From Sipunculus nudus (taxonomy: Eukaryota; Annelida; Sipuncula; Golfingiida; Sipunculidae), in contig CM049311.1 in assembly GCA_026874595.1 (NCBI GenBank), positions 64,335,953 to 64,399,952 of the forward strand: DNA of 64,000 nucleotides, read 5' to 3'. The notes below the pieces were generated by a model. It had not been told where the DNA came from. It ran no database searches and saw only the letters and a program-made list of their open reading frames with translations. The first letter of the stretch is position 1; the number at the start of each line of letters is the position of its first letter. The translations under genes and the position numbers were made by a program. Shown here piece after piece: positions 1 to 64,000 of the stretch.

Positions 1-449
1 TAATAAATAAATTATTTCATGGATCTTTTTCACACCTCCCATTTACATAAATATGGGTTAGATACAAAGCGTATATAAAAGGGGTTATGACCTTAACTAC
101 AAGAGTGACCTTGACCTTAAATATGTCCATGTTTGGTAAAATCTGAGTAAGATAATAAATAAATTATTTCATGGACCTTTTTCACACCTCACATTTACAT
201 AAATATGGGTTAGATACAAAGCGTATATAAAAGGGGTTATGACCTTAACTACAAGAGTGACCTTGACCTTAAATATGTCCATGTTTGGTAAAATCTGAGT
301 AAGATAATAAATAAATTATTTCATGGATCTTTTTCACACCTCCCATTTACATAAATATGGGTTAGATACAAAGCGTATATAAAAGGGGTTATGACTTTAA
401 CTACAAGAGTGACCTTGACCTTAAATATGTCCACGTTTGGTAAAATCAA
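1..449. repeat. 152-bp tandem repeat, three copies (left edge may be cut by the window)
   Basis: Near-identical units begin at 1, 153 and 305 (TAATAAATAAATTATTTCATGG) and the third stops near 449. Differences are a few point changes, so the array is young or homogenised. Each unit contains TGACCTTGACCTT, the minus-strand form of two adjacent AGGTCA half-sites. Confidence 0.95.
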
Positions 450-1350
450 ACAAAACATTAGATATCTTAAGAAAGACTGGATGCATTGTTCTGAAAATCA
501 GGCTTATAAAAGATATTGGGTAGCTTTGTCTTCTACAGAAAATTGAATGGGCCACCTATAATTATTTGTTTTTAAACTTTGTGACTGATTATGTATCACA
601 TGATTCCATTCCTTTTATATCATGGCATTAACCAGTCACTACTGCACCTGCAGGTCCTGGGGTATAATCCTCACCATTGATGGGTCATACAACTGAGGAA
701 CCCCCAAAAAACGCACTCGTTTGTGAGTGAAACACAGTAGTTGGGTATGGCATTCTCATTAAGCCTGTGCTCACCCTGGGTAGGGGCAGACCATGAAAAA
801 TAACACCTCGTCACAATCCTCCCTCCTTTGAGTCCTGTGCTCTACCCGAGGGCCACAGTTGCCAGTTTGTTGGGCCACAATACCGGTAGTCATTTTGCTG
901 TTCTGGTTTATTGCTTTTGAATATACCAGATACATTTAATGAATAACTTCCACAATCAAGGATCTAGGATAGCTTTGTCCTTTCCTATCTCATTTAATAT
1001 AACCATTATTGCCACTTGACAATAGTGCGAGCAATATGCATAAAAAGGGAATGGACAGATTTCTTTCTTATTGTGCACATGCATAGATGTGGGTCACAGG
1101 ATGAAGCCTATTAAATTTTAGGTCCTCAGCCTCACTATGAGAGTAGCTTTGATCCTGAATAATTCCATATTTTGTGAAATCCTGAGTGGTTTATCATCCC
1201 AATTATTCCCCATGCCCGATATCAGACACTGCCATTTCTCCATACTTAAGTGAGAATTAACAAGCAGGGTTAATTGGGACGAAGTGGAGAGACTAAAATG
1301 GCATGTTTAATTAACTGAATTGATATGAATTCTTGTTGCTTTGGTTTCAG
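450..1350. other. 5' flank of cry1, no recognisable gene
   Basis: Mixed-composition sequence with no long open frame and no repeat shared with the rest of the window. 640-870 is richer in GC than its surroundings. It may hold the promoter and a 5' untranslated exon, but I see no TATA box or CACGTG E-box that I would call. Confidence 0.4.
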
Positions 1351-1359
1351 TGAGTCATC

Positions 1360-1513
1360 ATGAGTCCACAGAATGGGAAGAATTGTGAATCAGATGTGAC
1401 TGTCCATTGGTTCCGTCATGGGCTGCGTCTCCATGACAACCCTGCCCTAATAGAAGGCCTGAAAAGCAGCAGCACCTTCTACCCTGTGTTTATCTTTGAT
1501 GGGGAGGTGGCAG
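1360..1513 (+). CDS. cry1: cry1 coding exon 1 (residues 1-51, first base of 52)
   Basis: The ATG at 1360 is the first in frame and is followed after 11 residues by the family's opening strand [26 protein letters not shown] (42-49) matches insect CRY. The exon ends in CAG|GTATGT, phase 1. A pyrimidine-rich tract ending in AG at 1349-1350 suggests that the exon itself begins at 1351, with the 5' UTR split by an upstream intron that I cannot place. Confidence 0.93.
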
Positions 1514-4500
1514 GTATGTGGTCAGTGATGAGTTGTCAGGTATGTGGTAATTGACAAGAGTAAGCAGGTATGTGGTAATTGACAAGAGTAAGCAGGTCAG
1601 TGACAAAAGTTAGCAGGAATGTGGTCAATAACAAAGAGGTGGCAAGGTATGTGGTTTGATGAGCCTGGAGCCAGCTTAGTTTTACAGTTTTGATTGTTTT
1701 GAAAAACTTGTTGACTTTGTTAGTAAGCCAATTTCTGCGCAGGCTTAATAATTTTTTGTTACTTCAGGTTTTGATATGGGTGCATCAGGTTCACTTGAAC
1801 TATGAAATGTCATACACCTATACCTGTTAACAGGTACAGCAGTTACCGTCCCCAGTATTATCATAGTCAGTTCCACCGAGGGGCGTCCATTATATTTTGT
1901 CAGATATTCCTGTACAAAGTTAATATAAATATGACAAGTGAAAATACAAATAGAGCTGATGTCTGTTTGTACCACAACCAGTGAAACACAATTGTGTCAG
2001 AGGTTCTACCCACTTTGTCAATAAAGCAAGTTTCACTGGCAAATATTAAAAAATGTCACTTTTTTGAATATATCAGGTGTTCCACCAGTTGTATAGAAAG
2101 AAATGATCACTACTTGATTAAATAATTAATTAAATATTTGATGGAAGCTCAGTCTATTCCTGTCATGACATGTTAACAGTTAACAAACAGAAGTGGTTAA
2201 GTTGAGGAAAACTCATTTAAAACTTTGATTGGTTGTTGGTTTTACTCAGTACGTGTAATAAAATACATCATCAGCTCGGAGATACCAAGCAGCCCTGTCA
2301 GTTCAAATAAAGGCATCTAGAAAGTTTTTTTCTATAATTTTTCATGCATTTTATATTTCCAGAGTGCTCTTTCAGTAATGCCATTGTCATACATATAAAA
2401 TCAAATGAGCATTTTAGAATTATCACCAAAAACAAATGGATACCCCTAAGTAGAACACACTATAATAAGTGTATGATTGAGTCTCGGCTATTTTCATAGC
2501 TAATGCTGTCCGTGCATTGTAAAGTGACTGGACGGAGTGGATGAATGCTCTAAAGTCCTTTCCAGAACCCTTGTCTAGTTTTTAGCTCAGCTGACTATAA
2601 GTCATCTGAGCTATAGTCGTGGTCCATTGTCCGTCGTCCGTCCGATGGGCCGTCCGTCAGTCCGTCTGTAGATGTGGCACGTTTTGAAACCGTAAGACCT
2701 AGGAATCCAAAATTCGGCATAATGTTAGATGTCCCCAAGATCTCCTACCAAGCCGAAAACTGGGTCTTTGCGACTTTGAGAAATTAAGGAAAAACCTCAA
2801 TTTTTAGCTCAGCTGACTATAAGTCATCTGAGCTATAGTTGTGGTCCATTGTCCGTCCGTCTGTCCGTCTGTCCGTCAGTCCATCCGTAGATGTGGCACG
2901 TTTGAAACCGTAAGACCTAGGAATCCAAAATTCAGCATAATGTTAGATGTCCCCAAGATCTCCTACCAAGCCGAAAACTGGGTCTTTGCGACTTCGTTCC
3001 TTTGAGAAATTAAGGAAAAACCTCAATTTTTTATTAAAAACCTATTTTCACACTTCAAAACTGCCTAATATCAAAACCACTGATCTGTTTTTCCTCATAT
3101 TTACCATAAATATTCCTCTATATAGTTCCTATGTAAATGCCAGAAATTATGTCTGTTTTATATAATTTAAAAAAGTTATGGGCCCAAACATAATGCATTT
3201 TGTAAAAAATCAGGAAAGATATTTAATCACTTAACACAAAACATGTTAAAGGTATGGACTTTTTTTCCAGTAATTTAACTTAAATTAATTAAAATTAAAT
3301 TGTATACCCAAAATTAGATCAAAATCTTTTAAATTTTTTAAAATATTAACAAAAATAAAAAATTGGTACCTTAAATTTTGCCCAACTTTGTCCATGGCAC
3401 GTTTTTTTCCTGTTAGTACTGTGGATTTAATTTTCACAGCATGTTTATGTTAGCATTTTGTCTGTTAACACCAATTTTTGAAACCAGTTGATCAAAAACT
3501 GTAGATTTTATTCAAGTTTTCAAGCACCCTGTAACATATTGTTTACACCAAGCTAGTGTTATGCAGTTTGCAAGAGCACAGCTCCCCAGCTTCAGCTCTC
3601 AGTTCCTAAATTTGGCATACAATTAGATGTCTCCAAAATCTCCTACCATGCCAAGAATTTGGTCACTAGGACTTAATACCTTCGAGATATTAATGAAAAA
3701 CTTCATTTTTCCATTAAAAACCCATTGTTACACTTCAAGACTGCCTAATATCAAAACCACTGGTCTGACTTTAATCATATGTAATATATATATTTTTCTA
3801 TACATTCTCTATGCACATGTCAGAAATGATGTCAGTATTGCGTAATTGTTTTAAGTTATGGGCCCAAACATAATGCACTTTGTAAAAAATCAAGAAATAT
3901 ATTTACTCCCTCAACAAGGGGATTGCTGAAGCTAGAGATTTTTTGTCAGGGATGTAACAATATTTAATCAAGATTCAATTGAATACCCAAAATTAGTTCT
4001 GAATTTTTCAAATTTTATAAGTTATTAGTATAAATATAAAATGAGTACGTTAAATTTTGCCCAACTTTGACCATGGCACATTTGTTTCCTGTGAGCAATG
4101 TTGATATAATTTTCATATCATGCACACATAAGTATTTCATCTTTGTAGTTTAGAAAGCTGAAAGAAATTGGCCAAAAATTGTAGCTTTTATTAATGTTTT
4201 TATGAGACCATGTCAGACCTTGGCTCCCTCAAGCGCCTCCTGAGTCACCTGTATGTTGACCTTGTTGAACTTTCAGCAAATTATGCATGCTTGATTCGAG
4301 GCTTTCACTGGGGCAGCCAGGCAGCTTATGGCCAGCCACAGTTGATCCAAGTGTCCAACCCAACTCATCTAGTAGTTTTAACAAAACAACATAACAATAA
4401 ACAATAAATTAATAATTTTTTTTTGTATTTTAATAACAAATTAAAGAAAAATAGAAAAGGAATTTGTTAGTTTATAATAACAGGAAATTAACTTGTAGTT

Positions 4501-7500
4501 ACTGATAATATAAGAATCTTGTATCGATGGATAGAATGTCACATATTCCAAATAACACCATGCAGTATTTTTCAGTCCAGTTTTAATGATAAAAAAGTAA
4601 ATCATATTATTCATTACTAATCATTAGGGATCATATGAAGGAAATTAATGATCAACAAAGATGCAGTTGATAATATTAATCTAGATTCTTACTGTGTCTA
4701 GTGTGTACACTGATGTGAAATTAGTCCAAAATGAATATGTTACATTTATTTTTTTTTTAATATAAACCAAAGCCATAAAACCAGGTACTTAAGATCATTA
4801 TTTAAATGTGTGAATTTTGTATATTCTGGATTCTCAACATCATTGTTTGATGAAAACTATATAAATACCAGACATGGTGTGAATACTTTGCAATTGTATT
4901 TAAATACGAATATGAATATGTACTCCATTATAAAATTTCTTGCATAAAGAATGGGAATTCAGGTGAAAATGAAAGTATATGAATACCAGTGCAAATACTT
5001 TCAAAATGTATTCATGAATGCATTCATGAATATATTCTTTAATATTATTTTAATAATCTTTTCAGTTATATTTCATTTTAAAAAATCATATGATTCTCTT
5101 ATTATTTTTAATAAAAATTATATTTGGGACATTATTTGTAATTTTTTTTAATAAATAGTTAAACTCTTATATTATATGTTCTGCTTATAAGTTATATGGC
5201 CAAGTCAAAATCTGTTTGACAGTAGTACTCCATTTGTTAATAAAATAAATGAAATCAATCCTCTTCCCTGTCTCCAAAGGTACTATCAAAATCATACATA
5301 AGCTAAACAACAACAACAAATAATACAGCTTATATTTATTTCTACACAAAACCAGCATGTGCCTCATTTCTAAATCATATTTTTTATCATACATAACAGC
5401 TGGGCGCCGTGACCCATAGGTCCCTTTTTTTATTAAAAACCTATTTTCACACTTCAGGGCTGCCTAATATCAAAACCACTCATCTGTTTTTCCTCATATT
5501 TACCATAAATATTCCTCTGTATAGTTCCTATGTAGATGCCAGAAATTAGGTCTGTATTATATAATTTTAAAAAGTTATGGGCCCAAACATAATGCATTTT
5601 GTAAGAAATCAGGAAAGATATTTGAACACTTAACACAAAACATGTTAAAGCTATGGACTTTTTTTCCAGGATTATAACTTTAATTAATCAAAATTAAATT
5701 GTATACCCAAAATTAGATCAAAATCTTTTAAAGTTTTAAAAATATATACAAAAATAAAAAATTGGTACCTTAAATTTTGCCCAATTTTGACCATGGCACG
5801 TTTTTTTCCTGTAAGTACTGTTGATCTAATTTTCACAGCATGTACACATAAGGATTTAATCTGTTAAAATCTGAAATTTGAAAATAAAAGCTGCAAAATT
5901 AGGCTAGTTATTGAATTTTTTTGGAGGCTCTTGTTGTATTCCCTTACATTGTCAAGCAGTCCACTGTGGTCACTGTGGGTCATTCAGTGCAGCTCTGTAT
6001 GCTCCCCAGGCTATTATGTAATCCCATCACTCCAGCAAGCCCTCTCTCTTGTTGAGCTTGATCAGGCTGCCAGCATAAAAACCACAGGGAGCCTTTCTCT
6101 CTCCCCCCCCCCCCCCCCCCCCACCCCATTCTGTTGACAGACCTGTACTCTAAACAAGATGAATCTTATAATTTCAGCGATGAACAGTAACAACAGAGAC
6201 CCCTCACTGAACCCACCGCTTCAATACACAGGACTAATATACAAGACAAAACTGATAATTTTAATGTTAAAAAATTCTTTTTGTTGAGACTTGGACAATT
6301 TTGATTTTTTTTAAGAAAAAAATGTTCAGGAATTTAATCCTAATATTCATATATGGTAAAATATTAGGACCTAATGAAAGTGCTAACTGACAAGATTTAA
6401 GAAGACATAAATACTTTGTAGCATTTCGTTCATATCTCTTAAAGTTGGTGGGGCCTAGTTATCTAGTTTTTTAAAATAAGAAATATTGGTCAAACTTTGT
6501 GGGATTAATTTTTAACTCATATGGCCATATATTTAACTTTTGAAAAATTAATTACCTTCACACATTATTTGTTTATGAAATGGAGTTTTTATATGACACT
6601 TACCATAAGCCCATTTTTCCCCTTGGTGCATCACTAAATGGTTTCAGGCCAAAGTTTTCATTTATTACACAGTCCATATGCTTTAGCTCATGTCCATTAT
6701 TCTATAATTTACAGAGTTTCATTTAAGCTTGGCCATTTTCTCTTAGCTTTTCAAATGGTAATATACATGGAAAAACCATAAGAAACAAAAATATTTTGCA
6801 GTTACTAATATTTTCCAAAATTCAGCTGAGCGACGTGACCCATAGGTCCCTTGTTTTTCATGACTATATTTTTGCAAATCAAAGAATGCCCAAACTTATT
6901 GTCCTTCCGGCAGAAAGAGGAAAAAGCTGAATTAACCTTTATAGAAATAATGGCTTACCTTATGTCATTTTCCTGTAAACAGATTAAACCATTTTATGAG
7001 TAACTTTTCTACTGTGTAGTGACATCTTCCCACTGATCTGTGATAGGGCATATCAGGGAATTATGATGACATCATTATAGACGTGATGTATACTAATGAA
7101 GCACCAACATCCATGGAACCAAAAATCAAGAGACATGTCCCCTGTTTACAGGGAGACTTGTATTTTCTGCTTGCACACGCTTCACTGTTACGTCACATTC
7201 CTTTTTATCCATATCAAAGGAAGATAAACAATGGCCACTTGTTAAGGAACGCCATGAACCATGGATATATATGAGACATGTCAACCAGGCCGTAAAAAAA
7301 AAAAATATTTATATCGTGAATAGGTAAGGTTTCAAAAATAATGCTTTTGCCTCTTTATGCCATTGGTGCAAATTTTGTTTGGCAAGTTTGGTCTTAGGAA
7401 GAGATAATTGTGAAAAAATCAGGTGGACAGGGAGTGTGGAACAGACTATAATAGGATTCATTTCTCTTCTGCGTCATAATAATGTTGGTGGGCCACAACA

Positions 7501-10500
7501 TTGATTGAAGGGAGGATAATTAGAGGAGATTTTGGAATCAGATGAAAATAGACCAGTGATTGGACTAATGGTACAGGGACTGGGAGGAAGTGTAAGAATG
7601 ATGGAACAGCCATGTTTTTCTGCTGAATAGCTTCCATTTGTGGAATTTTAGTCCGTTGTTGTTAAGATTCATGTTGCTTCTCTCTTGCTGCTATGTTTTT
7701 ACATGCACATCACAGTTAACAGCTCCTTCATTTTATTTTTTGTATCTTTATTAAGTTTGAACATGATTTAAAGAGACCCTGGCTTTAGCTAAATATCTGA
7801 ATCATCCCTTAATCATGTTACTGGTAAAATCCTTAAGAAAATCAGTCAAGTCAGTGTAACATTTTGATTGTACCAGCATCTGTGTCACACTTTGCATTAA
7901 TATTCCTTGGGTTAATGGCATTGGAATGCAGGTTTGACATCTCGTTAATGCGTTATTCATGTTTGTGTGACATGTAGGTAACATTGGAATCATGACTGCA
8001 TGGCATGAAGACTATGCTCTGATCATGTCTGTGTGGCCTGCAGTAATATTGTCTCCTCTGCCAAGAGGGAGACATTTTAGTGTTTGGTCTATCAGGGGCA
8101 GCAGCATCTGTGTCATTAACTTGTAAATGTGAGAACTTTTGAAACAGTTTTTAAATTTTAATTGTTTCTACCAATATCTAAAACAAATTAGAAAATCAGT
8201 GACTTAATGTTCATCTTCTAAGTCATATAAGTCAGAATAAAAAAATATTGTTTCAACCAAGTTTTCAGATGAGATTGAAAACTGATTACCTTGACTAGGA
8301 TCTTTAAAGTCAAATTAGCCAAACTATAACTCATAGTTCCTAGGATTTCCTGTGAATGTATTTTAACTTTTGAAGCACTGCATATTCTTACTGGTATATT
8401 TCATATACCAGTACCAGTTTTTTCAACCAAGTTCTCGAACAGGTTGGAAAACTGGTAGCCGTGAGCTTCATCTTCAAGGTCAAATCAGCCAAATCAGAAA
8501 TTTTAGCTCAGCTGACTGTAAGTCAACTGAGGTATAGGAATGACGCTTTGTCTGTCCTCCGTCCGGCCGTCTGGCCGTCCGTTAGCAGGGCACAAATTGT
8601 AACTGCTGGTCCTAAAAAATTATAAGTGAACATCCAAGGAGTCATATCTCTGCAGTGGTTTGACTAATTCACCTAAATTTCGGCATGCATATACATCCTG
8701 GATGCCTTTCTTGATTTTATGACAGGTTGCGCAATCTACATTCACGTTCATGCTGCAGACATCCAAGCTCATATCTTGGGAACCGTTTGACTGATTGGGC
8801 CTAAATTTTGCATGTGTATTGATCTCACACAGCTCTTTATCATACCCAAAACTGGTGGCACCACCTGCAGCCATTTTTGCACGGCCTCCATCTGTTTGTC
8901 TGCCATGGGCTAAAATCACTCATATACATGTAGTGGTTTGACATATCTGCCTAAAATTTTGCAGGTTTATACATCCTTGACAGCTCTCTTGATTTTATGA
9001 CAGGTGGCGCCACCTACATTCTTGTTTACGCTGCAGTCATCCAAGCTCATATCTCGGGAACCGTTTGACTGATTGGGCCAAAATTTTGCATATGTATAGA
9101 TCTCACAAAGCTCTTTATCATACACAAAACTGGTAGCGCAACCTGCAACCATTTTTGCACAGCGTCCATCTGTTTGTCTGCCACGGGCTAAAATCACTCA
9201 TATACATGTAGTGGTTTGACTTATCTGCCTTAAAATTTGCATATGTATACAACTTGGACAGCTTTCTGGATTTTGTGGTAGGTGCCTACATACTCATTTC
9301 GGCTGCAGACATCCATGCTAATATGCAACACTTCAATCTATTTCCCCTTGCCACTCAATCCATGCCTCACTTCACCCATTCCACTCTGATTTTAGGGGAT
9401 ACACATAGTCGCTTGTCAACTACCCATATTCTAGTTACATCTAGTGTCCTAAAACCTAGTGTGTTTATTCATCACAAGTGGATGCCATATAGTTATCACC
9501 CTGTCTGTCTGTCTGTCCATCTGTCCTTCCACACAAATTGTTTCCAGATAATAACTCCAGGTTGTTTTGACACATGAATTTCAAACTTGACTTACATATG
9601 GCCCACCACTAAAGCAAGAATCTATATGATTTTTGGGTCCAACGGTCAAAGGTCAAGGTCACAGGACTCATTTCTTTAAACAGATTATGGCTGCATTTTA
9701 AGCCAAGCTTTTCATCCCAAACTTTCCATTTAATACATTTAGCTGGCTTGCGAGTATGGGGAGAGCATAAATGAATTTGGGGTTACATGGTCAAAGGTCA
9801 AGGTCACAGGGGCCGTCTGTTCACAAATAGTTTCCAGATGATAACTACAGTTTAGTTTGACATATTGGTTTAAAACTTAATGTATGACTCACCACTTAAG
9901 GAAGAACTGTGTCGATTTTGGGGTCCAATGGTCAAAGGTCAAGGTCACAAGACTCATTTCTTTAAAAAGAATGCATATGCATTTGAAGCAAAACTTTTCA
10001 TCACAAACCTTTCATCTTCAAGATATTACTAACCTGCCAATAGAGGAAGATTCTGTTCAGTTTTTTGGTCATGAGGTCAAAGGTCAAGGTTACAGTACCA
10101 ACTTATTTAGAAAGATTGTGGATGTATTTAAGCCAAACTTTTCATCCCAAACCTTCCATCTTGCACATATAGCTGAGCTGCTAATAGGGGAAGAACTTGA
10201 TTGAATTGGGGGTCACAAGGTCAAAGGTCATGGTCACAGGGGCCCATCTGTCCACATATTTGTTTCTGAATGATAACTCCAGTTTGCATTGACATATTGG
10301 TTTCAATTTTGACTTATATATGACCCACCAATAATGTAAGAACCCTTTTGATTTTGGGGTCATTAGGCCAAAGGTAAAGGTCACAGGACTCACTTCTTTA
10401 AAAAGATTGTTGATGTATTTTAAGCCAAACTTTGTGTCCCAAACATTCTATCTTCCAGATGTTGCTCACCTGCCAAAAGTGGAAGTAATTTATGGATTTT

Positions 10501-13500
10501 TTTGGTCAAAAGGTCAAAGGTCAAGGTCATTGGGGCCATCTATCCACGTACTAGTTTCCAGGTGATAACACCAGTTTGGTTTAAAATATTGGTTTCAGAC
10601 TTGACTTGTATATGGTCCACCACTAAAGTAAGAACTGTTGATTCTAGGGTCATGAGATCAGAGGTCAAGGTCACAGGACCCACTAGTTAAGAAAGATTGT
10701 GGATGCATTTTAAGCCAAACTTTTAATCTCAAACCTTCCATCATTGACATGTGGGGCACCTGCCAATTAATATGGGAAGTTTACTTTTGATTTTGGTGTC
10801 ATTAGGTCAAAGGTTAAGGTCACAGGGCCCATCCATTCACAAATTAGTTTATTGATGATAACTCCAGTTTGGGTAGACAGGTTGGCTTCAAAGTGATCAC
10901 AGGACCAATTTTTTGGGAAACCTCATAAACATATCCTTATAGACAAATGCAGCTGAGCGTCAAGACCCATGGGTCCCTAGTTTTATGAATGCAATAACTT
11001 TTTAATCACTCAATATTTTTTTATGAAATGTAATACACAGTGTTTTTACAAAAATATGGGAGGAGTTTGAAAACCAGTCAGCTTAAATTTAATCTTCAAG
11101 GTCATGTCTTCAGAATTCTAGGATTTTTGTGAACACTTCCACTTTTAAAGTAGAGACACATATCTGTTTTTTACAGTTGCAAAAACAAACTCATTCTAGT
11201 TATCAATCAGATAAAGCAGAAAGAAATTGGAAATTTGTTATCTTTTTTGGTGCAAAGATGAAAAAAATACACAACATTTGGCAAAACTGGTTTTACAACA
11301 GACTCATCGACAGACAGATGTATGGAACACTTCAGACCTCAGTAAGCAGTGCCATTGACTAACACAAAGCTACTGAGGGGGTCTCCTAGCTACCCACAGT
11401 TCATAATGGGATGTATACCTCTTGATGAAAGCCAGTACTGAAAAAAAAGTGGAAGAACCTTTCTTCTCCAGTAAGAGGCACTGTATACATAGCATTATCA
11501 TGCCTGCATTAGATATTTACCGTAAAGCTAAGATACCATGTACAGAATGCAGATAAAATTGTTATTTGAATAAATGAATAAGGTGAGATTCCTTTTTTGC
11601 AGATCTGGCATGCTTAATGCATATCTGGCAAAATGAATTGCTAAATGAATTGATTTTTGCGGGTGTGCATGGTATCCAGGAGTGACACTTATGAATATGC
11701 ATGTATGAAATTCATATACCAGGGTAGTGTCATACCTGGTACACTTATAGATCAATATGATTGAATTATTAATTTATTTTTCAGGTACTGCTACAAGTGG
11801 CTATAACAGATGGAGATTTCTTCATGAATGTTTGGAAGATTTGGATAAATCTTTCCAAAAATTTGGAGGCCGTTTGTATGTGCTGCATGGCAAGCCCGTT
11901 GAAGTGTTTGACAAACTTTTTGATGTAAGACAGACACTAATATATTACCTTTCTTTAACTATCTTCAAACAGTTTAAAGTTATGCAAAGTTAAAGAACTC
12001 CAAAGATCGAAACAATTCTAGAAAATGATACTGGTAGGATTAAAACATGGTAGCTAGTGAAATGGTGTTTTACTTTAATCATCATCCATCATTTGTACAT
12101 TAACCCAAATTTTATGTATAAAAGCAGTCATCTAAAAAACTCTTATCAGATATCTGCATTAACTTAGATTTTATAGGGAAAAAGTCACAAACTCTTCTTC
12201 TCTGAAATTGTCTAGCCAAAATGTTCAATATTTCACAGAAATAATCCCTGCAACAATCTCTCTAAAGTTGTTTAAATGTTTCCAGTTCAGTGAATTTTGC
12301 CCAAGTTTCAGGAAGCTGAACTTGTTCATTTTGCCAAAAAAGGATACTTATTACAATCTCTGAAATGACTTTCAGTCATGCTGAGCTATAGCGATCACTC
12401 TTTGTCCGTCGTCCATCTGTCCGTCCGTCTGTCCGTCGTGCCGTCCGTCTGTCCGTTAACCTGGCACAAATCGTAACCGCTGGACTTAGAATCTTGTAAC
12501 TTTACATTCTGAGAGGTCAATGAAAAATCTCCTTGGAAACGAGAAATTAGGTCTCTGTTACCCATATCCTTCGAGCTTTTTGGCCCCAAAGTACCCCCCA
12601 GAATAGTAAAAAATTTCATACAAAAACTTTAATATCTCATTAACTACATCACTGATGGTTATGATTTTTGGCATACATATTTATCATGAGATGTTCCATC
12701 AGTTCCTGCAGACTGGTGGCGCCACCTGTATTTTTAGATTTTTTACGAATTTTTTTCTCTATTTTTGAGACCTTTAAAAATGTGAACAACTGTTAACACG
12801 GCACAAATCGTAAAGACTGGACCTAGAATCTTCATTCTTGACACAGTGAGTGACCTATAAAAAGTCTCTATGGAAACCAGAAATTAGGTCTCTGTTACCC
12901 AAATCCTTTGAGCTATGGGGCCCCAAAGTACCCCCCAGAATAGTGAAAAATTTCATACAAAAACTTCAATATCTCATTAACTACATCACTGATGGTCATG
13001 ATTTTTGGCATACATATTGATCATGGGATGTTTCATCAGTTTCTGCAGACTGGTGGCGCCACCTGTATTTTTCGATTCTTTACGAATTGTTTTCTCTGTT
13101 TTTGAGATCTTTAAAAATGTTGACATCTGTTAACAGGGCACAAATCGTTAAGACTGGACCTAGAATCTTCATTCTTTACACAGTGAGAGACCTATAAAAA
13201 GTCTCCATGGAAATCAGAAATTAGGTCTCTGTTACCCATATACTTTGAGCTATGGGGCCCAAAAGTACCCCCCCCCCCCCCCAGAATAGCATAAAAATTT
13301 CATACTAAAACTTCAATATCTCATTAACTACATCACTGATGGTATTGATTTTTGGCATACATATTGATCATGAGATGTTTCATCAGTTTCTGCAGACTGG
13401 TGGTGCCACCTGTATTTTTCAATTTTTTACGAATTGTTTTCTCTATTTTTGAGACCTTTAAAATGTGAACATATGTTAACAGGGCACAAATCTTTAAGAC

Positions 13501-16500
13501 TGGACCTAGAATCTTCATTCTTGACACATTGAGAGACCTATTATAAGTGTCCATGGAAACCTGAAATTAGGTCTCTGTTTCCCATATCCTTTGAGCTGTG
13601 GGGCTCCTAATTACCCCCCCCCCCCCCGAATAATGGAAAATTTCATACAAAAACTTCAGTATCTCATTAACTACAACACTGATGGTCATGATTTTTTACA
13701 TACATATTGATCAAGAGGTTTTCCATCAGTTCCTGCAGACTGGTGGTGCCACCTGTATTTTTCAATTTTTTACGAATTGTTTTCTCTATTTTGGAGACCT
13801 TTAAGGATGTAGTTATCTGTCAAAATGGTACAAATCGTAATGACTGGACCTAGAATCTCCATTCTTTACACACGGAAACCCATGAAAAGTCTCCATGGAA
13901 ACCTGAAATTAGGTCTCTGTTACCCATATCCTTTGAGCTATGGCACTCCATAGTAAAGCTTTAGAATAATGGAAAATTTGATACAAAACAAGTATCTAAA
14001 CAACTAATGCAGAGATCACCATAATTGTATGCATGAATATTGATCATGGAGTGTTTCATCAGTTTCTGCAGACTGGTGGCACCACCTGTATTTGTTCAGC
14101 TTTTTTATGAATTTTTTTCTCTATTTTTGAGTCCTTTAAAGATATGAACATCTGTAAACAGGGCCCAAATCATAACAACTTGACCTAGAATCTTCATCCT
14201 TGACAAACAGGGAGATCCATGAAAAGCCTCCATGGAAACCTGAAATTAGGTCTCTGTTACCCATATCCTTTAAGCTGTATGGCTTCAAAATACCCCCCAT
14301 AATAATGAAAAATTTGATACAAAAACTGCAGTATCTCAATAACTACAACACTGATGGTCATGATTTTTGGCATACATATTGATCATGAGGTGTTCCATCA
14401 GTTTCTGCAGACTGGGTGAGCCACCTCTATTTTTTTTTCAATTTTTAGCTCAGCTGACTATAAGTCATCTGAGCTATAGTCGTGGTCCATTGTCCGTCGT
14501 CCGTTCGTCTGTCCGTCTGTCCGTCCGTCCGTCCGTCCGTCCGTAGATGTGGCACGTTTTGAAACCGTAAGACCTAGGAATCCAAAATTCAGCATAATGT
14601 TAGATGTCCCCAAGATCTCCTACCAAGCCGAAAACTGGGTCTTTGCGACTTCGTGCCTTTGAGAAATTAAGGAAAAACCTCAATTTTTTATTAAAATCCT
14701 ATTTTCACACTTCAGGCCTGCCTTATATCAAAACCACTCATCTGTTTTTCCTCATATTTACCATAAATATTCCTCTATATAGTTCCTATGTACATGCCAG
14801 AAATTAAGTCTGTAAAGTATAAATTCTTTAAGTTGTGGGCCCAAACATATTGGACTTTGTAAAAAAATCAGGAAAAATAATAACTCACTTAACATGAAAA
14901 ATTTTGAAACTAGAGTCTATTTTTTCAAGTATATAACTATGTTTAATTAAGATTCAATTGTTTACCCAAAATTAGATCTGAATTTTGTAAATTTTTGAAG
15001 TTATTAGCATAAAAAAAAATCAGTACCTTAAATTTTGCCTAACTTTGACCATGGCACGTTTTTTTCCTGTAAGCACCATTGATTTAATTTTCACAGCATG
15101 TAAACATAAATATTTAGTTTGTCTAAATCTGAAATTTGGAAATAAAAGCTTGAAAATTAAGCTAGTTATTGATTTTTTACTGTAGTCACTTGCTTTGATT
15201 ACAGATGCAGGGTCCCACTCCAGGTCACTGGAAGTCAGCTATGCCAGGGTTTCTGATTTGTTACAGTCACTGGGGGAGATCCCCTGCTGTGACAGGTGTA
15301 CAGTTATTCTCATATCACCACCCCAATCACCCCCCCCCCCCTCCCCCGCAAACCCAACCCACCAAGTGTTATGCAGTAATTGTTATTGTTTTCACTGTAT
15401 CTCCTTAATTGTAATGCTGTTTCCACTCCGATATGCAAAAACTTTCCTTGAAAAAATAATTCAAGGTGTAATCCAGAAGATGCAATGTTGTGTAATGTAG
15501 CATTTTTAAAGAAATCAATTTTCTTTTAAATGATTTTAACAAATATAAAGGAACCCATCAGTATGCTTAAATTATTATAAAATATGAAGCACATTATGGA
15601 TAAATAAAGACACAATTAAAAATTGTGAAATCTTAACCAAGTATTATTTTTAGATATTTATTGTTTTGCAGATTTAAAAGATATATTTTTGTGGTGAAAA
15701 ATAAATAAACATTTGTATGCATGATGTGGTGTTATCTGACAAGATTGAGATTTATGATGATGCAATTGAGAATTATGAATCAACTTTTATATTCAGATAT
15801 ATATGTTAAATTGGAAATGTATAGAAATATAAACTTAAATTAGAAAATAATTGATGTGATAAAAAAATCAGGATTTAATACAAACATTTCTTCATTATTT
15901 TCCTGCCTCAGCAGAATTTGAGATCAGGCTTTGTTTGCCCTGTTTTATGTTGTTAATTAGCTATATTTAAACTGTATACATCTCATAAATAAAATACATA
16001 TAAATTCAATAATATATATTATACAAAAAAATAGATTAAATTGAACAAATGTGTAAACTACTGAAATGTCAACAGGTAATCGAAAAACCAACTAATGATC
16101 ATGGTAATAGTACAGATCATTTGTTCACAAACTGCTCACATGCTTTAGTTTCAACATTAGGAAACACATGGTCAGGTCACAAAATATTTTTTGCAACAAT
16201 TTCTTGCTCATCAATACAAACCAATCATATAAACCAACCATGGCCTTTATTACCTCTTCCTCTTACACTTTATCTCCATTAGATATTTTTTAGATTTTCA
16301 CCTTCAAGGTTAACGTCAGCTGAGCACAGTGACCCATAGGTCCCTTGTTTATGAATTTTTTTCTCTATTTTTGAGACATTTAAAGAATAGGTTATCTGTC
16401 AACAGGGTACAAATCGTAACAACTGGACCTAGAATCTTCATTCTTATCATGCAAGGAGGCCCATGAAAAGTTTCTGTGGAAACCTGAAATTAGGTCTCTG

Positions 16501-17226
16501 TTTCCCATATCCTTCAAGCTATAGGACTCTGAAGTATCCCTCAGAATAATGGACAATTTGATACAAATGCTGAAGTATCTGAACAACTAATCCAGAGACC
16601 ACCATGCTTCTTTGCATGGATATTGACCATTAAGTGTTTTTATTAGTTTCTGCAGACTGGTGGAGCCACCTGTATTTTTTTTTAAATTTTTTTCTCTATT
16701 TTTTAGATATATTAATACAGACACAATCTCAGCGTGTTGGTTAATCTGTTTGATGCTTCAGTTGAATGGGTATATACTACCATTCAGATGATAAAATTTC
16801 CTTTTTGCGAATCTCTTCCCATTCAGCTGAGCGTCATGACCCATGGGTCACTTGTTAGTTTGTTTTATGCATCTGTGCATATACCTCAAGTGGTTTGAAG
16901 TATCTGCCTGAAATTATGCATGTCCATACACCTGTTGGTATTCTCATACTCAAGACTAGAGGTGCCACTTACAATTATTTTTATGTTGTGTGCATCAATG
17001 CCAGTATTTCAGGAGTGAAGTTTGAGTAATTAGAGCTTATGCTTTTTCGCATTGTACACATACATACTTGAAAAAAAAAAAATGATCCAGCATGGAAGCA
17101 TTTTACCTGATGTATATCCCATTGCACAGGTTCGCATTAGGCCTGTAGGCCTTGTATTCTATTGTATTTATTATCTTCCAAATTATTGACCCAAGAGCAA
17201 ATAGAATTATGTGTGCTTTACCAAAC

Positions 17227-17312
<86 letters not shown>

Positions 17313-17775
17313 GTATTGTTACAAAGACAAATTGCTCAGGGGAAAACATTGGATCTGATCCCAGTTTCAAGCCCATGTCGGTGGTGCACAATTCCGGCGT
17401 ACCAAAAGAAAGCTTCACTAGAAAGACGGTTAAGTCCGGTTTTATGTCATCCTGTTACACACCCACTCTTAAGAGCATTCTGCTATCAGAACAAGACTAA
17501 TTATCTCAGGAGTCGCACTTTGGTGAGCTTATTCCCTGGGCAACAAAGTTTACTGTCACGTTGGACAAGCCCAAATATTGTTATGAAGATAAATTGCTCC
17601 AGGGAAATTATTGGGCCGTTCTGGGATTCAAATCAATATCGGTGGCACACAAGTCTGGCATACCAAACACTTCGTTAGAAACGAAAGCTTCATTAGCAAG
17701 AGTATTCGGTTCACTTTTATGTCACCCTGTAACAGTATATATATATATATATATATATATATGTAACAATATATT

Positions 17776-17808
<33 letters not shown>

Positions 17809-20633
17809 CGTGAACTCCTCTAAGCTGGACACTGGAGGGATGTGTGAATTTTTTCCGTATTAGTGAGTCGTCCTTTTAAGAGGAGTTTGGCATATTGTGT
17901 AACTTCTCCATTGAAAGTTTCAGATATCTTCTGTTTTGATTTATTGCAAGCTTAATTTGCAATGTATCAATTATATTTAAATTATATTCCAAATAGAAAA
18001 TAAATGAATTTGTAATGTATAAAATATTATTTATAAAAAAAAAGACAAACACTTTCTTTTGCTCTTAAATTTATCAGCTAGGCCTGGCATACTAATATTT
18101 GTAGTTTAACTTCGAGATACTTGCTTCATCTTCACTGTGAGCAGTAGCTCATGTCTGGTTGCACCAGGACTATTTAAGATTGATTATTGACAGCATACAA
18201 ACTACATGATGACTTGTTAAAGAATAGTCATGAAGAACACAAATATGATACTTGAACTCTGGTCGTTGTTATCATAAGGCATGCAAATGTAGAATGATTG
18301 TCTGTTGGAAAGTTCATTTTACATAGGCAGCATATGAAAACAAACCTTCTGTTCAAGTATGGCATGGTTTGTAAAATTCCTTTATCCAATGCAATTAGCG
18401 GGGATCAGTAGTTTAAATCTAAAAATCAACGCCCTTGTAGTTTACAAAATATAAAACAAACATTATTTGTGAGTTAATTAATGAACAATGTGAGTACCGG
18501 TAGTTACTCACTAGGTACTCACCATAACAATATGCAAACACTCAGTAATGCATCAGTCTTCAGTGGGCTGGATGCTGATTACAACTCAACAACAGTACCA
18601 GTAGTCTTTGGCATTGGTCTTGTTGAATGAAAAATTGTTTGTAAGGTTACTTTTTTCTGGTTGACTTTCAAATCCTAATTAATCAATGGTTGTGATATCT
18701 ACACGTTTCTTGAAAGAAACAATACTTACGAGTCTGTATCTACATATAACATCCCAATTATTCAAGCCATATCACACTGGTTCCCTGCTTTCTCTGTGAC
18801 CAATACAGGTCATATGAGGTTATGACCTTGGAGTGCCATCTCCCTTAAATATATGAACAAATACAGAACTTGTCACATTTCCTTTAGCTTTGGAGGTTTG
18901 TAATCATGTACTGTATATGCAGGCAGGACAGGAAAGTTTGTCTGTAGTCCAGGACAGTGATTTGTCTGCTTTACTGAGTTTAAACATAACATTTAGGCAA
19001 ATCTAAAGGGACTGAGATTTAGTTCGGATTAGTGAGCTGTAGGATTAGGAATTTTGTTCATCTATAAAAAAAGTTAAGTTAATAAGGAAAATTTTACAGA
19101 GTTCTTGTTAATTTATTTCTATGCTCTAACAATAACACAAAATATTGTTTAGACTTACCAACAGGTCATGTGACTTTTCTTTTTTCCCATGTTGTATGTG
19201 ATTAAGTACACTGTTTGATATTTGCAGGAATGGGGTGTTACACAGCTGACATTTGAACAGGACCCAGAACCTCCATACCAGTTGAGAGATAAGGAGGTCA
19301 CTGATCTCTGCAAGAAAAGAGGGATCAAGTGGATTGAGAAGGTCTCCCATACATTATGGGACCCACTAGAGTAAGCTGAATATGTCTTCTTATTTATCAC
19401 AATAATCAGTGACAAAAAAATAATAAGGCGAGTGGATGGACTCCAAAACAAATGGGAAGGAATCTGGTTGGCACATACTACATCGTAATTCCAGTCTCCC
19501 CTTCCCAACATTCTTTGCAGTTTGCACTTGATATGAATTACTATTTAACTAATAGACCATTTCAGCATCTCGCGACTCGCAGTGCATGCTAGTCAGGGTC
19601 AAAGGTCACCATTACCAAAACAGATTCTTTGACCAGACATGTGCAAGGCAGAAATGGCGGAACGTCACGTTCCAAGCCTTTCTTTATATCTATTAATATT
19701 TTCAGTGGACGCCCTCCCATAGAAAATGGCACCCTTTATAAGTGTTACACATTGCTCCTAAGCAGGTTAAAGCTTTTCTGCTGGCCTTTTAAACAAATGT
19801 AACAAACACGGGCACTTGTGCAGTCGCTCACTCCATGTGTCTCACAGAGTCACACTGGTGAAATATTCAAGTGGACATGTGACGGTGCTTCACATTTAAC
19901 TTATTTATATGTAGAAATATCTTTGTCTACACTTTGATATGAAGGTAAGTAACCATTTATTAATCATGAGTATTTAGATAAACGTTTTTGTTTTTTGTTG
20001 TTACTCGAAATGCATCTTTATAACTATCTCAAATTTCATAGTCCTGATTCCTGTGTTAGTATTAGTAACAGTTTATTATAATATTGTTATGTTGAAGGCC
20101 AGTGTTTCAAGCGATAATTCCCTTTAGCCTAGATAATGCTTTAATATTTTTTTATATTTCATAATAATAATCCACACTGAGGAAATAATTAATACTGATA
20201 ACTCTCTGACCCTGTCATGGACAAAATGAAAATGTTTCATGTAAATGTTCATAGTTCAGCATGCAAAGCTGCTGGACAAGATAATTGTTATACATATTTC
20301 AAAATTACAAAAATGTCTTTGATTCTTAGGTTATGGGATGGTAAATATCAATTATAATATAGCTTTTGGGGAGCATATCAAGACATTAAAAAATATATTA
20401 TAATGCAAAACTTGTAAACATAACTATTTGTCACTGTTAATGCGTAATATATCATTAGCCTTCTGCTGAAGATGTTTATGGCTTTCATGATCTGGGATAA
20501 ATATTTAAGTGTCATTAAACTTGAGAAAATATGATTATTAGAGAGTTTTTGTATGGTAGCTTTTCATGGATTTGCCTAATGTCACCTATTAACATGTGCA
20601 GAAAGATAATTTTTATATATTAATTATGCTACT

Positions 20634-20684
<51 letters not shown>

Positions 20685-21269
20685 CTGAACTTCACAAATA
20701 AAGCAGCCCATTTTCAGTAAATAAACATTTTACTTTACCATGACATGTCAGTTGAAGGATTTAAACATGAATAAAATGCAGTGGAAGAAAGCAAAAATAT
20801 ACTATACGGAAATCCTTTTGTAGCATACACCTTTTTTCAGCTTACATTTTCCTTTTTTATAGTTATTATGGAGTTTTAACACTGTACTAAATTCTTGAGA
20901 ATCCTCAGAATACAAAGTGTTTAAAACGTATGCTAAAAAAAATATACTTTCACTATAAAATTAATAAAACTTCCTTCATACAAGTGCTTTGGACCAGCTG
21001 CTGTTAGACAAGGGCACAATACACACCCATACACTGAATATCAAAGGGGCAGACCATATATGCATGTGTGTACCTTTCATGTCCTAAATACCTTTCATCA
21101 ATCAATAAATAATTCATGCTTAATTGGTGTTTTATGCATGGAGATTTTGGGAGTGTGTTGCCTCCCCTTCATTTTTTTTGGAAAATGAAATATATTAGGT
21201 CTGTATGAAGCATATAAGGGCAGTTTCCCTGGAACATATAAAATATTGACTGCATAAATCACAAAAATA

Positions 21270-21325
<56 letters not shown>

Positions 21326-24214
21326 TTACAGAGGTATGTGTCAAGCACTGGTTCTACCCGTAAAAGTCGTTGCAGAAGTCGCATCCTTATTACAAGTCGC
21401 ACCCTGACTTTTAAGATCCCCCTGGGGAATAGCCGTTCAAGTTTAGTTTCAGGAAAAGTCCTTAATATAGGTCGCACCCAGACTTCGGAGGCGTCCCAAC
21501 CACCTGATACTTTTGGAATTTGAGTATCATTCCAAGACTACAACCAACGTCTCCGTAGTACTTTTGTGGTTTATAAACTAGATAAACCATTTAAACGTAA
21601 AAATAATTGAACAGCTTTAATACAATGCTTATATTTAAGGAATAACAACAGAATCTTAACATTTAAAGTCGGGGTTCAATTGTCAGGTAAGATTTGTACA
21701 GTGCCAAAGTCAGCTGCGTCGGATAACATTTTGTGCTGTGAAACGATGTCATTGTTGCCGTTTCTTACTAGGCTAAGTAACATTAGAATGCAAATATCAA
21801 GTTAAATGACTGTATTAATAAAATACTATCACAATCGAGCAACTCTTTAAATTGTTAAAGATGGTCAAACGTAGGGTGGATTCATTAGACTATGATTAGT
21901 TTGCGTACGCGTGACGAGTCCCAGTCCGTCGCATTGGGCATGATTTAAACTGACTTAAGACAACTGAAAGATGGAAAGAATAATTCAGTTTGAATTTATT
22001 CACCTAATTACTTAAATGGGCTCTAAAACTGAATTTATTAACCCTTCAATTCAGTGTTACAACTTACCATCTAGGCGCGGCACATGCACGGTATTACTGA
22101 AATCACTGAAATATATGTCAGTCAACAGGGGGATAATGAACGCTTTATTGACCGGTCAGTTAACGTAAAATAAACATAATTGAATTTACAGATATTATAT
22201 TTACTGGGACTAATGATTTATTTTTCTTTGATAATATCTGGAAAACCCAATTTTCCATCTTTATCAGTGATTATATTCAAGTGGCTTGGATGTATGGCAA
22301 ACTCAGCCGTGTTGAACCAGATCTGTCATGACACCAAACGGTGCCGGTTCCCGTGGAATTTAGGTGCGCATGTGGCATTTTAAGTAAAAAAAAATATATA
22401 CCTATATGGTGTTTGTTATTTCATTGTATTGATTAATGTTTCTTCATTAAAAAAATCACGAATACGTCAACGCACGATTGACCGTAATGCATGCGTGCCG
22501 CCATATTGTTGGGCATACGATCGTCCTGAGAGAGACACGGGTAACACTCGAAGCAAATCGTATATTTGTAGCTCACGTGAAACGTTATAACATTTTTATC
22601 CAAAACGCTTGAAAACCACGAGATGGTGACTGACCTAATGGTTCTTAATATGAGAGTTTATAATTGTGGATATCAGTCACGGAAGGCTTAGTTAACATGG
22701 GGATGTAAAGGTCATTGCACGGGTGACCCGGGGCTTGATCTTCCGCTACACGGCTTCAAAGGTCAGCTGGTATTCAGCGATCAACCGGGCAGGCAAAAGA
22801 ATTCACGACGTATGTGTAGTGGATCAAGCTTGAATGTGACGCAACTTTACATGCATAAACGGACATGGAACACCGCGAGTTTTTCATTATGGAAAGCATA
22901 CCCATATAGTTAAGCGGAAAGAAAATGTACATCAAAGAGCGGCAGACTGGCATATTTTACTCATGATATAATAGTAACGCAGATTAGGAAGTGTCACTTG
23001 AATGGCGACTTGTCAGAACGGGTAGGTCTTGAACTGGGCAAATTTAAAATTTGCATTTAATGTTAATAAAATGAAAATTTCGTCAGTTCACAAAATATAA
23101 AGCATAAGAGATGGTTAAAAGTGTAAATTATTGGGGAAAGACGTATAACAAAGCACTGGTTAAAGGTATTGCCGATTATCGCTCAACTGACGTCGTTCCA
23201 TGTACCGGGAAAGCTGACAGAAACGGGATAAGTACGTATTACAAGTCGCACCCCGACTTTGCTAGAAAATTCTAGTTTTTAGAATTCGATTTCCTAGTAC
23301 AAGTCGCGACTTCTGCAACGACTTTTACGGTACTTTATTAAAGAGTTGAAATATTATATCATATTAGATATGGGCGTAAAAGGTGTAATATATTTCTCTC
23401 AAGTGTTACATAATCAGCAACTGATCCACTACCTACAGATATTTGACAGATTAGATGAAAACGTCAAGACTATGCCATTTAAATCTAATTAATTCGAATC
23501 AATGGCATAGGCCAGAAAAAAATATAGGTTAATTTATTATAATTTTGATGCATGGCACATAATTGTTATTTAGAGGATGTTGCAATGAAGCTTTTTTCTC
23601 CCCCCCCCCCCCCTTCCCCGTTGGTATTAAATGGCTCACTCCTTAGCAGAAACTTGGCATCAGGCATAAATAAATATGACTTGCCCCCCCCCCCTCCCCC
23701 CCCCCCCCCCGCCCCCCGTAGTATTCCCATTTGCTTTTGAAGGCCTATGAGACAAACTGTTTAAAGCTAATGGTAAGTATGATATATATTTTTAATGTTT
23801 CTTAGGGTCAATTTTCCATCCAATATCTTGCATAATAAGACAGACAGGCACTGTGGCCTCCTGTTTCTTGCTTTTCATCAATTGTACATCTGTTTTATAA
23901 TATTTAATGTTTTTAGGTGAGATACTTTTAATGTTGCAAGTGACAGATATTAGTTTTTGTTAAATCTCAACTATTACCAATTTACTTACAGTTGTTATTG
24001 CTGAGTGTGATAGTTTTATTACTCATATGGAGGAGCTAAATGGCATTGTCCACACATTTAAGAAAACAAAATCAAACATAAATAAAAGATGGGTAATACA
24101 TATTGATATCTAATAAAACAATTATTATAAAATAGTTTGTAGTGATATGTTTATTTTTAATTAATAATAATAATGAATTAATAAGCTAAAGCTAGAAAAA
24201 AGTTCATGTAACAG

Positions 24215-24261
<47 letters not shown>

Positions 24262-24635
24262 ATTTTTTAATTAATAGTAGTTGTAAATTAATAGATTTTA
24301 GTGAGAAAAAATTGTCAATCAGTACATGTAACAAGAATATATGGTAACGGCTAGGTGTAAATATAAGATTATAAAATATTTATATATATATGCATATATA
24401 TCTGATTATATGTTTCTTTTCTTTGTTACGAAAGATAGGCAGCCTTAAAGTATTACTTATACTAATAGTAATGCTGTTATAGTACTTTATTAATATTAAC
24501 TATTAAACTAAACGTAGCCACACAACTTAATTGGACAGAAATCCCTGCTGTTGTCATTAATTCACACATTTGTAACAAAGTAACGCTATAGTATCAGTAA
24601 AATTTTCTCCAGTCATTCATGATATGATTTAAATA

Positions 24636-24672
<37 letters not shown>

Positions 24673-27600
24673 ATAACACTATAGTATAGTCTATACCATT
24701 TTAAACAAAAATTGTTTATGTCCGCGCCGATCTGCTGGCAACTTGCAACCACATGCGCGTGACTCGGCCTTGGTGCCTTCGTTCACTGATCAGAACTCTC
24801 ACAACGCACGTGTTGTTTCCTGTGTTTTTTCACAGACTAGCTGGCTCTGTTTTCACAAACCATGTGTACCATTGATACAATGTTTCATGACATTGTTTGG
24901 GACGAGGCATGTTAAACCCCGAGAAACAAGTAACACAGTGTATCTGCTGCGTCTGACGAACGAAGCGGCAGAAGTTGTCAGGACCGCATGTAGTTTGTTT
25001 TGGTAATGGTGACCTTTCACCTTGGGCTCAAGGTCGGTCATCGCACATGCGCGCCTGTAATGCTGAAATGGTCTATTGTGGTGTCTCTTAACTTTTTAGC
25101 TCAGCTGACTGTAAGTCAACTGAGCTATAGCGATAGTCCTTGTCCGTCAGCTGTTTGTTGAGCCAATCCTGTCTGTCTGTCCGTTTTTTAAACTTGCACA
25201 TTTTGAAATAGTTAGACCTAGGAATCTGACATTTGTTATACAGTTAGATGTCTCCAATATCTCATACAATACCGAAAAATTCACTTAATATGACTTCATT
25301 CCTTCGAGATATTTATGAAAACCTCACTTTTCTATTAAAAACCTACTGTCACAAAACTGCATAATATCAAAACCACTTATCTGTTTCTGATTGTATTTAA
25401 AGTAAATATTCCTAAATATATTTCCTATGAATATACTTGAAATTAGGTCAGTATTATGTTATTTCTTGAAGTTATGAGCCCAAACATAATGCACTTTGTA
25501 AAAAATCAGGAAATATATATACTCACTTAACATTAGGAATGTTGAAGCTAGACTTTTTTTCAGAGACATAAATTAATTTCATCAAGATTCAATTGTATAC
25601 CGAAAATTAGATCTGAATTTTGCAAATTTAAAAAGTTATTAGCATAAATTTAAATTCAGTACTTAAATTTTGCCCAAATTTGGCCATGGTACATTTTTTA
25701 GCTGTAAGCAATGATGATTTAATTTTCATATCCTGCACACATAAGGACTGCAGCTTCTATATTCTGAAATTTTGAGTCAAAACCTGTGTGACAATAGCAC
25801 TCCATTTCCATTTATAAATAAAATAAATTGACATCAATCCTCTTCCCTATAGCCCAGGATTTTATCCAAATCTTACATAACTTAGCATTATCTCATAATG
25901 CGGCTTAAATATTACCACACAAAACTAGCATTTGTCTACCTCCTCTTACAAATCACAGTTTGTGATAATATATAACAGCTGAGCACTGTGACCCATGGGT
26001 CCATTGTTTGATTTAGTAGAGTACCACAAATTCATGAACTACTGTGGTTGGCTTTATATTCGCGAGGCTGAAATTTCGCGATTTTTCCATTTTTAATGTT
26101 TTGCGAGGGTTTCATGTTCCCGATCTCACAAGAACATATATCAAATCTTTGGCAAAGCCCTATACCTGTGTGTATTATAAAATGAGAATAAGTCATGAGT
26201 TAGTGACATTTTCTTATATAAAGATAGGCCTGCACACACAGCATAGGTGGTTTAGTTCAAATTTAAGGCTTACATTTCCCTATACCTGCAAGGATGTAAT
26301 TTATTAAAAAAAATCTCTCTGTTTTAACCTATTACCAAACAAGTATTGATTACACTAAATAAGAAGGACATTCTCAATTGGCTGATTATTCCCGAGGGTT
26401 TCATTTTCACGATTATTTCCCATTCGGGAATATCGCGAAATTTAAATCCTCGCGAACAAAAAGGCAACCACAGTATTCAGTAAGAAATGGTATAAATGAG
26501 TTGAAGGTTGGCCTGCCTGTATAAATATAATTAACTCAGGGTCTTATATCTAGTGAATTCATGTTCATACTTGATGAAAATGCCTTCAGGCACAAGCAAC
26601 CAGCTTGAGCTAGATTGGTCTCATCCACTATATGTTGGTTTGTAGGATCATCAGAGAGAATGGAGGAAGTCCACCAGTCACATACAACCAGTTTAGACTG
26701 GTTTCATCCATCATTGGGGACCCACCAAAACCAGTAGAGGACCCATCCTTCAAGGATGTGCTCCTCCCAGTTCCTAACAATTTCGATGAGAAATTTGCCC
26801 TGCCTCCATTGAAACATTTCAGTAAGTGCAAGTCTACAGATGAAAGTATAGTCTACTCTTTAATTGTACTTGTGTGTGCATATTACAGCTTAAATCAGTA
26901 CTCAAGACAAAGTACTGTGGTGTGTTGCATAGTTGCAAGATTAAAATTTCATATTTTCCACTTTTCAATTTGTTTTGTGAGGATTTTTCATGATCTGACC
27001 ACACATTAAACATACACATTATGTATCTTTTATTGTATGAAATTTTTTATTGCATGCAACAATCTATACAAATTTAGAAGAACCAAGGGGAACATTGAAG
27101 AAATGGAAATTCTCATTCATTATAGGCATATAATGTTAAAAGTACCATGTTATTCATAACAGTCTTTGACACATGGATAATAGAAGAGATATATGATAAT
27201 ATTAATAATGTCAGTAATATTTGACTTGTGATGATGTAGCTGAGACTACAGTTATAACAAAGTTTACAGTTCACCTATATCTGTGCAGTTTAAGTGTTTT
27301 TTTTTTTTTTTTTTTGCATATTTCATTTCCACAAATATCACAAATTTGAAACCCTTGTGAACAAAAAAATGACCACAGTAATTCTTACCAAGTACTCATT
27401 AGCTCAAAAGTTTTCATTACTTACATATATTCACAGTAATATCTTTGAACCTGTTCTTAATATAACACAAATGCAATAGGGCTGAAACGGGTAGCAAATT
27501 TTTATCTCAAATACTCAAAAGGTATTACCTGGCTTGGACCTGAGCATGCATTAGCATTTGATTTCTTAAGTCCTTATTTTATACTTGGCAGTCATAAAGC

Positions 27601-30600
27601 ATGAAATATGAAGTGTTACTGGGCTTTGGTATTACCTGAACTTAATGATTGGTGCTAGTTACTGAGCATATAATGAAAGGGCAATAAGACCACCACATGT
27701 AGGGGTTTTGTATTTTATTTTCATCTTACAGTTAGTTTACCTGAGCATGAAGAACAGATGAATCCCAAGAACAGATGGTATGGAGGTGAGACAAAAGGAC
27801 TGGAGCTCCTCAAGCGGAGACTGTTGGTGGAGGCAGATGTAAGTAAAGGCAGTCTCAGAATTGAGCTAACCACCAGAGCCCTCATGCCCTGCCCTATTGA
27901 CCTAATTATTATAATGAGCCCCCAAAACGCTCCTACACAGGTCTTCTTCCTTAAGACAGCTTTTAACAAGGCAATAATGATGCCACAAAGGTGGATGATG
28001 TAAATGTCGCATTGCATGCATATTCATCATGGAGTGTTCCATCAGTCCCTGCAGGCTTGTGGCGCCACCTGGAATTTTCACAATTTTATGCATTTTTATC
28101 TCTATCTTTGAGATCTTTAAAGATGCATTTGTCTTTAAATGGGGCACAAATAGTAATCATTGGCCCTAGAATATTCTTATTTGGCATCCAGAGAGATTTA
28201 TGAAAATTCTCCTTGGAAACCTGAAATTAGTTCTCTGTTGCCTATATTCTTTGAGCTATAAGGCTCAGAAGTGCCCCCAGAATAATTAAAAAATTTGATA
28301 CAAAACCTCCAGTATCTTGATAATTAATGCAAGGATTGCCATGAATCTTGCCTTGGATATTGACCATGACTGGTTTTGTCAGTTCCCAAAAACTGGTGGT
28401 GCCACCTGTATTTTTTCTTTTTTTTTACATTTTTTTTCTCAATTTGAGAAGGCCAAATGACAGCAGTTATGTTAGTTTCTCAGCAGTGGTTTCATTTGGT
28501 GTTCTGAAACCTGATGTGTTTATTGATTATGATTTGTTTCATCAATTCCTGAAGGCTGGTGGTGCTAATTTTTTTTATACATTTTTTTCCTTTATTTTTA
28601 GACTGCCAATCAATGTTCTGAAACCTTGTGTTGTTTATTAGGGCCCTGCTTGAATAAGTGGATGCCCTATATCAATCACCCTGTCTGTCTGTTATTCTTT
28701 ATGTATGTCCCTCAGATTTGTTTCCTGATGATAATTCAAAAGTTTGGATTGACATTGCGATTGCAGCTTTGACTGATACATGGCCCACCTCTAATGCAAG
28801 AACTTGATTTTGGGGTCATGAGGTCAAAGGTCAAGGTCACAGGACACACAGATTTAGAGAGATTGTGGATGTTTTCTAAGCCAAACTTTTCATCCCAAAC
28901 CTTCCATCTTGCACATATACCTCACCTGCCAATAGGAGAAGAAACTGATTGATTTTGGAGTCACAAGGTCAAAAGGTCATGGTCACAGGAGCCATCTGTC
29001 TGCATATTTGTTTCCAGATGATAACTCCAGTTTGGATCGACATTTGGTTTCAAACCTAACTTATATATTGCATACCACTAAAGTCAGAACCCTTTTGATT
29101 TTAGGGGTCATAAGGTCAAAGGTCAAGGTCACAGGACCCACTTCTTTAAAAAGATTGTAGATATATTTGAAGCCAAACTTTTCATCACAAATCTTCCAAC
29201 TTCCACCTGGTGCAACTGCCAATACTGGCAAAAGGGAAAGGTTTCTTTTGATTTTCGGGTCTTTAGGTCAAAGGTCAAGGTCACAGGGCCAATCCATTCA
29301 CAAACTATTTTATTGATGTTAACTCCAGTTTGGATAGACAGGATGACTTCAGACTGTTTGCAGGACCCATATTCTGAGAAAGCTCATAAATCTATCCTTA
29401 TAGACAAATTTAGCTGAGCATCGAGACCAATGGGTCCCTAGTTATTACAGTAGTATGCTATTGCCGTGTGGATGGGGGTTGTTAGTCTATATAAGAGAAG
29501 ATTATTAACCACCGCACTCAGTAATAAGATCTTTGCCACACACACAAACCATACAGACACACACACAAACCATACAGACACACACACATATATATAGATA
29601 TAAATACAGTTGGACCCTACAATTACAACCACTTTGGGGACCGACCAAAGTGGTCGTTATTTGGGGATGTCGTATTTGTGAGACTCTTAATTACCTGGAT
29701 CATATATTTGGGACCAAGAAAAGTAGTCGTATTTGTGGGGGTGGTCCCAATTGTGGGGTGGTCACAAGGCGGGGTTCCAGTGTATATATATATAATCATT
29801 AAAGTGGACAAGCAGAGCAGCAGTTAAGTATGATTTGTCGCCATGCATGATATAGGCCTATGCTGGGGCGGCCACAAGCAGACTGCATTCGTGTACTTGT
29901 AGGCGTTTCTACCCTGCAGGTTTCCGCATGCATGGAAAAGGTATACCTGATTTACACTAGTGCAATTTTTTCAGCGCATGGAAACACAGGCATTTCTGCA
30001 GAAAAAGGATAAGGGCCCAAAGACTGACTCCCTTATCTTTGTATATTTAAAACATGTCTAAAATTATCTTCTGCACACAACAAACAAATGAAACACTCTG
30101 AATCAGGGTTGACCATTGGTTTTAGGGCACAGCGTATTTTTTTTTTTTACTTTTCAGTGAATTATACTCTGTTTTATTTGCTCTGTAGGCTTTTAACCTG
30201 GGGTATGTGATGCCTAATCAGTACAAGCCAGACCTGAATTGTCCACCGACCAGCATGAGCCCCCATCTCCGCTTCGGGTGTCTGTCAATCCGCAAGTTTC
30301 ACTGGGGCATCCATGACACATTTGAAAAAGCAAGTATTCATCCACAGAACTACTTGTACTTTCTGAAATTTCTTTACCCTCACCAGATTAAGACTGAATT
30401 TTAAAATTATAACAGTGATTTTTGGGACACCAGATTCTCATATTAACCTCTTCTTAGTGTTTATATTTGTATAATTATTATGGCCATGTAATCCAGTGAA
30501 TATTTACAGGTGATTTATCAGGCAGAGATACTTTCATTTTGACCAGCTTTATTTTCCTTTTGATCAGCTTAAATTTAATTGTTTATGATCTCTTCAGCAA

Positions 30601-33600
30601 ATTTAATTGATTCTCGCAGTAATCAATGTGTCGCAGCTTGAGTGGACGTACTCTTGAGTAAAGGGTAGTATTTTTCATTCAGCCATATATAGAAAAGTAT
30701 AATTGAAAGCACCAGATGTTTACAGGTAACAGTGCCAATATTATTCCATTGCTTGTGATACTGCAATTGCTTAATTTGTTGAGACTGTGTCTGCTTTAGT
30801 CTTTAGTTTTTGCTGTGTTGTAGAGCTTTTTGTTGATTTGCAATGTGTTTCAAAGTTTTATGCTTTTTTGCCAATTCATATGCTTTGCTTAAGCTTGTCT
30901 TTTGTTTTGCATTACGCATGTGACTTTGCAGGCAGTGAAAGGTTACCAGGTAAGGTATTTGGCGTGTAATATGTACCATGTCATTTACAATGGATGTTTT
31001 GTTGTTCTCTTTTGTTAATCAAGGCTTATTCTATTTAAGTTCAACAGAATTTCTGATGTTACATTTCAGTAATTGTTACAGACACTTGACACTTGCAAAA
31101 AATAACAGTAATTGTTATAGATACTTGATACTTGTAAAACATTGGAGAAATTATTACAGATGCTTGTAAAAACATTACAGTAATCATGACAGATGCTTGA
31201 TAATTTTAAAATATTACACTAATCATTACAGCTGCTTGATAATTGTAAAACGTATCAGTAATTGTAACAGATAATTGATACTTGTAATCATTAGAGAAAC
31301 ATTACAGATACTTGATACTTGTGAAACATTACAGTAATCATTATAGGTACTTGATATTTGTAAAACATTGAAGTTATCGTCACAGACACTTATAACAAAC
31401 TAGAATACAGGTAGTTGACAAGAGTAGGACGGGTGAAATGAGGCATGGATTGAGTGGCAAGGGGAAATAGAGTTACATGTGTTACATATTAGAATGGATG
31501 TCTGCCACGTAAACATGATTGTAGGTGGCGCCTACTGTTATTTGAATAGAGAAACTATCCAAGATGTATACACATGCAAAATTTCAGGTGGGAAAGTCAA
31601 ACCACTGCAGAGATATGAGTGATTTTATCCCACAGCAGACAAACAGATGGACGCTGTGCAAAAATGACTGCAGGTGGCGCCACCATTTTTGTGTATGTTA
31701 TAAAGCTATCCAAGGGCTACATTTGTGTAAATTTTTTTCCTGATTGGTCAAAGAGTCCGGAGATATAAGCATTAATGTCTGCAGCATGAACGTGAATGAA
31801 GCTGGCGCCACTAGTCATAAAATCAAGAAAGCTATCCAGGATGTATACGCATGCCGAATTACAGGTTATTTGGTCAAACCACTGCAGAGATATGAGTGAT
31901 TTTAACACAAGACAGACAAACAGATGGATGCTGTGCAAAAATGGCTGCAGGTGGCGCCACCATTTTTAGCGAACCTGTGAGCTTATGCGATGGTGAGGCA
32001 TCGTCCGGTGTCCGTCGTCTGTCCTCCGGCGTCCGGTGTCCAGCGTCTGTACGTTAACCTATATTTTCTTGAAAACAGCGAGAGATTGCATCACGAAATT
32101 TTATGCAAAAAATTAGTCATCTAAAAAACCAGATTTTGCTTATTTTTTGGCTCGTTGCATTTTCTTAGCTTTTATTGAGAAAAAGCTGAAAAAGATTTAA
32201 AAATCTTCTTCTCCGAAACTGTTCAGCCAAATTGTCCAATATTTCACAGAAATGATTCCTTGAACAATCTCTCTCAAGTTTGTTCGAATGGTTTATTTCT
32301 GTGATTTTTGGCCGAGTTATAGGAAGTGGAACTTCATCATCTGTCAAAAAAACATACTAAAATTACAATCTCAGAAATGGCTGGAGCTATCATCACCAAA
32401 TTTTATGCTAATGTTGGTCACATGAGTCATATCTGAAATTGAGGTAATATTGGTGATGCCACCTACATTGGCCTTTTTTGTGCCCGGGGTCATCAGTGCC
32501 CATATCATACTGACTGCTACAAAAAACTTCTTCTCTGAAACCATATGGCCAAAATGTCGCACAGAAATGATCCTAGGGTAGTGCTTTCTGAAATTTGTTC
32601 AAATGGTCTCAGTTCAGTGACTTTTGGCTGAGTTATGGGAAGCTGAATTTAGTCATATGCCATAACAGCCCATTTTAGCTCAGTGGCTACAAAGAACTTC
32701 TTCTCAAAAACCACTGGTCCAAATTCTTAAATCTCACACATTAATTATCCTTAGATGTTGATAATTCAAGTTTGTTCAAATGGTTTTGGTTCAGTAATTT
32801 TTGGCTGAGTTATGAGAAGCTTAACTAAGCCATTTTGCTGTATTTTCCCATATGAGTTATAAACCTGCAAAACGTTTTTTGACTGACGCCACTGGGGCCA
32901 ATTTGTTTAATATTTTACAGGAATAATCCCCTGAATAATTCTTATAATAATTGTCTTTTATGGTTCCAAAAAATGAATTTTGGCTGAATTATAAAGATTG
33001 AATTGAGTCATTTTACCATATATGTTAGCTGTGTGAAGCAGATACATCTAGCCTGGCACCAGTTTATCAGCATCCATTACATCATGCCTCTAGACATTTA
33101 GATTTCAGGTTATCTATGGTTAATATTGACAAGAATGTTTTTTAAAAGCTTTTAAAAAATGTAGATTTATGATTTTAGATATTCCTCATCTCAGGGAATG
33201 TTTACAATCACAGGTATACAGCTCTCTGTTGGTATATAAAGACCACTGTACATGAATTATATATAATTGGTATCAATATATACAATGTATAATATCAATG
33301 TATAATATACTCAACTTTATTCAAGATTTTGCCATCAGTGAGATGTATTTGTATTATAATTTTGCATTCAATATGCATCTGTAGTAATTTTTAGCGAACC
33401 TGTGAGCTAATGTGATGGTTTGGCATCGTCTGTCGTTGTTGTTAACCCATACTATTTCGAAAACAACTGGAGCTAGTATCATGAAATTTAATGCAAAAAA
33501 TTAGCCATCTGAAAAACTCTGCATTTTCTTAGATTTTATAGAGAAAAAGCCTTTAAAAATCATCTCCTCCAAAACTGTCAAGCCAAATTGTTCAATATTT

Positions 33601-36600
33601 CACAGAAATAATCTTTTATACCATCATCTCAAGTTTGTTCGAATGGTTCAAGTTCGTTGAATTTTGGCCGAGTTACAGGAAGTTAAACCGTTGAATCGTT
33701 CAATTTTTCAAAAGAATTATCCTAGGACATGGTTCTTTCAATCATATCAGAAAAGCTTAAGTTGGTTTTATGGCCATTATCATGTCTATTTCAAACTGAG
33801 GACTGCAAAACTGTTCTTCTACAAAATTTCTGTTTCAATTTTAACTTCTGTAACATTGCACAAAAATTATTCTTAGGTGGCCTCTGTTCAAGTTTACTTG
33901 AATGATTTTTGGCAGAATTATTGGACCTTTAACAATGAAAGAACTGCATCTTTTATTATTCTATCAATTTTGATAAAAAGTTTATAAATATGTCAGCTTT
34001 AAAAAAAAGCATTTTAGCCAAAGTCTTTCAGTATATGTAAACAGATTTACCAACAGGCCAAGATTGTGTTTGTATATTTAAATAGGTTGAGAAACTGCCA
34101 ACTGCCCTGGGACAGGGTTAAACCATTCAGAAAGAGCTGCAAAATTAGGCAATATTTCTGGTATCTCTGGTATCTGTTTATAAATGTAATCAAGAAGTTT
34201 TAATGGAAAGGAGTGCACACTGCCCTGGACAATAGGATAGGGCAATAAAGTGTGGGAGACACCTTGGCGAACAATCTTCGATGTCCGAGTGCTCACTCCA
34301 CTCCATTAAAACTTCTTGGTGTGACATAACATAAGGTTTACAAACAAATACCATTGTGATGTTATCACTTTGAATCATCAAATGTGTGTAGTTCAAGTGA
34401 TGCAGTGTGCAGTCAGTGATTTGTTCCCATACTGTATATCTGTCAGTCCTGTTTCCTTTTGCATTAATTATATGGAATCCATACATGGGAGAGTATTATT
34501 TTGCTGTCAGATAGTCTACACATTTGTCTGATTTCCCCCCAAGGCAAATAAAGGTAAACTTCAGTGCATTTTACAAAAATAATTGCAAAAAAAAAAACCA
34601 AGTGAACAGGGGTAGTGGAATGGAGTATAGTGTAATATCTTTTAAACCACAGTGTAATTATCAATGTGGACACATTTAATAATATGAACACTAGTACAAT
34701 TTACAACATTAACATATTAATGTAAAAGGAAAATTAAGTGTAATTAGCAATGTTCAGTCTATAATGTACTCAAAAACAAGAACACATATATGTAATTAAG
34801 AACACTTTAGTGTAGTTATAAATGCTAACACGCATAGTGTAAGGAGTCACATGAACAGTTGTCCATATGTACATCTAAGTTACCATCTTGAACTTCCCAA
34901 GGTTATAAACACAGATCTTAGAATTTTTTTGTTTTGATCTCACTTTCTCTCACCATGTCTTCATTAATTATCAGTCCACCAAGATTATGGTTGTCGGATG
35001 GTGACTTTCTTCAGCTCCCAAAATTTGGTGTGCAACAGTACACTCTGCCTTTAAAACCATTGTAACTGTGCCCAATCACTGATTGCACTCCCCTTTTAAT
35101 CTCTACCTGGTGTGTATTGTTCATTAACAGGCACTTAAGATGTGGCCTGGGTTCTTTTATATATATGACATTAACAAGACATTGACTTATTGATAAGAAA
35201 AAGCACTCCAGACATGCACATTCATATTAAATACACAGCTTGTGACATATAACTCAATACACCGGGATGATTGTTGGTTTGTAGCTAGTCTGATGACTTT
35301 GCATCATGTTCATTTAACATCCATAATTCACACATTTTCAGGTGACTGGGAAGAATACCGATTATGCTCTGAATCTGACAGCTCAGCTGATTTGGCGAGA
35401 GTACTTCTACACCATGTCTGTTGGTAATCCAAATTACAACCGCATCATGGACAACCCAATCTGTCTGCAGATTCCCTGGTACAAGAACAATGAATTTCTA
35501 CAAATGTGGACAGAAGTATGTCAATAAAATTAGAAACTCACAATAAGTCATCAATAAGGCAGAATTAATTTTCCTCTCAGGCATATTTCAGAATGAAACA
35601 GCCTAACTAAAAAACTGTAGCCACATTGAACCTCATTTAGAGAAGTTAAGTACAGGGATGGGGAGGGAAACCGATGTAGTAGGGCATCATTTATCCAAAA
35701 AGCTTTGGGGACAGGATAAATTTGTTTGGATAAACAGTTATTCGGAATAAATGATTCCCCACGATTCACCAAGAAATCACCAACCTGCTGCCGAGCACTG
35801 GACTGTACCAAATATTGTTGACATGAATTAATGAAGCTAGTCCAAAATAAATGTTGGCACCAGCATTTGCTTGAGATTCTCATCAATTCAATAAATTTAT
35901 CACTTAAAATACATTGAAATTATTGATGATAGCACCTGGAAAATCAGAATTCATTTCATTGTTGAAAATACTTCATTGTTTCAGTTTTGGATAGATGGTC
36001 TAAATTTAAGTTCACAATTTTAAATTTCACAAAAAAACATTTATTTTTAGAAAACAATGATCAGTGAAAGATGCTCTACTGTACTTGTATACATATTTTT
36101 GTCTTCGGTATAAAAATAGGTGGAATGGGGCAGCTTGTTAGCCTGTGTCCAGTACCAGGTTGTGTCTGGGGTGTACAAAACCCTCAGTCCAGTTCTTTAA
36201 TATTTGTACAAATAAATGTAATGATAATTTAAGATGAAGAGGTATTATCAATATGGTTTCCCTTTTTCTAAGAAAGAAATGGCATTCTGAAGATTCAAGG
36301 CTTTGGGTCAAAGTTTATAATTTGGTAAAATAATTAACAACTTCTCATCTGGCTGAAAGTAGAGCAGAACTGAAGTATCACTCAGGCTTCGTTGATAACA
36401 AAATCTGTAATTGCCCAGGAGGTCATGTATTCCCAGTGATAGCATGATGTCCCCAGCACAGACACACTCATTCTGATTTCTTTATCCCAGTTATGCTGTT
36501 TCAGGGAAAGACAGGCTTCCCCTGGATTGATGCCTGCATGAACCAGCTGAGGTATGAGGGCTGGATACACCATGTGGCCCGCCATGCTGTGGCCTGCTTC

Positions 36601-39600
36601 CTGACCAGGGGGGATCTCTGGATCAGCTGGGAGGAGGGACTTAAGGTATTGTAGAATTAAACAAACTGTGACTCAGAAATGGTTGTATACAGAATATTTG
36701 CCTCAAATTTTACAATATTAACATGGGGAAGTCTATTAAAGTTTTACAGTAAGACTCTGCCTACTAAATGGGCCTGACAGGAAAACTTTGATATGTGTCA
36801 TCAAGAAACAAGTAACATAATGGCTTCTACATTTGCATGGATCTATAATTCATTACTAAAACAGCAGGAGGTATAAATTTTAAAAAAAATATGAAAGGTG
36901 TGTTATCCTCTAGGATCCCTATTAGACCCTACAGGACATTTGTAATTTTATTTGCAATTGTATATGAAAATAAAAAAAAATTCTGAAATTTGATTGGTGT
37001 CTGTTAGTCACAAAAAGCATACCACTTCATAATTTATAGAGTAATAATTTTGAAATATCCTCCTTCATATGATAGAATAAATAAGATAATGCTTAATTGG
37101 TTTGATGATTAACCTATTCAGTGTGATAAGTGAACCACTATCAATTGTATATTATGACAATAATTACTGCATCAAGTGAAATATCAAGAAAAATATGTAT
37201 CCTAGAAATTTATAGCAAAATGTAAAATCATAAATGGATCATTAATACACAAATTATGCAGGTCATCATGGCTGCCCTTGTGACAATGCTTAGACAGATT
37301 TAATTTCCCATGAAGCAGCATGCAGTTGAGCTAGACTAAGATAGGTGGTTCTGTATGTACTGCCTTGACACACTGAATCAGACTGATTACTAACTTAGGC
37401 TGGTTGGATCATGTCAGTCATGGAGACTGCAGTGCCATTATTAATTTCACAACTCAGTCAAGCAAGACCTAGATTATGCATCAAATAAATTTATGGAAAT
37501 TTAAATGTATCAAATATATTTATGAAAGTTATAATATTACCGTATTTGACGTAATAAGCGCCCCTCCCGTAATAAGCGCCCCCCCCCCCCCCCCCCCCAA
37601 CCGGATTTTGGAGATCACTTTATGAAACTAAAGGATGAGCCATCCTAACCTCACTTTTCTTCCTAGCCAATATAACACAGGACAACGTAATGCTTTCATT
37701 TCTCCCCGCTAAGCTTAAAAGTTACCACCAGTTTTTATTCAATTTCCGTTAAGCTTTATCATCTAATATAATAATAATATTAGTTACACATAACAGAATC
37801 AGTGGTCAAGTGTATAATAGATAACACTGGATGACGGTGTCCGTGAAGGCAGACCCTGCAGGTGGCCATGCTAATTGGGTGACCTGAATTCAGGTACGTA
37901 TGTGGATGTATTATGCAATGAAATATATATTACTTACCGTATTTTTTTTTTTTTTTTTTTTTTTATGTAATGAATTGCAAGTCAACAACAAATTCATGGA
38001 ACTGAAGGCTAATAAATGTTATCTTATCTTATCTTATCTTATCTTATTTGCTCGTGATGGGCGATAAATTTTATCCTAAAATATTGGCAAAGAAGGGCGG
38101 CCGTCTTATACACTGGTACAAGTGTCTCAGCGTCCTCAGGGCCGAACTTGATGCCGTGAATATCAGTGATCATGTCCGTATGGTGGTAATATACACTCAA
38201 TAAAGAACATTACAATGCTTTGTTTTTATTTGAATTTATCGTTTATACATCAGATTTCCATGTGCACATAGTTAAATAATTGGTAAGAAAAGGTTTGCCC
38301 TTGCCACATTGACACAGGGATTTTAACTGAATCAATATATGAAAGCCCTTCTGACAGTAGAGCCAGTGAATTTACGGGACCGCGGACGGAATTGCGGAAT
38401 GGACGGACCAAAACGGAATTCCCAATCCTGATAATATATAAGTTTTAATGTATTTTTTGCCAAAAAATATCTTGGTAATTCACTTGAAACATGTACACAG
38501 TAATATAATTGTCGATGCCGCTGACAGCGTGCAGGGCTTACACGTGTTCTCAAGATCCCAGTGCCCTGGGTTAATCTGTGTGTATACAGCGCTCGCGCAA
38601 GGGATGCTGGGAATGTGCCTAACCAAGTGCCATCCAGTAGCACGTAATATGCATGTTAAAATAAGGATGATTTTTTCATATGGTGCCGTATTTACTGCGT
38701 AAAATGTTCACGAGTCCAGTGAATGCGGACGCTGTCAACTTGCTTGCACACTGACATACACGGAGACTCGCTCATGGCATTTCAATTACAAGACAACCAG
38801 TAACGCATTATAATTATAAATATGAAGCGGCCTTTCCTCAGGTGACAATGTTTGTCAAGCTTGTATTATTGGACTATGTCGAGAAAATGAATGTATTATA
38901 ACGGGTCAACAAAGTTCAAGAAAGGGACCGTGTTTCCGCGGGATATAAATATAACAAATTTCCTAACAATTTTAAAACAAAACCCCGGATTTGGTTCGTA
39001 TACGCACTGAAGTAAATATAATACGCAGGAGTCTGAGGGCCAGTATTTCAGTTTTTTTTTAAACTGTTGCATGTAATATCAAGCACAATGAAAGACAAAA
39101 AAGACAATTATTGTCGATGCCATTCCATGTCATTAATCGGCTCAGCGGTCAAAGGTATTTGCGCATGGTGACTGACATAATCGAGGTACCGATGTCCCGT
39201 ATTATTTTTTTTTTTCATCATTCAAATGAATACTGTTTTATATATTTTTATATGAACATTTTATACATTCTGCTACCTTATTAGGCGTTGACTTTTATAA
39301 AAGCGTTCATTTATTACCATCCTTATTTTTCCTCTTCACCTGCAAAGGAAATCTCGAACTGTAGTCATTCAGACAATTCTCTCATGCAACACAAAATAAA
39401 ATCGTCTGCAAATCGGTATCACTTGGATTACACAACCATTGTTAAATGATCATTGTTTTTTTCTGAATTGTCATGAATGTGCTGTGAAGTCAAACACGTG
39501 TACACAAGCCGCAGTTTTAAATTGGAGGATCGTAATGCACTTTGGAAGTTGGCAGATGGGGGGGGGGGGGGGGGGGAGGGGGCGCTTATAAGGGTATAAA

Positions 39601-42600
39601 AAAAATTTAGAAAAATTTAATTTTGAGAGCGCCTGGGGTGCTTATTACGTCGAATACGGTAATGCAATCTAAAATGAAAGAGGCAAAAATGCAGGGGTTA
39701 TTTTCAAAATATAGAAATAGCAAGGAGGCATTTCTGTGTCATCTTTGAGCTACAATATTTGTTGTTAAGGTATTCCCATGTCCCCCTGTGGATATGCTCA
39801 TGAAATAAATATCCTAAAAAGTGTTTGTCTCTTAACAAGAAATGACAGTTTACTGCACTTGCACTGGACAAGTTTATTACAGTACATACTGGTCATGTAA
39901 TACACTTTATTTCAATACATATGGGTAATGACTTTGCTTACCCTTGCCTTTATTGTTAACATGGTTCCATAACAAAGCATTATAAATAGGAAAAATCAAT
40001 CCAAATTTATAGCAGTTTTATTGTTCAGTAAAATAATTAATATTTTGTATGATTACCTGAATGTCCTATGTGAAGAAATTTGCCATACAAAATGAATTAA
40101 TGCAGAAAAGTATGATTATTCAAGGTTAAGTGTATTAAATTTATATTGATCAGGTGTTCGACAAGTACCTGCTGGATGCCGACTGGTCGGTGTGTGCAGG
40201 TAACTGGATGTGGGTGTCAAGCTCTGCCTTTGAGAACTGTTTACAATGCCCTCACTGCTTTTCACCGGTTATGTATGGTATGAGGATGGACCCAACTGGT
40301 GAATACATCAGGTATTACAATTATTAATTAATTATTATTAATTGTAAATCATATTGTTTATTGCGAGATGCAGCAGTCCATTTGTTATATAAAGATAAGA
40401 ATAACAATAGTTTATATTGTGTTTCTTCTTAAATAAAATTATTATTTAAGCTTTCTTTATGATTTATCATTCTCTAGACCTAAAATTTATAACAGATAAC
40501 TTTTGTTAAACTTAATAGCGTTTTGTTTTGATGGACCTGAATAAGCAAAAGATACCCAGTTAAACCCTGCAAGTCTCAAAGGCAAAATATTTGTAAAATA
40601 TTTATATGTGGTTTTTAATATTTCCTCTAAAGTCTTAAGAAAACATCCCTGGCAAAGAACACTTCACCTTAAAATAGCAAAATAAATCCAAAAGGGGTTT
40701 ATATTCATATTTGACCCGTATAGCATATACATTATAAACCTATTATAATTTCTGTCTGATTATATTCATATTTCTTTTTAAATTTTTACTTATTTTCATT
40801 TAAACCTGTTTATGAACTGAAAATTGAAATTTTCATTAAATAAAAAAAAATAATATTTACACAGAGAGATATTGAAAACTAGAAAAAGGGTAGTAGACAA
40901 GTGACTACATGTATCTGCCAGAATCAGAGTAGGACGAGTGAAGTGAAGCATGGATTGAGTGGCAAGGGGAAATAGAATTAGATATGTTACATATTAGCTT
41001 GGATGTCTGCCACATAAACATTATTGTAGGTGGTGCCACTTGTTATTTAAACAAGAAGCTACCCGAGCTGTGTACACATGCAAAATTTCAGGTGGATAAG
41101 TCAAACCACTGCTAAGATAGGAGTGATTTTATCCCACAGCAGACAAACAGATGGATGCTGTGCAAAAATGGTTGCAGGTGGCACCACAGGTTTTGTGTAT
41201 GATAAAGGGCTATGTGAAATCTAAACACATGCAAAACTTCGGGAAGATATATAAAACCAGTTCAGAGATATTAGCATGGTTATCTGCAGCATGCAAGTGA
41301 ATGTAGGTGGCACCACCTGTCATAAAATCAAGAAAGCTATCCAGGATGAACACACATGCCAAATTTCAGGTGAATAAGTCAAACCACTGCCAAGATGTGT
41401 GTGATTTTAGCCAAGATATATGTGCAATTTTTTTTACCTGATCTGTCAAACAAGTCCGAAGATATATAATATGTCAAAATAGAAGCACAGATGGCTGCAC
41501 TGGAGAGAGGAATAGTCAGAGGTCAACGCCAAATGGTTAGGCACCAGTTCACATGTGACCAGATAATTGGGTTAAGTTTAGGAAAATTCGGTTCAGTAGT
41601 CTCAGAGGAGTTCTCCGGAAAACGAATACGGCATTGGCAGTGGTGGAACCTGGTCAAAAACATAGTATCTGCAAAAGTTTGTTTTGGCAGATTCAAAAAA
41701 TGGATTTGGGATATTGTCATACATTGGAAAAATAAACAATAAAGTTGCTGCTGAAAACAGGTGCTAAAATAGTTTACCTTTTTATTATAAATTTCTTTAA
41801 ATATTAAAATATCACATAAAAATGAATAAAAATCAAAAAAATATATTTCACCACCAAAAACGATATGCCAGTTTTTAAATGACAGTGAATTTATGGGTAT
41901 AAAATTAAATGTATATGACTTTTTGGTTGATATTGAATGGGGTGAGGGGTTTGTCAGGGATGCTGTCTAAATGACAGGTTATGACTTTTAGATTATTTCC
42001 AGCTTGTCCATATAATATTCCTGAAGGCTTATAATAACATATTTTTATTTTTTGATTACCTTATTAGATTACATTGCCACCTTTAGGTCTTGCACCTATC
42101 CTTAAGAAAATTATATTAAAAAAAAATATTGAAAAATGTCTTGATTTTGATGCTGCTGATTAGGATTGTATATGTATAATTGGATTACAGCTTACTTTCT
42201 GCTTATGGGACAAGGAAATATCTTGGCTCCACATCAGGGCGTTTCACATAAATTAAACCAAATGAAATATTCATGCCATCTCAGTTAGGTGTGACAGATT
42301 AACACTTCCAAGGTGCCCCTCAGGAAGTCTGAACTGACTGTATTTGTAACTTTACCAATAAAACCAGAACTTTTTATCACCTGTTGATTTTTACTGGCAT
42401 GATAACACAGAACCTGTTGTATCACAGACAGTATGTGCCAGTTCTGAAGAAGATGCCATTGCGGTACCTGTTCACCCCATGGAAAGCCCCTTTTGATGTA
42501 CAGGAAAAGGTTGGATGCATTATTGGCAAAGACTACCCAAGGCCGATGGTGGACCATCGTAGTGCCTCTTATGAGTGCAAGAGACGGATGGAAAACTTCA

Positions 42601-43235
42601 AAAATCGTTTCAAGAATCCAGGTAACTTTGTCTAAAATATTTAGGGAAATACCATTGAATTATTGGACATCAGCCAAATTATGTACCAAATTATAAAACT
42701 GGTAAAAGATGTGGCCAGTACTATAATACTTTTTTTTATGCTTCAAATTATAAACCTGCTAAATAATGACTTAAAATTATAATACAGCTTAATAATGGCC
42801 AAAAATTATAATTCTGCTGAATGATGTCCCAAAATTATAATTCTGCTGAATTTTGGATATATTCTGTAGCATTATAGCACTGCTAAAGGAAAGGCCAAAT
42901 GAAAATCCTTTTAACTGATGCACCCAAATTATTATACTGATTATAGATTACTGAGGGTACCTGATTATATATCAAGAGAATTTTTTTTTCATACTAATTA
43001 TTTGTTTAGAAGAAAAATTATTTAAAACATATCTCAGCACTGTACATTATTTATTACAGAGGATATGGTTCACTGAGGTTAAAGTTTACGCTCTCTTTCT
43101 ATTGTAGAAAATCTGATTCACTGTGCTCCATCAAATCCAGAAGAAGCCCGGAAATTTTGTTGGCTTCCAGATCACATGAGCAATGGTGCGACCTGCACAG
43201 CTGATCAGCTTTGTGAGGGGATCGAAGGACTCTGA
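1360..43235 (+). CDS. cry1: Drosophila-type (type I) cryptochrome, 11 coding exons, 551 aa
   Basis: This is a predicted blue-light photoreceptor flavoprotein of the cryptochrome/photolyase family. In insects the type I protein binds FAD and, when lit, targets TIMELESS for degradation, resetting the clock; the same role here is inference. The joined exons 1360-1513, 11785-11924, 19228-19370, 26646-26821, 27732-27838, 30189-30329, 35342-35515, 36505-36645, 40154-40311, 42428-42621 and 43108-43235 give one open frame of 551 codons. The N-terminal photolyase domain is about residues 13-140 ([16 protein letters not shown] at 15-30) and the FAD-binding helical domain about 210-500. Insect-CRY signatures are KVSHTLWDP (136-144), HLRFGCLS (266-273), [12 protein letters not shown] (303-314) and [13 protein letters not shown] (400-412). 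W410, W387, W333 and W384 align with Drosophila W420, W397, W342 and W394, and C406 with C416. Length is close to Drosophila CRY (542). I recognise it from recalled family sequence, not a search; a vertebrate-type CRY or 6-4 photolyase is much less likely. Confidence 0.95.
1511..1655. repeat. degenerate ~28-bp minisatellite starting at the intron 1 donor
   Basis: CAGGTATGTGGT recurs at 1511 (the real donor), 1537 and 1565, with decayed versions at 1593, 1614 and 1643. The two units from 1537 and 1565 share TAATTGACAAGAGTAAG. The exon-intron junction is thus the first unit of the array. Confidence 0.85.
1656..2578. other. intron 1 sequence without recognised content
   Basis: AT-rich intron sequence. 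The short open frames on both strands at 1745-1984 show no family resemblance. No repeat found. Confidence 0.4.
2583..6854 (+). mobile_element. nested or duplicated family-A Helitron-like (HINE) elements
   Basis: Two heads (TAGCTCAGCTGACT...AGTCATCTGAGCTA hairpin, then GTCCGTC tract) start at 2583 and 2805. Bodies share TAGATGTCCCCAAGATCTCC and later CCCAAACATAATGCA. A diverged second body runs from about 3600. Two tails (CAGCTG(A/G)GCG, GTGACCCATAGGTCCC) end at 5426 and 6854. The segment 5427-5900 repeats the body after the first tail, so at least two elements are stacked here. 3940-5380 and 5931-6800 also hold unique filler. No transposase or Rep/helicase open frame is present. Confidence 0.65.
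6855..8255. other. intron 1 sequence without recognised content
   Basis: No open frame with family resemblance and no repeat shared with other parts of the window. Confidence 0.4.
8256..8503. repeat. old diverged repeat interrupted by the 8504-10980 element
   Basis: Two diverged copies share TTTTCAACCAAGTTYTC, a GAAAACTG block and ATCTT(C)AARGTCAAAT (8256-8400 and 8420-8503). A third diverged copy with TTGAAAACCAGTC and ATCTTCAAGGTCA lies at 11060-11165, on the far side of the inserted element. Confidence 0.5.
8504..10980 (+). mobile_element. chimeric Helitron-like element: family-A head and tail, D and C cores
   Basis: The head TAGCTCAGCTGACTGTAAG at 8504 and the GTCCGTC-type tract lead into two family-D core units (8600-9240). 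A family-D 3' end follows, with CTAG at 9431-9434. Nine ~145-bp family-C units (9480-10900) come next. The tail AGCTGAGCGTCAAGACCCAT, the palindrome GACCCATGGGTC and CTAG (10977-10980) close it before TTTT. Length is about 2.5 kb and it encodes no protein of its own. The parts belong to families seen separately elsewhere in the window. Confidence 0.7.
9644..10822 (+). repeat. ~145-bp tandem array with AGGTCA-rich motif, nine copies
   Basis: The motif (A)GGTCAAAGGTCAAGGTCA recurs at 9644, 9788, 9929, 10074, 10218, 10366, 10511, 10655 and 10804, spaced 141-149 bp. The copy at 10511 is perfect. Alternate units resemble each other more closely, so the true unit is a ~290-bp dimer. Confidence 0.9.
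11166..11784. other. 3' end of intron 1, no recognised content
   Basis: AT-rich. A polypyrimidine stretch TTAATTTATTTTTCAG leads into exon 2. Nothing else recognised. Confidence 0.4.
11785..11924 (+). CDS. cry1: cry1 coding exon 2 (residues 52-98)
   Basis: Acceptor TTTTTCAG, donor GTAAGA, entered in phase 1 and left in phase 0. It encodes [15 protein letters not shown] (58-72) and [13 protein letters not shown] (81-93), the standard photolyase-domain helices and the strand that leads into exon 3. Confidence 0.95.
12120..12363 (+). mobile_element. family-E Helitron-like core fragment
   Basis: CATCTAAAAAACTCTTATCAG through AATATTTCACAGAAATAATCC to the AAGCTGAACTT block matches the cores at 32110-32340 and 33500-33690. 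Neither head nor tail is present, so it is a fragment. It abuts the family-B element. Confidence 0.6.
12371..16856 (+). mobile_element. family-B Helitron-like element with ~340-bp tandem cores, split by a family-A insertion
   Basis: A worn head (CTGAGCTATAGCGATCACTC then GTCCGTC tract) at about 12380 is followed by tandem cores. Each core has CTGTTAACAGGGCACAAATCG, a GAAATTAGGTCTCTGTTACCC block and GACTGGTGGCGCCACCTGTA. Unit starts are near 12466, 12799, 13136, 13481, 13824 and 14162, and a last one follows the insertion at about 16395. The tail CAGCTGAGCGTCATGACCCA ends near 16856. Two units carry poly-C runs (13269-13282 and 13614-13627). Confidence 0.7.
14446..16349 (+). mobile_element. 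full-length family-A element nested in a family-B core
   Basis: Head TAGCTCAGCTGACT at 14446, GTCC tract to 14545, family-A body (14560-15170), unique filler with a poly-C run (15325-15345), then tail CAGCTGAGCACAGTGACCCA to 16349. The B core reads CAATTTTT before it and ATGAATTTTTTTCTC directly after it, as in intact units. Both ends are therefore fixed and the target was a T run. Confidence 0.75.
16857..17152 (+). mobile_element. truncated D/E Helitron-like element, 3' end
   Basis: A D-type core (AAGTGGTTTGAAGTATCTGCC, GGTGCCACTTACAAT) is followed by the E-type end GCACAGGTTCGC (17124-17135) and the hairpin AGGCCTGTAGGCCT (17139-17152), then TTGTATT. No head is seen. Confidence 0.6.
17230..17310. 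repeat. (AT)n microsatellite
   Basis: About 80 bases of AT dinucleotide with one AC interruption near 17280. Open frames through it (Tyr-Ile runs) are artefacts. Confidence 0.98.
17318..17735. repeat. two diverged ~140-bp copies between AT microsatellites
   Basis: Copy 1 (about 17320-17460) and copy 2 (about 17577-17735) share AAATTGCTC(C)AGGGRAA, TCGGTGG(T/C)RCACAA, GGC(G/A)TACCAAA, GAAAGCTTCA and TTTTATGTCA(T/C)CCTGT. The family is not recognised. Confidence 0.75.
17736..17808. repeat. (AT)n then (GA)n microsatellite
   Basis: AT runs at 17736-17762 and 17770-17789, then GA repeats to 17808. Confidence 0.97.
17864..19227. other. 3' part of intron 2, no recognised content
   Basis: AT-rich unique-looking sequence. 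No open frame of note and no repeat shared with the rest of the window. Confidence 0.4.
19228..19370 (+). CDS. cry1: cry1 coding exon 3 (residues 99-145, two bases of 146)
   Basis: Acceptor TTTGCAG, donor GTAAGC, phase 0 to phase 2. It encodes [15 protein letters not shown] (99-113) and KVSHTLWDP (136-144). The latter is nearly identical to Drosophila CRY and helps assign the gene to the insect-type class. Confidence 0.95.
20637..20682. repeat. (AT)n microsatellite
   Basis: Uninterrupted AT dinucleotide run inside the 5.5-kb TIR element. Confidence 0.97.
21272..21323. repeat. (AT)n microsatellite
   Basis: Uninterrupted AT dinucleotide run just left of the nested 2-kb element. Confidence 0.97.
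21357..23330. mobile_element. 2.0-kb TIR element with TA duplication, nested in the 5.5-kb element
   Basis: A 24-bp perfect inverted repeat starts CGTAAAAGTCGTTGCAGAAG at 21359 and ends at 23329 on the other side. TA flanks it at 21355-21356 and 23331-23332. GTCGCACCC(T/C/A)GACTT recurs subterminally at about 21396, 21470 and 23245. The interior is richer in CpG than the neighbourhood. There is no open frame over about 70 codons, so it is non-autonomous. Confidence 0.8.
23599..23710. repeat. poly-C tracts
   Basis: C runs at 23599-23612 and 23684-23710, broken by single T or G bases, lie inside the 5.5-kb element. They are prone to assembly and length error. Confidence 0.9.
24217..24262. repeat. 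(AT)n microsatellite
   Basis: AT run with one TTAT break. A similar run lies at 24637-24675. Confidence 0.95.
25097..26009 (+). mobile_element. compact full-length family-A Helitron-like element
   Basis: This is the simplest complete copy in the window, about 0.9 kb. Head TAGCTCAGCTGACTGTAAG at 25097 is followed by GTCAACTGAGCTATAG (hairpin partner), a short GTCC/GTCTG tract, one A-type body, and the tail CAGCTGAGCACTGTGACCCA (from 25976) with the palindrome ACCCATGGGT, ending in TTG before TTT. It lies 20 bp after the 5.5-kb TIR element. Confidence 0.7.
26042..26473. mobile_element. 432-bp MITE, TA duplication, 170 bp upstream of exon 4
   Basis: Inverted ends CTGTGGTTG(G/C)CTTT with TTCGCGAGG and TTTCGCGA further in. 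TA on each side (26040-26041 and 26474-26475). It keeps many CpGs (TTCGCGA), so it is younger than its relative at 26915. No coding capacity. Confidence 0.8.
26646..26821 (+). CDS. cry1: cry1 coding exon 4 (residues 146-204, one base of 205)
   Basis: Acceptor TTTGTAG, donor GTAAGT, phase 2 to phase 1. It encodes [13 protein letters not shown] (150-162) and IIGDPPKP (168-175), the linker between the photolyase domain and the FAD-binding domain. It is closely flanked by two copies of one MITE family (26042-26473 and 26915-27378). Confidence 0.95.
26915..27378. mobile_element. older 464-bp copy of the same MITE, 94 bp downstream of exon 4
   Basis: Starts CTGTGG after TA (26913-26914) and ends CCACAG before TA (27379-27380), in the same orientation as 26042-26473. 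Blocks such as TTAAAATTTCATATTTTCCA and TTTTGTGAGG match the younger copy with CpG positions decayed. It includes a poly-T run at 27298-27315. Confidence 0.75.
27379..27731. other. 3' end of intron 4, no recognised content
   Basis: AT-rich; ends in the exon 5 acceptor. Nothing else recognised. Confidence 0.4.
27732..27838 (+). CDS. cry1: cry1 coding exon 5 (residues 205-240)
   Basis: Acceptor CTTACAG, donor GTAAGT, phase 1 to phase 0. It encodes [17 protein letters not shown] (219-235), the start of the FAD-binding domain; Drosophila has WRGGETQALLLLDERL here. The stretch just before it is shorter than in Drosophila, which accounts for part of the numbering offset. Confidence 0.95.
27990..29441 (+). 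mobile_element. chimeric Helitron-like element: B cores, C cores and family-A tail, in intron 5
   Basis: About 1.3 family-B cores (GTGGCGCCACCTGG at 28060, GGGGCACAAATAGT, CTGGTGGTGCCACCTGTA near 28394) run into a C head region (AGTGGATGCCCTATATCAAT, GTCTGTCTGT). Four ~147-bp C units follow, then the tail AGCTGAGCATCGAGACC ending in CTAG at 29438-29441 before TTA. The layout parallels 8504-10980 but starts with B instead of D cores. No head hairpin is seen, so the 5' end is worn or truncated. Confidence 0.65.
28821..29283 (+). repeat. ~147-bp tandem array with AGGTCA-rich motif, four copies
   Basis: AGGTCAAAGGTCAAGGTCA is perfect at 28821, 29113 and 29265, with a variant (AGGTCAAAAGGTCATGGTCA) at 28966. 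Spacings are 145, 147 and 152 bp. Homologous to the 9644-10822 array. Confidence 0.9.
29607..29782. mobile_element. 176-bp pogo/Tigger-like MITE
   Basis: Ends CAGTTGGACCC and, inverted, CACTGGAACCC, each flanked by TA (29605-29606 and 29783-29784). The interior is built of GTGGTCGTATTT-type repeats in both orientations, like the larger relative at 47997-48731. TIRs beginning CAGT with TA duplication fit the pogo/Tigger group; this assignment is inference. Confidence 0.65.
29785..30188. other. 3' end of intron 5, no recognised content
   Basis: No repeat or open frame of note. A poly-T/pyrimidine tract precedes the exon 6 acceptor. Confidence 0.4.
30189..30329 (+). CDS. cry1: cry1 coding exon 6 (residues 241-287), ends at a GC donor
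   Basis: Acceptor CTCTGTAG. It encodes [22 protein letters not shown] (262-283), a FAD-pocket segment shared with Drosophila [18 protein letters not shown]. Phase 0 on both sides. The only donor that keeps frame with exon 7 is AA|GCAAGT at 30330. The nearby GT at 30334 would leave phase 1 and shift exon 7 out of frame. Confidence 0.9.
30330..30335 (+). other. non-canonical GC splice donor of cry1 intron 6
   Basis: The intron opens with GCAAGT directly after the codons for E286-K287. GCAAGT is the usual donor form of GC-AG introns, which are processed by the major spliceosome. Joining here gives [27 protein letters not shown], which aligns with related CRYs without a gap; the GT four bases further on does not. 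Confidence 0.8.
30336..31069. other. 5' part of intron 6, no recognised content
   Basis: AT-rich, no repeat shared with other parts of the window. Confidence 0.4.
31070..31395. repeat. degenerate ~40-bp minisatellite, about eight units
   Basis: Consensus roughly ACATTACAGTAATCATTACAG then ATGCTTGATAATTGTAAA. Units vary in length and sequence, so it is an old array. It ends where the family-D end begins (31400). Confidence 0.8.
31400..31965 (-). mobile_element. family-D Helitron-like element, minus orientation, truncated
   Basis: The minus-strand 3' end CTAG lies at 31400-31403 (plus-strand CTAGAATACAGG), with the hairpin partly lost. Two D cores follow with GGTGGCGCC (31512) and AGGTGGCGCCACCAT (31674), and a third palindrome at 31949. 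It abuts the family-E head at 31967 with no D head. Confidence 0.65.
31967..33050 (+). mobile_element. family-E Helitron-like element
   Basis: Head AGCGAACCTGTGAGC at 31968 with GTGTCCGTCGTC tract. Tandem cores of about 200-230 bp follow with AATATTTCACAGAAATGATCC, GGCCGAGTTATAGGAAG and AAACTTCTTCTC. No E-type tail is found before 33392, so the 3' end is lost or diverged. Confidence 0.6.
33392..34060 (+). mobile_element. second family-E element, worn
   Basis: Head TAGCGAACCTGTGAGC at 33392, then diverged E cores (AATATTTCACAGAAATAATC, GGCCGAGTTACAGGAAG). The tract after the head is short (GTCTGTCGTTGTTG). 3' end not identified. Confidence 0.55.
34061..35341. other. 3' part of intron 6, no recognised content
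   Basis: Short open frames on both strands show no family resemblance. No repeat found. Confidence 0.4.
35342..35515 (+). CDS. cry1: cry1 coding exon 7 (residues 288-345)
   Basis: Acceptor CATTTTCAG, donor GTATGT, phase 0 on both sides. It encodes [20 protein letters not shown] (301-320) and [16 protein letters not shown] (328-343). W333 in IPW is the distal Trp of the electron-transfer chain (Drosophila W342). Confidence 0.96.
35516..36504. other. intron 7, no recognised content
   Basis: A small imperfect inverted repeat (ATCATTTATCC at about 35687 and GGAATAAATGAT at about 35745) may be a worn MITE. Otherwise nothing. Confidence 0.35.
36505..36645 (+). CDS. cry1: cry1 coding exon 8 (residues 346-392)
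   Basis: Acceptor GCTGTTTCAG, donor GTATTG, phase 0 on both sides. It encodes [15 protein letters not shown] (346-360), [18 protein letters not shown] (364-381) and [10 protein letters not shown] (382-391). H367/H368 match the His pair of insect CRY near the flavin and C-terminal tail. W387 and W384 are the middle and fourth Trp of the chain. Confidence 0.96.
36646..37537. other. 5' part of intron 8, no recognised content
   Basis: AT-rich, no open frame or repeat of note. Confidence 0.4.
37540..39659. mobile_element. 2.1-kb TIR element with TA duplication, in intron 8
   Basis: The left end CCGTATTTGACGTAATAAGC with GCCCC (37540-37564) and the inverted right end (39635-39659) match at 23 of 25 bases. 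TA flanks it (37538-37539 and 39660-39661). Just inside lie a C run (37579-37600) and, opposite, a G run (39549-39577). The interior is CpG-rich around 38340-38720 and contains a poly-T plus (TTATC)n segment. No transposase frame. Confidence 0.85.
37937..38048. repeat. poly-T and (TTATC)n, possible retroelement tail
   Basis: A T run (37939-37964) is followed by AATAAATGTTATC and about five TTATC units. An AATAAA-like signal followed by a pentamer array resembles the 3' end of some invertebrate LINEs or SINEs, but no body is visible. Confidence 0.4.
39662..40153. other. 3' end of intron 8, no recognised content
   Basis: No open frame or repeat of note. Confidence 0.4.
40154..40311 (+). CDS. 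cry1: cry1 coding exon 9 (residues 393-444, two bases of 445)
   Basis: Acceptor TGATCAG, donor GTATTA, phase 0 to phase 2. It encodes [20 protein letters not shown] (397-416), identical over most of its length to Drosophila CRY. W410 is the flavin-proximal Trp. C406 is the Cys beside flavin N5 that marks insect-type CRY (Asp in plants, Asn in photolyases). The loop that follows has C421, C424 and C427 in CxxCxxC spacing. Confidence 0.96.
40879..41745 (-). mobile_element. family-D Helitron-like element, minus orientation, in intron 9
   Basis: The minus-strand 3' end CTAG is at 40879-40882, with the hairpin GTAGTAGACAAGTGACTAC and subterminal GTATCTGC at 40911. Two D cores follow with GGTGGTGCC, GGTGGCACCAC and GGTGGCACCACCTGT. 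The far end (about 41480-41700) matches the head-proximal region of the 61969 element (GGTCAACGCCAA, GTTAGGCACCAGTTCACATG). The head GCGGATAC is decayed. Confidence 0.65.
41746..42427. other. 3' part of intron 9, no recognised content
   Basis: AT-rich; nothing recognised before the exon 10 acceptor. Confidence 0.4.
42428..42621 (+). CDS. cry1: cry1 coding exon 10 (end of residue 445 to first base of 510)
   Basis: Acceptor TATCACAG, donor GTAACT, phase 2 to phase 1. Joined to exon 9 it reads [20 protein letters not shown], the C-terminal part of the FAD domain (Drosophila GTYIKQYVPELMNVPKEF), then PWKAPF (462-467) and the basic helix [12 protein letters not shown] (495-506). Confidence 0.94.
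42680..42865. repeat. degenerate ~37-bp minisatellite in intron 10
   Basis: AAAATTATAATTCTGCTGAA with TGATGRCC recurs about five times with growing divergence to the left. The last two units are nearly identical. Confidence 0.7.
43108..43235 (+). CDS. cry1: cry1 coding exon 11 (residues 510-551 and stop)
   Basis: Acceptor CTATTGTAG, phase 1, stop TGA at 43233-43235. It encodes [17 protein letters not shown] (515-531), matching Drosophila CRPSNEEEVRQFFWLAD. F526 and W528 align with the tail F534 and W536 that occupy the substrate groove in insect CRY; Drosophila F535 is Cys here. The tail runs 20 residues beyond LPD, against only VVV after LAD in Drosophila. Confidence 0.93.
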
Positions 43236-44068
43236 GGACACACAAATAATGCTTGGGACCATTTCATAGACATTATAGTAATTCTATTGTTGCTACAGTT
43301 GGGTATTTGTTTGGTGATATTTTTGGGTTAAAATCCTTTAAATCAAAAATATAACAGATATGTAAAAGTGTTGTTATCTGCAATCAACCTGACGACAAGG
43401 TATGTAACCAAATTATAAGACAGGGCAGAAAATGTATTGCTATCATATGACAGCATACTCCACTTTTAATACTGTGTTTCTCCATATTAGATTAAAATTG
43501 ATAATTTTGTGGTGTATTTTCCAAACTTACAATGTACCTATTACAGTATTTTTCTATTTTTTTTCTCAGTTTACATTTCACCCTCTATGTGCATTTCTGT
43601 AAACCGAGCACGAGTTTTCTCTCCACATTTAAATAATCCTAACTCACCATGCCTGATAATCGGTGAAACCAAAGACTTATTTTTTTATATAACTTTGCTA
43701 TGGGTTGTGCAGGGGATAAAAAAGGTGCCACACAATCAAGAGAGTGGCCTGTGATTAAATCTGTTGATGGACGACTGTTTATGATGCAACAGGGAGCTCA
43801 TTATAGTGATGATGGCACCTGTGATGAAAAATAAGAAAGCATATACAAGGGCTTCACATGTTGCTTGCATTCATCAGCTCACTGCAGCATTTGTGTCCTT
43901 GTCAGATATGATGACTTTTTTTTTCATTCCCTTAGGAATGGTACAGGCATTTCAGTTACTGACAGGTATGGCTGAAAAAAAAGGTTTGGTTCCAAATTTT
44001 TAGAAATCAGTATTGGTTTTGATCGAAATTTTGTATGATCAGGGGACAAAACGGTAAAAGCACATCAA

Positions 44069-44074
44069 AATAAA
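44069..44074 (+). terminator. candidate polyadenylation signal for cry1
   Basis: This is the first AATAAA I see after the stop codon, about 830 bases downstream. Further AATAAA hexamers lie at 44158, 44162 and 46945. The sequence alone does not say which is used, so the 3' UTR length is open. Confidence 0.25.
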
Positions 44075-46216
44075 ACAATTTTAACTAAATTTTATATTTT
44101 TTTAAATATCTTGAAAGAAATGTTTTAGTTGCTGCACGGAGCCCAAAAACTGCATAAAATAAATAAAAAATAATGAGATCAGTCAAAATTGACACGCTGG
44201 ATATAAGAAACCAGCCTTTATTCTTTCACCTAATTGGTAGGTATTTAACGTTACATTTTTAATTCATGTCAAGTGCCTGTGTGTAAGCCCCAGCAGGCTA
44301 ATTATTCTCAAAAACAGAGTGCTGCTTGAGATTTACCTTTATGGAGCTGCTGAACTAGGAGGTATTGTACTTTGTCATTGGGCGGTAAAATTAAATTCAT
44401 ACCATTATAAAGGATAGTTGCTGTTTCAGTTCAGATCATATTTTCTCCACACGATTGACATTTGTTGGATCTGTATGATACATTGTGGTGTACGTGCCTG
44501 CACCTTTAGAGTAGATGCTTTTGTCACCTGCTTCTGTCCTGACTGTTCATGCTGCCAAGAGCTTTCACAAATGTGAACATGTTTTCCTCTTGTGTTGTCA
44601 TTTACACCATTATTTTGAGAGATGCAGTTCATTCATGAATGAAAGCATGCCAGGTCAAGACTCAAGAGTTCTCAAGAGGGATTACCTTTGGATGGAGACT
44701 AAAGTATGAGCATTTTTGACCATTTTCTTGACCATGGTTACACTTTATAATAATATATTTGAAAAGCAAAGCTTGTTCACAAAGGAGATTTCTGACTGCA
44801 TTTGTTCTAGAAAAAAAAAAATTATATATGTGTTACTCAAAGAAAAGTCATACTTTTTATGACCAAAGCCAGTCATAGTTTCACAAACAGATAGGCATAC
44901 CTAGTTTTAACCTGTTAGAATGATGTGGTCCTATAATCGTTGACTACATAAATATCACAGATAAATTCAGTGTATCACCTTTGAAGTGAAGTTGAGTCCT
45001 AATTTCAGTAAAGGTTAGAATTACTCAGACTTGAACACTTCTTTCTGCACTAGCTCAGAGGCTAGAATCCATTTGGTGCCATGGAATTTGCTTTTGGGAC
45101 AAAGACCAGGGGGCTTGGGAAAGGTTATTTCTCATATTGGTATTTCACTTGTATTGTGTCTTTGTAAAATTTCCACTATTAGCAAACAAGATAATGTTTT
45201 GAAGCTTGACAGTACAGAATTTATTGCCCAGGAAGGAAACGAGAGTCTTAAGAGTACCAGGTACATGGTGTATGGAGATGTGAATCTGAGGGTCATATGT
45301 AAGGCATTTAGGCATCAAATTGCTTTAACTGGGTTTCAAGTTTATATATACTAAATACCTGAAGGACAAATAAGTTCTTCTACTTCAGTTTAATGCAAAT
45401 ATCCTTGCTACATCAATTTATAGAGTTTTCCCGTGTTATCTCAGTGTCACTTTTCTCATTACATGCATTGACTTGAAAAATATTCATGCATTCATATTTT
45501 ACTCAATTTGCTAATAACAGCTGTTAATAACATTCGCAAGGCCAACTTCCTGCAGGTATCAAAAATGTGAAATACTCGGTTCAATTAATATAGAGATGCA
45601 GGAAGGAGTGGAACTATGTGCCTACAGGCCTAGACAATTGCCAGCCATTTGATGCTATTTTAAAATTAGATTCATGTTCCAGTGCCCCTTGTCCATCTGT
45701 TTTTTGGATGAGTTCATTTTAATTAGGTTATTGCAAGGCAGCCTGAGACATGGACCTAATTTACAACAAAGGAACAAAACTCCATCCTGCCATCTAAAGG
45801 TGCCTATTCTGATATCTGATGTATATATCCTTAGATAATCACATGTGCCTTTTATAAAAAAAACAGGCCAGAAAACACCAATTCCTTCACATACACACTG
45901 TCCATTTCATTAATATCCATGTGTTTATAATGTGTAGGGGGCCCGCCAAATTTATCCAAACATTCAGCAATGACATTTGGTTGCAAAGTAGATGTACCAG
46001 TTTTGTAAAATGCGTTTTGCAACTAGTGACCTTTCAAATTCTGAACATTTGCCATATATAATGTATATATAATGAACATATGTGTGTTATATTATAAAAC
46101 ATATATAATACTTGTCACAAGTATAAAAAATGTTACATACATTAAGAAAATGATACAAAAGTATTTAAAAAACTTTAGAAAACATTATAAAATCATTTAA
46201 TTTTATATTTTAGTCA

Positions 46217-46326
46217 AGGGTGGGCTTTTGTCCAGGTCTACACTTTTAGGGGTGGGTTTTTGTCCAGTGGGCTCTTGTCTGGTGGGCCTTTATCAGGGTG
46301 GGCTTTTGTCAGGGTGGGCCTTTGCC
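46217..46326. repeat. ~20-bp G-rich minisatellite
   Basis: GGGTGGGCTTTTGTC-type units, about five, with variable spacers. Confidence 0.75.
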
Positions 46327-47996
46327 CTACACCTGGCTTTTATCAGTCCTGATGGTTAGAAGTTTTATGAAATTTCAACCCTGCAGATAACAGGTCAGAA
46401 GTCACATGTAAAATGGCTACATTAATTCACTGCTGTTGATTGGATGATGAAATCTATACACTAAAAACTATGATCAGTCAAACAGGGACATGCTTCTCTG
46501 TCAGTAAACGGAGAAGGAGTACAAAAAGTTATAAAACAAAAACTACGGATTTCTTGGCACATTTATAGGTTGTTTAACACCCATATGTAGTTTTCCATGA
46601 AAGTTTACAATGACACACAACTTTGTAAGAAAATTATCCACAGTGAACAGGTGGACACTGGCAGAACAGAGTGAAGGACTAATTATATATGTAGTACATA
46701 TAAATCATATTCATCATTGTACTTTAATACTTTCTATCTGAAACACGTGTGTTTATAATGTATACTTGATTTATTTACTAGCATTATTTTGGGCTGTTAA
46801 CACATTGTATAGTAATTTACATATATATTATATGCATATTTTGGTTGAGTACAGATGTCTGTTATCTTAAATTTAAATCTCATTATCATCACCATGAAGG
46901 ATGTAAACATGCATTTTCACTATAAGCATTCTCATTTCTATTACAATAAAGCCATAGGAGGTGGCAGGATATCATATGTAATCATGTTTAGGAAATATTA
47001 TTTTATGACTGAGTCTTTATAAAAGATTTGAGTTTATTTGCACAGCACACAGGGATGCTCATAAGTTTTAATGATTTGAATGATGATCAAATTGTTTGTA
47101 CAATATTAATTGAAAGCTACTCTGTTGCAAGATATCATCTTGCGAGAGGACATATAGGTGATATTGGTGACATTAACTGTCGTTAGCCAAGACAAAATGA
47201 GACACTGCTGCAAGGCAAGAAAAAATGTATCACCTGTAACTGTTTATAAAATTAAAGTATATTGTTATCAGATAGACACTAAATTGACCTATGCTGTTGT
47301 ATCTTTTTTATTCTTGATTTGGTCAAAACATTTAGGTGGGCAGTTAAGTGGAATGCCCTTTTTGCTATGTTGACTATGATCGATGGCAGTGTGGAGCACA
47401 GTGCATATTTATGAGGTTTGTTTATGGACAAAAAAGTAGACTGCTCCACCGAAGCGTTTAGGAATGTTAAGAATTTCCAGATTGCCTTTTTATTGTCTAG
47501 GGTTTGCATTCTGGTGGTGAGTGATATGTGTACAGAAGATTTAAATTGATAGGTATATCATCCATATTTGTAGACAATTACATTGTTTTCATGGTTGTTT
47601 GGTTTCATATTATATGTTCAAGAGAACTGTGTTTTGTAATGTGGGCTTCATGCTATTAAAATATTGTGGTAGCTCAATTTGTATTTTTATCAATAAATAT
47701 GGTGGTATTATTAGAGAAATGCAACACCAGAATGCCAAGTATAAAAAACGCAGAGAGAGAGAGGGAGAGAGAGAGAGAGGAGGGGGAGACTTCGTACCAC
47801 TTTCATAGGTGTTAAATAAACTCCCGCCATGTCCTGATGAATGAAATTATGTGGTTCTATCAAAAACGTTTTTAGCTCACATGACTGTCGTGGTCCTGTC
47901 AAATGGTCCTTCCAGCCATGAGCAGGGCACAGACTGTTTTTGTATCTGGATAATTGGCTCTGTTCAAGTAAAAGAGTCTGCTCTCAAGTACAGGTA

Positions 47997-48731
47997 CAGT
48001 CCAACCTGCCTAATGCGACCACCCAAGAGACTGGGCAAAGTGGTCGTAATAGACAGGAGGTCGTATTTGACAGGTTCTGAACAGTTAGGAACTCCACAAA
48101 TCTAACTGACATGTATGACGGAAATATACATATTAGACCATCTTTATGACTATAAATAAAAACATATTTGCAGAAGGGAACGATCTTGGTGTTACATGTA
48201 TTTTGTAATTGCACACAAATGAACATTTACTTATCTGTTTAATTTGATGTAATGCACTGAATAGATCAAAGACAGATCACAGAGGCACAAATCAAAGATT
48301 TACTTCGGGGTACCTCCATTCAGGTGGATTAATAGGTCATATGAGTCAGTCACCTTGCCCGCCTTGGGCTCCAGGCCCAGGGTCGGCCAAGGGTCCCAAT
48401 AATCACCAGTCTGTGCTCCGTACACACGCACACCAGTAAAACAAAAGAGAGCGTTGCAAGTGACCGCAACTTCATACATGGTCAATCAACCGACTGGTCA
48501 GCGCTGGTCAGTGACTAGCACAAAGAGTACCCGGTTTAGGCAGGTCAGTTAATTAGCATTATGTCACTTTGGTCAGGAAAAACTGCCCGTAATCCGTAAT
48601 AGCCAGGTGGTCGTATTTCACAGGTTTAATTAATAGTTAATATAACGGAATTTCAAAAGAGACTGATATCTAGTGGTCGTAATAGCCAGGTGCCTGTATT
48701 TCACAGTTTGTCGTTCAGACAGGTTGGACTG
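47997..48731. mobile_element. 735-bp pogo/Tigger-like MITE
   Basis: CAGTCCAACCTGCCT at 47997 and its inverse ending at 48731 match at 14 of 15 bases; TA on each side (47995-47996 and 48732-48733). Subterminal GTGGTCGTAATAG(A/C)CAGG and GTCGTATTT(G/C)ACAGG blocks recur four times in both arms. No transposase. Confidence 0.8.
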
Positions 48732-48733
48732 TA

Positions 48734-50902
48734 CTTGTGAACTTGACAATACAGGCACAGTAATTTTATGTGTACTTGAAGACAAATGCAGGTCTGTGCT
48801 TCAGTGCTTTACATTTAATTTAGATAATAAACTAGATAAAAATCAAATAAATATTTTAAAGATTAAAACTGGTCATGCAAATGGGAACAAATATTTTCAA
48901 ATACAAATGTCATTAAATTGCAATGGACTTACAAATGCATTTGTAATTTATTTTTTTGGTATCATAATATGCTTTCAGTCTACATATAATTTGTTATAAA
49001 AAATGAAGAATCATTTATGATGGAATGGTAGAATATAGTATTTGAAAGTGTTTTGTGTTTGCTCCCATCTTTAGGAACAATTAAAAGTCATGCTTGCAAA
49101 AATCTAAGACGTTTTTGTAACAGTGAAAATATGCTAGTGTTGATAAATTTATAAATACAGAAATATTTAACTTACCCACATATTCAAATATCCTGAAAAG
49201 TATGTCAATATCAGAATTAAAAAGTAACCATAAATAGAGAGTTCCGTTTGGTGAAGACTCTTCAGTGGTACACATGTTGTTTTAATCTTCATTTATTCTT
49301 CAACAGTGTTCTGTATAACAAGACAGCAAGGGTCTGCATTGGAGATGAGGGCAACCCTTACTTTTCATTGCAGCCATTTTTTGTGTTGATAATGCCATAA
49401 TAAACTCGGTGTAGAGGCTGAGGAAAGACCTGCATCCCTCCTGCCCAGTTAGTCCATTCCACTTCAAAGCAGCAGTGATGCAGTTACTTCCATGACAATT
49501 AACTGCCTTGGCAGGAGTAATTTAAGTCACTATAGTGCACTTGATTATATTTCTTTATGAATGATCTAATGATCTTATACGATGCCTATCAAGAAAACTG
49601 TGTAAGTAGGATACATAATGTGATATAATATATGGCAATGCAGAAGACACTAAAAAATACATGATTCATTGGACCTACAAGGTAAGATGGCGCACTGATG
49701 ATACAAGATACTAGACAGCACTGACTGGTTATTTGAAATTTAACGTTTTACCATTCAAATACAAAAGCATGGTCTCTGGCAGCTCTGTATTCGAATAAAA
49801 CATGAATGTACTTGGAAAGTACTTGAATGGTAGGCCTACATGATATTTTCAAGTACACTGCTAGGACATACAAGCAAAGAGTGTAATATGATATAAGCCT
49901 GATGGACTACGAGTACTCTGCGCAGAACTTCATGTAAAGTTGGACCATCAACCTTGTTATTTTTGTTTAAGTTTTAGATCCTACATCTACCAATGCACCT
50001 GCGCCTCCTTTGACCCCATATTCACATACAGCCTTGATGAAGCATGGATTATTGACCTCAACATGTAGGCTGAAGATGCACATCATTTGCACCGATTACT
50101 TGCATGCGTTACAGCCGCTAAGGTGGAGAATTTACCCTCGAAAGCTTGGTCAGATCTCCATCGGCTCTTGTTTACAGCCTGGCAAGGCATGCAGGGAAGC
50201 TTTTGGAGTTATTTTTTTGGCGACGTCATGAGGATTTATGAAGGAATCACCGTGTAATGGGTATCTTCAGGTAATTTGCTACGATCCCTTATTAATATGC
50301 ATGAGATTCCCATTTAGGGTTTTCGGACTCCATATCTCGCTCAAATTTGGTGTTGTTAGAAAGTATACTAAAAATGCTAACGATTACTCTGGTTTATGTC
50401 AATTGACAGTTTACCTGTAGGCCAAGAGGTGTCAAAAATAGTGAATATATTTGCATCCTCATGGGGTATTATAATCCGTTCCTCAGACCATGATGTAAAG
50501 GCACTCTGACAGCCAGTAATCTGGTCGTCATGTCAAAGGGCCGATATGGCGCTAATAGACATCCAGTAGTGTGCCAACATGTGTGAAGCCGTCGTTGTTA
50601 AAGACGCCTGACCCATCGATGGTCGGCGGTTAACATTTGACCTCCTTGGTCTCATTCAGATAATACCTCTCAGGTTAAATGAAGCCACTGCTTGTGAGAA
50701 GCTCACCATCAGCCTCCGTAATTCAGGTTGTGATGAATAAACAGTCTCTGCCCACCATTCATATCTGAATTTAATAACCTATTAATTCACATGATTTTTG
50801 TTGCTCATAACTTTACCGGATAACTATCATATTCATCCCACCATTATCTTAAGATGCTATTAAGGTTCTATTTTAATCCCATATCTCTTGTTCCATATAA
50901 AA
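48734..50902. other. intergenic sequence, no gene recognised
   Basis: AT-rich to about 49970. 49980-50760 is richer in GC and CpG, with no repeat shared with the window and no open frame over 73 codons. It could be an exon-bearing, untranslated or conserved non-coding segment, or an old element. Confidence 0.35.
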
Positions 50903-52178
50903 TTGGCCGAGTTACAGGAGGTTGAACTTAGTCATCTGTCCAAAAAAGCACACTAAAATTAAAATCTCAGAAACGGCTAGAGCTATCATCAGCAAATTTT
51001 ATACCAATGTTTGTCACATATGTCATATCTGAAATTGAGGTATTGGTGGCGCCACCTACATTGATGTATTAAGCGAAAATGTAATTTTAGATGCTTCTAG
51101 CTTGTACACTGTTTTATGATGAAACTGTTAAGCTAATTGGTTTAAACTTTACGAGAATTATTCTATGTTAGGGTTCTGTCAGTTTTATAAGAATAGAATG
51201 GGTAAATGCAGCTTTAAAAAAGCAGTGTAACCAATTGAAAAAGGCTTTCTGTGTTTGAAAACAGATTTGACAATATGCTGAGTTTCAGCAGCCAATTCAA
51301 GAGGTCATTCAGTACAACCAGGTGGGTTCCAGACCACCATGGCAACTGACCTGGCTCTGTCTGGTGTCTAGACAATGTGTCTAGACGTCTAGACACAGCT
51401 TCTAGACGTCTTGACACAATGTCTAGATGCAGAATTCCCAGATTATTGGAACTATATTTTCAACTGTTTTAACAAACTTGGTTGTATTTTAAGGGAATCG
51501 GGTTTATCATCAGGTCACATGTGAACTGCTGCGCCCTCATATTTTGGTTGACCTCGTGACCTTTCCTCGCTGCCCAGCGTCAATTTGTGCGTCTGTTTCC
51601 ACACATAAACCCACATATCTAGGAAACATTTGACCGATTGGGCCAAAATTTTGCATGTGTATAGATCTCACATAGCTCTACATCATAGGCAAAACTGGTG
51701 GCCCCACCTGCAACCACTTATGCACACCGTCCATCTGTTCATCTGCCTTGGGATAAAATTACTCATATCTCAGCATTTGTTTGACTTATCCACCTGAAAT
51801 TTTGCAGGTTTATACATCCTGGAAAATTTTCTCGATTTTTATGACAGGTGGCGCCACCTACATTCACGTTTACGCTGCAGACATCCATGCTAATATGCAA
51901 CATACCTCACTCTATTCCCCTTGCCACTTAATCCATGCCTCACTTTACCCGTCTCACTCTGATTTCTGCGGATACACATATAGTCGCTTGTCGACTACCC
52001 ATATTTTAGTTTTAAATGTCCTAGTCTGAAACTTGCAGGTCCGTAACGCCCATTTTGCTGAAATTATAATGACTAAGGTAGATATGCAGGACGTAAGAGG
52101 ATAAATATTAAATTTAAAAAATAAACCTCCATTCATACTCCCAAATTTTGCACAGGTTCGCCTTAGGCCCGTAGGCCT
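50903..52178 (+). mobile_element. composite Helitron-like element (E with nested D), plus orientation, 5'-truncated
   Basis: E cores (GGCCGAGTTACAGGAGGTTG, TTGGTGGCGCCACCTACATT) run to a TCTAGACGTCTAGA palindrome cluster (51366-51425). Nested D cores follow, with the D 3' end hairpin TAGTCGCTTGTCGACTA and TTAG (52006-52009). Then come the E 3' region, GCACAGGTTCGC (52150-52161) and the hairpin AGGCCCGTAGGCCT (52165-52178). No head is present. Confidence 0.7.
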
Positions 52179-52340
52179 TATTATTTCTTCCATTCAATAT
52201 TCATGATTTTTCAGAGGCATGACAGCATGTTTTTCTGTTTTCATTTTTTAACATGACGATGTGTTTGTATGCGCTTAAGTAGCCCGATTTAATCGGACTC
52301 ATATTATTAAGCCCTGCCATATTTTGAGTCCGACAGCCAT

Positions 52341-52562
52341 TAGCCTCGGTCACAACCCACTGCGGTCACCGCACATCGCAGAGCACCGTTCGGTTTTAGA
52401 AACCGCGGGAATACTTATGCGGCCGACGTTTTTGGAACCGCATGAATACTTTAGCCTCGGTCACAGCCCGCTACGGTCACCGCACACTGTAGGTCACCGT
52501 TCGGTTTTAGAAACCGCGGGAATACTTATGCGGCCAAGTGAGCTAACCTTGCGGACGCCGCA
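52341..52562. repeat. 111-bp direct repeat, two copies
   Basis: Both copies share TAGCCTCGGTCACA, GTCACCG, TTCGGTTTTAGAAACCGCGG and ATACTTATGCGGCC. Offset is exactly 111 bases. Confidence 0.9.
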
Positions 52563-53719
52563 AGCTCACCCTACGAAATCGCCAAAGACCCCTTATGACA
52601 ACAGTAGGTAGACCGCAGGTCTTTCGGGTAGCCGGGTAGGTGTTAAAAATCGCACGGACAACATACGACATCCGTAATGAACTGTGCCCGGACGTCGCTG
52701 CCTGATAGTGTGGGGGCATATGTCACCGAGTAAATTTTCGCTGTAAACAGTGGAGACCCCACATTTTTGTGATCCTAAGACCTTAATCTTTACAAAAAAA
52801 TATGGTGCCAATTTTTCTATGGTGGTTTTGTTATTTTTTCAGGTAAAATTTGATTTTAGAGCAAAAGTTGAGGGCCAAAAAATATAAATATTTACTACAG
52901 AGGGATATTTTGCAACAAAACACCTCAGAATGATTAGTAAGATATATTACATCACAATACCTTAGACTAGACACACAACGACTGCGTTAAGACGTTTATT
53001 CCATTATTAGAGTGCACCCGTAGAGCGCATACCTCCGCCAACACATGGATCCGCATCAAGGTCCCCTAGACTATAACTAAAATCAATCAGCTGTTGTATG
53101 TCCACCGGTATATTGTTCTACAAAATGTTATTGATTAGTTCATTTAAAAAATCATATAGAGACAACAAGTGCCCAGTTTGTGCAATGTACATATGGCGGA
53201 CCACTTGCTGATTTCAGGCAACCTGCATCGTACACAGTATGGCTCCGCTTTCCTTTGTTTTAACCAGTGACTGAATATTTGCTTCATTTATACATAACAT
53301 ATGAAAATGGCCCTGTTATTCTTCCATTTAATATAATTTTGCTATTGCGTCATCCTATTGTTCGATTATTACATCACCAACATTACTATCCGCTCGCTGA
53401 TAGTGCATGCAGGTATAGAAACCCGTCTCTTACGGTTAGTTTATCCAAAGTATCTAAAGGTTCCTAAGGAATTCTAAGGAGTATTTTTATGTTTTGGTCA
53501 TGATCCAAGAAATAATTTATAAAAATTTTAGGCGGATGACTATATTTTTACATATTTCGTAAAGAATAAACAAAAGACAAAGGCGACAACTTTGACTGGA
53601 TTTAGTGCCAGATCCTCGCGAACCCATTTCAAAGTTTAAGGAAATGCTACCTAGTCCACCATTCACAGTGAAATGAAGTACATATTAAGAAGCAAAATAA
53701 TAATAGTAATGATAACAGT

Positions 53720-53720
<1 letters not shown>

Positions 53721-53758
<38 letters not shown>
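53721..53758. repeat. (TAA)n microsatellite
   Basis: About 12 TAA units. Confidence 0.97.
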
Positions 53759-55222
53759 TATGATCATATAACCTCAGCTTTGTGCGGGCAATAGCATATC
53801 ATTTGGGAGCAATTATACCTTCTGTGGAGTAGCTATTTTCATCAGTTATTTCACTGTTCATTGATAATCTTTTGCAAGCAGTACTCATCAGGTAATTTAC
53901 AGCAGACAAATATTCACAGACTTTAACAGTAGAATGACAATAACATTGAATGAAATGCATGTTTTGCTGAAGAATTCATTGGGGAGTGTGTTTTGAAAAC
54001 AAAACAAAACGAAGAGACCTTAGAAAATTTAGAAGTTTTAGAAAAGTCCGGTTGAAGGAAGAAACTTGATATTAAATATCGGATCATAAAAAAGTGTCAT
54101 CATTAGTCATAATGTTATCGTACATGTTAACAGATGTTCTTCTATCCCATCTTTACCCCCCCCCCCCCCGAAGGTCTTCTTTTAAAACGATTTTGTAAGG
54201 TGGGCCAATTTTAAATTGTACATTTATTGGAATAGGAAATCGAAGAAATTTAGGTTATACAAGTTCAATAAAATTAACGGACATATCTTAACAGAAACTA
54301 TGGTAAAACGAATGGTACAGTTTCAATATAACATTGGTAAAGTTAAATGCTTGTTATTACTGAATTCTTGTCGCTTTTTTTTCATTATCCTTAAATGACT
54401 TGTGATGGCACAATGGCAACATAGGCGTTTCATCTGTCCGAACAAGATCACCGGTGCAACATTCTTTTTTTTATGAAAATAGTGATCTGTAGACCATGAG
54501 CACCCAACTTGTACTATCTGAGTATAATGCAAACTATGACATGAAGAATGAAGAATAGAACTATTCTTATATTTTATCAAATATGATTGGTTATGTCACT
54601 AAATGCAATGTATGTCAGATGCAGCGGCGGAATGTACATCTTTGACTGGAGCCCATTTTTTTATCATGTTTATACCAAATAACTCCTGACAAAAACTAAA
54701 GCATTTTATACCTGCTTAACTAATGCTCGTTACTCTTAAATCGTGATCAAGAACAATTTTGTGTACAAGCTAACAAAATGACATGTGTCTTATACAATCA
54801 ACAAGCGCCTTGATTGTAATTAAAGGTTTTTGCATTTCTTTTTTAGGGTTATAATATTGGATCGGTATAGAGGAAGTCAACATTAAGGTTGTTTTAACAG
54901 CACATATAAATTCCCCTTTAAGTACATTGAACTTTTCTGACATGGCACATTTTCAAGTAACTTTCAAGTAACTAAGTCCAAAAGAATCTGAACTTAGTTC
55001 GTGTCTCTTACTGCTCGTCCAACTTACTGCTTAATGATCTCTCCGACGTACACCTAATTGATAAATTGTTAAAGAGTAGGAATAATTAAATCATTATTTG
55101 TATGTTCATTTGGCAAATGTTAAAATGAAATATTAAAACGTGTCTTGTAAAACAATATTTTATTTGAAATGATTTTGGAAGAAAATACAATTGTGTATGA
55201 ATGCCATAGAGGTCATCATCAC

Positions 55223-55307
<85 letters not shown>
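55223..55307. repeat. (TC)n then (AT)n microsatellite
   Basis: TC units at 55223-55252, then AT units at 55254-55307. A further (AT)n run of about 57 bases lies at 55400-55456 and one at 56799-56840. Confidence 0.97.
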
Positions 55308-55311
<4 letters not shown>

Positions 55312-55397
55312 TACAAATAGACGAATCAAATTTTTTTCAGACATTTTTACTACTACGTAGTTTCGTGCAACGTGCTGCACTCATCACGATATGATTG

Positions 55398-55459
<62 letters not shown>

Positions 55460-56790
55460 TGAAAACTGTTAAGGTACATAAACATTTGCAACAGTATGTG
55501 CATTATCTCACGCCCTTACTTCATTAGTTTGGCTGAATTCAACATTTTTTTGGCAAAACCATCCCTGGTCACGGACTTAGAATCTCCAATTAACCTGTTT
55601 CATTCATTGGTATGGTTCTGTGTGTGAGTTAACACAGTCCACGTGTATCTGTTTTGCATAACAAGACTGTAGACCATAACTAGAGGCCTGATCTTGTGCG
55701 TGCACTACATCCAAACAAGGAGAAATGATATGGAAAAAAAGAATCACTGTTTTGATGCTTGATAAAATCTTGATTTGTAAAGTAGCCTGGTCTGGCCGCC
55801 AGGTGGCGTGCGCGCTATGTTTACATTTGTACCACTGATCTCGCTAACCTAACCACTTGTGTACAGGAGTTCTCCAACGGTTTTAAATGAAATATTAGCA
55901 GATGCTATCGTATTTTAAGGAGAAAAAGATCAAGCTATGTGTATAAAGCATTTAACACTATATGTGTTTAATAAATATACTTGGTATGTGAATAGGTACG
56001 TTTAATATAAACAAAAAATTATTTTAGACAATCCAAAACCAGAGAACTAAGTTTGTGTGTTTAGCATATATAAATACATTATAAAAAGAACCTTTCTTAT
56101 CCTCCTTTCCCTGCTTACTTTGTTGATGTTGTGGTCAAAGTTTATTAATTTAACATTTTAAATAGCATTTTAATACAAGCTGAAAAAAAACATGTCAAAA
56201 CTGAATAAAAAAATTGGCACCATTTTTTTAGGGCTTCATAGAAAGGTGAAGAACAAAAATGCATAGGGTGTCACATTTTTACAAACAAAATTTACTCAGG
56301 ACGAATTTGCTACATACGCCCATAAACTATGACGCGCGGCCGCCGCATCAACTTAATCGCTTGCTTTAGGAAAACGCAGGGTCGCCGTACATCAATCGCA
56401 CTGAATAGCGCTTAACACCCGCCGTATGGCGACCGTATCCCGTTTGAGACCGAGGCTATACAGTGAGAGTTTCTACAGTCTAAGCCTCACACTGCACACC
56501 ACCCAAAGCCCTTGTAACCGGTGTGAACAGCGGGTTACTCATTAAAGTAGGCCCGTTAAACACAATTTGATAAATTTCTTGCTCTCAGAGTGGTTTTCCA
56601 TTAGTGCGCATCCGTAGTCCGTATCCGGAAGGTTCGTTTTTCATAAGTACGTATGCGTAGTCCGTACTCCGTGTCGATAGGTGCTCGATGGCTGATGATT
56701 TTCTTCTTTGTAAGCCATTTCACCATATATATAATACATTTCCAAATATTGGCAACAAAATCTTGTTTGTTAAATTGTGTCAATATTTAT

Positions 56791-56851
<61 letters not shown>

Positions 56852-57048
56852 TAGCTGATACACCCGTTATCCCGGGCTTTATAACGGTTTTGGGGAGATA
56901 TATTAACTGAGATGTGGAATGTTGGCTCATTTTTTATTTTAAAAATTAAAAGAAAATATAGGTTTTCAGTGGGATACTATCTCAATAAGATGTGTACAAA
57001 TATTTGTCACATTTATTTTGTGGCTTTGTGATCGTGCAAATAAAAACA

Positions 57049-59380
57049 AGGCCTACAGGCCTAACGCGAACCTGTGCAAAGTTTGGGAATATGAATGGAG
57101 GTTTATTTTTTAAATTTAATATTGATCCTCTTAAGTCCTGCATATCCACCTTAGTCATTATGATTTCAGCAAAATGGACGTTTCGGACCTCCAAGTTTCA
57201 GACAAGGTCATTTTAAAACTAGAATATGGGTATTCGACTATGTGTATCCGCAGAAATCAGTGAGGGACGGGTGAAGTGAGTAAGGGGAATAGAGTGAGGT
57301 GTGTTGCATAATAGCATGGATGTCTGCAGCGTAAACGTGAATGTAGGTGGTGCCACCTGTCATAAAATCGAGAAAATTGTCTAGTAATGTAAAAACCTGC
57401 AAAATTTAAGGTGAATATATCACACCACTGCTGAGATATGAGTGATTTTACCCCAAGGCAGATGAACAGATGGATGCTGTGCATAAGTGGTTGCAGTTGG
57501 CGCCACCAGTTTTGCTTATGATGAAGAGCTATGTGAGATCTATGCACATGCACAACTTTGGCCCAATCGGTCAAAAGGTTCCCGAGATATGAGCTTGGAT
57601 GTCTGCAGAGTAAACCTGAATGTAGGTGGCGCCACCTGGCATAAAACCAAGAGAGCTGTCCAGGGTGTATAAACCTACAAAATTTCAGGTGGATAAGTCA
57701 AACCACTGCTGAGATATGAGTGATTTTATCCCAAGAAAGATGAACAGATGGACGATGTGCAGAAATGGTTGCAGATGGCACCACCAGTTTTGCCTATGAT
57801 GAAGAGCTATGTGAGATCTATACACATGCACAATTTTGGCCCAATCGGTCAAACGGTTCCTGAGATATGAGCTTGGATGTCTGCAGAGTAAACCTGAATG
57901 TAGGTGGCGCCACCTGTCATAAAATCGAGTAAGCTGTCCAGAATATATAAACCTGCATAATTTCAGGTGGATAGGTCAATCCACTGCTGAGATATGAGTG
58001 ATATTATCCCAAGGCAGATGAACAGATGGTCGCTGTGCATAAGTTATTGCAGGTGGCGCCACCAGTTTTGCCTATGATGAAGAGCTATGCGAGATCTATA
58101 CACAAGCAAAATTTTGGACCAATCAGTTAAACTGTTTCTGAGATATGAGCTTGGATGTCTGCAGAGTAAACATAAATGTAGGTGGCGCCACCTGTCACAA
58201 AATCGAGAAAGCTTTCCAGGATGTATAAACCTGCAAAATTTCAGGTGAAAAAGTCAAACCACTGCTGAGAAATGAGTGATATTATCCCAAGGCAGACGAA
58301 CAGATGGACGCTGTCCTTAAGTGGTTGCAGGTGGCGACACCATTTTAGTGTATGTTATAAAGCTATCAAAGGGCTACATTTGTGCAAAATTTTTAGCCTG
58401 ATCGGTCAAACGGTTCACGAGATATGTGGGTTTATGTATGGACACAGACTCACAAATGGACGCTGGGCAGATGATAAACCCGATTCGCTTAAAATGCAAA
58501 CCAAGTTTTTTCTGAAAGATATAGTTCCAATAATCTGGGAATTCTGCATCTATACATTGTGTCTAGACGTCTAGACGCTGTGTCTAGAAATCTAGACACA
58601 TTGTCTAGACACCCCCCCCCCCCCGAGCCAGGTGAGTTGCCATGGTGATGTCTGGACCCCACCTGTTTGTACTGAATGACCTCTTGACTTGGCTGCTGAA
58701 ACTCCGCACGCTGTCAAATCTGTTTTGGCTACAATTCTTTTTTAAAGCTGTATTTACCCAATCTATTCTTATCAAACTGGCAGAACCCTATCATAGAATA
58801 ATTCTTGTAAAGTTTAAACCAATCAGCTTATCAGTTTCATCATAAATCAGGGTATAAGCTAGAAGAGTTTAAAATTACATTTTCGCTAGTAAAAAACACA
58901 TCAATGTAGGTGGCGCCACCAATACCTCAATTTCTGATATGACATATGTGACAAACATTGGTATAAAATTTGGTGATTATAGCTCCAGTCGTTTCTGAGA
59001 TTTTAATTTTAGTGTGCTTTTTTGGACAGACGACTAAGTTCAACCTCCTGTAACTCGGCCAAAAATCTCCAAACTGGAACCATTCGAACAAACTTGAGAG
59101 AGATTGTTCCAGGGATCATTTCTGTGAAATATTGGACAATTTGGCTGGACAGTTTCGGAGAAGAAGATTTTTAAAGTTTTTTTAGCTTTTTCCCTATAAA
59201 ATCTAGGAAAATGCAGTTAGAAAAAATAAACAAAATCCGATAGAGTTTTTCAGATGACTGATTATTTGCAAAAAATTTGGTGATGCTAGCTTCTGCCATT
59301 TTTGAGATAGCTATGGTTAACGTACAGACGACGCACGACGTACGACGCCGCACCATCGCATAAGCTCACAGGACCTGAGG
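57049..59380 (-). mobile_element. composite Helitron-like element (E with nested D array), minus orientation, near full length
   Basis: Read on the minus strand from 59380: head GTCCTGTGAGCTTATGCGATGG, E cores (to about 58860), the TCTAGA palindrome cluster (58555-58612) and a nested D element whose 3' CTAG is at 57219-57222. The E 3' region, GCACAGGTTCGC (57066-57077) and the hairpin AGGCCTGTAGGCCT (57049-57062) follow. The D part carries a four-unit 277-bp tandem array. It shares its nested layout with 50903-52178. Confidence 0.7.
57345..58343 (-). repeat. 277-bp tandem array of family-D cores, four units
   Basis: GTAGGTGG(C/T)GCCACCTG recurs at about 57345, 57622, 57899 and 58177 (spacing 277-278). 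A second palindrome half, GGTGGCGCCACCAG or a variant, lies 146-150 bp later in each unit. Units are very similar, so the amplification is recent. Confidence 0.9.
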
Positions 59381-59390
59381 ACCTTTTTTT

Positions 59391-60256
59391 TTTAGTTTTC
59401 ATTTGTCCTCCTGGGTTGGATCCCCCCTTTTCCAAAATCCTGGATCCGCCCCTGCCACCCCTGTTCCTGAAATTTGGACCTTGAATTAGGTTTTAATTGT
59501 CATTAATCCTGCTGGGTTGAATCCTTCATTTAATAAGACGAGAAACATGTGTTTTCTCTTTTACTGACCACGTACGAGGGTGAGAGCCTGGGTCCAATTA
59601 AAGACCAAACATGCTCAAATCCCTCCCTGAAAGCAAGAGTTATTCATATGAAAAAAAGTCCTGAATCGTGTGGTTGAGTAGCCACCAAGGGTGACTATAA
59701 AATGTTAGATATATCTGAGAGTACATTTTATAGTCACCACCCCATGTATGCACTTGGGTGGGATTCTAACCTCTGTATGATCTTGGTCTATAAAAGGGAG
59801 AAAATCGCTCAGTAACTCGAGTATCTTATTTTAAAAGACAAAATTCTGTATTGATATTGCATAAATACCCTGCTTAATTAAGTCTATAACTCTTACAAAA
59901 CTGGACCAGTACACATGACAGTGTCGCCGCTACATATACATTCTAACTGCTTCTGTCATGGCGGTTATGAGCAGGACGACCCGTGTCTTCCTAGACCAAA
60001 ATACACAATAACTAAAGTAAAATGCACTTACAGTTACCAATATGTTGCAGTTGTATTGAAAAAAGGATAACTTTGTCATAGTGAAGAAGTTTTAATGTCA
60101 CCCCATCCGTGAAACTGAAAATAAAAACAGTCTTTTCTGGAAAATACGATCGTTGCTTTTTATAAATGAAATTCTTTAAAGCCTTGGGTCTCATTATTGT
60201 ATCAATGGTCAAGAATACTCATAAACAGCATTTTATCAAAACCCTGACAGTATTTT
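59391..60256. other. intergenic sequence, no gene recognised
   Basis: Mixed sequence with a paired ACATTTTATAGTCACCA/GTGACTATAAAATGT inverted repeat at about 59690-59735. Nothing else recognised. Confidence 0.4.
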
Positions 60257-61766
60257 TATGCCCCCGCCACAAAGTGGCCGGGGCATATAGTTTTACCCAT
60301 GTCCGTCCTTCCGTCATTCCGAAATCAAACAGTTGTACGGACTTTTTTTTCGCAATGCCTGCAGATATTGGCCTGATTTTTGGTGTGTGGGCAGATAATG
60401 ACCAGTTACAGATCGAGTTCGCGTTTCGTCCCGGTTGACCTACTTTTGACCGTTTTACGGCTCCTAAACTTAGAAAATTTCATGAAAAATAGAAATTTTC
60501 ATGACAAATACACATGTACGGCCTTTTTTTCGCAATGCCTGCAGATATTGGCCTGATTTTTGGTGTGTGGGCAGATAATGACCAGTTACAGATCGAGTTC
60601 GCGTTTCGTCCCGGTTGACCTACTTTTGACCGTTTTACGGCTCCTAAACTTAGAAAAATTCATGAAAAATAGAAATTTTCATGACAAATACACATGTACA
60701 GCCGTTTTCAGCCCTCAGCTCATAGGCTGATGGGCTATTGTCTTCACCCAAGCTGTCCGTCTGTCCATCTGTCTGTCCGGTGTCTGTCCGTCCGTCCGTT
60801 CCGCGTCTGTTAACTTTTACCTTGTGAGCGGGATATCTCTAAAAGGATTCACCATTGGAATTTTATTTCATCAGTGAAGATGTATATCGATAAAATCTCG
60901 GTCAAGTTCGAAGATGGGTGACCTTGACCCGTTTTTCTACATTTTAGAGCTGATTATAGAAAAACACTCAGAAGCTTATATCTCAGGAACCATTGTGTGG
61001 ATTTTCACAAAACTTACTATGATCATTGGGACTGATGGTCTGTATGTGCTGCACAATTTTGGTGGCGCCACCTGCAATTTCTGATTTTTTAATGAAATTT
61101 TATCGGATTTTTTCAATTTTGGCCTTTTGTGCAGGATATCTCCAAAGGTATTCAACACAGGAACTTCATTTCTTCAGTGCTATTGCATTATATTTACAAA
61201 ATCTTGGTGAAGTTCAAAGATGGGTGATCTTGACCTACTTTTCAAGGTCACAGAGCTTAGTATAGAAAAAAACTTAGGAGCTTATTTCTCAGGAAGCATT
61301 TGGTGGATTGTTATGAAACATGGTATATACCTCTCCAATTTAAATTTATAAATGATTATCAACTTTTGCTAATATACCTAGTTTCGCAATGCAATGCTTA
61401 CAGATACTGGCCTAATGTTTGGTCTGTGGGCGCATAATGACCACTTACAGATCGAGTTCGCGTTTCGTCCCAGTTAACCTATTTTTCACCATATGACAGA
61501 TCCTGAACATAGAAAATTTCATGAAAGACAGAAATTTTCATGAAAAATGCACATACATGAACTTTTTTTCACAATGCCTGCAGATACTGGCCTGATTTTT
61601 GGTGTGTTGCTTGATAATGACCCTTTACCGATCGAGTTTGCATTTGGCCCTTGTTGACCTACTTTTGACCATACAACACTTCCTGAACTTAAAAAATTTT
61701 ACAAAATTTAACAAATGTTTCTAATTTGCCCCAGGCGGGGGCATTCGTGTCGTTCCGACACATCTA
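60257..61766 (+). mobile_element. family-F Helitron-like element, complete
   Basis: The head is a near-perfect 14-bp hairpin (TATGCCCCCGCCAC, loop AAA, GTGGCCGGGGCATA; 60257-60287), then GTCCGTCCTTCCGTC. Four ~180-bp cores start near 60345, 60525, 61382 and 61564; the first two are almost identical. The 3' end has GGCGGGGGCAT (inverse of the head), the hairpin GTGTCG-TTC-CGACAC, and CTAG at 61763-61766 before TTT. It is interrupted by a second element (60709-61381). No protein is encoded. Confidence 0.75.
60709..61381 (+). mobile_element. element G nested in family F
   Basis: It begins CAGCCCTCAGCTCATAGG, whose AGCCCTCAGC can pair with GCTGATGGGCT, then GTCCGTCTGTCC tract. Two ~300-bp cores follow with GCTTATATCTCAGGAACCAT or variants; only the first carries GGTGGCGCCACCTGC (61059). 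It ends in CTAG (61378-61381) directly before TTTCGCAATGC, where the F core resumes. No clear subterminal inverted copy of the head, so it may be 3'-truncated. Confidence 0.6.
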
Positions 61767-61968
61767 GTTTCATAAGGGTTTTATTAGTTCTATTGATCAC
61801 TTCTATTTTCATAAACTGCAATGCCAAATATTTAGAAACAGTAAATATGCTGTTGGCGAGAATTCAGGCCTGCTACACATAACATTGTTTCCTGTACCTT
61901 CATTTACTGCTTTCGGAAATTAAGTAATCAATATGTTTTCACATCAGAAGCTAAAAATACGGATGAAA

Positions 61969-63106
61969 CTAGAATACGGGTAGTCGACAAGCGACTACGT
62001 GTATCCGCCAAAATCAGAGTGGAACAGGTGAAGTGAGGCATAGATTGAGTGGCAAGGGGAAATAGAGTGAAGTGTTGCATATTAGGATGGATGTCTGCAG
62101 CAGAAATGTGCATGTAGGTTGTGCCACCCACCACAAAATCCAGAAAGCTGTCCAAGTTGTATACATATGCAAAATTTAAGGCAGACAAGTCAAACCACTA
62201 CATGTATATGAGTGATTTTAGCCCATGACAGACAAACAGACGGACGCTGTGCAAAAATGGTTGCAGGTGGCACCACCAGTTTTGCGTATGATAAAACTTT
62301 GGCCCAATCGGTTCCTGAGATATGAGCTTGGATGTCTGCAGCGTAAACTAGAATGTAGGTGGCGCCACCTGTCATAAAATCAAGAGAGCTGTCCAGGATG
62401 TTTAAACCTGCAAAATTTTAGGCAGATATGTCAAACCACTACCGAGATATGATTGATTTTATCCCACGGCAGACAAACAGACGGATGCTGTGCAAAAATG
62501 ACTGCAGGTGGGGCCACCAGTTTTGCCCTTGATAAAGATCTATGTGAGGTCTATACACATGCTAAATTTTGGCCCAATTGGTCAAATGGTTCCCGAGATA
62601 TGAGCTTGGTTGTCTGCAGCGTAAACGTGAATGTAAGTGGCGCCACCTGTCATAAAATCAAGAAAGCTTTCCAGGATGTATACGCATGCTGAATTTCAGG
62701 TGAATTAGTCAAACCACTGCAGAGATATGAGTGATTTTAACCCAAGGCAGATGAACAGATGGACACTGAAATATGGTTGCAGGTGGCGCCACCATTTTTT
62801 GTGTATGTTATAAAGCTATCCGAGGGCTACATTTGTACAAAATGTTTTTCCTGGTCGGTCACACGGTTCCCCTGGATATATGGGTTTATGTGTGGAAACA
62901 GACGCACAAATTGACGCTGGTCAGAGAGGAAAGGTCAGAGGTCAACGCCAATTGGTTAGGCACCAGTTCACATGTGACCCGATAATTGGTGTAAGTTTTG
63001 GAAAAATCCGTCCAGTAGTCTCAGAGGAGTTCTCTGGAAACAAACGCGGTGGCGGCGAAACCCGGTCAAAAACATAGCATACACAAAACTTTGTTTTTGC
63101 GGATAC
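61969..63106 (-). mobile_element. family-D Helitron-like element, complete, minus orientation
   Basis: Read on the minus strand: head GTATCCGCAAAAACAAAG from 63106, head-proximal sequence (TGACCTCTGACC), then D cores with GGTGGCGCCACC at 62779, 62637 (variant) and 62355. The inverse GCGGATAC (62008-62001), the hairpin GTAGTCG-CTTGT-CGACTAC (61998-61980) and CTAG (61972-61969) before TTTC close it. Subterminal repeats are 8 of 8. Confidence 0.75.
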
Positions 63107-63302
63107 AATTACACTAGCTTTTTCCTGTTTTGATACGCGGAAACTTACACAGATTTGACTATGATTACACTTTTTTCAATTAATGTTTATAAACATTACC
63201 ACCCGGCGGACTTCACAATTGTCTGAAGAACACAATTAAATCATAAAAATTCTTTCTACCAAAGAGCAAGGTTAGGGTTGATTTTTGGGTCTTGCAACCC
63301 GA

Positions 63303-63598
63303 CTACAGATAATCATGCTGAAAAATAGTAAGCAGCTGATTTTGCACACAAAAAAACATTGGTGTCTCCCCGACAAACTGCTGTCTACAGCATTAGGGAG
63401 AAAATTTAAAAGTTGATATACACAATAGGAATACTCATTTTAATAACGAACTACAGATAATCATGCTAAATAAATAGTAAGCAGTTGATTTTGCACACAA
63501 AAATACATTGGTGTCTCCCCGACAAACTGCTATCTACAGCATTAGGGAGAAAATTTAAAAGTGGATATACAAAATAAGAATCCTCATTTTAATAATGT
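63303..63598. repeat. 148-bp tandem duplication
   Basis: CTACAGATAATCATGCT starts at 63303 and 63451. The two units differ at only a handful of positions over 148 bp, so the duplication is recent. Unit content is not recognised. Confidence 0.95.
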
Positions 63599-63673
63599 TT
63601 CTTTCAATCGTGGACCATTTAAACAGCAAGAACCAGATAAGAATAATTCAAAACAAAAGTATCCATGTTCAGA

Positions 63674-64000
63674 AACAAGGGACCCATGGGTCACGGCGCT
63701 CAGCTGATCATGATAAGACTATAAATGTATCACCATTGTTATACTATATTGAGTAGAAAAAGCTTATGAATATCATGGTCATGTTGGGCTTTTATAAAGA
63801 AATATATAATGTAATATGTGAGTAAATGATATATGAAATAATCTGACTGATGGATTAATATGGAGTAAAATATAGTGGTTTATTTTTTATTTATTTAGGA
63901 GGGGTCGAAAAAACAATTTATTTGAGCAAATATGAATGCAATGACAGTATACTAAGCAGTGGTATAATGATAATAAGGCTATTTGTTGAAGGATCTATAG
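63674..64000 (-). mobile_element. family-A Helitron-like element, minus orientation, runs off the window
   Basis: AACAAGGGACCCATGGGTCA then CGGCGCTCAGCTG (63674-63706) is the inverse of the family-A tail. The element body should lie to the right; only about 290 bases of it are in the window. Confidence 0.65.

Follow-up and report, generated by a model that had tools for sequence, protein, structure and literature searches.

Repeat elements in a 64-kb window of the Sipunculus nudus genome as probable HINEs with tails found in several RepHel lineages

The repeats in the window analyzed here, a stretch of 64,000 nucleotides from the genome of Sipunculus nudus, are very probably HINEs, that is, non-autonomous Helentrons, mobilized by several RepHel lineages. 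Mobilization would be matched by lineage, families D and E are placed here by anatomy alone, and the cores of D, C, E, and F appear to be built on one module. An initial annotation had proposed a Helentron/HINE plan for these families. This is supported by the structure of the ends, insertion between T's, empty sites, and RepHel-endonuclease elements with A-type and F tails. The further proposal that one autonomous Rep-helicase element mobilizes all of the families was not supported. A-type tails occur in three RepHel lineages (alpha, beta, and gamma) and the F tail in a fourth.

The repeat plan consists of a head, a tandem core, an inverse copy of the head, a hairpin, CTAG or CTTG, and T's, and it was confirmed. 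The GTCC tract that had been included in it was not clearly present behind the D head. The tandem cores were also confirmed, with units of 337 bp (C), 278 and 241 bp (D), 144/292 bp (B), and 180 bp (F). Families A, B, and C had been listed separately. Their cores do differ, but the head and tail are common to all three, and thus they cannot be separated by their ends. Head and tail strings were located by fuzzy search of the window, with one Markov-generated sequence as a control. In the control, seven of the eight motifs had no match and the D head had one weak match. The window contains five heads and eight tails of A type, two D heads (with additional weak or mirror matches) and four D tails, two E heads with one more that is diverged and three E tails, and a single head and tail of F. 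Two of the strings, CTCAGCTG at 35382 and CAGCTGAG at 36544, lie within exons of a host photolyase.

Several of these elements are nested or composite. On the forward strand, an outer A element (2584..6853, head at 2584, tail at 6823-6853) is interrupted by an inner A element (2806..5427), and the empty site, CTCAATTTTTTATTAAAA, is present in two other A stretches. A mosaic element follows (8505..10980, forward). It possesses an A-type head, a C-type start, a headless D stretch with cores and a D tail (8642..9434, forward), B cores (GGTCAAAGGTCAAGGTCA), and an A-type tail. A C element (12366..16854, forward) has a truncated A-like head, 337-bp cores, and a CACTTG-type tail. Its core array is interrupted by an A element (14447..16347, forward) for which neighboring C units provide the empty site. 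Within this A element is a remnant of an endonuclease region (16038..16228, forward) that matches the RepHel locus H15. The fuzzy search also located an E tail (17125..17154, forward). An A element with head and tail (25098..26006, forward) is followed by C cores, then B cores, and an A-type tail (27996..29441, forward), for which no head was found. On the reverse strand, the tail end and cores of a D element (31397..31967) are cut by an E head at 31968. This E head and its cores (31968..33393, forward) reach the next E head at 33393, and no E tail was found between them.

Complete D elements are present at 40879..41694 and 61969..63106, both on the reverse strand and both with duplication limited to T's. 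A complete F element (60258..61767) is on the forward strand. It includes one of 15 exact GGTGGCGCCACC dyads (61061..61072, strand not assigned). The E copies near 51 and 57-59 kb each enclose a headless D with its own D tail. In the former (50903..52180, forward), the D tail is near 51968-52009 and the E tail at 52151-52180, and no E head was found. The latter (57047..59378, reverse) has a diverged E head and the same arrangement. Finally, an A-type tail (63676..63706, reverse) belongs to an element that continues past the right edge of the window.

The ends of these elements resemble those of HINEs. Subterminal inverted repeats are present at both ends (CTCAGCTG/CAGCTGAG, GTATCCGC/GCGGATAC, GCGAACCTGTG/CACAGGTTCGC, and ATGCCCCCGCC/GGCGGGGGCAT), and a short 3' palindrome is found in all four tail types. 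In the A-type tail hairpin, one A-T pair is replaced by G-C in 3 of 14 distinct rows, with all cells paired, and this swap corresponds to the gamma lineage. Shuffled rows reached the number of paired cells in 4 of 500 trials and the number of pairs in 270 of 500. The elements do not conform to canonical Helitrons, which begin with TC, end with CTRR, and insert between A and T. In the window, the heads begin with AGCTC, GTATC, AGCGAAC, or ATGCCC after T's, and the target is T-T. The tails that end in CTAG do fit CTRR; the others end in CTTG.

At least four T's directly precede 9 of the 11 heads; the D head at 63106 has two and the diverged E head at 59378 has none. TT follows 15 of the 16 tails, the E tail at 17125 being followed by a single T. 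Insertion between T's without target duplication, as initially suggested, was borne out by eight complete copies (six of A/B/C/F and two of D) in which only T's are repeated. Empty sites, which had been called for as a check, were found as two paralogous cases in the window, the A-in-A and A-in-C nestings. The filled sites have 8-9 T's and most of the empty ones have six. Thus, two to three extra T's belong to the element or need another explanation.

Possible autonomous partners were sought in the whole genome (1.43 Gb). A total of 143 Rep matches were listed, some being pieces of one gene, and the 3' side was examined at 32 Rep-helicase loci. Of these, 13 end in an A-type tail (one being a duplicated stretch), two end in an F tail, and 17 have none of the four tails as their end within the stretch examined. 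The A-type tail is carried by the alpha lineage (H15, its duplicate L063, and L064), the beta lineage (H17, L067, L068, L079, and L082), and the gamma lineage (L069, L074, L076, L077, and L078), and the F tail by the fourth lineage (L066 and L081). When related RepHel copies with different flanks are compared, the alignment stops 1-9 bases beyond the tail. A 499-bp query from the alpha 3' end gave 1,848 candidates, of which 40 were scored, three of them alpha loci. In 32 of the other 37, a second piece ends at query position 435-438, and the tail ends at 433.

The alpha lineage encodes Helitron_like_N (PF14214, 97.8 bits) and PIF1 (PF05970, 78.5 bits). Its endonuclease-like frame matches PF14529 at 23.6 bits, below the cut-off of 27.4, and the match of the F lineage is also below the Pfam curated cut-off. 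The endonuclease of L078, in gamma, is above it (36.6 bits). The three functions by which a Helentron is recognized (Rep, helicase, and endonuclease) were found together at RepHel loci. The remnant in the window A copy is 76% identical to the H15 endonuclease region over 193 columns (39 of 72 residues), and the fragment common to alpha and this copy had no Pfam match. These common tails at RepHel 3' ends, together with the remnant, indicate an origin of families A and F from Helentrons of the RepHel-endonuclease kind.

The proposed search for RepHel elements with matching ends thus succeeded for the A-type and F tails and not for a head. The 20 kb surrounding H15 and H17 yielded no A-type head, and hence a 5' end was located for none of the autonomous partners. 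Homology in alpha extends past the 5' limit of the sequence compared. No D or E tail was found as a RepHel 3' end at the 32 loci. The D copies upstream of H6, H17, and H18 are separate elements. The RepHel group H1-H9 was considered as a carrier of D or E tails and was set aside, with none in their 20-kb stretches. By eye, H1 apparently has its own terminal hairpin, near 19035-19070 of the joined stretch.

The hairpin, the CTNG-like end, and the T context are common to all tails, and a single autonomous RepHel element could possibly move every family through these features. This is improbable. A-type and F tails each end RepHel lineages of their own, and since four lineages bear them, a single mobilizer is not supported. 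Variation in the tail (CCCTNG, CACTNG, and the GGCCCATGGGCC hairpin) sorts by RepHel lineage, and at the cut-off used, L066 did not match the 3' windows of alpha or beta at the DNA level. The tails next to RepHel genes could also be chance neighbors, as A copies are very dense, with eight A-type tails in 64 kb and 17,092 exact genome matches to a 33-mer of the A head (control, 0). L072 is one such instance. H18 and L084, which are among the 17 loci, are similar to beta and gamma through the endonuclease and then diverge, lacking the tail. However, the position of the tail is constant across different flanks with divergence right after it (five beta, five gamma, two alpha, and two F), no A or F head was detected ahead of it at the thresholds applied to those stretches, and the endonuclease region comes before the tail in alpha and in the window A copy alike. 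Chance is therefore a highly unlikely source of these tails. It is just as unlikely that a DDE transposase moves the families as MITE-like elements. Inverted subterminal repeats and hairpins do look MITE-like, and the oyster element pearl was first named a MITE (PMC7492417). However, the eight complete copies have no fixed-length target duplication, only T's being repeated, and RepHel elements end in the same tails.

For HINEs moved by several RepHel lineages, a RepHel protein of the matching lineage would recognize the head and tail through the inverse repeat and hairpin. It would then nick, copy by rolling circle, and join the product into runs of T. The tandem core would travel as a passenger, exchanged and amplified between elements. 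Judging from their anatomy alone, D and E probably work like HINEs by the same mechanism.

The cores of D, C, E, and F have in common a module of approximately 90 nt with the GGTGGCGCCACC dyad at its end, which is new here. The window has 38 dyads when up to two mismatches are allowed, the 15 exact ones included, in F, D, C, and E cores. These cores descend from, or stay alike around, this one module. It is very unlikely that the module is a chance or convergent low-complexity similarity. The families were picked for bearing the dyad, and three pairs are weak (C-F, d1-F, and C-E, with the score reached by 110, 65, and 44 of 1000 shuffles). Against this, the pair sum with the dyad excluded was 482 versus 227 (sd 22), and it was reached in none of 1000 shuffles and none of 2000 random window sets. 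The pattern ATCTC-N70..82-GGTGGCGCCACCT has 71,677 matches in the genome and none in the reversed control. Among 100 matches listed, the module length is 90-97, where 88-100 was permitted. On the reversed window, a module model gave two matches (E 1.1 and 4.3). Weak partial matches in A and extra F cores (E 0.065-6.4) were not counted.

Possibly, although this is doubtful, the dyad is a functional site that a host or transposon DNA-binding protein recognizes, by which the module would be kept in cores of several Helentron families that have different ends, and spread to some 72,000 places. The elements would then carry a single binding site in an array across the genome. Conservation of the dyad within C, d1, and d2 (0.92-0.94 versus 0.81-0.86 outside) was rejected as proof of selection, as other 12-column windows reach 0.94-0.96. 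The 23 imperfect dyads have 31 substitutions, 16 at the central CpG and 13 of C>T/G>A type, which fits decay after insertion. With the following T, the dyad reads AGGTGGCGC on one strand, which we take to be close to the core of the CTCF site. The literature excerpts searched gave no support for AGGTGGCGC with CTCF, and searches for the dyad as a literal string or as its 14-mer, for the hairpin of A, and for a GTCY string returned one unrelated paper only. In viral contigs, the A tail pattern and a 23-mer of the D-core dyad had no matches. The 33 viral stretches with ATCTC-N60..85-dyad were dismissed as chance or phage coding, by eye from their letters and base composition. In genome contigs, AAATTTTGCA-N25..50-dyad had one match, in Microbulbifer, taken as chance.

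Two families thus have tails that connect them with RepHel-endonuclease elements of the same genome. With the tail variants sorted by lineage, which RepHel moves which family becomes testable. Seemingly unrelated cores can be relatives, which matters for repeat classification, and the common module offers one concrete candidate binding site. The element plan itself is already known from HINEs of oysters and flies. Cg_HINE of Crassostrea gigas has, as here, subterminal inverted repeats at both the 5' and the 3' end, a further inverted repeat within the head, a microsatellite of GTCY type, tandem repeats, a palindrome on the 3' side, insertion at TT without duplication, and related flanks around unrelated repeats (PMC7492417). 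No autonomous Helentron could be related to Cg_HINEs (PMC7492417), whereas the A-type and F tails of the present genome link to RepHel-endonuclease lineages. The dyad module is not among the features described in the available portion of that article. HINE/DINE-1 elements and Helentrons have, as here, subterminal inverted repeats (palindromic in HINEs), a 3' hairpin, a T-rich target with a variable number of T's, and RepHel-endonuclease partners (PMC4067079). In those systems, HINEs and their partners share 84-99.9% identity (PMC4067079), whereas here the 3' end alone is tied and the remnant is at 76%. By description, pearl, CvA, DTC84, and MgE of bivalves are likewise modular, with short tandem arrays and a microsatellite or palindrome (PMC7492417, PMC5139131). 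The BIV160/Cg170 satellites have divergent monomers with two conserved motifs (PMC5139131), much as ATCTC and the dyad are common to the cores here, a likeness at the level of description.

The window contains exons of a photolyase/cryptochrome gene, identified through profile matches at 11751-11960, 35327-35524, and 36472-36651. Exon matches to PF00875 (39.4 bits) and PF03441 (80.1 bits) were above the cut-off, and one further exon (21.9 bits) was below it. On this basis the window was treated as a gene region of an animal, with the repeats around and between these exons. Short exact motif matches at 35382 and 36544 were rejected as repeat ends, since both sites are host exons. Tandem arrays of 152 bp (1-447) and 149 bp (63302-63595) carry no family assignment here.

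Self-comparison, tandem repeat search, and fuzzy motif search (the last run against one Markov control sequence) confirmed the heads, tails, and cores of the families in the initial annotation. Families A, B, and C have distinct cores, and one head type and one tail type are common to all three. A mosaic element (8505-10980) combines an A-type head, a C-type start, a headless D, and B cores. By self-comparison, two E copies (50903-52180 and 57047-59378) each enclose a D that lacks its head and has its own D tail, an arrangement that was probably copied as a unit. A palindromic 21-mer of the type GTCTAGACACAGTGTCTAGAC forms two arrays in the middle of E (51366-51427 and 58547-58611, from the tandem repeat search). 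The B cores (9640-10830 and 28800-29290) repeat GGTCAAAGGTCAAGGTCA, a motif that may resemble the half sites of nuclear receptors (AGGTCA, TCAAGGTCA).

Runs of 5, 5, 4, 5, 5, 5, 5, and 5 T precede eight heads of the A-type, E, and F families. The remaining three heads are two D heads, after 6 and 2 T, and a diverged E head after none. Direct repeats beyond the T's were absent at all six complete A/B/C/F copies and at both D copies. Where one A is nested in another, the empty site is CTCAATTTTTTATTAAAA in two of three compared window stretches, and the third differs. For A nested in C, four of five window C units show a run of six T at the empty site. The filled nested sites total 9 and 8 T. 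According to the available text of PMC4067079, the number of T's varies and they belong to the element.

Candidate autonomous partners, encoding Rep-helicase (RepHel), were sought in the genome (1,426,538,692 bases in 153 contigs). The search with the Rep profile PF14214 scored 150 of 195 candidates. At least 143 matches were found among those listed, some being pieces of one gene, and seven of the listed matches had open frames of more than 2,200 residues. There were no matches in 14 control genomes. Sequence was read at 32 loci in all: a 20-kb surrounding stretch for ten of them and 2.5-3 kb of the 3' side for the other 22. The A-type tail ends 13 of these, the F tail ends two, and 17 have neither as an end within the stretch read.

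Three lineages carry the A-type tail. In alpha, H15 and L064 are 97.3% alike until one base past the tail, where the flanks begin to differ; L063 duplicates the H15 stretch with identical flanks and is not an independent copy. Alpha codes for Rep and PIF1 helicase, plus an endonuclease-like frame. The five beta loci (H17, L067, L068, L079, and L082) are 97.9-98.5% alike until 2-4 bases past the tail. H17 has a D copy in its 5' region (3314-4178 of L059/L060 joined). Gamma copies (L069/L074, 94.7%; L077/L078, 95.7%; L076, about 80% to L074) part 1-9 bases past the tail. The endonuclease match clears the curated cut-off in gamma and falls short of it in alpha and the F lineage. The gamma tail hairpin is GGCCCATGGGCC, replacing GACCCATGGGTC; both partners of one pair are changed in 3 of 14 distinct aligned rows, a weak sign in the expected direction. 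Among 20 aligned A-type tails, those of alpha end in CCCTNG and those of beta and gamma in CACTNG. Window A and B copies end in CCCTNG, except for one CCATTG and one CCCTTT, and the window C element in CACTTG. The A-type tail at L072, one of the 17 loci, was rejected as a RepHel end, as it belongs to an adjoining A copy resembling the window's outer A.

The two loci with the F tail, L066 and L081, are 99% alike and part three bases past it. Their tail has one mismatch, and no F head was detected before it in the stretches read. Another group, H1, seems to end with a different hairpin, GCTTGCGGAAATC...GATTTCCGGCAAGC, at about 19035-19070 of L043/L044 joined, with long tandem arrays preceding it.

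It had been proposed that one autonomous element mobilises all families. This was not borne out, as A-type and F tails end different RepHel lineages. The window repeats are very likely HINEs (non-autonomous Helentrons) of known plan, with A-type and F partners recognized through the 3' end and with several mobilisers. This reading is made very slightly less certain by H18 and L084, two of the 17 loci, which are similar to beta and gamma as far as the endonuclease but part from them after it and lack the tail. None of the loci read gave a partner for D or E.

The A copy at 14447-16347 holds a remnant of an endonuclease region some 90 bases ahead of its tail, with order and strand as in alpha (76% identity over 193 columns; 39 of 72 identical in translated frames). 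Taken alone, the remnant and the alpha frame that it matches are both without a Pfam match; the alpha frame just upstream matches PF14529 and PF03372 weakly. A 499-bp query from the alpha 3' end, in which the tail ends at position 433, gave 1,848 first-look candidates in the genome. Forty were scored, three being the alpha loci themselves. In 32 of the other 37, a second piece is present and ends at query 435-438; one has a partial piece and four have none. Most copies matching the alpha 3' end are probably non-autonomous, because the Rep search gave just 195 candidates. Exact genome matches to the A head, a 33-base string, number 8,448 + 8,644 (control, 0).

The cores of C, D, E, and F have in common a module of about 90 nt ending in a dyad. 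The window has 15 exact occurrences of GGTGGCGCCACC (0.0004 expected under a first-order model), rising to 38 when up to two mismatches are allowed. In head-to-tail orientation, ATCTC precedes the dyad in the cores of C, both D halves (d1 and d2), E, and F, with 79-81 nt start to start in 11 exact window matches. Over ten pairs of families, picked as dyad bearers and with F represented by one unit and E by three, the 90 nt upstream, dyad excluded, score 482 vs 227 (sd 22) when shuffled (0/1000 as high), and 0/2000 sets of random window pieces reach this score. The 40 nt downstream score 173 vs 98 (sd 16; 0/1000). Single-pair similarity is strong for d1-d2, d2-F, and C-d2 and weak for C-F, d1-F, and C-E. 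The A and B cores gave no convincing match to the module. Genome-wide, ATCTC-N70..82-GGTGGCGCCACCT has 71,677 matches, and the pattern read backwards has 0. A type starting ATCTCAAGAAATC is among 42 listed genome strings and absent from the 11 window matches.

The plan of these HINEs is already known. By text search, as distinct from figures and supplements, the letters of the dyad module were met in no related paper, and the available text of PMC7492417, PMC4067079, and PMC5139131 held no description of it. The BIV160/Cg170 satellites, as described in the available text of PMC5139131, have two motifs common to divergent monomers. A shared motif thus has a precedent, at the level of description rather than of compared letters.
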